A program made the position numbers and the translations under genes. The notes under the pieces were generated by a model. It was not told where the DNA came from. It saw nothing but the letters and a program-made list of their open reading frames with translations, and did no database searches. Shown one piece after another: positions 1 through 41,156 of a DNA stretch of 41,156 nucleotides (position 1 is its first letter; the number at the start of each line of letters is the position of its first letter). This DNA comes from Oceanobacter kriegii DSM 6294 (lineage in GTDB: Bacteria > Pseudomonadota > Gammaproteobacteria > Pseudomonadales > Oceanobacteraceae), in contig NZ_AUGV01000024.1 in assembly GCF_000422845.1 (NCBI RefSeq), positions 1 to 41,156 of the forward strand, read 5' to 3'.

Positions 1-20
1 TGTAGATACCATCTCTCCTA

Positions 21-58
21 ACCGTCCTCAAGAGGCTAAATGGCCACCTGAGGACGGT
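21..58 (-). terminator. hairpin overlapping the transposase stop codon
   Basis: ACCGTCCTCA (21-30) pairs perfectly with TGAGGACGGT (49-58) around an 18-base loop that contains the TAG stop. There is no T-run on the minus side, so this may be an IS end structure rather than a terminator. Confidence 0.3.
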
Positions 59-1016
59 ATTCGCTTTGATGTTTCACAACACCAAAACAAATCTGGACCA
101 GCTTTCGCATCGCGGCGCCTATTGCCTGCATTTTGCTTTTTCCGTTCTTCAGCAAGCGTTCGTATTGCGCCCTAATGTCCGGATTATGCTGGATCGATGT
201 CACCGCTGGCATGTACAACTTGGCTCGTATTTTCGGCGAACCCTGTTTGCTCAAGCGGCTTTTTCCTCTCCACGTTCCAGACTCCTGGATTCGGGGGATT
301 AAGCCAATATAAGCCGCTAACTGACCTGCCTGCTGGAACGATCGGCCATGTATCACACTGAGCATGGTCCGCGACACAACCTTTCCTACTCCCGGGATGC
401 TCTCCATCAAAGCCCGGTCTTTTTTCAGCTGTGGGTGGCGATCGATGTGGTCATCGATATCACTCTCCAGGCGTTTCTTCTCAGTCTGTAACTGTTCGAT
501 CAGGATATGAAGTGACTTGATGACTCGCTCTGAAGCGCGATTGAACTCGGCTTTTTCAAGACGGTTTTGTGAGCGCTGAATATCTTTCTCCAGAGCTTCA
601 ATATGACCGTTCAAAGCCTTGAGTTCTCTGGCCTCTGGAGGTTCTGGCTGCCACGGATCAGGCTTAATAAGATAGCCGTACTTCGCTAGTACGACGCTGT
701 CTTTTGCGTCGGTTTTATGGGTGTTGCCAAGGCTGTTGGCAAACTCTTTGGTGCGGGCGGGATTTGCCACGCAGACCCGAACACCTGCTTCAAAAAGTGC
801 GTAGGCCACGACTTCGTGATAGATGCCGGTGGCTTCCATCACAACTAAAATTTCGTTGGGATCAGTGCTGACATTCTTGCTCAGCCACTGAACCAGTGCT
901 TTATGACCTGAGCTGGTGTTGTCGTGCTTCTTGCTTTTGATTTTTCCTGTCGCGGGATCTCGCAACCAGGTGCAATCCAATTTGGCTTTGCTGACATCAA
1001 TACCGACGTAGTGCAT
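36..1016 (-). CDS. IS110 family transposase (DEDD recombinase)
   Basis: This 326-residue protein moves the IS element and appears intact. The N-terminal RuvC-like DEDD domain shows VGIDVSKAKLD at the start (first Asp), VVMEATGIYH near residue 60 (Glu) and HKTDAKD near residue 102 (two Asp). The C-terminal Transposase_20 domain shows SIPGVGKVV and a serine-containing segment SRLSKQGSPKIRAK, where the family has its catalytic serine. Length is in the normal IS110 range. The start codon is ATG. The TAG stop lies in the loop of a 10-bp inverted repeat (21-30 with 49-58). Recent work on this family shows a bridge RNA from the non-coding end guiding target choice; the corresponding region here is 1017-1200. 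Confidence 0.95.
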   Translation of the reverse strand: MHYVGIDVSKAKLDCTWLRDPATGKIKSKKHDNTSSGHKALVQWLSKNVSTDPNEILVVMEATGIYHEVVAYALFEAGVRVCVANPARTKEFANSLGNTHKTDAKDSVVLAKYGYLIKPDPWQPEPPEARELKALNGHIEALEKDIQRSQNRLEKAEFNRASERVIKSLHILIEQLQTEKKRLESDIDDHIDRHPQLKKDRALMESIPGVGKVVSRTMLSVIHGRSFQQAGQLAAYIGLIPRIQESGTWRGKSRLSKQGSPKIRAKLYMPAVTSIQHNPDIRAQYERLLKNGKSKMQAIGAAMRKLVQICFGVVKHQSEYRPQVAI

Positions 1017-1200
1017 CTCTCATTACCCTTGTCCATTCAGCGTCACTGTCGAGCAGGCGCTTGGATACCATTCAATGTGTAGAGAAATCAGAACCCGGGA
1101 GTCAATCTACAAAGCGGCATCAAAGTGCCAAGGTCCGATTCAACTTCACCGGGTTCTGTGGAACCTTTAGTAGCTAACCAAAGATCCCTGGAGAGATACA
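1017..1200 (-). ncRNA. candidate IS110 bridge RNA / left end
   Basis: This is the non-coding stretch upstream of the transposase. CAGAACCCGG (1089-1098) pairs perfectly with CCGGGTTCTG (1149-1158). Inside the 50-base interval is a second small hairpin (GGCA 1116-1119 with TGCC 1126-1129). Nested stems with large internal loops in the upstream end of an IS110-group element are what a bridge RNA would look like. The RNA limits are unknown and no guide loops were assigned. Location follows from the family; transcription is inferred. Confidence 0.35.
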
Positions 1201-1795
1201 AGGTCGGATAAGCTTGCGCCATCCGACAAGGGGACGGCCCAAACACGTCAGATGGCAGACGCTTCGCGTCTTTATCGGAGCTGCATTATTTATCGGGCCT
1301 GCGTTATCAGGCCCACATCTCGTGCTGCCCATCGGCAGCAAGCTACCTCCTATCTCCATGTAGGTTGGGCCACGCCCAACAAAGTGCAGGAAAGCCAGCT
1401 CCTACGGATTCGTCCTGTGTAGGTCGGATAAGCTTGCGCCATCCGACAAAGGGACGGCCCAAACACGTCAGATGGCAGCCGCTTCGCGTCTTTATCGGAG
1501 CTGCGTTATTTATCGGGCCTGCGTTATCAGGCCCACATTTCGTGTTGCCCATTGCCAGCAAGCTACCTCCTACCGCCATGTAGGTTGGGCCACGCCCAAC
1601 AAAGTGCAGGAAAGCCAGCTCCTACGGATTCGTCCTGTGTAGGTCGGATAAGCTTGCGCCATCCGACAAAGGCACCGCAAAAACACGTCAGATGGCAGCC
1701 GCTTCGCGTCTTTATCGGAGCTGCGTTATTTATCGGGCCTGCGTTATCAGGCCCACATCCCGTGCTGCCATCGCCAGCAAGCTCCAAAATCCCGT
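1201..1795. repeat. three tandem copies of a 220-bp composite repeat
   Basis: Units start at 1201, 1421 and 1641, each with AGGTCGGATAAGC, a period of exactly 220 bp; the third is incomplete. Each full unit is a mosaic of modules seen elsewhere in the window: a GTAGGTCGGATAAGC...GCCATCCGACA hairpin, a TTATCGGGCCTGCG/CAGGCCC stretch, a CAGCAAGCTACCTCCTA module, the TTGGGCCACGCCCAA palindrome and GCAGGAAAGCCAGCTCCTAC. Units 1 and 2 differ at only a few bases, so the duplication looks recent. Open frames inside it are by-products of the repeats. The sequence from 1796 to 1868 is unique and leads into lapG. Confidence 0.9.
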
Positions 1796-1868
1796 CTATA
1801 TTTAATGCATCTCCAACGATTCGTGGTGGCGTGCTGCTGCGTTGCATACACGGGATGTATTGCTTTTC

Positions 1869-2576
1869 ATGTCGACTCCTTCCGCTTCCAGATTTCCGCA
1901 GTTCCCGGTGTTGTGGCGTCAAATCGCCATAGGCCCGCTGCTGCTGGGTCTGGCGGCACCTTTGCTGCTGGTGGCGGATGCCAATAACGCGGTGCCGGAT
2001 TTACTGATTGAATCCGCTGAAAGCGAGTACGGTCGCAAGGCAATGTTCCGAATGGAACGCTGGCGCGACCTGATGCTGGATTTGGCCGATGAACAGGACG
2101 AAAGTGAGGTCATAGAGCGTGTGAACGACTTCTTCAATGCCGAAATCCCCTATATCAGCGACATCAAACACTGGAAAGTAAACGACTACTGGGCCACTCC
2201 GTACGAGTCGTTGGGCACCTACGGCGGTGACTGCGAAGACTATGTCATCGCCAAGTTCTATTCGTTGCTGAAGCTTGGCATCGATCCTCAAAAGCTCAGG
2301 TTCAATTACGTAAAAGCACTGGATTACAACCTGGCGCATATGGTTTTAACCTATTACCCGCAGCCGGATGCCATGCCGCTGGTGCTGGATAACCTCAAAA
2401 AGTCCATAGAACCCGCCGATCAGCGCACGGATTTGAAGCCGGTTTACAGCTTCAATGCCATTGGTTTATGGCTGGACCAGGAAAAGGGCCGAAGCAAGAA
2501 TATTGGCTCGGCTAACAAGCTGTCGCGCTGGACCAACTTGCGCGTGCGCATGTCGCGGCTTGGCATGGATATATAG
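1869..2576 (+). CDS. lapG: LapG-type periplasmic cysteine protease (BTLCP, DUF920)
   Basis: LapG cleaves the N-terminal region of LapA-type giant adhesins in the periplasm and so releases biofilm cells; it is held inactive by LapD when c-di-GMP is high (known for Pseudomonas). The protein has an N-terminal hydrophobic export segment (GPLLLGLAAPLLLVADA) and a bacterial transglutaminase-like fold with the expected triad: Cys in YGGDCEDY, His in LAHMVL and Asp in PDAMPLVLDN. Length (235 aa) is typical. I chose ATG 1869; an in-frame TTG at 1842 would add nine residues and has no better ribosome site. It is followed 65 bp later by lapD, the usual partner. Confidence 0.92.
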   Translation: MSTPSASRFPQFPVLWRQIAIGPLLLGLAAPLLLVADANNAVPDLLIESAESEYGRKAMFRMERWRDLMLDLADEQDESEVIERVNDFFNAEIPYISDIKHWKVNDYWATPYESLGTYGGDCEDYVIAKFYSLLKLGIDPQKLRFNYVKALDYNLAHMVLTYYPQPDAMPLVLDNLKKSIEPADQRTDLKPVYSFNAIGLWLDQEKGRSKNIGSANKLSRWTNLRVRMSRLGMDI

Positions 2577-2641
2577 GCTTGGATAGATAGAAATGGATAT
2601 TTGGGTACGGATATTTAGCTCATGAAACAAGGATTCACGTC

Positions 2642-4630
2642 ATGACCCTCAGACAACAATTTTCAATGCTGACCACCGTACTGGTGATCGTGCTGCTGAT
2701 GGGAAGTCTGGTGTTGTCCATCATCAATGGCCGCGATGCCTTTGAACAGCAGCTGAATGCGCGGGCCTACGACGCCGCAACCTCGTTGGCGCTGGCGATG
2801 TCGCAGGTGCCGAATCAGGACGAAGTCGAGCTGTCGCGCCAGATTGATGTGCTGTTCGACCGCGGCTTCTTCTCGGACATCACCTTCACCGACGTGCATG
2901 GAAACCAACTGTACCGTCGTGAACATCAGGCATTGGCGCATCAGCCTGCGCCGGGGTGGTTCCGCAGCCTGGTGTCGTTCAATCTGCTACCTGCTGAAAC
3001 CGACGTCACAACCGGCTGGACCCGTATGGGAACAGTGTCTGTCAGCAGCCACACCGACTTCGCCTACCGTGACCTCTGGAACATGATTCAGGATCAGGCC
3101 ATCTGGTTTATGGCGGTGCTGGTGGTGTCATTGGTGGCGTTGCAGCTGCTACTGCGCTGGTTGTTCAAGCCGGTGGCCGAAGTGGAAGACCAGGCGCTGG
3201 CCATTTGTGATCGCCAGTGGCGTGTGCTCGACAACATTCCCAACGTGATTGAACTGAAAAACATGGTGCTGGCGATGAACAAAATGGTCATCAAACTGCA
3301 AACCATGTTCAACGAACAGTCAGAAACCACCGAGCGGCTACGACAGGAATCGTTTGCCGACGAGCTGTCAGGCATGCAAAACCGACGCGGGTTTGACCAG
3401 CGGCTGGAATACCTGCTGCGCTCCAACGAAGAGCATTGCGGCCTGTTGATGCTGATGCAAATTGAAGACTTCGCTGACTACAACCAGCGCGAAGGCCGTA
3501 AAGCGGGGGATGAAGTGATCGTGCTTACCGCCGACAGCGTGCAGCAGTGGCAGCAGGACTATGGCAACAGCTTTAGCGGCCGTCACGCCGGGGCGGACTT
3601 CACGGTATACGTGCCGGTGGCCAACCGTGCCCATGCCGATGAACTGATACAGCACTTCTATTCGCACATGGCATCCACCGCGCTGAGCCAACGAATTGGG
3701 CTGGCATTTCATGTCGGCGGGGTTTTCCTGCAAGGCCAGCAAGATACTCTGAGCAGTGCGTTAATGCGTGCCGACGAAGCCCTTCGCCAAGCCCAACGCC
3801 ACCCGCGCGGTCGGGCGCTGTTGTACTACCAGGACTACGGCAATACGGCAGAACTGAGCGCCACTGAATGGTCGGAGCTGCTGAAAAACATCCTGCGAGA
3901 AGAAGAACTGGAACTGCAATACATGCCGGTGGTGCGATCCACTCAAGGGCAGTTTGAACTTCAGCAGCTGGAAGTGTACAGCCGGGTGAGACACCGTGGC
4001 GAACTGATTTCCGCAGCGCGATTCTGGCCCATGGTCGAACAACACCAAATGGCAGCGGCGTTTGATATCACTGTTATTCGCAAAGTCATGGAGGCGCTGG
4101 ACAGCGGCGAACTGTGCAAGGCGGGGCGAGTGTGTATTAACCTGTCACCTGCGTCTGTGCTGGATCGGGCCTTCCATGAAGACGTTATGCACCTGCTGAA
4201 ACAACACCCGGAAGCAGGCCGCAAACTGGCGTTCGAATTGCCGGAATACAGCATTGGTGATGTTGAAACCCAGCTGCAAGACCTCGCTCATGAAATCCTG
4301 CCAGCGGGCGTGGTGTTTGGCGTCGACCAGGTGGGCACCGGCACCGCGGCGTTTTCCTACATGCAGCGGCTACCCATTGAATACGTGCGCATCGACGGAA
4401 GCCTGAACCGAGGGTTGTTCGACGCCCAGGATCAGCGATTCTTCACCCAATCCATGGTGCACATTGGCCACAGCCTTGATTTGATGGTGTTCGGCGAAGG
4501 GCTGGAACAGGGCGTGGATGTAGACGAACTGTACCGCAGCGGCATCGACGGTGTGAGCGGTTACTTCTACTGCAAACCACAGCCATCCATCACCGCCGTG
4601 GCAGAATGGAGCGCAGGATTTGGGGTTTAA
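2642..4630 (+). CDS. lapD: LapD-like c-di-GMP receptor, degenerate GGDEF/EAL
   Basis: LapD is an inner-membrane receptor that binds c-di-GMP with a dead EAL domain and sequesters LapG in the periplasm. Here a first TM helix lies at about residues 10-30, then a periplasmic LapD/MoxY-type domain, a second TM at about 155-178, HAMP, GGDEF and EAL domains (662 aa). Both enzyme signatures are broken: GGDEF reads AGADF (about residue 316), EAL reads EVY (about 443), and the DDFGTG motif reads VDQVGTG. The conserved NLS, ELPE and GEGLEQ positions of the fold remain. This matches a receptor without cyclase or phosphodiesterase activity. It follows lapG and probably shares its transcript. No LapA adhesin or type I secretion gene is in the window. 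Confidence 0.93.
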   Translation: MTLRQQFSMLTTVLVIVLLMGSLVLSIINGRDAFEQQLNARAYDAATSLALAMSQVPNQDEVELSRQIDVLFDRGFFSDITFTDVHGNQLYRREHQALAHQPAPGWFRSLVSFNLLPAETDVTTGWTRMGTVSVSSHTDFAYRDLWNMIQDQAIWFMAVLVVSLVALQLLLRWLFKPVAEVEDQALAICDRQWRVLDNIPNVIELKNMVLAMNKMVIKLQTMFNEQSETTERLRQESFADELSGMQNRRGFDQRLEYLLRSNEEHCGLLMLMQIEDFADYNQREGRKAGDEVIVLTADSVQQWQQDYGNSFSGRHAGADFTVYVPVANRAHADELIQHFYSHMASTALSQRIGLAFHVGGVFLQGQQDTLSSALMRADEALRQAQRHPRGRALLYYQDYGNTAELSATEWSELLKNILREEELELQYMPVVRSTQGQFELQQLEVYSRVRHRGELISAARFWPMVEQHQMAAAFDITVIRKVMEALDSGELCKAGRVCINLSPASVLDRAFHEDVMHLLKQHPEAGRKLAFELPEYSIGDVETQLQDLAHEILPAGVVFGVDQVGTGTAAFSYMQRLPIEYVRIDGSLNRGLFDAQDQRFFTQSMVHIGHSLDLMVFGEGLEQGVDVDELYRSGIDGVSGYFYCKPQPSITAVAEWSAGFGV

Positions 4631-4697
4631 TGCGGGCCGGATCTGCGGGCCAGCGTTCGGAGTGCCGCACCACCGCTGAGCCTATGGTTTTGCGCAT

Positions 4698-5108
4698 GTA
4701 GGGTGTGCACCGCGCACCTTGTAGGTTGGGCCACGCCCAACATTTGCAGGAAGCCACTCATACCCATTTCCGGGAGCGCGGGCCGCTGGCCCGCTTTTAA
4801 TACGGAAGAGACATTCGACACCAAGGCCAATCGCAGGCAAGCCTGCTCCTACATACCACACATGCGGACGGGCCGTCGGAATACCGCATCACCGCGTTCC
4901 CAGAATGTATTAGCGGAACGCGTAATACATCAGAAAGCGCTACGGAATTCACCCGTTGTAGGTTGGATAAGCTCGCGTAGCGAGTGCCATCCAACACGGG
5001 CCTCGTCAGATGGCAGCCGCTTCGCGTCTTTATCAGACCTACGTTCGATTTAGTTCGGCATACCGTATTGACCATAGGCAGAAAGCTACCTCCCACAGGC
5101 CAACCCAC
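4698..5108. repeat. mosaic of REP-like intergenic modules
   Basis: The gap between lapD and the phosphatase gene is almost entirely repeat modules: GTAGGGTGTGCACCGCGCACC; GTAGGTTGGGCCACGCCCAACA; CCATTTCCGGGAGCGCGGGCC...GGCCCGCTTT; TCGCAGGCAAGCCTGCTCCTAC; the ATGTATTAGCG...CGTAATACAT hairpin (4905-4930); GTAGGTTGGATAAGC...GCCATCCAACA (4958-4997); CAGATGGCAGCCGCTTCGCGTC; and GCAGAAAGCTACCTCCCACA. Most are dyads. No gene is supported here. Confidence 0.85.
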
Positions 5109-5128
5109 CACCTATGCCCAATCGGGGC

Positions 5129-5794
5129 TTACACCAATTCCTTGATGATAAAATCGTTGCCCTTGTACGCGCCGCGGTCGATGTAAATACGGTTGCCCAG
5201 TACCAGCTCGCCTTCTTCGTACACATTGTGGCCGTGCAAAATCCAGTCTATGTCTTTTACCACGTATTCCGCGCGTTTCTGAAAACTGGCCCGTGACCAA
5301 ATGGTGCGCATGGCTTCGTCTTCGTCCAGATCTTCCACGTCGTTCCAGCTTTCGTATGGATAATCGGCGTGAATAATGCCGTAGCGGGTACCGGATTTGG
5401 CGGTTACTTCAATGGCCAGCGGCAGGTTTTCAATCTTGTCGAACCATTCAGGCCACTGAGCAGGAGAGGTGCTGGCGATCCAGTCGCCGCCGTGATTCAG
5501 CCAGGTCATGCGATGTTCGCTGTGCTTGTACTTCATGGCACTGACCATCAACTGCTCGTGGTTGCCTACCACAGAATAGAACCAGGGCTCGTCCAGCAGC
5601 GCCAACGCCTGGACCGATTCCGGGCCGCGGTCGATCAGGTCGCCAACGCAAATCAAACGGTCTTTGCTGCGATCGAACGCCAGTTGCTCAAGCTGTTGGT
5701 TCAGCTTGGCAACGTTGCCGTGAATATCACCAACGGCAAAGTCACGGCCTTCGGTGTTGATAGGGAGCTTCTGTAAAACGGCCTTGATCTTCAT
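5129..5794 (-). CDS. PPP-family metallophosphoesterase (PrpA/PrpB-like Ser/Thr phosphatase)
   Basis: This 221-residue cytoplasmic protein belongs to the calcineurin-like phosphoprotein phosphatase family found in bacteria and phage lambda. The metal-binding motifs are all present in order: GDIHGN (about residue 23), VGDLIDRGPES (about 51), GNHEQ (about 77), the NHGGDW segment (about 95), and HGHNVYE near the C-terminus in place of the usual HGHTP. The substrate cannot be predicted. It begins 21 bp downstream of the O-antigen ligase-like gene on the same strand, so the two are probably co-transcribed. The upstream ribosome site is weak. A diadenosine-tetraphosphatase role (ApaH-like) is less likely given the short length. 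Confidence 0.85.
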   Translation of the reverse strand: MKIKAVLQKLPINTEGRDFAVGDIHGNVAKLNQQLEQLAFDRSKDRLICVGDLIDRGPESVQALALLDEPWFYSVVGNHEQLMVSAMKYKHSEHRMTWLNHGGDWIASTSPAQWPEWFDKIENLPLAIEVTAKSGTRYGIIHADYPYESWNDVEDLDEDEAMRTIWSRASFQKRAEYVVKDIDWILHGHNVYEEGELVLGNRIYIDRGAYKGNDFIIKELV

Positions 5795-5815
5795 ACAACG
5801 TCACACATCAAATTA

Positions 5816-7159
5816 CTAAACCATCGCCTTGCGGCGTGAAGAACGCTTCTTGCCCGAGCGGGAAGATTCGTGCGGCAACCAGCGGGCAATGTTGGCCATC
5901 GCAAGCAGGAACACAAACAAATACGCATTGGCAGGCACCTGCAAGTTAAAGTCGACCACCGAATGAATACCGATGGAAATCAGCCCCATGGTGGCCGCAA
6001 ACCCCATGCCTTTCATCAGGTCGCTGCGGCGGCTGCGCATTGCCATAATGGCATTCCACAAACAGGCCAGCACCACCGCCAGCATGGCCAAAAATGCCGG
6101 TGCCCCAAATTCTGCCAGGAACTGCAAATAGTCGTTGTGGGCGTGGTTGTAGATAGGCTCCGCCGTTACATCCAACGACTTATACTCGGGAAAACGGAAG
6201 TAGTAAGTACCTGCACCTATGCCCTCGATGGCATTGTCTTCCCACATATGGAACGTATCGCGGGATACTTCGTCACGGCTTTCGGTATCAGAACTGGTCT
6301 TTTGCAGGCGCTCGGCAACCTTATCGACCCCAAAGAAGGTACCGACAATGGCAATATCAATAATCAACAAGCTGGCCAGCAACACGGTGGTCGACTTGCT
6401 TTTATTACGCATCAGCAACAAAGCCAGTGCACCGGCAATCATCATGCTGGCAAAAAATGCGGTGTTGCCCATACGAGAGCGGGTCATCACCAGAGCAATC
6501 ACCATAATGGCCAGCATCAATCGCAGCACCACCTTGCTACTAAGCAGCATCTGCACCATCTGGCGTATACGTTGACGCAAGCTGCCGTGGTAAGTGGTCG
6601 AAAGCGCCATCAAAAAGCCAATACCCAGCGCCAGCGCCATTTCAAAATATCCAGCCACGTGGTTACGGCTGACGAAAGTACCTGTAACCAACCCCTGGTA
6701 AGTCCATTTTTCGAGGAAAAAGCCATACTCAAGCTTGGTCATCACCATCATGGCGCCGTAAAACGCCTGAAAGGCCGCGGCAAAAGCAATGGTCCACACC
6801 GCTCGACGAATCCGTTCCTTGTTCGTCAGCATCAGCAGCGTCACCATCATAAAGGCGGTGTAGCCAAGGCCCTTCAGAAAATACATAAAGGTATCGTACG
6901 GGGTTTTGGACACCCACAGCATCTGAGCTGCGACCCACGCCTGCACTAGTAACAATACGCCCCACATCCAGCCTGCTTTCACAAACGCAACCGGCACTGC
7001 TGCTGTAGCTTTCTGGCTGGTGGATCTCAGGGCCAATGACTCAGCCAGCAATAATCCAAGGCTGGCGGCGGTGTACAGTGGCCATGCCCAGTCGGTATAG
7101 CCACCAAAGGGCAGCGGCATGACAAACAAAAGGGTCAGATACAAAGACCAGCGAGACAT
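5816..7159 (-). CDS. O-antigen ligase / polymerase-like membrane protein (Wzy_C)
   Basis: This is a polytopic inner-membrane protein of about 447 residues with roughly ten to twelve hydrophobic segments. The periplasmic loop carries the family signature HAHNDYLQFLAEFG, preceded by GIGAGTYYFRFPEY. Such proteins either ligate O-antigen or other glycans to an acceptor or polymerise repeat units; which one applies here is not decidable. I use ATG 7159 (MSRWSLYLTLL). A longer frame back to a TTG at 7300 would run into the rho-independent terminator at 7295-7325 and adds a non-membrane tail, so it is unlikely. It lies about 8 kb from the polysaccharide operon and on the other strand, which argues for a separate ligase-type role. 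A basic tail (SGKKRSSRRK) ends the protein. Confidence 0.8.
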   Translation of the reverse strand: MSRWSLYLTLLFVMPLPFGGYTDWAWPLYTAASLGLLLAESLALRSTSQKATAAVPVAFVKAGWMWGVLLLVQAWVAAQMLWVSKTPYDTFMYFLKGLGYTAFMMVTLLMLTNKERIRRAVWTIAFAAAFQAFYGAMMVMTKLEYGFFLEKWTYQGLVTGTFVSRNHVAGYFEMALALGIGFLMALSTTYHGSLRQRIRQMVQMLLSSKVVLRLMLAIMVIALVMTRSRMGNTAFFASMMIAGALALLLMRNKSKSTTVLLASLLIIDIAIVGTFFGVDKVAERLQKTSSDTESRDEVSRDTFHMWEDNAIEGIGAGTYYFRFPEYKSLDVTAEPIYNHAHNDYLQFLAEFGAPAFLAMLAVVLACLWNAIMAMRSRRSDLMKGMGFAATMGLISIGIHSVVDFNLQVPANAYLFVFLLAMANIARWLPHESSRSGKKRSSRRKAMV

Positions 7160-7294
7160 AAATCCATTTTCCAAAACAGACAATAACACCTGCGAGAGTA
7201 TGCCAGATGCATCAGCAGGAAGGGGCTGTGTAATGAGCAGTCGCGAAGAATTTTTAACGGCCGGGCATTCAGACAGGTCTGTGCCATACGGCAG

Positions 7295-7325
7295 ATACAA
7301 AAAAGCCCGGACAAACCGGGCTTTT
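7295..7325 (-). terminator. rho-independent terminator of the Ala-rich secreted protein gene
   Basis: AAAAGCCCGG (7301-7310), loop ACAAA, CCGGGCTTTT (7316-7325); on the minus strand the stem is followed by a run of six T. It lies 23 bp beyond the stop codon of the gene at 7348. A smaller dyad, TTTCAG/CTGAAA (7332-7347), touches the stop. Confidence 0.85.
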
Positions 7326-7347
7326 CAGCAATTTCAGAAAACTGAAA

Positions 7348-7884
7348 TTAAACGCCGCTGATCACTACAGGAGTAGTGTTGGTTGGCACTGTAACTACTG
7401 GAGTCAAAACTGCAGGAACAGTTTCTGCAGGAGCTTCCTGAGTAGTTTCAGCAGCAACTTCAGCAACTTCAGCAGTTTCACCAGCAGCGGTGTTACCAGC
7501 TACGTCACCAAAACCAGCATTTACCAGAGCAGCAGTAGCTACGCTGTTAGCGGCAGTAGCGTCGTTACCGGTAGCAGCAGCAGCATTGGTAGCAGCAGTA
7601 ACGATAGAAGCAGCAGAAATGGTGCCGGTGCCAGCGTTGGCAACAGCAACGTTAACTACAGCTTCAACAGACATACCAGCGTTCATGGCAGCAGCCATGG
7701 CGCTTTCAACGGCAGCTTCGTCACCGGATTCAACAGCAGCTTTAATAGCAGCTTCGTTTTCTGCAACACAGGAAGCGTCACAAACGGCTTCTGCAGCGGC
7801 ATCAGTAGCTTCAACAGCTTCGTCAGCGGCGTAGGCAGAAACGGAGGCAAGTGCGATAGCCGCACCCAACAGAATCTTGCGCAT
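7348..7884 (-). CDS. secreted alanine-rich protein, function unknown
   Basis: I do not recognise a family. The start is ATG 7884 (MRKILLGAAIALASVSAYA-ADE), which gives a clear signal peptide cleaved after AYA; an upstream in-frame ATG at 7914 would put ten residues ahead of the signal and is less likely. A TAGGGA-like ribosome site precedes 7884. The mature part (about 160 aa) is dominated by Ala, Val, Glu and Thr, with helical-looking stretches such as AAIKAAVESGDEAAVESA and SIVTAATNAAAATGNDA. It has one Cys pair (CDASC) and a Pro/Thr/Val tail with TPVV twice. GCA/GCT alanine codons dominate. The strong terminator and lone position suggest its own transcription unit. It could be a surface or envelope-associated low-complexity protein. 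Confidence 0.7.
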   Translation of the reverse strand: MRKILLGAAIALASVSAYAADEAVEATDAAAEAVCDASCVAENEAAIKAAVESGDEAAVESAMAAAMNAGMSVEAVVNVAVANAGTGTISAASIVTAATNAAAATGNDATAANSVATAALVNAGFGDVAGNTAAGETAEVAEVAAETTQEAPAETVPAVLTPVVTVPTNTTPVVISGV

Positions 7885-8058
7885 GGTCGTAATCCCTAAG
7901 AAATATGAGAACACTGATAGTGTACCCCCTATGCAACAATCAGAAAACTGGGGTTACAAAATATTTAGTGAATTTGCTGTGACATTTTTACGACTTTCGG
8001 CGTGAATCCATCACCAATCAGTCGATTGTCGGACAAAGCATGGCCTCTGCCATCATCG

Positions 8059-8517
8059 CATGATTGAAGTTTGGGCCACGCCCAACAACTCGCAGGCAAG
8101 CCAGCACTTACGGCCCGATGGTTTTTCAAATGTGGGAGTGAGCTTGCTCGCGAAGAATCCATCGGCAGCAAGCTGCCTCCTACAAAACCGCATGATTGTA
8201 GGTTGGGTCGAGCCCAACAATTCGCAGGCAAGCCAGCTCCTACGGCCCGGTGGTATTTCAAAAAATGGGAGTGAGCTTACTCGAGATGAATCCATCGGTG
8301 GCAATCTACCTCTCACAAAACCTCATGACTGCAGGTTGGGCCGCGCCCAACAAATCGCAGGCAAGCCAGTTCCTACGGCCCGATGGCATTTCAAATGTGG
8401 GAGCGAGCTTGCTCGCGAAGAATTTATCGGCAGCAAGCCACCTTCCATAAAACCGTATGGCTGCAGGTTGGGCCGAGCCCAACAAATTGCAGGCAAGCCA
8501 GCTCCTACAGCCCTATA
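8059..8517. repeat. tandem 132-bp composite repeat, about 3.5 copies
   Basis: Units begin near 8059, 8191, 8324 and 8456 (periods 132-133 bp). Each contains a TTGGGCC[A/G]CGCCCAA dyad, CGCAGGCAAGCCAGCTCCTACGG, a GAGCTTGCTCGCGAAGAAT dyad and ATCGGCAGCAAGCTGCCTCC. Copies differ by point changes, so this array is older than the 220-bp array near position 1201. The frames running through it (encoding peptides such as SELAREESIGSKLPP) are not genes. From 7915 to 8058 and from 8518 to 8741 I see no gene; the second stretch should hold the promoter of the permease gene, but no convincing -35/-10 pair stands out. Confidence 0.88.
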
Positions 8518-8741
8518 GGCTTTCAAATGTATCGGAGTTCTGCACTAAAAATCCCTGGCACCAAGTATTTAATGAATCAGAAAATAGCCATTAAGCCTGT
8601 ATGCAATGTCTGGCAGGTTTAAGTTTGGTTACAAAGCCTTACAGCCGTGGAGGTTTGCGCTGTATTCAGGCAGAATTGCGCTCTTGTTTGATGGTGAAGC
8701 GGTGTGTTCCATCAGAACCGCTTGAAAATGGAAATGTGTCA

Positions 8742-10529
8742 ATGGAAATGGATGCGTCAGCAGCGTTTTCTTACTACATCGTTGCTTTAACGCTGGTCAG
8801 TGTTCTGGGTGCCTTGGCTCTGAACCTGTATTCCGCAGAAAAACTCTTTGTGGCTGGTTTGGCCGTGATTCTTGTGGCCGGTGTACTGGATGCCAATACT
8901 CTGTTCACAGGCTTTGCTAATCCTGGCATTTTCACCATTGCCGCCCTGTTTGTGGTGGTGGGCGGCCTGCGTGAATCCGGTGCCACGCAGCTTCTGCGTC
9001 GTTATCTGGTGGGGTCGCCTAAAAGCCAACGCGCCGCGGCGGCTCGTGTCTTACCCGTTACCACCTTGCTGAGCGCAGTGGTCAATAACACCCCTGTTGT
9101 CGCCATGTTCGTTACTTTGCTGCAAAGCCAAAGTAAACGCTTCAATATCCAACTGTCTGGCATACTGCTGCCGGTTAGTTATGCCTCTGTTATCGGTGGC
9201 ACTTGTACTCTGATTGGCACCAGCACCAACCTGGTGGTGGATGGCATGGTTCAGCAGCGTGGCCTTCCGGGGTTGGGGTTGTTCGATATCGCTTGGGTAG
9301 GCGTTCCAATTGCTGGCGCAGGCTTGCTGTACATATTCCTGTTTTCCAAATGGCTGTTGCCGCATCGTGAAGGCTCTTCTGAGCAATTCGATCAGGTTCG
9401 TGAATACCTGGTGGAAATGATTATTCAGCCGGGCAGTGAACTTGTGCGGAAATCCATCCATGATGCCGGTTTACGTAATTTACCGGGTTTGTTCCTGGTC
9501 GAAATTGAACGTGAAGGCCAAATCATTTCAGCGGTGCGTCCACGGACTGTTATGGAAGAAGGGGATCGGCTGGTGTTTGCCGGTAGCCCGGAATCCGTTA
9601 TGGAGTTGCGTAATATCCATGGCCTTGCACTGGCTAATGACCAGCGCTTTAAATTGGATGGTAGCCGCTCCGACCGGCGTTTGTTTGAAGCCGTGTTGTC
9701 GCCGTCAAACCCGATGGTTGGTCAGACCATTCGCGAATCCCGTTTTCGGCATCGTTACAGTGCGGTTGTGTTGAGTGTGTCTCGTCATGGTCAGCGCTTG
9801 CGCGGTAAGTTGGGTGACCTTGTTCTGAAAGAAGGCGATACCTTGCTGGTGGAAGCTCAAAAAGGCTTCCTGATGCGTCACCGCAACAGTCGGGACTTCT
9901 TGCTGGTTAGTAAACTTGGCAATCCAGCGGTGATGGACGAAAAACAGGCCAAGGTGTCGTTGGCTATTTTCGCCCTTATGCTGCTTGCATCGGGTTCCGG
10001 CTTGGTGGGGATTCTGGAAAGCTCAGTGGTGGCTGCCATCAGCATGCTTGTTTGCCGTTGCATTAGCTACGAAGATGCTGGTAAATCCATCGATTACCCC
10101 GTCTTGCTGGTTGTTGCGTGTGCATACGGCGTTGGCTTGGCCGTTCAAAAAGTAGGCCTGGCTGACCAAATCGCAACGGGCTTGCTCACCCTGGCAGATT
10201 CACCACTGACGGCATTAATAGCCGTATACGTAGCAACGGTGGCGTTAACAGAGTTAATGACAAACAACGCCGCAGCAATTGTTATGTTTCCCATTGCCAT
10301 GAGTGTCAGCAGCAGCCTTGGCGTTAACTATGAAGCCTTCGTCATAGCGATTATGGTAGCTGCGTCCGCCAGTTTCATGACACCTACCGGATACCAAACC
10401 AACCTGATGGTAATGGGGCCGGGAGGTTACAAATTTGCCGATTATCTTAAATTTGGAGCGCCACTCAGCTTGACGGTCGCACTGATCAGTTGGTTAGTGA
10501 TTCCAGCCGTTTGGCCGTTCACAGGATGA
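8742..10529 (+). CDS. SLC13/DASS-family permease with two TrkA-C (RCK_C) domains, probable sulfate transporter
   Basis: The protein (595 aa from ATG 8742) is an inner-membrane anion transporter of the divalent anion:sodium symporter type. Around eleven hydrophobic helices flank a central soluble part (about residues 215-400) with two TrkA-C domains (IIQPGSELVRKSIHDAG and LSPSNPMVGQTIRESRF). Family hallmarks are the VNNTPVVAMF and TLIGTSTNLVV segments in the first half and LMTNNAAAIVMFP and SFMTPTGYQTNLMV in the second. Family members include algal SAC1/SLT sulfate transporters. Because cysC, cysQ, cysD and cysN follow at once, sulfate is the likely substrate; this is inference from context. 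The start is uncertain: ATG 8748, ATG 8691 or GTG/ATG positions back to 8601 stay in frame, but the first helix begins just after 8760. Confidence 0.82.
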   Translation: MEMDASAAFSYYIVALTLVSVLGALALNLYSAEKLFVAGLAVILVAGVLDANTLFTGFANPGIFTIAALFVVVGGLRESGATQLLRRYLVGSPKSQRAAAARVLPVTTLLSAVVNNTPVVAMFVTLLQSQSKRFNIQLSGILLPVSYASVIGGTCTLIGTSTNLVVDGMVQQRGLPGLGLFDIAWVGVPIAGAGLLYIFLFSKWLLPHREGSSEQFDQVREYLVEMIIQPGSELVRKSIHDAGLRNLPGLFLVEIEREGQIISAVRPRTVMEEGDRLVFAGSPESVMELRNIHGLALANDQRFKLDGSRSDRRLFEAVLSPSNPMVGQTIRESRFRHRYSAVVLSVSRHGQRLRGKLGDLVLKEGDTLLVEAQKGFLMRHRNSRDFLLVSKLGNPAVMDEKQAKVSLAIFALMLLASGSGLVGILESSVVAAISMLVCRCISYEDAGKSIDYPVLLVVACAYGVGLAVQKVGLADQIATGLLTLADSPLTALIAVYVATVALTELMTNNAAAIVMFPIAMSVSSSLGVNYEAFVIAIMVAASASFMTPTGYQTNLMVMGPGGYKFADYLKFGAPLSLTVALISWLVIPAVWPFTG

Positions 10530-10546
10530 ACCCTTAAGGAGTTATC

Positions 10547-11179
10547 GTGAAAAACGACAATATCGTTTGGCACAATCACGAAGTGGATAAATCCATCCGC
10601 TCATTTATGAAAAAGCAACGCCCCTGCTTGCTGTGGTTTACCGGCTTAAGCGGCTCGGGCAAATCGACTATTGCTGGTGCAGTAGAAAGCATTCTGGCAG
10701 AGCGGTTGCATCACACCTACTTGATGGATGGTGACAATGTACGTCATCGCTTGTGTGGTGATCTGGGCTTTTCCGAAGACGACCGCATTGAGAACATCCG
10801 TCGGGTTGGTGAAGTCGCAAACCTGATGGTCGACGCTGGCCTGATTGTACTTACGGCGTTCATTTCTCCGTTCCGCAGCAATCGCGAAATGGTCCGCGAA
10901 ATGCTTGGTGACGGTGAATTCATCGAAGTTCATATCGACACCCCAATTGAAGTATGTGAAGGCCGTGACCCTAAAGGGCTATACCAAAAGGCCCGTGCCG
11001 GTTTGATCAAAGACTTCACCGGAATCGACTCGCCATACGAAGCGCCGGACAACGCCGAAATTCGCATTGTTAACCACAATATCAGCGTAAAAGAAGCCGC
11101 TCAGCAGGTTATTGACTACCTGGATCGCCACGGCTATCTGAAACCAACAAAAGGAGCTTCTGATGCCGTCATTGGTTGA
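10547..11179 (+). CDS. cysC: adenylylsulfate kinase
   Basis: CysC phosphorylates APS with ATP to make PAPS, the sulfate donor for both sulfite formation and sulfotransferases. The 210-residue protein has the Walker A loop [12 protein letters not shown], the APS-contacting segment [20 protein letters not shown], the [11 protein letters not shown] loop bearing the family's phospho-serine, and [14 protein letters not shown]. The GTG start at 10547 is supported by AAGGAG 7 bases upstream. It begins 17 bp after the permease gene and overlaps cysQ by 17 bp, so the three form one transcription unit. It is a separate protein, not fused to CysN. Confidence 0.96.
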
Positions 11180-11984
11180 TCAGGTTGTCGCCATCGCACG
11201 CCAGGCTGGTGATGCGATCATGGAAATTTATGAAACTGACTTCGAAAAGTACGAAAAGAGCGACGCCAGCCCTTTGACCGAAGCAGACCTGGCAGCGCAC
11301 AAACTTATTTGCGCAGAACTGGCCAAAATCAGTGAGTTTCCAATTCTGTCGGAAGAGTCTTCCAAAGACGAAATTGAATGGGAAAACCGCAAGAACTGGA
11401 ACACCTTCTGGATTGTAGATCCGCTGGATGGCACCAAGGAATTCATCAAAAAAAGCGGTGAATTTACCGTTAACATCGCCTTGGTGAGCGAAGGCAAAGC
11501 GAAGCTTGGCGTGGTGTACTGTCCACCATTGAACCGCATGTACTTCGCTACGGAAGAGCAAGGGGCTTTCCGCCAAGACGCCGATGCCGAGCCGGTGAAA
11601 CTGCAAGTAGCATCCGAGCCTCAAGGTGACGCCAACTGGAACGTAGTTGGCTCCAAAAGCCATGGTGCCGAAGCACTGGCTGCTTTTAGTGAGCAGTTGG
11701 GTAATGTGAACCTGGTATCCATGGGCAGCTCCTTGAAACTGTGCATGGTGGCCGACGGTCAGGCACACCTGTACCCACGCCTGGCGCCTACTTGCGAATG
11801 GGATACCGCGGCAGCACAAGCCATTGTTGAGCACGCAGGTGGCAAAGTACTTACCCCATCGCTAGAACCGCTGTTGTACGGTCAGAAAGAAGATCTTCTG
11901 AACCCGTTCTTTATTGTATGTGCCACCCAAAATGAACGTTGGGGCAAGGTGTTTACCGAACTGGCAACGCCAGCAAACGCATAA
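11163..11984 (+). CDS. cysQ: 3'(2'),5'-bisphosphate nucleotidase
   Basis: CysQ hydrolyses PAP (adenosine 3',5'-bisphosphate) to AMP, removing the inhibitory by-product of PAPS use. It is a 273-residue member of the inositol monophosphatase-like, Mg2+-dependent, Li+-sensitive family. The metal-binding motif [13 protein letters not shown] is intact, with the upstream EES of ILSEESS and the C-terminal motif [26 protein letters not shown] sits just before the ATG. Its fusion by overlap with cysC couples PAPS formation and PAP removal, which makes sense if a sulfotransferase is active downstream. Confidence 0.95.
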
Positions 11985-11993
11985 AGACGCTTG

Positions 11994-12088
11994 TGGGGAT
12001 GGGACATGCCCCATACGTACGGCCTAGCCGGATAAAACGGTAATGGCCCGTAGGTTGGATAAACGAGCGCAGCGAGCGCCATCCAACA
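11994..12088. repeat. two REP-like modules between cysQ and cysD
   Basis: The first module, GGGATGGGACATGCCCCAT...GCCGGATA (from 11994), also occurs after ugd at about 24963. The second (12050-12088) is the GTAGGTTGGATAA...GCCATCCAACA hairpin. The remaining sequence to 12236 should contain the cysD leader. Confidence 0.75.
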
Positions 12089-12236
12089 CAGCAGCTTGCG
12101 CATTGGGCCTAACCGAATGGCACGGCCAAAAGATTCCATGCGTTGCGCGCCTCTGTGCGCACAAACGTACAAAAGCATTTGAATTGAAATAAACGCGCTG
12201 GACACTGGTTCTAAACCTCCGGCAAGGGAATTGATC

Positions 12237-13148
12237 ATGAACATCAGCAAAAAACGCCTGACGCATCTGAAACAGCTGGAAGCTGAAAGCATCCACATCA
12301 TTCGTGAAGTAGCTGCAGAATTCGATAACCCTGTAATGCTTTACTCTGTGGGTAAAGATTCGGCTGTGATGCTGCACCTGGCCGCCAAAGCATTCTACCC
12401 AGGTACGCCTCCATTCCCGCTGATGCATGTGGATACCACCTGGAAATTCCGCGAAATGATTGAATTTCGTGACCGCAAAGCCAAAGAGCTGGGCATGGAA
12501 CTGCTGGTACACACCAACCAGGAAGGCGTTGCTCAAGGTATTGGCCCATTCACCCACGGTTCGTCTGTGCACACCGACGTGATGAAAACCCAGGCGTTGA
12601 AGCAAGCACTCGACAAATATCAATTCGACGCTGCTTTCGGTGGTGCCCGTCGGGACGAAGAAAAATCCCGCGCCAAAGAGCGTGTTTACTCCTTCCGCGA
12701 CAAAAACCACCGTTGGGACCCAAAAAACCAGCGTCCAGAATTGTGGAACACCTACAACGGCCGCATTAACAAAGGCGAAAGCATCCGCGTATTCCCGCTT
12801 TCCAACTGGACAGAACTGGACATCTGGCAGTACATCTACCTGGAAAACATCGAAATCGTTCCACTGTACTACGCCGCAGAACGCCCGGTTGTTGAACGCG
12901 ACGGCATGCTGATTATGGTCGACGACGACCGCATGCCAGTGGAACAAGACGAAATTCAACACAAAATGGTCCGCTTCCGCACGTTGGGCTGCTACCCACT
13001 GACCGGTGCGGTGGAATCTGAAGCGGCAACCCTGCCAGAAATTATTCAGGAAATGCTGCTCACCACCACATCCGAACGCCAGGGCCGTGCGATCGACCAC
13101 GATTCCGCGGGCTCAATGGAAAAGAAAAAAATGGAAGGCTACTTCTAA
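12237..13148 (+). CDS. cysD: sulfate adenylyltransferase subunit 2 (ATP sulfurylase small subunit)
   Basis: CysD with the GTPase CysN forms the bacterial ATP sulfurylase, converting sulfate and ATP to APS. The 303-residue protein is a PP-loop adenylating enzyme: the loop [13 protein letters not shown] is near residue 35, followed by the [12 protein letters not shown] segment, [16 protein letters not shown] and the C-terminal [16 protein letters not shown] 12237 ([15 protein letters not shown]) is preceded by AAGGGA at 7-8 bases; the TTG at 12231 is less likely. Unusually, cysN does not follow directly: 681 bp of mostly repeat sequence lie between. Confidence 0.96.
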
Positions 13149-13184
13149 CAAACAAGCAGAAAGCTTGCTTTGCATACAAACGGT

Positions 13185-13662
13185 TGTGGGAGCGGGTTTG
13201 TATCCAACGAGCTATGCAGGGTGTACAAAACGTAGGAGCTGGCTTGCCTGCGATAGGCTGGCAATTGCGCAAGATCGGCAATTGATGGGCACCAGTGCCC
13301 ATCCTATCTATATGCCTGTCGGCGGTAGCTTGCTGCCGATGATGTAACCTGCTTCCGTTAAACCCTGTGGAAGCAGGCTTGGCATTGCGGTAAAGGCATC
13401 GGTGCGCATTACGCAGCCTACAATCGCCAAAAACATAACCGTTCGGCACAAAGCCCGTAGGTTGGATAAGCGAGCGCAGCGAGTGCCATCCAACACAGCA
13501 GCGCTGGTTTGTAGGTTGGGCCTCGCCCAACAGCCTTTACTTAGGATGTATTAGCGGAACGCGTAATACATCAGAAGCAAGCGAATGTACTGGTGCGCAT
13601 TACGTACGCACCCTGTAAGGCTGCTCTCTTACCGGGAGCGCGGGCGGCCCGCCCGCAATAAA
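13185..13662. repeat. mosaic of REP-like modules splitting cysD from cysN
   Basis: Modules include TGTGGGAGCGGGTTTGT; GTAGGAGCTGGCTTGCCTGCGAT; a GGCAATTG/CAATTGCC-type dyad with GATGGGCACCAGTGCCCATC; GGCGGTAGCTTGCTGCCGAT; AACCTGCTTCCG...GTGGAAGCAGGC; the GTAGGTTGGATAAGC...GCCATCCAACA hairpin (13457-13495); GTAGGTTGGGCCTCGCCCAACA; ATGTATTAGCG...CGTAATACAT (13546-13571); and GGGAGCGCGGGCGGCCCGCCCGC. No gene is supported. The stretch 13663-13829 before cysN is unique and would have to hold any cysN promoter. Confidence 0.85.
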
Positions 13663-13829
13663 ACGTAGCGCCACCAACAACAGCGAAAAAATTTAAGGGC
13701 CTGCTCGCGTACAGCACCAAACGCGCAGTCCCAAACGAAACAACACCGGTTTGCCCCACATCGGCCAAACCGAAACAAATTTAATGTATGGATACTCCAG
13801 CCCCGCTGGAATGGACAGAAGGTAAAAAA

Positions 13830-15236
13830 ATGGCTCACGCATCAGATATGATCGCCGACGACATCCTCGGCTACCTGAAACAACACGAAGAAAAAGACAT
13901 CCTGCGCTTTCTGACTTGCGGCAACGTAGACGACGGCAAGTCCACCCTGATCGGTCGTCTGTTGCACGACTCCAAACTTATCTTCGAAGACCAGCTGGCA
14001 GCCATCAAAAAGGACTCCCAGAAATTCAACACCACCGATGAAGAGTTCGATCTGGCACTGCTGGTAGACGGCCTGCAATCCGAGCGTGAGCAAGGCATCA
14101 CCATCGACGTTGCCTACCGCTACTTCAGCACCGACAAGCGCAAATTCATTATTGCCGACTGCCCGGGGCACGAACAGTACACCCGTAACATGGCCACTGG
14201 TGCTTCCAGCTGCGACGTAGCAGTGATCCTGATTGATGCCCGTAAAGGCATTCAGACCCAAACCCGTCGCCATAGCTACATCGTATCTTTGCTGGGCATC
14301 AAAAACGTAATCGTTGCCGTCAACAAAATGGACCTGGTGGACTTCAGCGAAGACGTATTCAACCAAATCAGTGCCGACTATCAGGCCTTTGCTGCAAACC
14401 TGGGCTTCAAAAACATCTACCCGGTTCCGCTGTCTGCCCTGAAAGGCGATAACGTAGTAGACCGCAGCACCAAATCCGATTGGTACACCGGCCCAACGAT
14501 GATCGAATTGCTGGAAAGTGTTCAAGCCAGCAACGAATTGGCCGAACAGTTCGATGGCTTCCGCATGCCAGTGCAATACGTAAACCGTCCAAACCTTGAT
14601 TTCCGTGGTTTCTGCGGCACAGTAGCAGCGGGTGAACTTCAGCCAGGCGATACCATCACTACACTGCCATCCGGTAAGCAATCCAAAGTTGCACGTATAG
14701 TGACTGCCGACGGCGATCTGGACCTGGCCGTCGCAGGCGAAGCCATCACCATTACCCTGGAAGATGAAATCGACATTTCCCGTGGCGACATCATCTACAC
14801 CGGCAAAGCGCCACTGTTTGGCGATACCTTTACCTCCGAGCTGGTATGGATGCACGAAGATGCCCTGCAAGTAGGCAAGGAATACCTGTTCAAAGCAGGC
14901 ACCAAAAGTGTGTTTGGCAAAGTAACCGCCATTCAGCACCGTGTTGATGTAAACACCATGGAACACATCACAGCAGAACAACTGCAACTGAACGAAGTGG
15001 GCCAAGTGACCGTAGACTTCAACAGCGCATTGGCGCTGGACGAATACAATCAGGTTGCTGGCACTGGCAGCTTTGTAGTCATCGATCGCATCAGCAACGT
15101 CACCATTGGCGCCGGTATGGTTCGTAGCCTGGAAGAGCAAGGTGCTCAAAAATCCATTGCCGATATGAGCTACGAAGAACGCTTGGCGGCGTTTAACCGT
15201 GAAGTTGAAGTTTTGGCGCGTAAGTATTTTTCTTGA
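13830..15236 (+). CDS. cysN: sulfate adenylyltransferase subunit 1 (GTPase)
   Basis: CysN is the EF-Tu-like regulatory GTPase that drives APS synthesis by CysD. The 468-residue protein shows the G motifs in order: [17 protein letters not shown] (G1), [12 protein letters not shown] (G3), NKMDLVD (G4) and the SAL motif (G5), followed by two beta-barrel domains. It stops at the normal end of the GTPase part, so there is no C-terminal CysC fusion, in line with the separate cysC upstream. ATG 13830 (MAHASDM) has AGAAGGT upstream; an in-frame ATG at 13788 would add 14 residues unlike the family. The first polysaccharide gene starts 13 bp after its stop, so cysN appears to lead that operon. Confidence 0.96.
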
Positions 15237-15249
15237 TGGGCTTGCATCA

Positions 15250-16269
15250 GTGAAAGTATTAATTGTTGCTAACCTGTATCCAACGGAGCAAAAGCCCCAC
15301 TTCGGAACGTTTGTGCGGAGTTGCTATGAAGGTTATCTGGATCAGGGGATAGATGTAGATTTAGCTGTTCTGAAAAAGGGGGGAGCCATCGGTTATCTCG
15401 CTTTCTACTGGGCAGCTTTTTCGAAGCTGCTGTTTGGACGATATGACTATGTGCACGTGCACTATGTCAGTCATTCGGTTGCGCCAGTTCTTATGGCCAG
15501 AATCTTCAAGAAGGTCAAGGTTCTATTAAATTTCCATGGAAGTGACGCCTTTCCAGAGGCCTTTGAAAGTAAGCGAAGAGCATCTTTGAAACGATGGATA
15601 AATCAAAAAGCGCTTGATAATTCATGGTTGACGATCGTTCCAAGTGAATACTTTAAACGTAAGATGATGTCAGCCTACTCTTTGAAGGACGTATTTGTTT
15701 CTCCATCTGGTGGAGTAGACCCAAAAAAATTCAAATACAACTTTGTACATCGAAAATCGGTGCTGTTCGCTGGTCGTATGATTCCCGAAAAAGGCGCTGT
15801 TGTTGCTGCCAATGCGGTTAGGGAGAATCAGAAACTTATTGAAGAAGCATGCTTCATTGGCGACGGTCCTGATTTATCAGATGTTAAAAAGTTGCTCTCG
15901 GAGGTTAGTGTCGAATTTAAGGGACTACTTCCCCACTCCGAACTGGCAGATCAAATGTCCAGACATCAGATTTTTTTATTCCCTAGTACCCGTGAAGGGG
16001 AGTCTTTGGGTTTGGTTGTTGTCGAGGCAATCTTTGCAGGAATGATACCGTTGGTGATCGACAATGGTGCTGTCAGGGAAATTATACCTGAGCGATTAAC
16101 GGCATTGTTGGTGGTCTCTTCTAGTGCTGAACTCGCTGAATCACTAACTAACTTGTTACACTTGAGTGATATGGCACTGCTTGATATCAGTTCCGAGTTG
16201 ATTAGATTTGCTGAAGTTAAATATGGCTCTCTGGAAGTAAGCAGAGCGCTCTGTGCGAGGTTGGTTTGA
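15250..16269 (+). CDS. glycosyltransferase family 4 (GT-B, retaining)
   Basis: A cytoplasmic transferase of 339 residues adding a sugar to the lipid-linked repeat unit. The Rossmann start is VKVLIVANLYPTEQKPHFGTF; the C-terminal GT1/GT4 domain has the sugar-nucleotide segments SVLFAGRMIPEKGA and the E-x7-E motif in STREGESLGLVVVEAIF. Donor and linkage cannot be predicted. I chose GTG 15250; frames extending to 15199 overlap cysN and add residues unlike the family. There is no strong ribosome site, so translation may depend on coupling to cysN. The next gene starts one base after its stop. Confidence 0.88.
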   Translation: MKVLIVANLYPTEQKPHFGTFVRSCYEGYLDQGIDVDLAVLKKGGAIGYLAFYWAAFSKLLFGRYDYVHVHYVSHSVAPVLMARIFKKVKVLLNFHGSDAFPEAFESKRRASLKRWINQKALDNSWLTIVPSEYFKRKMMSAYSLKDVFVSPSGGVDPKKFKYNFVHRKSVLFAGRMIPEKGAVVAANAVRENQKLIEEACFIGDGPDLSDVKKLLSEVSVEFKGLLPHSELADQMSRHQIFLFPSTREGESLGLVVVEAIFAGMIPLVIDNGAVREIIPERLTALLVVSSSAELAESLTNLLHLSDMALLDISSELIRFAEVKYGSLEVSRALCARLV

Positions 16270-16270
16270 T

Positions 16271-17161
16271 ATGCCAAATTTCTTTATATTGGGTTTTACT
16301 AAGTGTGCTACAACAAGCATATATGACGCCTTGTCGCGCCACCCAGATGTATCAGCTCCAAGAGTAAAAGAGCCTCATTTTTACTTTTCACGTATACATG
16401 GCTCTGATTTTACTGGGCCTGCTGATGATCATACGGTTAATCAAATGTTTGTCACCGATATTGATAACTACAATAGCCAGTATGACTACAGTAAGAAAAT
16501 TCAAGTTGATGGTTCTGCGATGTCAGTAGAAAGCCTTGAAACAATGCGACTTATCGCTGAGGAAAACCCAGAGGCAAAAGTGCTTATAATGTTGAGGGCG
16601 CCTCTGGGACGGTCTTTTTCTGCTTACTCTCATATGGTTAGAGATGCTAGAGAAAAATATAGTTTTCGAGATGCTATATCTAAAGAGCTTGAAGGAAAGA
16701 AAGAAGGATTTTTACCTATATGGATGTATATTGACTCGAGCCGGTACTCGGAAAGGGTCAGGGTTGCAAGGGAGCTATTTGGTGATCGGCTTATGATAGG
16801 TCGATATGAAGACTATATAGGAAATCCGTTTGAATTTATGGATTCGGTATCAGGGTTTTTGGGAATTGATTCTATCGATTGGAAACTGGAGCACTCGAAT
16901 AAGTCTGGAGTTCCGAAGTTTAAAATTCTACAGAGGATTATTCAGAGGGATTCTCCTTTAAAACGTCTTTTCGTTCGCCTATTTCCTCGTAAACAGGTGG
17001 CGGAACTGAAAAAATACATCATGGAATTGAATCGGGGGGATAAGCCAAAATTGAAGGAGGAAGATGCGGATTATTTGAAAGTTTTGTTGGCAAATGAAGC
17101 GGGGAAGTGTGATGAACTTGAGATTAGAGATAAAAATGTAGTTAAGGACTATTATGCTTAA
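16271..17161 (+). CDS. PAPS-dependent sulfotransferase (probable polysaccharide O-sulfotransferase)
   Basis: The 296-residue protein matches the carbohydrate sulfotransferase (Sulfotransfer) fold. The 5'-phosphosulfate-binding loop is FILGFTKCATTSIYDALSRHP at the very N-terminus (Lys and Thr-Ser as in heparan N-deacetylase/sulfotransferase-like enzymes), and the 3'-phosphate motif is MLRAPLGRSFSAYSHM at about residues 100-118. It would transfer sulfate from PAPS to a sugar hydroxyl or amine of the repeat unit in the cytoplasm, having no signal peptide. ATG 16271 follows the GT stop by one base. Neighbouring cysC/cysD/cysN supply PAPS and cysQ removes PAP, which strongly supports the role. The exact acceptor is unknown. 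Confidence 0.9.
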   Translation: MPNFFILGFTKCATTSIYDALSRHPDVSAPRVKEPHFYFSRIHGSDFTGPADDHTVNQMFVTDIDNYNSQYDYSKKIQVDGSAMSVESLETMRLIAEENPEAKVLIMLRAPLGRSFSAYSHMVRDAREKYSFRDAISKELEGKKEGFLPIWMYIDSSRYSERVRVARELFGDRLMIGRYEDYIGNPFEFMDSVSGFLGIDSIDWKLEHSNKSGVPKFKILQRIIQRDSPLKRLFVRLFPRKQVAELKKYIMELNRGDKPKLKEEDADYLKVLLANEAGKCDELEIRDKNVVKDYYA

Positions 17162-18413
17162 TCTCAGCGCTGGAATCAGCTCCCTCAGAACTTTATGTCT
17201 ACTGCTTTTCTTTCTGGAAGTCATATCTGCATTTTTTCGGAAGATTTCGCCAGGCTATTATTCGTATTTTGATTCATTTGAGAAGCTTTTTGTTGTCGTT
17301 TTTTTGGGGGCGTTTTTTTATTTTTACGGGAGTTTTAATCGGAGCTTGAAGTTCTCTTTTGCTCTGTACGTTCTCTATGTGATCGTCGGTAGCGCTACCG
17401 CTTTAAGCAATGGTGTATCCATAGGGATTGTTGCATTTCAAATATTTCATGAGTGTAAGTACTTTGTTTTTTTCTATGTGGCGGTTTTTCTGAGTTGCCA
17501 TCAGGTTGACAATGATGGGCGAGAAAAAGCATTTTATAAATTTTGCTTTTTGATCTTACTATTATCGATCGCACTTTATATTTTCAGAGTTTTGGAAACG
17601 GGACTTTATGAAAATTTATTTAGTAACGGTGGTCACCACGAGAAGGGCTACATAGGGAATTTCGTTTTAGATAGGGCCGCCGGTGTTTTCTGGCACCCAG
17701 CTCAGCTTGGATTTTTTGCTTTATTTAGTTCGGTGCTATTTTTGCAAAGACTGACAGGTGAAAGCTCTGAAAGAGGCATTGCGCTATCCGGGCTACTTCT
17801 TTCAATGTTGTGTTTGTTAATATCAGTACAGCGTCTCGAGGCCGCTGTTATGTTCTGCTCTTTTCTCTTATGTTGCTGGAAATATACATTTCGAGAATCT
17901 GATTTCAGAGGCGGGGCATTGCTAGGTGTTAATCTCGGTTTTTTTGTTATTTTCTCCACCGTCTTTGTTGCTGTCTACGGTTTTACAGAAAATGTTTATA
18001 TTTTTCTTGATGAGGTTTCTTCTCCGCGAGCGTTGATATTTCAGGAAGCTTTGTATGTTCTTCAGGGGAATTTCTTTAATGGCGCTGGCTGGGGTGTAGT
18101 TGGTAGCCATGCAGCGGCTGACCTTACAGAATCCTATTACTACACGGATTTATTAGATACTTGGTGGTGGCAAGAAAGAAAGTTCTTATATGACACCTAC
18201 TGGCCTCATGTTTTCGGTGAAACCGGCTTGTTAGGGGGAGTTTTTCTTATTTCATCTATGGCTGTTTTGATATTAAGTGTTAAATCATTTTGGGTTCGAC
18301 TATTAGTGCTGGTGTTCTTTATTACGGGTTTGTTCTCTTCTAATATGCAGTCTGTTTTCTTTTTGGTGCTAGCTCTTAACTTTATGATTTTCATAGGAGG
18401 TCGGCGTGTTTGA
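17154..18413 (+). CDS. wzy: Wzy-like polysaccharide polymerase, polytopic membrane protein
   Basis: This 419-residue protein has about ten to twelve hydrophobic helices and a larger polar loop near residues 300-365 with GAGWGVVGSH and YWPHVFGETGLLGG, the type of loop and position seen in O-antigen/exopolysaccharide polymerases. It would join repeat units at the periplasmic face after Wzx transport. Sequence identity among Wzy proteins is low, so the call rests on topology, loop and context between sulfotransferase and flippase genes. AAGGA precedes ATG 17154, which overlaps the sulfotransferase stop by 8 bp. It is very AT-rich with long T runs. Confidence 0.75.
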   Translation: MLNLSAGISSLRTLCLLLFFLEVISAFFRKISPGYYSYFDSFEKLFVVVFLGAFFYFYGSFNRSLKFSFALYVLYVIVGSATALSNGVSIGIVAFQIFHECKYFVFFYVAVFLSCHQVDNDGREKAFYKFCFLILLLSIALYIFRVLETGLYENLFSNGGHHEKGYIGNFVLDRAAGVFWHPAQLGFFALFSSVLFLQRLTGESSERGIALSGLLLSMLCLLISVQRLEAAVMFCSFLLCCWKYTFRESDFRGGALLGVNLGFFVIFSTVFVAVYGFTENVYIFLDEVSSPRALIFQEALYVLQGNFFNGAGWGVVGSHAAADLTESYYYTDLLDTWWWQERKFLYDTYWPHVFGETGLLGGVFLISSMAVLILSVKSFWVRLLVLVFFITGLFSSNMQSVFFLVLALNFMIFIGGRRV

Positions 18414-19035
18414 TTGTGTGGCTGATATAGACAGTCAAATAGTGTGCTTTTCTCCTTCTTCTGGTGCTCTTAGAGGCATCAAGGAATTATGCTGTGGTGG
18501 GGCGCATAAGGACGAGAGTCGAGCCGATCTTACTAGGAATGGTCTGGTCTTGGAATCATATTTAGGAAGAACGGAGCTGGTTACTGAGAGGCTTCCTTTG
18601 CTAGATGATATTAATATTCGATTTGATTTTTCTATAGATCATTTGGTGGAAAGAAGTTCGATTTTTCAGATTATTTATTATCAGCCTCCCTGTTTTAATC
18701 AAGGCAATTATCAGTTGGTGTCGGATAATGGTGGGTTGTCTTTTATCGCTAGAAATTTGTATGGTGCTTCTGATTCTGAATACTACCTTTCGGATTATGA
18801 GGAGGGGGTAGAATATACTTTGAAGGTTTCTGCGAGCTTTTCTATAGTCGACGGGTATTTCAATCTGAAGCTTTCTAGCGGTGATGAGGTGCTCTTTGAT
18901 AAATCCCTTGTTGAATCTGGTTCTACTGGTGTTGATTGTCCTTTAGGTCCATATGTGAAAGCAGGCCCTTATGGGAATATTAAGGATGGTGCTGTGATGA
19001 CCGTTCATGGTTTAGAGGTTTATTATGCGAAATAA
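18406..19035 (+). CDS. unrecognised beta-rich protein with polysaccharide-lyase-like motifs
   Basis: I cannot assign a family with confidence. The 209-residue protein has no signal peptide or membrane helix and reads as alternating strands with turns. Three segments resemble, in the right order, the motifs of jelly-roll lyases of the PL7/heparin-lyase type: GRTELVTER (compare R-[S/T]-E-L), IFQIIYYQP (compare Q-I-H) and YVKAGPYGN near the C-terminus (compare Y-F-K-A-G-x-Y). The catalytic His of the QIH motif is not conserved, so it may bind rather than cleave glycan. GTG 18406 is supported by AGGAGG 5 bases upstream and overlaps wzy by 8 bp; it overlaps the next gene by 11 bp. A sugar-modifying or chain-binding role in the repeat-unit pathway is only inference. 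Confidence 0.55.
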   Translation: MFDCVADIDSQIVCFSPSSGALRGIKELCCGGAHKDESRADLTRNGLVLESYLGRTELVTERLPLLDDINIRFDFSIDHLVERSSIFQIIYYQPPCFNQGNYQLVSDNGGLSFIARNLYGASDSEYYLSDYEEGVEYTLKVSASFSIVDGYFNLKLSSGDEVLFDKSLVESGSTGVDCPLGPYVKAGPYGNIKDGAVMTVHGLEVYYAK

Positions 19036-19465
19036 AAAGGTACTAGCTATAGCTTCTCAAGGTGGTCACTTAGTCCAACTTCTTAGGATTAAGCCTCTTT
19101 TTGAGGAGTATGATGTTACTTACTCCTCAAATATAAATTCTTATAAAGGGATTGAAATGGAGAAGGTTGTTGATGCTAATATGAGTAATAAATTCAAGCT
19201 TTTTCTTCAGTTCTTTCAAGTGGCTTGGTTGATGTTGCGTTTACGCCCGGATGTTGTAGTAACAACAGGTGCTTCAGTAGGTTTTTTTGCTATTTTAGTT
19301 GGTAAGTATTTAGGAGCAAAAACTATCTGGATCGACAGTATTGCCAATTCAGAAGAGTTATCACTTTCTGGAAAGAAGGCTAGAGCAATTGCTTCACATA
19401 CTTATAGCCAGTGGGAGTCTGTTGCCCAGGCTGAGAATGTTGATTACATAGGTAATGTATTATGA
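19025..19465 (+). CDS. pssD: Alg14/PssD-like glycosyltransferase membrane subunit
   Basis: PssD/Alg14-type proteins anchor and activate a partner carrying the sugar-nucleotide site. The 146-residue protein begins with VLAIASQGGHLVQLLR, the acceptor-side motif of GT28-like enzymes, has a hydrophobic segment in the middle (FQVAWLMLRL), then VVTTGASVGFFA and KTIWIDSIAN. Length fits PssD/Cps14F. It overlaps the Alg13-like gene by four bases (ATGA), as usual for the pair. Related pairs in rhizobia transfer glucuronic acid to lipid-linked glucose. The symbol is by analogy. Confidence 0.85.
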   Translation: MRNKKVLAIASQGGHLVQLLRIKPLFEEYDVTYSSNINSYKGIEMEKVVDANMSNKFKLFLQFFQVAWLMLRLRPDVVVTTGASVGFFAILVGKYLGAKTIWIDSIANSEELSLSGKKARAIASHTYSQWESVAQAENVDYIGNVL

Positions 19466-19929
19466 TCTTCTTGTCCGTTGGTACTCAGCTGTCATTTGAC
19501 CGGTTAGTCCGTTGTGTTGATGAGTTTGTTGAGTTAAACCCCGATATTGAAGTCTATGGTCAGATAGGTAGAGGCGGGTATGTACCAAGAAACTTTGAAT
19601 TTTGCGATTTCCTAGGCTCGAGAGAATATGAAAGAATTTATGCTGATGCGAATCTTGTCATTGCGCATGCAGGAATGGGGACTATTTTAAGTTGTCTTGC
19701 AGATTCTAAGCCGATGGCCCTTATGCCAAGACGCCATGCTTTGGGTGAGCATAGAAATGACCACCAAGTAGCGACTATGAATAATTTTTCTCAATATGGA
19801 GCTTGCCAATTTTTTGAAACAGTTTCTGAGTTAGAAAGGATCTGTTCCAACCCTATTATGGAGTCATCTTTGGGGAACTCCTTTGCAAATAGTGAGTTTA
19901 TCGATAATCTAAGGAAGGTTATAGGGTAA
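19462..19929 (+). CDS. pssE: Alg13/PssE-like glycosyltransferase catalytic subunit (GT28 C-terminal)
   Basis: A 155-residue catalytic partner of the preceding protein. It begins MIFLSVGTQLSFDRLVRCVD, has the UDP-sugar-binding segment VIAHAGMGTILSCLADSKP and ends the core with MPRRHALGEHRNDHQ, all typical of Alg13/PssE/Cps14G. With ugd at 23792 making UDP-glucuronate and an undecaprenyl-phosphate glucose-type transferase at 27737, GlcA as second sugar is a reasonable inference. The acyltransferase gene begins at the next base after its stop. Confidence 0.86.
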   Translation: MIFLSVGTQLSFDRLVRCVDEFVELNPDIEVYGQIGRGGYVPRNFEFCDFLGSREYERIYADANLVIAHAGMGTILSCLADSKPMALMPRRHALGEHRNDHQVATMNNFSQYGACQFFETVSELERICSNPIMESSLGNSFANSEFIDNLRKVIG

Positions 19930-20943
19930 ATGTATCTGGGTTATATTCATAGTTTTCGTGGTTTGGCGATAGTTTATGTCGTTTTGGGGCATTGCTTTGC
20001 ACTATCCGGAGTCTCAGACGACTACTGGGGGGTATGGTTTAACGTTATTTCAGGTGGTACGGTTCTCTTTGTCTTTATATCTGGCTACCTATTTGAATAT
20101 GTATTTTGCAATAGGTTTAACTATCGGGTTTTTATAAGGAAGAAATTCCTACATGTTTTTGTTCCTTATGTGTTCATGTCTGCGCCTGCTTTGTTGTATG
20201 TTCTTTGGAAAAATGAATCGACTTATTTTCCCTCTTATAGTGATTATGGTGAGATGGCGAGTTATGCGGCGAGTTATTTTTTTAATGGTAGGATGATAAC
20301 TGGGTACTGGTTTGTTCCATTTGTTTTTGTTGTGTTTCTACTAGCTCCTGTTTGGCGGTTTCTGGCATCTTTTGAATATGTTCTTGTTGTTCTTTCAGTT
20401 GTAGGTGTATTTCTTGCTTCAATTGTTCATCGCCCTTATGGAAATATAGGGGTTTTTCATAACTTGGTATACTACCTTCCTGTTTTTTGGGTCGGTATGG
20501 TTGTGTCTAAGAAATCTGATTCATTAAACTCTTTTTTTTCTGATTATTGGTGGGTTTTTTCTTTAGGGGTGGTCCTTCTCTTGCTTGTTCAAACTTGGGG
20601 GCAGGGTCATCTGGGGCAATATAGAAAGAGTTTTTTTGAGTACTCGGGTTTTGATCTTCAGATATTTCAAAAACTATTCGTTTGTTTCTCTTTAGTTGGG
20701 CTTCTTCAGGTGTGTTCGTTGTTTGAGCGTTTTTGGGGCTTTTTGGCCGATAACAGTTTTGGTATATACTTTGTTCATGTTTATTTTGTTTTCTTGTTGA
20801 AATATGCTTTTGAATTTTACGAGGTTTCTGGTTGGTTGGCGTTTGGATTGGGGTTTGTTTTTTGTATGCTAGCATCTTTATTGGTTGTTGTTTCTGCAAA
20901 GGGGGTTTTTGGTAGGTACAGTCGATATATAGTAGGTTCCTAA
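19930..20943 (+). CDS. acyltransferase 3 family protein (OafA/WecH-like)
   Basis: The 337-residue membrane protein opens with YIHSFRGLAIVYVVLGH, the R-x10-H signature of acyltransferase 3 enzymes, and has about ten hydrophobic helices with FISGYLFEYV and YWFVPFVFVVFLLAP. Members O-acetylate or O-succinylate glycans across the membrane. It would decorate the repeat unit, adding to sulfation. It is T-rich and is the last gene of the AT-rich cassette, ending one base before wzx. Confidence 0.88.
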   Translation: MYLGYIHSFRGLAIVYVVLGHCFALSGVSDDYWGVWFNVISGGTVLFVFISGYLFEYVFCNRFNYRVFIRKKFLHVFVPYVFMSAPALLYVLWKNESTYFPSYSDYGEMASYAASYFFNGRMITGYWFVPFVFVVFLLAPVWRFLASFEYVLVVLSVVGVFLASIVHRPYGNIGVFHNLVYYLPVFWVGMVVSKKSDSLNSFFSDYWWVFSLGVVLLLLVQTWGQGHLGQYRKSFFEYSGFDLQIFQKLFVCFSLVGLLQVCSLFERFWGFLADNSFGIYFVHVYFVFLLKYAFEFYEVSGWLAFGLGFVFCMLASLLVVVSAKGVFGRYSRYIVGS

Positions 20944-20944
20944 T

Positions 20945-22225
20945 ATGGGTATTAGAGTCGGCGCTGTTTTTGCCAAAGCTGTTCAAACTGCTGTTGTAAG
21001 AGTGTTTGCGATACTGACATCTTTCCTTGTTACTATTTTGGCAACCCGAGGCCTTGGCGCGGAGCAAGCGGGTTATTTTCTGCTGGGTTTTACTCTGGTA
21101 ACGGCACTTTCTACGTTTTTACGACTCGGGTTGGATAACGTGCTGGTGCGTGCATTTGGCGCAGATGGCATGTCCAAGGAGCCATTGAACACCTTTGCTT
21201 ATGCTTTGCGCTGGGCAGCTGTGGTGGCATGTGCAGCGGGTGTTCTGGGGTGTGTATTTTCCAGTGCCATCGCCCTGCACGTGTTTGGTAAGCCGGAGTT
21301 TGCAGATGCCTTGTTCTGGATGATGCTGGCGTTACCTTTGGTGGTGTTGTTTAACCTTTGTTCCTTTGCTTTTCAGGGGCTGCATCGGGTGGTGGCGGCT
21401 ACCTGGTTTCAGCAGTTGGGTGCGGGTTTTGTGTTCGTGCTTCTATTTGCTCTGGTTTGGTGGCAGCAACCATCGTGGTTGAGTTCTGGCAATGCTGCCT
21501 TGCTGTTTTTTGTGGCTGCCTTGCTAGTTAGCGTTATGGCCGTTGTTTTGTGGATGCGCCAAAAAGAATCCAGCATCCCCGCATTAGGAGGAAAATGGAA
21601 AAACGCGGAGCTGTGGGAGTCCAGCTCTAACCTGTGGGCGGCGGCAAGTATGAGTTTGCTGGTGCAGTGGTCTGGGGTCCTGATTGCGGGGGCGCTTATT
21701 GCGTCTTCCGAACTGGCACATTTGTCAGCGGCGCAGCGCACGGCGAATATTACATCGTTTGTGCTTATGGTTGTGAATATGGCTGTTGCTCCTCGTTATG
21801 CTCGGTTGTGGAAAGAGCAAAAGCTGGATGAACTGCGTCAGTTGGCACGTATTTCTACCCGTGCCATGATCGCCATGGTATTGCCTGTTGTGGCCATTAT
21901 GCTGGTCTTTCCCGGGTTTATTCTAGGTCTGTTCGGTGAAGGGTTCGAACAGGGAGCGTTACTGCTGAGTATTATGGCTATTGGCCAATTTATTAACGTA
22001 GCGACCGGCTCTGTTGGTTATTTGCTGAATATGAGCGGCCATGAAAAAGATATGCGCCGGGTGACCATGTTTGCAGGCCCATTGACCATTATTTTGGCGT
22101 TTGTGTTAACCAGTGAATTTGGTGCTGTTGGTGCTGCTGCGGCTACCGCGATTGGTGTGTCTGTTCAGAATTTGGGTGCACTGGCGATGGTAAAACGACG
22201 TTTGGGGTTCTGGCCCATTGGATAA
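20945..22225 (+). CDS. wzx: Wzx-type polysaccharide flippase (MOP superfamily)
   Basis: The 426-residue protein has about twelve TM helices with the polysaccharide-synthesis (RfbX-like) start VFAILTSFLVTILATRGLGAEQAGYF and paired helices around a polar FQGLHRV loop. It would flip the undecaprenyl-linked, modified repeat unit to the periplasm. Only its first about 100 bases share the AT-rich character of the genes on the left; the rest matches manC and ugd in base use. That places the cassette boundary inside or next to this gene. The manC TTG start overlaps its stop by 8 bp. Confidence 0.88.
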   Translation: MGIRVGAVFAKAVQTAVVRVFAILTSFLVTILATRGLGAEQAGYFLLGFTLVTALSTFLRLGLDNVLVRAFGADGMSKEPLNTFAYALRWAAVVACAAGVLGCVFSSAIALHVFGKPEFADALFWMMLALPLVVLFNLCSFAFQGLHRVVAATWFQQLGAGFVFVLLFALVWWQQPSWLSSGNAALLFFVAALLVSVMAVVLWMRQKESSIPALGGKWKNAELWESSSNLWAAASMSLLVQWSGVLIAGALIASSELAHLSAAQRTANITSFVLMVVNMAVAPRYARLWKEQKLDELRQLARISTRAMIAMVLPVVAIMLVFPGFILGLFGEGFEQGALLLSIMAIGQFINVATGSVGYLLNMSGHEKDMRRVTMFAGPLTIILAFVLTSEFGAVGAAAATAIGVSVQNLGALAMVKRRLGFWPIG

Positions 22226-23726
22226 GTCGGCTGGTTCTGGGCCTGTAATTTGCCCGGTGGTTCTCTCTGGCGGCCCGGGCACTCGCCTGTGGCCGCTTTC
22301 TCGCGCCTCCTACCCCAAGCAGTTTTTGAATTTGTTTGGGGCGCATTCTCTTCTGTTACAAACCTTCAGCCGTCTGGGCGGGTTGCCTATCTCGTCGCCA
22401 CTGGTGGTGTGCAATGATCAACACCGATTCTTGGTGGCAGAGCAACTGCGAGAAAGCGGCATGGAGGCGTCTATTTTGCTTGAGCCGGTTGGTCGCAATA
22501 CTGCGCCTGCGATTGCTGTTGCTGCTATGCAGCTATTGGAATCCGTAGAGCCATGCGAAGTACCTTTGATGCTGGTTTTACCAGCTGATCACAACATTGA
22601 AGATGTTGAGACTTTTCATCGCGCCGTGCTTTCTGTTATCCCCGCCGTGCAGTCCGGAAAGATTGCAACACTGGGTATTGTTCCGGATTCAGCGAATACC
22701 GGGTTCGGCTACATCCGCGCTAATACCTGCGTTGAAAGTGCTGACTGCTCGGTGTTTTCTGTTGCTGAATTTGTCGAAAAGCCAGATTCTGAAACCGCTA
22801 AAAGGTACGTGGCTGATGGTTGCTATTACTGGAATAGCGGCATGTTTTTATTTCGAGCCGATGTTTATTTAACCGCTTTGAAAAGGTTTCGTCCGGATAT
22901 TTATTCTGCCAGCTTGGCGGCTTTTGGGGGTGCATCTGCAGATCTGGATTTTATTCGGCTGGATAAGCAGGCGTTTGAAGCCTGCCCGTCTGAATCCATC
23001 GATTATGCCGTTATGGAGCCTTTGTGCACTTCTGATCCTGATGCTGTGATTATGGCGCCATTGTATGCCGGGTGGAGCGACGTTGGTAGTTGGAATGCCT
23101 TGTGGAGCCTGGCAGATAAAGATGAGAACGGTAATGCAACTTTGGACGCTAGTGGCCAAGGCGTAGATGCCGCAGGAATATTGTCGCGGCCAAGTGTCGT
23201 AATGGAGCAGTCATCCAATTGTTTTATTGCTCATCAGCAGCGCCTTGTCACTGTATTGGGTTTGGAAAATGTCGTGATCGTCGATACCGACGACGCCTTA
23301 CTGGTTGCGCACAAGGATAAAGTTCAGGACGTTAAGCTTATCGTAGAGAAGCTCCATTCACAGGGGGCTCCAGAGCTTGATAGTCACCGACGAGTGTATC
23401 GTCCATGGGGGCGTTACGATTTGATAGGTGAGGGTGAGCGGTACCAGGTCAAGCGTTTGGTCGTGCGGCCAGGCGGTTGTTTGAGTGTTCAGTTGCACCA
23501 TCACCGTGCTGAACATTGGGTGGTCGTTTCTGGTACTGCTCGCGTTACCAATGGTGATAGCAGTTATCTGGTTAGCGAAAATCAGTCCACTTATATCCCC
23601 ATCGGCCAGATTCATGCATTGGAGAACCCGGGGGATGCAGAGCTGGTGCTGATTGAAGTCCAGTCTGGCTCTTATTTGGGTGAGGATGATATTGTTCGCC
23701 TTAAGGATTTGTATGGGCGAGCGTAG
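22218..23726 (+). CDS. manC: mannose-1-phosphate guanylyltransferase / mannose-6-phosphate isomerase
   Basis: A bifunctional type II enzyme (502 aa, usual about 480) that makes GDP-mannose from mannose-1-phosphate and GTP and interconverts fructose-6-P and mannose-6-P. The nucleotidyltransferase motif reads [14 protein letters not shown], with Pro where Ser, Thr or Ala is common; [10 protein letters not shown] and WNSGMFLF follow. The C-terminal cupin isomerase domain (about 390-502) has [24 protein letters not shown] and [14 protein letters not shown]. The start must be non-ATG: TTG 22218 overlapping the wzx stop fits best. No phosphomannomutase gene is in the window. Confidence 0.94.
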
Positions 23727-23791
23727 TTGTTAGGTGTTCTATTCGCTTTGACTGTTGGCTTTGCTTTATTGATAGTTTCAGGAATTTATTT

Positions 23792-24958
23792 ATGAAAATT
23801 GCAGTTGCAGGGACGGGTTATGTTGGTTTGTCCAATGCGGTCTTGTTGGCTCAACATAACGAAGTAGTGGCACTGGATATTGTTCCAGAGAAAGTGGACA
23901 TGCTGAATCGACGCGAGTCGCCGATTGTGGATGCGGAAATCGAAGAATATTTTGCAAACCACGATCTGAACTTGCGTGCCACCTTGAACAAGGAAGAAGC
24001 GTACGTCGGTGCTGAGTTTGTGGTTATTGCCACGCCGACCGACTACGACACGGTTAATAACTATTTCAATACGCGTTCTGTTGAAGCGGTAATCAAAGAC
24101 GTGATGGCCATCAACCCGAATGCGGTGATGATTGTTAAGTCGACCATTCCGGTTGGTTACACTCAACGTATTAAAGAAGAGTTTGGCAGCAGCAATATTA
24201 TTTTCTCGCCAGAGTTTTTGCGCGAAGGTAAGGCGCTGTACGACAACTTGTATCCTTCTCGTATCATCATTGGTGAGCAGAGCGAACGCGCTGAGCGATT
24301 TGCGGGCTTGCTGCTGCAAGGTGCTATCAAGAAGGAAGTGGATACGCTGTTTATCGACTCTACGGAAGCGGAGGCCGTTAAGCTGTTTTCCAATACTTAC
24401 CTGGCGATGCGTGTAGCTTACTTCAACGAATTGGATACCTACGCTCAAACCCACGGTTTGAACACTCGCCAGATTATTGAAGGCGTTGGTCTGGACCCTC
24501 GTATTGGTAACCATTACAACAACCCGTCGTTTGGTTATGGTGGTTACTGCCTGCCTAAAGATACCAAGCAGCTGCTGGCTAACTTCAATGAAGTACCGAA
24601 CAACCTCATTCGTGCGATTGTGGATTCCAACAGCACTCGTAAAGACTTTATTGCCGACAGTGTGCTGGCTCGTAAGCCTCAGGTTGTAGGTATATACCGT
24701 CTTGTGATGAAGTCTGGTTCTGATAACTTCCGAGCTTCGGCGATCCAGGGGGTTATGAAGCGCATCAAGGCCAAAGGTGTTGAGGTTGTGGTGTATGAGC
24801 CTGTGTTGGAAGAAGACGACTTCTTCAATTCTCGGGTAATTCGTGACCTGGAAGAGTTCAAGAAGGTTTCTGATGTGATCATCGCCAACCGTCAGGATGA
24901 GGTGTTGGCTGATGTGGCTGAGAAGATCTATACCCGCGACTTGTTTGGTAAAGACTGA
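23792..24958 (+). CDS. ugd: UDP-glucose 6-dehydrogenase
   Basis: Ugd oxidises UDP-glucose to UDP-glucuronate with two NAD+, in the cytoplasm. The 388-residue protein has the NAD-binding start [28 protein letters not shown], the [13 protein letters not shown] segment and the catalytic Cys in [14 protein letters not shown]. Length and motifs match the E. coli Ugd type rather than GDP-mannose dehydrogenase AlgD (about 436 aa). CAGGAA lies 11 bases before ATG. It is the last gene of the operon, 65 bp after manC, and supplies the acidic sugar expected from the PssDE-like pair. Confidence 0.94.
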
Positions 24959-24961
24959 GTG

Positions 24962-25640
24962 TGTAGGGATGGGACATATCCCATCCGCTCAGTGAAGCCG
25001 GATATGTGTGCGTGGCCTAATAGGATGGGCCACGCTCAACCTTCGCAGGCAAGCCTGCTCCTACGTTACGAATATGCGGACGAGCCGTCAAAATACCGCA
25101 TCACCGGGTTTCCAGATATGTAGGATGTATTAGCGGAACGCGTAATACATTGAAGCTGTGATGGCGCATGTGCCTCTATCGGCAGAAAGCTTCTGGGAGC
25201 GCGGGCGGCTCGCCCGCAATAATATGATCGCTACACCTCTCGGTTGAGGCATGCCTCAACCCTACAAATTATGCGCAAACGTTGCGTCTCTATCGGCAGC
25301 AAGCTGCTTCCCACAATGCATTTGTAGTGGGGTGGGCCACGCCCAACATTCGCAGGCAAGCCTGCTCCTACGTTGCGAATATGCGGACTGCCGTCGAAAT
25401 ACCGCATCAACCGGTTTCCAGATATGTAGGATGTATTAGCGGAACGCGTAATACATTGAAGCTGTGATAGTGCATGCGTATCTATCGGCAGCAAGCTGCC
25501 TCCCACAATGCATCTGTTTGGTAGGTTGGGCCATGCCCAACATTCGCAGGCAAGCCAGCTCCTACGTTGCGAATATGCGGACGGGAGTGCGGCCCCCCGA
25601 CGGCTCGCCCGCAATAATATGATCGCTATGCGCTCCCGGC
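24962..25640. repeat. large mosaic of REP-like modules after ugd
   Basis: It starts with AGGGATGGGACATATCCCATCC...GCCGGATA (shared with 11994) and then has two long similar blocks (about 25022-25320 and 25330-25600). Each carries the GGGCCACGC[T/C]CAAC module, CGCAGGCAAGCCTGCTCCTAC, a CGAATATGCGGAC...ATACCGCATCA stretch, ATGTATTAGCG...CGTAATACAT (25125-25150 and 25431-25456) and ATCGGCAGCAAGCTGCxTCCCACA. GCGGCTCGCCCGCAATAATATGATCGCTA occurs twice. From 25641 to 25780 the sequence is unique leader for the next gene. Confidence 0.85.
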
Positions 25641-25712
25641 TCGCCCGCATATTTCTTGTAAGCCCGACATTTGTATGAATTGGTCATTTTGCGGGGCAGC
25701 TCTCGTCGTGTG

Positions 25713-25731
25713 AATCCTGTTAGGATTTTTG
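25713..25731 (+). terminator. small hairpin with T-run before the beta-CASP gene
   Basis: AATCCT (25713-25718), loop GTT, AGGATT followed by TTT. A short stem, so weak; it could end readthrough from the polysaccharide operon. Confidence 0.35.
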
Positions 25732-25780
25732 TCACCAATCTAATGCACAATTCACTCATCGTTTTCATGGAAGAAAACAT

Positions 25781-27256
25781 ATGTTCTCGCTTGCTCATCA
25801 TGGGGCTGTTACGGGGGTAACGGGTTCCTGTCATCAGCTGTTGTTGGATAACGGTCATTCCTTGCTGGTTGATTGCGGTATGTTCCAGGGGGCGGAAGCC
25901 ACTCCAGGTGCAGATGCAGATTCATTAGAGCGCCGTACTCAAATCACGTTTGATATTTCGTCTGTGCGGGCGTTGTTGGTTACTCATTGCCATATCGATC
26001 ATGTTGGTCGTCTGCCGTGGTTGTTGGCTGCGGGCTTTGATGGGCCGGTTTATGCCAGCCGTGCTACCTGTGAGTTATTACCACTGGTGATCGAAGATGC
26101 CTTGAAGGTGGGGGTAACCCGTGATGCCGGTTTAATTAACCAGGTGGTCGGGCGGCTGAAAACCATGTTACGCCCGGTGGATTATGGTGCTGCTGTGCCA
26201 TTGCCGGAGTTGGATCAGAATGGCCAGTCAGTGACGGCGTGTTTTAAGCCGGCAGGCCATATTCTGGGTTCTGCCTATATCGAGTTGACGATTACGTCGT
26301 CTGCTTCTGGCGCTATTGAGCAGGTTTCGCAAAAGGTGGTGTTTTCCGGGGATTTGGGGGCACGTGATACACCGTTGCTGCCAGATCCTGAGCCATTGGT
26401 GTCGGCCGATGTGTTGGTGTTGGAAAGCACTTATGGCGACAAAAACCACGGCGACCGACGTAATCGGCGGGCGCGTTTGGAGTCTGCGTTAAAGCGCTGT
26501 TTGACGAATGCTGGCACTGTGTTGATTCCGGCATTTTCCATAGGCCGCACTCAGGAACTGCTGTACGAGCTTGAGGACATTTTTCACCATTTGCCAGAAT
26601 CATCAGGTGGGCGCTCTGGTTTAACAGATGCTGTTGATGTGGTGGTGGATTCGCCACTGGCAGCTAGGTTTACTGGGCATTATCGGCGCTTGAGCGAGTA
26701 TTGGGATGCGGAAGCCCGACAGCGTTTGGTGACTGGGCGGCACCCGTTGAGTTTCGATCAGCTCTTAACGATTGAATCGCATCAGGATCATATGAATGCG
26801 GTGGGGTATCTGCGCCGCACCGGGCGTCCTGCCATTATGATTGCTGCCAGTGGCATGTGTGCTGGCGGGCGTATTGTGAATTATTTGAAGGCGCTGCTGG
26901 CCGATGAGCGCACGGATGTGCTGTTTGTGGGCTATCAGGCCCGCGGAACGCTAGGGCGAGACATTCAACATTGGGGGCCCAAAGGCGGATATGTGTTCGT
27001 TGATGGGCAAAAGGTCAATATCGCTGCCAACGTTGAGACATTGTCCGGTTACAGCGCCCACGCAGATCAGGATGATTTACTGGCATTCGCCAAAGGACCG
27101 TCTGGTCATAGTTCGCCAGTTCGACACGTGGTGCTTGTGCACGGCGATGACGATGCAAAACAGCAACTGAAGTTGGTGCTGGAGCGCGAAATGCCCGGTG
27201 TTGATGTTGTGGTGCCTGCCACGCCCCATGAAAGTTACCGCTTGCCACTGGTGTGA
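25781..27256 (+). CDS. beta-CASP metallo-beta-lactamase-fold hydrolase (RNase-like)
   Basis: The 491-residue protein joins a metallo-beta-lactamase domain to a beta-CASP insert and is of the CPSF73/YsiH-like RNA-processing type. Metal motifs are HCHIDHVGRLP (H-x-H-x-D-H), the later His in KPAGHILGSAYIE, FSGDLGARD and ESTYGDKNH; the beta-CASP and RMMBL parts show ASGMCAGGRIVNYL and ETLSGYSAHADQDDLL. Most characterised members cut RNA at the 3' end or degrade it. It lies alone between the two polysaccharide operons with its own leader (GGAAG near the ATG). A link to polysaccharide regulation is possible but not shown by the sequence. Confidence 0.9.
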   Translation: MFSLAHHGAVTGVTGSCHQLLLDNGHSLLVDCGMFQGAEATPGADADSLERRTQITFDISSVRALLVTHCHIDHVGRLPWLLAAGFDGPVYASRATCELLPLVIEDALKVGVTRDAGLINQVVGRLKTMLRPVDYGAAVPLPELDQNGQSVTACFKPAGHILGSAYIELTITSSASGAIEQVSQKVVFSGDLGARDTPLLPDPEPLVSADVLVLESTYGDKNHGDRRNRRARLESALKRCLTNAGTVLIPAFSIGRTQELLYELEDIFHHLPESSGGRSGLTDAVDVVVDSPLAARFTGHYRRLSEYWDAEARQRLVTGRHPLSFDQLLTIESHQDHMNAVGYLRRTGRPAIMIAASGMCAGGRIVNYLKALLADERTDVLFVGYQARGTLGRDIQHWGPKGGYVFVDGQKVNIAANVETLSGYSAHADQDDLLAFAKGPSGHSSPVRHVVLVHGDDDAKQQLKLVLEREMPGVDVVVPATPHESYRLPLV

Positions 27257-27417
27257 TTTTTCATCGGTTCACCTATTTGGGTGAATTATCCAGTGCGGGT
27301 GTGTGATTAGCTCAACTCCGTGGTGCTGCTGCCGAACCCGGAAACGTCGAATCAATACACAGCGAGCAATACACGGCGAGCTAGCACAGCGGCTCATCAG
27401 CATGATGTCTGACTTAT

Positions 27418-27517
27418 GAGTGCCGGGCTAATGGGTAAGGAGAGTCGGGCTAGTGAGTAAGAGGGCCGGGTATCTTGTTACATTCAGTACCCGGGGAAAT
27501 CGGCACAAAAGTGCCGA
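27418..27517. promoter_or_regulatory. tandem 22-bp repeats and two dyads upstream of the second polysaccharide operon
   Basis: GAGTGCCGGGCTAATGGGTAAG (27418-27439, 22 bp) is followed directly by a near copy (27440-27461) and a partial third. Then come a CCGGGTA/TACCCGG dyad (27466-27472 with 27488-27494) and a perfect TCGGCAC-AAAA-GTGCCGA hairpin (27500-27517). The 16-17 bp sequence TTATGAGTGC...GGGCT at 27415 recurs at 29205 before the outer-membrane barrel gene. These may be regulator sites; the regulator is unknown. The rest of 27257-27417 shows nothing definite. Confidence 0.45.
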
Positions 27518-27614
27518 ATAGGCGCTGTTTATGACAAATAGCTGAACAGTAAGAAGAATTTATGGAATCTCGGCCAGTATGTCGCATTTGGTCGTGTTAA
27601 TATTTGTGAATCGT

Positions 27615-27643
27615 TAGACAAACTTTTCGCAGATCGGGATAAT
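27615..27643 (+). promoter_or_regulatory. sigma70-type promoter of the second polysaccharide operon
   Basis: TAGACA (27615-27620) and GATAAT (27638-27643) are separated by 17 bp, matching five of six consensus bases each. Transcription would begin near 27650, about 90 bp before the first gene. Confidence 0.6.
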
Positions 27644-27661
27644 TGCTGACCTATCTTTACC

Positions 27662-27673
27662 AGCGGTAACGTG
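27662..27673 (+). promoter_or_regulatory. ops-like (JUMPstart) element
   Basis: AGCGGTAACGTG matches the RfaH-recruiting ops consensus GGCGGTAGCGTG at ten of twelve bases, keeping the CG...CG that forms the small non-template hairpin. It lies in the predicted 5' leader of a long polysaccharide operon, where RfaH-type antitermination is known to act. A stable hairpin (27674-27683 with 27688-27697, loop GCTT) follows directly. Confidence 0.5.
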
Positions 27674-27736
27674 TTAGGGCCCAGCTTTGGGCTTTAAAGG
27701 AATCTCAGCAGCCAGGGACGCTGAAGGAATAGTGAA

Positions 27737-29140
27737 ATGACCTCTCAAAAAATGATCCGACCCAACCCTAATAGCTTCAGTGCGGTGTTTCGCCTCATTG
27801 ACTTGGCGATTATCTTCGGGTTGTTCCCCTTGTGTGCCATTGTCTATGGCATTGCCATGGCGCCTATCTATTTCGCCACTGCGGCAATTGCGGCAGTGGG
27901 GTACTTGCTGGTGGCTGAATCGTTCAACGTGTATCGCTCATGGCGTGGCACGTCTCAGCTCAAGATGATGCTGATTCCACTGGCAGCCTGGGTGTCGGTG
28001 TGTTTTGCCGTCATGTTGTTCGTGTTCTTTGCCAAGATGGGCTCTGACTTCTCTCGTGTGGCAACCGGTGGCTGGATGCTCTGCGTGATGGTGTTGCTGG
28101 TCGGCTGGCGTTTGGCCTTCGGCGCGCTACTGAAGCACTTCCGTAAAAAAGGTTACAACACGCGTAAAGTGGCGATTGTTGGTGTGAACGAAATGGCCGT
28201 TGCCATGCGCAAGGAGCTGGCAGACAACCCGGAAATGGGGTACCAGTTTGTGGGCTACTACGACGATCGCAGTCTGCCTCGAGTGCAAGAGCAATTTCCC
28301 GGCGCATGCCTGGAAGGCACCATTGCCGACCTGATTGATAAAACTCGCCGTGGCGAGATTGAAACCATTTTTATTGCGCTGCCGCTGAAGGCTCAAAAGC
28401 GCATCGACGAAATTTTGAAGCAGTGTGGTGATACTACTGCGTCTGTGCATCTGATTCCGGACTTCTTCACTTACAATCTGATTCATGCCCGCCTGAGTGA
28501 AGTGGGCAACATGCAAACCATCAGTGTTTATGAAACCCCGATCTTTGGTTTCAACGATGTGTTGAAGCGCATGTTCGACATTGTGTTTTCTCTGTGTGTG
28601 CTGGCGGTGATTGCCATTCCTATGTTGGTGATTGCTGCCGCGGTGAAATTTACTTCGCCGGGTCCGGTTATTTTCAAACAGTTCCGCTATGGCCTGGATG
28701 GTCGCAAAATTCATGTGTGGAAGTTCCGCAGCATGTCGGTAACCGAGAACGGCGACAAGGTGGTGCAAGCCAAGAAAGGTGATATGCGTATTACCAAGGT
28801 TGGGGCGTTTATTCGTAAAACTTCGCTGGATGAGTTGCCGCAGTTTATTAATGTGTTGCAGGGCAGCATGTCCGTAGTTGGCCCAAGGCCTCATGCGGTG
28901 GCTCACAACGAGGAATATCGCAAGCTGATTCCTTACTACATGCTACGCCACAAGGTGAAGCCGGGAATTACTGGCTGGGCCCAGATTAATGGTTTTCGAG
29001 GCGAAACCGATACGCTCGATAAAATGGAAGGACGCGTTCACTACGACCTGGAATACATCCGCAACTGGTCGATTTGGATGGATATCAAAATCGTTTTCCT
29101 GACTTTCTTCAAAGGCTTTGTGGGAAGTCACGTGCACTGA
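27737..29140 (+). CDS. wcaJ: undecaprenyl-phosphate glucose phosphotransferase (WcaJ-like initiating transferase)
   Basis: This polyprenyl-phosphate hexose-1-phosphate transferase loads the first sugar phosphate on undecaprenyl phosphate. The 467-residue protein has four N-terminal TM helices, a CoA-binding-like middle domain (KVAIVGVNEMAVAM near 150), a further helix near 290, and the conserved bacterial sugar transferase domain: KRMFDIVFSLCVLAV, KFTSPGPVIFKQ, WKFRSM, KTSLDELPQFINVL, VVGPRP and KPGITGWAQINGFRGET. This long form usually transfers glucose-1-phosphate. GAAGGAATAG precedes the ATG. It opens the operon under the ops-like leader. The symbol is by analogy. Confidence 0.93.
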   Translation: MTSQKMIRPNPNSFSAVFRLIDLAIIFGLFPLCAIVYGIAMAPIYFATAAIAAVGYLLVAESFNVYRSWRGTSQLKMMLIPLAAWVSVCFAVMLFVFFAKMGSDFSRVATGGWMLCVMVLLVGWRLAFGALLKHFRKKGYNTRKVAIVGVNEMAVAMRKELADNPEMGYQFVGYYDDRSLPRVQEQFPGACLEGTIADLIDKTRRGEIETIFIALPLKAQKRIDEILKQCGDTTASVHLIPDFFTYNLIHARLSEVGNMQTISVYETPIFGFNDVLKRMFDIVFSLCVLAVIAIPMLVIAAAVKFTSPGPVIFKQFRYGLDGRKIHVWKFRSMSVTENGDKVVQAKKGDMRITKVGAFIRKTSLDELPQFINVLQGSMSVVGPRPHAVAHNEEYRKLIPYYMLRHKVKPGITGWAQINGFRGETDTLDKMEGRVHYDLEYIRNWSIWMDIKIVFLTFFKGFVGSHVH

Positions 29141-29170
29141 GTTACTCAAAGCGCCTGCGCAGTCACGGCC

Positions 29171-29221
29171 AGAGCCCTCGAATTTATATGGGATGGGCTC
29201 TGGGTTATGAGTGCTAGGGCT
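29171..29221 (+). promoter_or_regulatory. hairpin and repeated motif upstream of the outer-membrane barrel gene
   Basis: AGAGCCC (29171-29177) pairs with GGGCTCT (29195-29201), 30 bp after the sugar transferase stop; it could weaken readthrough but lacks a T-run. TTATGAGTGCTAGGGCT (29205-29221) closely repeats a motif at 27415. The remaining 440 bp to 29662 are unique; CATAAT at 29585-29590 is a possible -10, without a good -35. Confidence 0.35.
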
Positions 29222-29662
29222 CACATATGAGTTGTTGTTCCGTGTGTAGGACAATCGGAATAGATTTAAAGAATCCCGAAAAATAAAAATATTCTGAACA
29301 CCAGTGTTGCTGAACACCTGTTGCATGAAATTTGTAAGTCGATTTTGTGAGTCGGTTAGCAAATCTTCATCGGGTTTTCATAATGTAGCGCTAGTGTTGC
29401 TTTCGGAATTGAGATACTTCAGAACCGTGATTGTCAGCATTGGGTGGCTGTAGCATGAGCTTGTTTGGCTTGTGCTGGCCTGTCCGGCGCAGTTGGGCGT
29501 AAGGTTCTGAAAGATAAAACGCGTTGCTGAAGAAAATTCATGCATGAAAGTCAGTATGTACTGTTATTTTCTGTAAGTACGCGTCATAATTGCGCCGATT
29601 TTTGGAACTGCCGGTAATCCGGCTCCTAAGTAAGAATTCAAGCAAAATTTGAGAGGACTGAT

Positions 29663-30841
29663 ATGAAAGCTTGGCAGCTACCTTTGGTTGCGATGGCGAC
29701 TGTTTCAACAGGCGCATACGCAGTGGAAGCGGACGGAATCATGCTTGGAAGCGGCGTAACTGTGCTGCCGGGTGTTGAACTGTCCATCTCCGACAACAAC
29801 AACATCTACCTGGAAGACAGCAACACGAACAGCTCCACCATTACTCGTGTTCGTCCAAACGTTGGCCTGAACGCCGACCTGGGCGCAGCGGTTGTTAACG
29901 CTTTCTACCAGTTTGAATCTGCAACTTACTCTGCCGATTCTGATGATAACTACCTGGATCACCTGCTGACTCTGGGCGCTGACTACGAAGCGACTTCTCG
30001 CGTTTCTGTTGCTGGTGCGTTCAAGTTCAACAAAGGCCATGACGACCGTGGTACCGGTTCCCTGCAAACCGAAACCACCAACGAACGTGATCCTTCCGAG
30101 TACAGTGAACTGACTCTGGGTGCTTCTGCTACCTACGGTGCCGACTCTGCATTCGCTAACGTAACCGGTTACGTTGAGCGTTACGGCAAAGAGTACGACA
30201 ACAACGAAGACATCACTGACACTCTGAACTACGACAAAACCACTGTTGGCGCTGAGCTGGCTCTGAAAGTGTCTCCAGACACCAAAGTGCTGTTCGACAT
30301 CAGCAACGCTGAAATCTCTTACGACGACAGCGCTGCTTCTGCCAAAGAAGGTTCTCTGGTTAAGTTCCTGGTAGGTGCTAGCTGGAACATGACCGGCAAG
30401 ACCACTGGTGAGTTCAAAATCGGTACCGCGAAGCGTTCTTTCGATGAGTCCACTTTTGACGACAACAGCTCCTTCTCCTGGGAAGGTAACGTAAGCTGGT
30501 CTCCTAAGTCTTACTCTACCGTTACTTTAATGACCAGCCAGAGCTCCAACGAATCTACCGGTATCGGTACTTACGTTGACAACAGCTACACCATGGTTAA
30601 CTGGGATCACGAGTTCTCCACTATGTGGGCAATGAACGTAATGGCTTCCCTGAACGGTGACGACTACGTTGACGGCGATCGTAAAGACACTACCAAGGCA
30701 TTCACCATTGCGGGTATCTACTCTCCGATGAAAATGCTGGACGTAAAAGCGGGTCTGGATATCGCCAAGCGTGATTCCGATGCAGCTGGTGCAGACTACA
30801 GCAAGCGAGTAATTTCTGTGGGTGCTACTCTGGCCTTCTAA
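29663..30841 (+). CDS. outer-membrane beta-barrel protein (BBP2-like), polysaccharide-locus type
   Basis: The 392-residue protein has a signal peptide (cleavage after STGAYA) and then many amphipathic strands separated by Asp/Asn-rich turns, ending in a C-terminal Phe (VISVGATLAF), as outer-membrane barrels do. It resembles the barrel proteins (GumE-neighbour or PF10082 type) found in exopolysaccharide export loci next to Wza/Wzc. It may help pass polymer through the outer membrane or anchor it. Codons are strongly biased to AAC, GAC, CTG, GGT and CGT, pointing to high expression. It has a 522-bp upstream gap and a hairpin terminator after it, so it may form its own transcript within the operon. 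Confidence 0.75.
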   Translation: MKAWQLPLVAMATVSTGAYAVEADGIMLGSGVTVLPGVELSISDNNNIYLEDSNTNSSTITRVRPNVGLNADLGAAVVNAFYQFESATYSADSDDNYLDHLLTLGADYEATSRVSVAGAFKFNKGHDDRGTGSLQTETTNERDPSEYSELTLGASATYGADSAFANVTGYVERYGKEYDNNEDITDTLNYDKTTVGAELALKVSPDTKVLFDISNAEISYDDSAASAKEGSLVKFLVGASWNMTGKTTGEFKIGTAKRSFDESTFDDNSSFSWEGNVSWSPKSYSTVTLMTSQSSNESTGIGTYVDNSYTMVNWDHEFSTMWAMNVMASLNGDDYVDGDRKDTTKAFTIAGIYSPMKMLDVKAGLDIAKRDSDAAGADYSKRVISVGATLAF

Positions 30842-30870
30842 GCCTTAACTCACTATATTCTTGCTTAAGT

Positions 30871-30902
30871 CATCGGCCTGCCTTGCAGGCCGATGGTGTT
30901 TT
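30871..30902 (+). terminator. strong hairpin between barrel gene and wza
   Basis: CATCGGCCTGC (30871-30881), loop CTT, GCAGGCCGATG (30885-30895), then GTGTTTT. A perfect 11-bp GC-rich stem with a short T-run suggests partial termination or 3'-end protection of the barrel mRNA. Confidence 0.6.
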
Positions 30903-30929
30903 GGTAAGTTGCTAAACAGGATGTCTTCA

Positions 30930-31499
30930 ATGCTGCGGTGGTTCAGCCTGCTGGTTCTCAGTCTGGTTTCTCTTTCATTCTCCATCAATTCGATGGCTGC
31001 TCCTGCTCAGTACCGTTTGGGTGCTGGCGACCTGATTCAGATCAGTGTGTATGACGAGCCTGACTTGAGTCAGGAAGTGCGTATTGGCCTGTCCGGGACT
31101 ATTTCCTTCCCATTGTTGGGAGATGTATCGGTTTCTGGCTTGAGCCCTAAAGAGCTGGAAGAAGAACTGGTAACCCGCTTGAAGGGCCCATACCTGTTAG
31201 ACCCAAGCGTGACGGTGTCGATTGTTGAGTATCGCCCGTTTTACATGACGGGTGAGGTTGAGAAGCCTGGCAGTTACGCGTTTCACCCGGGCCTGACGGT
31301 AGATAAGGCAATTTCCATTGCCGGTGGTTTCACCGAGCGCGCTTCCAAAAGCAAGATTTTTGTTATGCACGATCAGAGTGCAGTCAAGGATGGTACGTCA
31401 CAAGGGCTGTTGGTAGAGCCGGGTGAGAAGAAATCCCTGGATTTGTACGATGTGGTACAGCCGGGTGACGTAATTACGGTGGAGCAGAGCTTCTTCTGA
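30930..31499 (+). CDS. wza: Wza/GumB-like polysaccharide export protein
   Basis: A periplasmic/outer-membrane export protein of about 189 residues, the short type with one polysaccharide biosynthesis/export (PES) domain and a SLBB domain. The signal peptide is MLRWFSLLVLSLVSLSFS up to SMAAPA, with no lipobox Cys, unlike E. coli Wza (which is also twice as long). The PES domain begins YRLGAGDLIQISVYDEPDLS; the SLBB part has YMTGEVEKPGSYAFHPGLT and ISIAGGFTERASKSK. I chose ATG 30930 because AGGA lies about eight bases upstream; ATG 30921 sits directly on that site. The upstream frame to 30861 covers the terminator hairpin and is rejected. Confidence 0.9.
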   Translation: MLRWFSLLVLSLVSLSFSINSMAAPAQYRLGAGDLIQISVYDEPDLSQEVRIGLSGTISFPLLGDVSVSGLSPKELEEELVTRLKGPYLLDPSVTVSIVEYRPFYMTGEVEKPGSYAFHPGLTVDKAISIAGGFTERASKSKIFVMHDQSAVKDGTSQGLLVEPGEKKSLDLYDVVQPGDVITVEQSFF

Positions 31500-31504
31500 T
31501 TGTG

Positions 31505-33727
31505 ATGACTATGAATGAACGTAATAACGGATTTGAAGCCGGCGGCGCGGCTTCTGTAGAAACGATTGACCTGATGCACTACTGGCGAGTATTTCGCCGC
31601 CATCTGAGTAAAATTCTGGCGCTGACCATTGTTGCCACCGCCATTGCGGTACTGGTGGTTATGTCCATGACGCCGGTCTACAAAGCCACCACCACCTTGT
31701 TGATTGAAGCTGAAGAAGCCAAAATCGTATCCATCGAAGAGGTGTACGGTATTGGTGGGCAGTCTTCTGAATATTTCCAGACTCAATTTGAAATCCTCAA
31801 GTCCCGTGAGCTTGCCAAGCGCGTAGCAATTCAATTGGACCTGGTGAACAACCCTGAGTTCAATCCTGCACACCCGGCTAACGCCAAGTCGTTCTCCCTG
31901 AAAGAGATGATTTTGGGTGAGTCTGAGCCGCCAACCGAAGCCGAAATTCTGGCCACGACAGTTGATAACTTCTGGGCTGCGGTATCTGTATCGCCACTGC
32001 GTAAAACCCAGTTGGTAAAAGTGTCTGTTGAGAGCGAATCTCCAGAACTGGCTCAGCGTGCATCCGATGCCATGGCCAAGGCATATATCGATTCTCAGCT
32101 GGAAGCCAAAATTGGTATGACCCAGCAAGCTGCCAGCTGGTTGCAAGAGCGTTTGGGTGGCCTTAAAGCTCGTCTTGATGAGTCTGAGCGCCGTTTGCAG
32201 GAATACCGCGAAGCCAACAACCTGATTGATGTTGAAGGTGTCGATACGCTGGTGTCCAAGCAGTTGGACGAAATTACCGAGCGTCTGGTGGAGGCCAGCT
32301 CTCGTCGTCTGGAAGCTGAAACGGCCTACAACCAGCTGCAATCGCTGGATGATCGTAGCTACGACAGTTTGAGTAGCTTGCCGCAAATTCTGAACAACCC
32401 GTTGGTTGCTGTGTTGCGCCAGAATGAGACGCAAGCGGAGCTGAAGGTATCTGAGCTGTCCAAGCGTTACGGTCCAAAACACCCGAAAATGATTGCGGCC
32501 CAGTCCGATCTGGATGCAGTTCGTGAGTCTGTTCGTACTCAGATGATCCGTATTGCTTCCAGTATTGAGAAGGAATACAACACCTCCAAGTCAAAAGAGA
32601 TTGCTCTGGAAGGTGCGCTGGCCGACAAGGTTGAAGAAGTACGTAAGCTGAACCGTACGGAATTCACGCTGAACGAATACACTCGTGAAGTGCGTGGTAA
32701 CCGTCAGCTGTATGAAACATTCTTCGATCGTATTCGTGAAACAAACGAAACTGGCGATCTGCAAGCAGCAAACGCCCGTATTACCGACCCGGCCGTACTA
32801 CCGAGCGATCCGGTTAAACCTAACAAGAAACTGGTTGTGGCTCTGACCTTTGTGGTTGCCATGATGTTTGGTGTGGGTCTGGCGTTCCTGCTGGATGCTT
32901 TGGATGCCACTCTGAAGAATCCGGATGATGTTGACCGTAAGTTGGGTACGCCATTGCTGGGTATGCTGCCAATGATCGATTCCGGTATCCTGAAGAAACT
33001 GAACATCGAAGAAGGCCGACTGGTTCGTGCCTTCTCGGATGATACTCTGCATGGCTTGTCGGAGCAGGTGCGTACCTTGCGTACCAGCTTGACGCTGGCT
33101 GGCCTAGAAAGCCCGGCTCAGGTGATTTTGCTGACGTCATCCGTACCGGGCGAAGGTAAAACCACCACTTCTGCCAACCTGGCGGAAGCCTATGGCCAGA
33201 TGGAAAAAACCCTGCTGATCGACGCCGATATGCGTCGTCCGACCATGGCCAAGAAACTGGGGCTGGCGCCAAACAGCAAGGGCTTGTCTAACGCGGTGGC
33301 TTACCCGGATACGCTGGATGAATGTATTCATCACATGGAAGACCTCAACGTTGATGTGATTCCGGCTGGTCCGATTCCACCAAACCCACTTGAGCTGTTG
33401 AGCTCCCGCAACTTCGAGAAGCTGCTGGGCACACTGCGTGAGCGTTACCAGCGTATCATCATTGACTCCGCGCCAATGAAACTGGTGAGTGATGCCTTGT
33501 ACCTGTCGACCCTGGCAGACGGTGTCGTTTACGTCGTAAAAGCAGACGCAACCCGCGACAAGCTGGTGAAGAGCTGCCTGACCAAGCTGGACGATTCCAA
33601 TGCCCGTATTTACGGCGTGGTACTGAACCAGCTGGACGTTAATAAAGAAGCGCGTTACGGCAGCTATGGTGAATACCAGGGCTACTACGATGCTTACGGC
33701 TATCGTTCCGAGGAAAAGAATGCCTGA
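31505..33727 (+). CDS. wzc: Wzc-like polysaccharide co-polymerase with C-terminal tyrosine autokinase
   Basis: The 740-residue inner-membrane protein controls chain length and export through cyclic autophosphorylation. An N-terminal Wzz domain lies between TM1 (about 37-56) and TM2 (about 440-463), with a coiled-coil periplasmic part including the GNVR-like stretch (about 200-420). The BY-kinase domain has Walker A SSVPGEGKTTTSANLA (about 545), Walker A' LLIDADMRRP (about 571) and Walker B IIIDSAP (about 652). The tail is a Tyr cluster (YGSYGEYQGYYDAYGY), the usual autophosphorylation site. ATG 31505 or 31511 are equally possible. It follows wza directly; the next gene overlaps its stop. Confidence 0.94.
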   Translation: MTMNERNNGFEAGGAASVETIDLMHYWRVFRRHLSKILALTIVATAIAVLVVMSMTPVYKATTTLLIEAEEAKIVSIEEVYGIGGQSSEYFQTQFEILKSRELAKRVAIQLDLVNNPEFNPAHPANAKSFSLKEMILGESEPPTEAEILATTVDNFWAAVSVSPLRKTQLVKVSVESESPELAQRASDAMAKAYIDSQLEAKIGMTQQAASWLQERLGGLKARLDESERRLQEYREANNLIDVEGVDTLVSKQLDEITERLVEASSRRLEAETAYNQLQSLDDRSYDSLSSLPQILNNPLVAVLRQNETQAELKVSELSKRYGPKHPKMIAAQSDLDAVRESVRTQMIRIASSIEKEYNTSKSKEIALEGALADKVEEVRKLNRTEFTLNEYTREVRGNRQLYETFFDRIRETNETGDLQAANARITDPAVLPSDPVKPNKKLVVALTFVVAMMFGVGLAFLLDALDATLKNPDDVDRKLGTPLLGMLPMIDSGILKKLNIEEGRLVRAFSDDTLHGLSEQVRTLRTSLTLAGLESPAQVILLTSSVPGEGKTTTSANLAEAYGQMEKTLLIDADMRRPTMAKKLGLAPNSKGLSNAVAYPDTLDECIHHMEDLNVDVIPAGPIPPNPLELLSSRNFEKLLGTLRERYQRIIIDSAPMKLVSDALYLSTLADGVVYVVKADATRDKLVKSCLTKLDDSNARIYGVVLNQLDVNKEARYGSYGEYQGYYDAYGYRSEEKNA

Positions 33728-34436
33728 GTCGTTCGATAGCGCTTCAGCAAAGCAGGGGAGTCAATCCCCTGCGTTGACTTCCAAAACCCCGCTGCCAGTT
33801 ATGGTATTGCGGGTTTTTGCGATTCTGGGGATACCAGTTGCACTGTTCTGTGTGTATTTTGCCGCCATTCATGCGCTGATCTTGATGGGCGAATATTCCG
33901 ATTACAGCGCCAATGACCCGGAAGTGGTAAAGCCAAGCAAGTGGCTGGAAATGGCCGCGCCGATGGCGGGCTGGATACCGGACTACTACGAAGCTCAAGG
34001 GCAGTATTACCTCAACCAGGCTTCTACCCTGAAAGGCCAAGCGGTTGTTCAGGCGCTTTCAACTTCTGCGGAATATTGGGAGCAAGCTTATGAACTGCGC
34101 CCAGGTTGGCCTTACTACCCTCTGTCTGCTTTGGTTGCCGTGTCGTATTACAACGCGCCACTGGAGCAGGTTCATAAATACGTTGATCAATTGGTCGCGC
34201 TTTCTTACAACGAACGCGGCGTGCACCAAAACCTCTTTAAAGCCGGATTTCGAGTTTGGCCAAGGCTGACAGCAGAGCAGCGAAAGTGGTTTATCAAACA
34301 AGCTGCTATGCCCTACGGCCAAACCACCCGCCGGGCTTTCCAGGCAGCGCGTGAATATGGCTACCGTGACATGCTATGCGCCAACCTACCGCTTAACCGC
34401 GCAGCGCCGTATTGCATGAAAAAACGCAAGAAGTAA
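33720..34436 (+). CDS. VpsP-like polysaccharide biosynthesis protein, single TM
   Basis: The 238-residue protein has a cytoplasmic N-terminus, one TM helix (about residues 25-50, VLRVFAILGIPVALFCVYFA) and a helical periplasmic domain with TPR-like character (YYLNQASTLKGQAVVQAL, YWEQAYELRPGWPYYPLSAL). Its size, topology and place after the wzc kinase gene resemble VpsP-type accessory proteins of marine gammaproteobacterial exopolysaccharide operons; this is a tentative match and the biochemical role of that family is not established. ATG 33720 overlaps the wzc stop by 8 bp, so translation is coupled. It ends the operon. Confidence 0.65.
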   Translation: MPESFDSASAKQGSQSPALTSKTPLPVMVLRVFAILGIPVALFCVYFAAIHALILMGEYSDYSANDPEVVKPSKWLEMAAPMAGWIPDYYEAQGQYYLNQASTLKGQAVVQALSTSAEYWEQAYELRPGWPYYPLSALVAVSYYNAPLEQVHKYVDQLVALSYNERGVHQNLFKAGFRVWPRLTAEQRKWFIKQAAMPYGQTTRRAFQAAREYGYRDMLCANLPLNRAAPYCMKKRKK

Positions 34437-34471
34437 CCTTCAAAGGGCAAGCCGTCGGAAACGTGATGAAC

Positions 34472-35040
34472 CCGTAGGAGCAGGCTTGCTGCCGATCGTG
34501 TGCACTCCATTGTAGGAGCAGGCTTGCCTGCGAACACGCATTACCACGCAGAGCGTGGGAACGAGAAATTCCTACCTGTGGGAGGTAGCTTGCTGCCGAT
34601 TGCGTTTACTTCGTCGTAGGAGAAGGCTTGCCTGCGATTGGCTATTCCGTATTAAAAGCGGGCCAGCGGCCCGCGCTCCCGGAAATGGCTAGGGTTAGCT
34701 GCCTGCGAATATCCGATGTGCAGTGCCCACTCCGTAAAACACCAACCCAAACGTAGGTCAGATAAAAACGCGAAGCGGATGCCATCTGACGTCGCAATGC
34801 TGGATGGCATCATTAAATATTCTGCGCCTTCCGATGTATTACGCGTTCCGCTAATACATCCTACGTTGATGATTGATACCTGTGGGAGGTAGCTTGCTGC
34901 CGATCGTGGGCACTTCATTGTAGGAGCAGGCTTGCCTGTGATTGGCCCTGGTGTCGAATGTATCTTCCGTGTCAAAAGCGGGCCAGCGGCCCGCGCTCCC
35001 GGAAATGGGTAGGAGCAGACTTGCCTGCGAACATCCGGCT
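34472..35040. repeat. mosaic of REP-like modules in inverted orientation
   Basis: Modules read as reverse complements of those at 4698-5108: GTAGGAGCAGGCTTGC[C/T]TGC several times, TGTGGGAGGTAGCTTGCTGCCGAT (twice), AAAAGCGGGCCAGCGGCCCGC followed by GCTCCCGGAAATGG (twice, near 34654 and 34976), GTAGGTCAGATAAAAACGCGAAGC...GCCATCTGAC, ATGTATTACGCG...CTAATACAT (34834-34859), and ACCACGCAGAGCGTGGGAACGAG. No gene is supported. Confidence 0.85.
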
Positions 35041-35082
35041 TTGCCGGATGTTCCACGCCTGCAAGGCATTTCTTCCGGGCAC

Positions 35083-35112
35083 AAAAAAGGCGATCCGAGG
35101 ATCGCCTTTTTT
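35083..35112 (-). terminator. rho-independent terminator after fabA
   Basis: AAAAAAGGCGAT (35083-35094), loop CCGAGG, ATCGCCTTTTTT (35101-35112). Symmetric A/T runs let it work in both directions. A CTGATATC-AATC-GATATCAG dyad (35118-35137) overlaps the fabA stop. Confidence 0.88.
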
Positions 35113-35133
35113 CGCAGCTGATATCAATCGATA

Positions 35134-35649
35134 TCAGAAGTCTTCGGTAGAGGTGAACAGGCCTACGCGCAGGTCTTTGGCGCTGTAGATTTCACGGCCG
35201 TCGACTTCCATAACGGCGTCGGCGATGCCCATAACCAGCTTCTGCTCCATCACGCGTTTGATGCTGATGCGGTAGGTTACTTTCTTGGCGGTTGGCAGTA
35301 CCTGGCCGCGGAATTTCACTTCACCACAGCCCAGTGCGCGACCACGGCCCGGGTTGCCGCGCCAGCCCAGGTAGAAGCCAACCAGCTGCCACATGGCGTC
35401 CAGTCCCAGACAACCTGGCATTACCGGGTCGCTTTCAAAGTGGCAGTCGAAGAACCACAGGGATGGGTCTATGTCCAGTTCGGCAATAATTTCGCCTTTA
35501 CCGTAGTTACCGCCTTCGTCGCTGATGTGGGCAATGCGATCCATCATCAGCATGTTAGGCAATGGCAAACGGGCGTTCCCTTCACCAAAAAGTTCACCGT
35601 GACCGCATGCCAGCAGGGCATCACGATCGAAAGATTGTTGGCGAGTCAT
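35134..35649 (-). CDS. fabA: 3-hydroxydecanoyl-ACP dehydratase/isomerase
   Basis: FabA dehydrates 3-hydroxydecanoyl-ACP and isomerises trans-2- to cis-3-decenoyl-ACP, the branch to unsaturated fatty acids. The 171-residue hot-dog protein has the active-site His in [12 protein letters not shown] and the Asp in [18 protein letters not shown], both as in E. coli FabA. GAGGAAAC precedes ATG 35649. The expected partner fabB does not follow; instead a KAS III-type synthase lies upstream on the same strand. Confidence 0.97.
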
Positions 35650-35838
35650 GCTCGTTTCCTCATTTTAAAAGCGTATTCTTTTCCGTGGCCGTAAAGATGA
35701 CACAGCGGACTTTGGTTTGCTAATGAAGGTTACTTGAATATTTGGAAATAATCGTTACGACTTCATGCTGATGTTTAGATAAGAAGGTTTGGCTGTCTTG
35801 GATGCGACGTGGAGTTGCGCATTTCGAACACTGGTTAG

Positions 35839-35873
35839 TGTCGGGTGTCGGGTGTCGGGTGTCGGGTGTCGGG
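35839..35873. repeat. five tandem copies of TGTCGGG
   Basis: A perfect heptamer repeat between the KAS III-type gene and fabA, about 190 bp upstream of the fabA start. The remainder of 35650-35878 shows no gene. Confidence 0.9.
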
Positions 35874-35875
35874 GA

Positions 35876-35936
35876 CCATAAAAAATCTAGAGCCGCTGTT
35901 CCTGCGGTTGCCGGTGGCTTTGCTCGCAGGAACAGC
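35876..35936 (-). terminator. hairpin terminator after the KAS III-type gene
   Basis: GCTGTTCCTGCG (35895-35906) pairs with CGCAGGAACAGC (35925-35936) across an 18-base loop; on the minus strand it is followed after eight bases by a T-run (complement of AAAAAA near 35880). Confidence 0.6.
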
Positions 35937-35950
35937 TTGGGTGACAGGCG

Positions 35951-37069
35951 TTAGACCTTTTCTACCAGCAGGCTGCCGATGGAGTAGCCCGCACCGAAGG
36001 AGCAAATCAGGCCTTTGTCGCCGGATGCCAGGTCCTGGTTGTGCAGGTGGAAGGCGATGACGGAGCCAGAGGAGGCGGTGTTGGCGTATTCGTCCAACAC
36101 AATCGGTGCTTCTTCAGGCTCGGGCAGGCGGCCCAGCAGTTTTTTGGCGGCGAACAGGTTCATGTTGATGTTCGCCTGGTGTAGCCACATGCGTTTCAGG
36201 TCGGTTGCTGCCAGTTCGTTGTCTCGCAGCTGGCCTTCAATGAATTCGGTCACCAGTGGCAGCAGCTCTTTGAATACCTTGCGGCCTTCTTGTTTGAAGT
36301 AGGGGCGGGCAGCTGGCAGGTCGTCCTGGCAGTGGTCGGTGTAGTTACCGTCGCAGCGAATGTTGTCCGAGAAGCGGGTGAACTGCTTGGTGTTCAGTAC
36401 TTTGAAGCCTTTGGGTTCGCTCAGTGCGGTTGCTGGCTCCAGCACCACGGCGGTGGCAACGTCGCCAAAGATAAAGTGGCTGTCGCGGGAGGTTAGGTCA
36501 ACTTGTGGGGTGACGAACTCCGGGTTGATCATCAGTGCGCGTTTGGCGGTACCAGCTTTCAAGGCAATGAACGCGTTGATCAGGCCGAAGGTCGCGGAAG
36601 AGCAGGCAATGCCCATGTCGTAGGCGTAACCCGTGCAGCCCAGTTTGTGCTGAATTTCTACCGCAATGGATGGGTAGGCGCGCTGGTGATTGGTGCAGGC
36701 GACGACAATCAGGTCGATGTCTTGCGGCTCCAGACCGGCGTTGTCCAGAGCTTGCTTGGCTGCGGCCAAGCCCATGGTAACGGCTTCTGGCTCATCGCCT
36801 TCGTTGGTGGCTTCAAAACGCGGACGCATACGGGCCGGGTCCAGCATGCCGTCTTTGTGCATGGTGTAGCGGTGTTTGATGCCGGATGCTTTTTCGATGA
36901 ATTCTGCGCTCGACAGCGGCACGGCGGCGACGGTGCCTTGTTCGATTTCTGCGGCGTGTTCTTCGTTAAAGGTGTTGGCGTACTGGTTATAGGCCTCAAC
37001 CAGTTCTTCGTTGCTGACGCCTTGCGCCGGTGTGAACAGGCCCGTGCCTGTTATGTAGATATCAGTCAT
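35951..37069 (-). CDS. beta-ketoacyl-ACP synthase III-like (FabH superfamily)
   Basis: A thiolase-fold condensing enzyme of 372 residues, longer than E. coli FabH (317). The Cys-His-Asn triad is present: Cys in DMGIACSSATFGLINAF, His in LHQANINMN and Asn in EYANTASSGSVIAFH. It would start fatty-acid elongation by condensing an acyl-CoA or acyl-ACP with malonyl-ACP. AGGTAGGA precedes the ATG. Its long N-terminal half (IKHRYTMHKDGMLDP) resembles the subgroup annotated as beta-ketoacyl-ACP synthase III in marine gammaproteobacteria. The substrate is unknown; pairing with fabA suggests a fatty-acid role rather than a secondary-metabolite one. Confidence 0.87.
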   Translation of the reverse strand: MTDIYITGTGLFTPAQGVSNEELVEAYNQYANTFNEEHAAEIEQGTVAAVPLSSAEFIEKASGIKHRYTMHKDGMLDPARMRPRFEATNEGDEPEAVTMGLAAAKQALDNAGLEPQDIDLIVVACTNHQRAYPSIAVEIQHKLGCTGYAYDMGIACSSATFGLINAFIALKAGTAKRALMINPEFVTPQVDLTSRDSHFIFGDVATAVVLEPATALSEPKGFKVLNTKQFTRFSDNIRCDGNYTDHCQDDLPAARPYFKQEGRKVFKELLPLVTEFIEGQLRDNELAATDLKRMWLHQANINMNLFAAKKLLGRLPEPEEAPIVLDEYANTASSGSVIAFHLHNQDLASGDKGLICSFGAGYSIGSLLVEKV

Positions 37070-37203
37070 TGCGTCCTACCTGTTTTTGCGCCCATTATCG
37101 ACACAATGGTCAGATATTCCAAATAATCATTGGAGTTTTTCCGCTCTGTGTGGCTGATCTGAAAGCTGACATTACTGGCAGTGGCTGCAGAAAGGAGGGA
37201 ATC

Positions 37204-37563
37204 GTGGTCCGTGATTATCTGATGTTCTTGCGCACGGCGTGGTTGGGAATGTTATGGAGCTGTGTCTATCTGGTGCGCCCGGTACTGGAATCGCAGGGCT
37301 ATTTTCCACATCACGGTTTGGATGTACTGAATTGGGCGGTGGCTGTGGGGGCGCTTATTGGGCTGCTGATGACACTGCTGTGCGTGTGGCGCAAATTGTT
37401 TGATTGGCAGTCCCGGCCGCAGCAGTTGATGCTGGTGATGGTGTTGCTGTCACTTGGCTGGTTTGGGCTGACGCCCTGGTGGAAGTTGCAGATGGTATTG
37501 CTGCATGGTCTATCGTTGTTGGGTGTGTTGTGGCTCTGGATGGCGCCACGGCGGGTGGTCTGA
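37204..37563 (+). CDS. DUF4149-type small membrane protein
   Basis: A 119-residue protein with four predicted TM helices, beginning with FLRTAWLGMLWSCVYLVRPVL as in DUF4149 (TMEM205-like) proteins. GTG 37204 is chosen because AGGAGG lies five bases upstream and the hydrophobic part starts soon after. In many gammaproteobacteria a DUF4149 gene sits next to yhbY-rlmE-ftsH, as here. No function is established. Confidence 0.75.
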   Translation: MVRDYLMFLRTAWLGMLWSCVYLVRPVLESQGYFPHHGLDVLNWAVAVGALIGLLMTLLCVWRKLFDWQSRPQQLMLVMVLLSLGWFGLTPWWKLQMVLLHGLSLLGVLWLWMAPRRVV

Positions 37564-37575
37564 GAAAAAATCAAA

Positions 37576-37606
37576 ACAGTGCTTCAGGATAGTCCTGAAG
37601 CACTGT
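37576..37606. terminator. bidirectional terminator between DUF4149 gene and yhbY
   Basis: ACAGTGCTTCAGGA (37576-37589), loop TAG, TCCTGAAGCACTGT (37593-37606), with an A-run at 37565-37576 that gives T-rich RNA on the minus strand. The two genes converge on it. Confidence 0.8.
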
Positions 37607-37634
37607 GTTCAAGCCTGCATCACTACCTCAGCGC

Positions 37635-37940
37635 TTAGAAGCGTTGCAGGTTAGACAGGTTCGCTTTGGCTTTCGGGTTGCGACGCAGCAGCAACGCAGT
37701 GTTGCCAATTTGCTGAACCAGAATCGCGCCAGTGCTTTCAACGACGTCTTCCACGGCTTCTTTTTTCAGCTCGCGGTCGCCTACGGCGATTTTGATTTTA
37801 ATCAGCTCGTGGTCGTCCAGAGCGCGATTCAGCTCGTCCAGAACGGCTTCGGTCAGGCCGTTGCTGGCAACGGTCACGATAGGATTCAGTTTGTGGCCTA
37901 TTGAACGGTAGGCTTTCTTTTCGTCATTACTGAGCGGCAT
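37635..37940 (-). CDS. yhbY: YhbY, CRM-domain RNA-binding protein associated with ribosome assembly
   Basis: The 101-residue protein is the whole length of one CRM domain. It has the family stretches RSIGHKLNPIVTVASNGLTE, DDHELIKIKI and the GxxG-like loop area VQQIGNTALLLRRN. It binds pre-50S particles in E. coli. It is divergent from rlmE, with a 94-bp shared promoter region, the standard arrangement. Confidence 0.95.
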   Translation of the reverse strand: MPLSNDEKKAYRSIGHKLNPIVTVASNGLTEAVLDELNRALDDHELIKIKIAVGDRELKKEAVEDVVESTGAILVQQIGNTALLLRRNPKAKANLSNLQRF

Positions 37941-38034
37941 GTGTTTGTCCGGCCCTCGGGTGTTAGAATGTTGCGTTGCGCTGACTGTTTCAGCGAATTG
38001 ACACCAAGTATATCTGACTGCAAGGCAAACCCCT

Positions 38035-38658
38035 ATGGCTCGATCAAAATCCAGTGCTGGCTGGCTGAAGGAACATGTTGACGATATTTATGTCCAGATG
38101 GCCCAGCAAGACGGCTACCGTACCCGTGCCAGCTACAAGCTGATTGAATTGGATGAAAAGGATCATCTGATCAAGCCCGGCATGACGGTGGTAGATCTGG
38201 GATCGGCACCGGGCGGCTGGTCACAGGTGGTGGCGCAGCGGGTTGGTCAGGATGCCACTGTGATCGCTTCTGATATTTTGCCTATGGACACCATAGCTGG
38301 GGTGGATTTTATTCAGGGCGATTTTACGGAAGAATCGGTATTCAATGAGTTGATGGATCGAATTGGTGAAAATCCGGTCGAACTTGTAATTTCTGATATG
38401 GCCCCCAATATGAGTGGTATGAGCTCTATCGATCAGCCGGGTGCCATGTATCTGGTTGAGCTGGCGCTTGATATGGCGCGCCAGGTTCTGAGCAAAAACG
38501 GTAATTTTGTTGCCAAGGTGTTCCAGGGTGAAGGCTACGACGACTACCTGAAAGAGTTGCGTTCTTCGTTCAATAAGGTGCTCATTCGCAAGCCCAAGGC
38601 GTCCCGCGCACGATCTCGTGAGGTGTACGTTGTTGCCAAAGGTTTCCGTGGCGAGTAG
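38035..38658 (+). CDS. rlmE: 23S rRNA (uridine2552-2'-O)-methyltransferase
   Basis: RlmE (FtsJ/RrmJ) methylates U2552 in the A-loop of 23S rRNA using SAM. The 207-residue protein has the SAM motif [14 protein letters not shown] and the K-D-K-E catalytic set: Lys in [12 protein letters not shown], Asp in [11 protein letters not shown], Lys in [10 protein letters not shown] and Glu in [14 protein letters not shown] 38035. It is followed 68 bp later by ftsH, as in most gammaproteobacteria. Confidence 0.97.
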
Positions 38659-38726
38659 ATGCTTGCTAAGCTTACGGAAAGGATAAAAGCGGCCAGCTGG
38701 CCGGAAACAGAGAGGTAATGCCGACC

Positions 38727-40652
38727 ATGGCAAAGAATTTCATCTTGTGGGCAGTAATTGCTGCCGTCCTGATGATGGTGTTCAACAACTTCCAGAACGT
38801 TGGTACCGGACAGGAATTGTCGTATTCCGACTTCATTACTGCTGTTGAAAGCGGTCAGGTTGAACGAGTCACTATTTCTGGCCAATCCATCAAGGGCACC
38901 AGCTCCAATGGCGAAGCATTTGAAACTGTGCTGCCTGCCTACGACGACAAACTGATGGACACCTTGTTGAACAACCAGGTGAAAGTGGTGGGTGAGAAGC
39001 CAGAGAAACAGGGTTTCTTCACTCAGTTGCTGCTGGCTTCCCTGCCAATCCTGATCATTCTGGCGGTGTTCATGTTCTTCATGCGCCAGATGCAGGGTGG
39101 TGGCAGTGGTCGTGGCGGCCCAATGGCGTTTGGCAAGAGCAAGGCCAAGTTGTTGAGCGAAGACCAGATCAAAACCACCTTTGAAGACGTTGCCGGTTGT
39201 GACGAAGCCAAGGAAGACGTTAAGGAGCTGGTTGAGTTCCTGCGTGATCCGGGCAAGTACCAGCGTCTGGGCGGTAAGATTCCACGCGGCGTGCTGATGG
39301 TTGGTCAGCCAGGTACGGGTAAAACCCTGCTGGCAAAAGCCATCGCCGGTGAAGCCCGTGTGCCGTTCTTCTCTATTTCCGGTTCTGACTTTGTTGAAAT
39401 GTTCGTTGGTGTGGGTGCATCCCGTGTGCGTGACATGTTCGAGCAGGCCAAGAAGCAAGCGCCATGCATTATCTTCATCGACGAAATCGATGCCGTGGGT
39501 CGTTCCCGTGGCGTAGGCATCGGCGGTGGTAACGACGAACGCGAACAAACCCTGAACCAGTTGCTGGTTGAGATGGATGGTTTTGAGGTGAACGACGGCA
39601 TCATCGTGATTGCCGCAACCAACCGTCCTGACGTACTGGACCCCGCCTTGCTGCGTCCGGGTCGTTTCGACCGTCAGGTAGTGGTGGGCCTGCCAGATAT
39701 TCGTGGCCGTGAACAAATCCTGAAAGTACACATGCGCAAGCTGCCAGTGGATGACGATGTAAACGCCTCCCTGATTGCTCGTGGTACACCAGGCTTCTCT
39801 GGTGCCGACCTGGCTAATCTGTGTAACGAAGCGGCTCTGTTTGCTGCTCGAGCCAACCACAGCCGTGTGGGCATGGAAGAGTTCGAGAAGGCCAAGGACA
39901 AGATCCTAATGGGTGCCGAGCGCAAGACCATGGTGATGTCCGAGAAGGAAAAAACCAACACGGCTTACCACGAAGCAGGTCACGCCATTGTTGGTCGTTT
40001 GGTGCCTGAACACGACCCTGTGTACAAGGTATCCATTATTCCGCGTGGCCGTGCGCTGGGTGTGACCATGTTCCTGCCAGAGGAAGATCGTAACTCCATC
40101 AGCAAGCGTGGTATCGAAAGCAATATTTGCTCTCTGTACGGCGGCCGTATTGCTGAAGAAATGACCCTGGGTAAAGACGGTGTTACCACCGGTGCTTCCA
40201 ACGACATTGAACGTGCGACCAAATACGCTCGTAACTACGTCACCAAATGGGGCTTGTCTGAAAAACTGGGTGCTCAGCTGTACTCGGAAGATGAGCAGAA
40301 CGGTTACCTGGGTTCCAGCGGTGGCGGCCAGATGGCTCACCTGTCGGATGAAACCGCTCGTTTGATTGACTCTGAAGTGAAAGACCTGTTGGATCGTTGC
40401 TACAAGCGTGCTTTCACCATCCTGGAAGAAAACCGCGACAAGCTGGAAGTGATGAAAGACGCCTTGATGGAATATGAAACCATCGACGTTGATCAGATCG
40501 ACGACATCATGTCTGGCCGCAAGCCACGTCCACCCAAGTCTTGGAACAGCGATGGCCCTACCAGTGGCCCATCCGCTCCAGCACAGGAAAGCCGCGATAT
40601 GGCCGGTGACGAAGACACCGATTCCGCAGCTGAGCCTGCTGGTGATCGTTGA
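38727..40652 (+). CDS. ftsH: ATP-dependent membrane metalloprotease FtsH
   Basis: FtsH is the hexameric inner-membrane AAA+ protease that degrades misplaced membrane proteins, LpxC and sigma32. The 641-residue protein has TM1 at the start ([14 protein letters not shown]), a periplasmic domain, TM2 near 100-118, Walker [15 protein letters not shown] (about 195), Walker [12 protein letters not shown] (about 250), the second region of homology [11 protein letters not shown] (about 310) and the zinc motif HEAGH (about 415). I use ATG 38727 (MAKNFILW), the family's usual start; ATG 38718 adds three residues. folP and glmM would be expected next but an IS follows instead. Confidence 0.97.
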
Positions 40653-40685
40653 TTGCTAAAGCATCTGTAGCAGATGCTTGGTACC

Positions 40686-40713
40686 AAGAGCGGCTTCGGC
40701 CGCTCTTTTTGTT
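40686..40713 (+). terminator. rho-independent terminator after ftsH
   Basis: AAGAGCGGC (40686-40694), TTCG tetraloop, GCCGCTCTT (40699-40707), then TTTGTTT. It ends the rlmE-ftsH unit. Confidence 0.92.
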
Positions 40714-40716
40714 TGT

Positions 40717-40826
40717 GCAATCGGCAGCAAGCTACCTCCCACAGGTTCTGCTCGTAAATGTAGGATGTATTAGCGGAACGCGTAATACATCAGCAGTGCA
40801 ATGTGGCTTGAAATGTATTTCCGGGA
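40717..40826. repeat. REP-like modules interrupted by the right-hand IS
   Basis: ATCGGCAGCAAGCTACCTCCCACA, then GTAGGATGTATTAGCG...CGTAATACAT (hairpin 40765-40790), then ATTTCCGGGA. The last ten bases begin the ATTTCCGGGAGCGCGGGCC module known from 4768, which breaks off here. Confidence 0.8.
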
Positions 40827-41156
40827 AATGAAATGGACCCGTCCCACCCTAAGCATGTGCCATGATGAAGTTGCACCTACATCAATTCGGCATCCAGAGT
40901 AAGTGGGAGGGTCACATGACCAAGCTTAATACGATCGGCATTGATTTGGCCAAACAGGTTTTTCAGGTTCATGTAAATAGCTCAACAGGAAAGAAGCTGA
41001 TCAGCAAAAAGCTCAAGCGACATCAGCTGTTGGATTTCTTACGGCAGCAACCAACTGCACTGGTCGCGATGGAAGCTTGCTCAGGAGCTCACTACTGGGG
41101 ACGCTCAATCAAAGCATTAGGACACAAGGTTAGAGTGATCCATCCAACTTATGTGA
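40827..41156 (+). mobile_element. second IS110-family element, partial (runs off the window)
   Basis: Only the left part is visible: about 90 bp of upstream sequence and the first 80 codons of its transposase. The short upstream end suggests the IS1111-type layout, in which the RNA-coding end is downstream. The left limit is inferred from where a known repeat module breaks (after 40826). Confidence 0.6.
40916..41156 (+). CDS. IS110 family transposase, N-terminal fragment at window edge
   Basis: ATG 40916 is preceded by GGGAGG at 40905-40910. The visible 80 residues contain the first catalytic Asp in TIGIDLAKQVFQVH and the Glu in LVAMEACSGAHYWG, followed by HKVRVIHPTYV. It differs clearly from the transposase at 36-1016, so the two are separate elements. 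The frame is open to the edge. Confidence 0.92.
   Translation, partial: MTKLNTIGIDLAKQVFQVHVNSSTGKKLISKKLKRHQLLDFLRQQPTALVAMEACSGAHYWGRSIKALGHKVRVIHPTYV

Follow-up and report, generated by a model that had tools for sequence, protein, structure and literature searches.

Sulfate-activation genes inside marine polysaccharide loci have been described before. In Cobetia marina KMM 1449, whose capsule contains sulfated rhamnose as established by NMR, the available portion of the report describes a bifunctional cysN/cysC, cysD, cysQ, a sulfate permease and a sulfotransferase (ST) within the polysaccharide locus, with export by a kps ABC transporter (PMC11766843). In Vibrio sp. KMM 8419 the capsule locus likewise holds second copies of cysC, cysN and cysD together with sulfotransferases and a kps ABC transporter, and the available sections of that paper mention neither cysQ nor a permease; its authors regard PAPS genes plus a sulfotransferase as a hallmark of sulfated polysaccharide synthesis, and describe another strain of the same species with a wholly different locus (PMC11641403). 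NodPQ-NodH of rhizobia also provides extra sulfate-activation enzymes for sulfating carbohydrates, in hosts with a CysH that favours APS, and an M. loti nodPQ mutant does not make sulfated polysaccharides. However, as far as the excerpted text goes, that system targets Nod factors and LPS and lies outside any Wzx/Wzy gene row (PMC6192434). Synechan (xss) of Synechocystis is a Wzx/Wzy-type sulfated exopolysaccharide (EPS) with sulfotransferases in its cluster, but it is cyanobacterial and the consulted part of its description names no PAPS-synthesis genes for the cluster (PMC13125312).

The window, meaning the whole stretch of 41,156 nucleotides analysed here, comes from a genome that we assign to Oceanobacter on the basis of its named relatives. 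It carries the gene order permease-cysC-cysQ-cysD-cysN, followed by a Wzx/Wzy EPS locus whose second gene is an ST, all on the forward strand. We read this as a sulfated-EPS locus with its own activated-sulfate supply, at a probability of roughly 0.83. The sulfation-related genes known from Cobetia and Vibrio, namely cysD, cysN, cysC, an ST, cysQ and a permease (here presumed to carry sulfate), lie within it. Unlike in Cobetia, CysC and CysN are separate and the block sits at one edge of the locus; in Vibrio the activation genes are all second copies, and here cysDN is a second copy while the cysC is the only one found. The kps export of both published cases is absent, with Wzx, Wza, Wzc and WcaJ instead, and we take kps export to be a property of those two examples rather than of the sulfation module. 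At least two other marine bacteria have therefore shown the arrangement before, and the Oceanobacter locus is a clear new example, not a new kind of system. The initial annotation had called such loci rarely described, which is fair, although the Cobetia and Vibrio cases are in print.

The five cys-block genes are where that annotation had placed them, and CysC, CysQ, CysD and CysN each exceed their NCBIfam cut-offs. The first gene (8742-10529) encodes an SLC13/DASS-type permease with TrkA_C domains (CitMHS 210 bits, TrkA_C 92 bits). Its ORF opens at 8601, and ATG 8742 was used as the start because the alignment with relatives begins near there. Against the NCBIfam DASS model it scores 111 bits, far under the cut-off of 198.6. 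A permease is present as claimed, but its proposed role in sulfate uptake is presumptive. It is followed by the APS kinase gene cysC (10547-11179; NF003013 315 bits, cut-off 163), the PAP phosphatase gene cysQ (11163-11984; TIGR01331 287 bits, cut-off 229) and the genes for the small subunit and GTPase subunit of ATP sulfurylase, cysD2 (12237-13148; NF009214 546 bits, cut-off 413) and cysN2 (13831-15236; NF003478 686 bits, cut-off 590). NodQ is a fused CysNC; here cysN2 and cysC are separate ORFs. The start of cysN2 at ATG 13831 is conserved in relatives by alignment, the longest ORF running from 13788. The gene run had been annotated in the right order, but cysD2 and cysN2 are split by a gap of 682 bp (13149-13830) bearing dispersed intergenic repeats, compared with about 300 bp in four congeners. 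The predicted 13-bp junction holds: a GT4 glycosyltransferase gene starts at GTG 15250, read from the sequence, and the cysN2 stop is at 15236. Although such a junction is no proof of a single transcript, we infer co-transcription across it. Promoter and terminator scans were at chance level (25 promoters found with 22.8 expected; 18 terminators with 21.9 expected), and an Rfam search gave no match. Upstream of the block, at 2642-4630, lies a gene for a LapD-like c-di-GMP protein.

Downstream, the GT4 gene (15250-16269; PF00534 67 bits) and the ST gene (16253-17161) lead into a gene for a putative Wzy-like polymerase (17154-18413), which has many hydrophobic windows and a PF04932 score of 20.2 bits, below the cut-off of 31.7. 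A 209-aa protein (18406-19035) had no Pfam or PHROG match, and its single-sequence AF2 model was unusable (mean pLDDT 32). Then come the Alg14-like (19025-19465; PF08660 35.7 bits) and Alg13-like, GT28 C-terminal (19462-19929; PF04101 43.6 bits) halves of a split glycosyltransferase, an O-acyltransferase (19930-20943; PF01757 97 bits), a Wzx flippase (20945-22225; PF01943 49 bits), ManC for GDP-mannose synthesis (22218-23726; PF00483, PF01050) and a UDP-glucose 6-dehydrogenase (23792-24958; TIGR03026 329 bits, above the cut-off of 190, and NF011631 694 bits, below that of 757). The annotated Wzx/Wzy operon thus stands with regard to Wzx, whilst Wzy is below cut-off and the locus runs on past 24958 to about 34436. 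This extension comprises an MBL-fold/beta-CASP RNase-like protein also present in the locus of relatives (25781-27256; PF10996 115 bits), a WcaJ-type undecaprenyl-phosphate glucose phosphotransferase (27737-29140; TIGR03023 551 bits, cut-off 411), a BBP2 outer-membrane barrel (29663-30841; PF10082 121 bits), a Wza-type export protein (30861-31499; PF02563 91 bits), a Wzc-type chain-length regulator/kinase (31502-33727; PF02706, PF13807; TIGR01007 167 bits, cut-off 108) and, as last gene, a VpsP-like protein (33666-34436; NF038257 40 bits, below the cut-off of 125).

The identification of the second EPS gene as a PAPS-type ST is borne out by PF13469 (46.8 bits) and PF00685 (32.6 bits), both above cut-off, and by a match to PDB 3rnl 'Sulfotransferase' (E 2.1e-39). 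It also carries 5' and 3' PAPS-binding motifs (ILGFTKCATT and LRAPLGRSFS) under a pattern that was loosened to admit this protein. The loosened rule flags 3 of 1099 ORFs in 80 loci and is no census, because the ST-like genes in L139, L140, L136 (genome G005) and L134 (genome G006) escaped it and were chosen by eye or by Pfam. Profile searches found this ST as the sole PF13469, PF00685 or PF03567 match in its genome, a statement no better than the search itself, since such genome searches may miss weak members and left a Sulfotransfer_2 protein of G005 unreported. The protein had matches in four of 55 whole genomes including its own, the best relative being that of G002 at 32% identity. A pattern scan of genome contigs with the ST alone gave 29 pattern matches and no relatives.

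The same five-gene block is syntenic in at least eight loci, with the permease first in each, which excludes a chance arrangement. It occurs in 5/7 Oceanobacter genomes, a second genus of the same family, Shewanella corallii and an Oceanospirillaceae MAG, and O. mangrovi SM2-42 is a named Oceanobacter isolate with the locus. The scan went through the DASS permease and was confined to the 80 best of 254 relatives, which leaves room for further blocks. Polysaccharide genes adjoin the block in 8/8 of the loci that carry it, whilst the glycan genes and STs beside it vary. An ST scores above the Pfam cut-off in four loci (the window, G002, S. corallii and, marginally, G005) and only below it in two (G016 and L140). 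In G006 a candidate was recognised by motif only, read by eye; it had no match in Pfam or PHROG and no credible one in the PDB, and its AF2 model from a single sequence (mean pLDDT 32) was not used. In G003 the block is present, but Pfam searches of 16 variable-region ORFs revealed no ST, and three further ORFs before the UDP-glucose dehydrogenase were inspected by eye. Another relative, G004, has the permease without cysC, cysQ, cysD or cysN, so that the link between permease and PAPS is not obligatory; remnants of the cys genes were considered there and none was found, and six of its EPS ORFs were searched with Pfam.

These neighbourhoods bear on whether the block is an ordinary assimilatory sulfate-activation set that lies by chance beside an EPS locus. 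A cysD-cysN-SLC13-cysC set outside any sugar locus does exist, on a Vibrio europaeus plasmid (L221); in the plasmid search CysN2 matched 347 records, of which two Vibrio records were inspected. However, the Oceanobacter genome has another cysDN, with a housekeeping CysN (C1:163809-165188) that is 62% identical to CysN2, and the CysN2 proteins of the eight loci form one clade (support 99/99) apart from housekeeping CysN. This identity and the separate clade led us to reject a recent duplication of the housekeeping cysDN. An apparent stop within the housekeeping CysN of congeners proved to be the end of the preceding cysD, as checked in G001. Moreover, the window contig has no PF01507 match besides cysD and no PF01077 match, in agreement with the annotated absence of cysH and cysI, and the cysH and nitrite/sulfite-reductase genes are on other contigs of the genome, unlinked to the block. 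The block keeps polysaccharide neighbours across Oceanobacter, the second genus, Shewanella and the MAG, and its neighbours change while ST-like genes recur. We therefore regard a chance assimilatory set as improbable, although the block may well feed cysteine synthesis too.

This last point depends on CysH. Fe-S type CysH is found in five relatives that carry the block (G002, G003, G005, G006 and G016) and is expected to reduce APS. These relatives should thus need no PAPS for cysteine, yet retain cysC and cysQ, which favours sulfation as the use of the block and is the gene content that a supply for glycan sulfation only would produce. For the Oceanobacter genome itself, in which cysteine would then have to be made without block PAPS, such full dedication appears unlikely. 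Its only CysH, of 209 aa, is without the CC and CxxC cysteines of the Fe-S type. The score of this protein is higher with the PAPS-reductase model (122.7 bits) than with the APS model (58.4 bits), neither reaching cut-off, and its best PDB matches are PAPS reductases, 1sur and 2o8v first. A second cysDN had been sought and was found, but there was no second cysC, PF01583 matching once in the genome; with one cysC and a PAPS-type CysH, cysteine synthesis probably draws on the block, and PAPS would probably be common to both pathways. CysH matches occurred in 51 genomes, and the type was read at 30 of these loci: 20 were Fe-S, nine were not and G048 was ambiguous. Among those read, APS kinase is present in 8/9 genomes with the non-Fe-S type versus 13/20 with the Fe-S type. 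One genome, G010, shares the short CysH type (64% identical to the CysH of the window's genome) and gave no match for APS kinase, so that the short type might accept APS after all. The proposal that the block provides PAPS for glycan sulfation is therefore favoured by the second cysDN, the unlinked cysH and nitrite/sulfite-reductase genes, the polysaccharide neighbours and the Fe-S CysH of relatives, whereas 'self-contained' and 'dedicated' are not supported for this genome.

Under the sulfated-EPS reading, the permease would import sulfate, CysD2N2 would form APS and CysC would convert it to PAPS. The ST, taken as cytosolic, would transfer sulfate onto the sugar repeat unit ahead of flipping by Wzx, with Wzy, Wzc and Wza then polymerising and exporting the sulfated chain and CysQ clearing the PAP by-product; the literature consulted contained nothing on sulfate in polymers from Oceanobacter. 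Alternatively, PAPS from the block could act mainly as a biofilm-control signal and not as polymer donor, as proposed for Vibrio vulnificus, where calcium no longer induces EPS gene expression in cysD and cysC mutants and their rugosity is lost (PMC6113621). The upstream LapD-like gene would suit such a role, but the gene row holds an ST, which signalling does not need, and PAPS was not directly measured in the V. vulnificus work as far as the available text describes it (PMC6113621). We consider this very improbable.

Within the sulfated-EPS reading, the five genes would be a fixed module at one locus edge, with species-variable sugar and ST genes. A bolder version, which we put forward tentatively and at somewhat less than even odds, is that the block is a sulfation socket that stays fixed at one edge of a Wzx/Wzy locus undergoing serotype switching, with unrelated STs swapped beside it, and that in this species an APS-reducing CysH was replaced by a PAPS-type one, leaving the cysC of the EPS locus as the only PAPS source for cysteine. 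If true, a variable surface-sugar locus is tied to primary sulfur metabolism. The block may provide a portable genomic signature by which to recognise sulfated exopolysaccharides where Wzx/Wzy loci occur in marine gammaproteobacteria; it may also be a source of diverse carbohydrate sulfotransferases adjoining their own donor supply. Moreover, the block with an ST, the block without, the permease alone, and APS- versus PAPS-type CysH offer a natural comparison that could test sulfate sharing between cysteine synthesis and surface sulfation.

Lastly, we compared APS kinase and ST across the 55 genomes, counting as ST only PF13469 at E 0.001, by which G016 is negative. APS kinase was scored in 38/55 genomes after dropping G035 for its weak match (1.1e-4), or 39/55 with it. 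Both genes were found in 24 genomes, the kinase only in 14, the ST only in one and neither in 16. The association has p=7.7e-5, uncorrected for relatedness, and inside the family of the window's genome alone p=0.051.

The permease (SLC13/CitMHS-type with TrkA_C domains), cysC, cysQ, cysD and cysN genes lie on a single strand from 8742 to 15236 and are hereafter called the block. A GT4 gene begins 13 bases 3′ of the cysN stop and is succeeded by genes for a sulfotransferase (ST), a Wzy-like protein, a 209-aa protein without a Pfam or PHROG match, an Alg14/Alg13-like pair, an acyltransferase, Wzx, ManC and UDP-glucose dehydrogenase. The initial annotation proposed a self-contained sulfated-exopolysaccharide (EPS) locus at 8742-24958; that gene set is indeed present there, but the locus runs on to approximately 34436, with genes for an MBL-fold RNase-like protein, a WcaJ-type initiating transferase, a BBP2 barrel, Wza, Wzc and a VpsP-like protein beyond 24958. 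CysC, CysQ, CysD and CysN all score above NCBIfam cut-offs, the initiating transferase scores above that of TIGR03023, and the ST is above two Pfam cut-offs and matches the solved sulfotransferase 3rnl at 2.1e-39. The permease falls under the cut-off of the DASS model, so that sulfate is no more than its putative substrate. G+C content is ~0.52 across the cys genes and ~0.40 across 16-20 kb of the window, a drop that fits exchange of the central genes.

The window is the entire contig C19 of a 4.5 Mb genome in 36 contigs (99.8% complete), and the rest of this genome was searched for further sulfur genes and STs. There are three matches to PF01507: the window cysD, a second cysD on contig C1 and one cysH, also on C1. 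The second cysD adjoins a second cysN, whose product is 62% identical to the window CysN. Genes matching PF01077 (nitrite/sulfite reductase domain) also sit on other contigs; of the reductase genes said to be missing from the window, cysH and genes with this domain thus lie elsewhere. As for a second sulfate-activation set, cysDN is duplicated but cysC is not, the window gene being the sole APS kinase that PF01583 finds in the genome. PF13469 and PF00685 each gave one match, the window ST, and PF03567 gave none. Therefore, the only APS kinase found and the only ST found are ~5 kb apart, with the proviso that ST-family genome searches can overlook weak members, as happened with one in Oceanobacter mangrovi SM2-42 (G005). 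The congeners G001, G002, G003, G005 and G006 encode a Sulfotransfer_3 protein in an open frame of 526-565 aa, either on a different contig or well away from the block; the window's genome gave no such match. The housekeeping CysN (L012:8809-10416) carries a C-terminal extension, and a fused CysN-kinase model matched only to position 492 of 632; the extension is perhaps what decay has left of an APS kinase once fused to CysN.

CysN of the window type (≥68% identity) was found in 6 of 55 genomes, and the order permease-cysC-cysQ-cysD-cysN is intact in all six. Five are among the seven genomes of the genus, namely O. kriegii itself, G002, Oceanobacter sp. 4A09 (G003), O. mangrovi and an Oceanobacter MAG (G006), whilst G016 belongs to another genus of the family; G003, G005, G006 and Parathalassolituus penaei (G004) were assigned to the window's genus by the search tool. 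A permease scan of genome contigs, covering the best 80 of 254 relatives, returned G003, G005 and G006 again and the full block in at least two further loci, from Shewanella corallii and an Oceanospirillaceae MAG (L140). The CysN proteins of the eight block loci form one clade (support 99/99), separate from housekeeping CysN. Elsewhere, a Candidatus Saccharibacteria MAG (L200:5282-17279) has a DASS permease near cysQ-like, cysC-like and ManC/UGD-like genes and a 309-aa gene with ST motifs, a set unexpected for this group that may reflect a binning error. Plasmid pVa1 of Vibrio alfacsensis (L220:14002-18196) carries the set cysD-cysN-SLC13 permease, with genes for glycosyltransferase and XrtA/PEP-CTERM functions nearby.

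Within the genus the block stays fixed as its neighbours change. Phosphatase-like and p5816 genes form the left flank in 5/5 block genomes, and a LapD-like GGDEF/EAL gene upstream of the locus (window 2642-4630) is in the same place in G002, G005 and G006 but was not found in the left flank of G003. On the right, UDP-glucose dehydrogenase, MBL, WcaJ, Wza and Wzc are all present in G002 and G003; the stretch fetched from G006 shows this part as far as WcaJ, and in G005 the contig ends inside the dehydrogenase. The genes in between mostly differ, with ManC constant and Wzx common to the window and G002. STs scored over cut-off in four of the eight loci: the window (one), G002 (two), S. corallii (one, plus two below) and O. 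mangrovi, whose single hit is to a different family, Sulfotransfer_2, and is marginal (26.2 bits against a cut-off of 22, no single stretch passing). Two loci have weak matches only (two in G016, one in L140). G006 has a PAPS-binding-like motif, read by eye, and no ST by Pfam, PHROGs or PDB; none was found among the 16 variable-region ORFs of G003 given to Pfam. Relative to the block, the ST matches of G016 and L140 fall on its permease side and those of S. corallii on both sides. P. penaei has the permease gene (L214:436-2010) and an adjoining EPS locus with no trace of cysC, cysQ, cysD or cysN; none of six EPS ORFs given to Pfam was an ST, and its genome gave no match to PF13469, PF00685 or PF03567. 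This is one natural contrast rather than a statistic, and the permease could be either a remnant of a lost block or a state preceding its gain.

PAPS may serve cysteine synthesis or sulfation, and CysH type bears on this. An Fe-S cluster is present in most APS reductases and absent from PAPS reductases, although mosses and related plants have an Fe-S-free APS reductase (PMC2275785). Among the 30 CysH loci fetched, the Fe-S cysteines are present in 20 and absent from nine, with one unresolved. All five other block-carrying genomes among the 55 (G002, G003, G005, G006 and G016) have the Fe-S type and, judging from sequence, should make cysteine without need for PAPS. They nevertheless retain cysC and cysQ beside the polysaccharide locus, and in four of the five the block cysC is the only one found, G016 having a further copy. 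Across the 55 genomes, 24 have both an APS kinase and a PF13469 ST, 14 the kinase only, one the ST only and 16 neither, a co-occurrence above chance (Fisher p=7.7e-5, relatedness ignored; p=0.051 within the family alone). Taken together, the retained cysC and cysQ and this co-occurrence favour a role in sulfation.

O. kriegii itself differs from its congeners, as its only CysH (209 aa; C1:471703-472329, minus strand; L013:9700-10329) is a short type without Fe-S cysteines. It scores 122.7 bits with the PAPS model versus 58.4 with the APS model, both under cut-off, and its best PDB matches are the PAPS reductases 1sur and 2o8v. Its identity to the CysH of the six congeners is 26-29%, and its nearest relatives in the genome set are those of G032 (71%) and G010 (64%); it appears to have taken the place of the usual enzyme. 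Given the single cysC and a CysH nearer the PAPS type, cysteine synthesis here probably shares the block's PAPS. However, no APS kinase match was found in G010, whose CysH is also of this type, and so the short enzyme may accept APS. The proposal of a PAPS supply dedicated to glycan sulfation therefore suits the five relatives better than O. kriegii.

In the sulfation route that we propose, sulfate would be taken up by the permease and converted to PAPS by the block's CysD and CysN together with CysC. The ST, taken as cytosolic because it has no strongly hydrophobic stretch (top 19-residue mean 0.96), would act ahead of Wzx, transferring sulfate to the lipid-linked repeat unit or to a sugar precursor, with PAP cleared by CysQ. 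ManC, UDP-glucose dehydrogenase and WcaJ suggest a repeat unit with mannose, glucuronic acid and glucose, and the acyltransferase gene suggests an acyl group.

PAPS genes inside a sulfated-polysaccharide locus are of a kind already published, to which this locus adds a member. Cobetia marina KMM 1449 has cysN/cysC, cysD, cysQ and a sulfate permease within a sulfated-capsule locus, the capsule structure being solved by NMR (PMC11766843), and the capsule locus of Vibrio sp. KMM 8419 carries second copies of cysC, cysN and cysD, its authors regarding PAPS genes plus an ST as a hallmark of the synthesis of sulfated polysaccharides (PMC11641403). NodPQ-NodH is an older parallel (PMC6192434). In place of the ABC transporter of the two capsule loci, the window has Wzx/Wzy; further differences are that CysC is a separate protein and the sole APS kinase found in the genome, and that the block is kept across genera at one edge of changing genes. 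Judged by titles and listing, none of the papers listed on Oceanobacter, polysaccharide and sulfation concerns such a locus.

Lastly, the window contains a dense mosaic of dispersed intergenic repeats (1201-1860, 4721-5096, 8025-8527, 12046-12095, 13315-13577, 24962-25617, 34464-35013 and 40696-40796), examples being GTAGGTTGGGCC-CGCCCAACA and TAGGATGTATTAGCGGAACGCGTAATACAT. Some are tandem, with units of ~220 and 132 bp, and some lie in the enlarged gap between the window's cysD and cysN.
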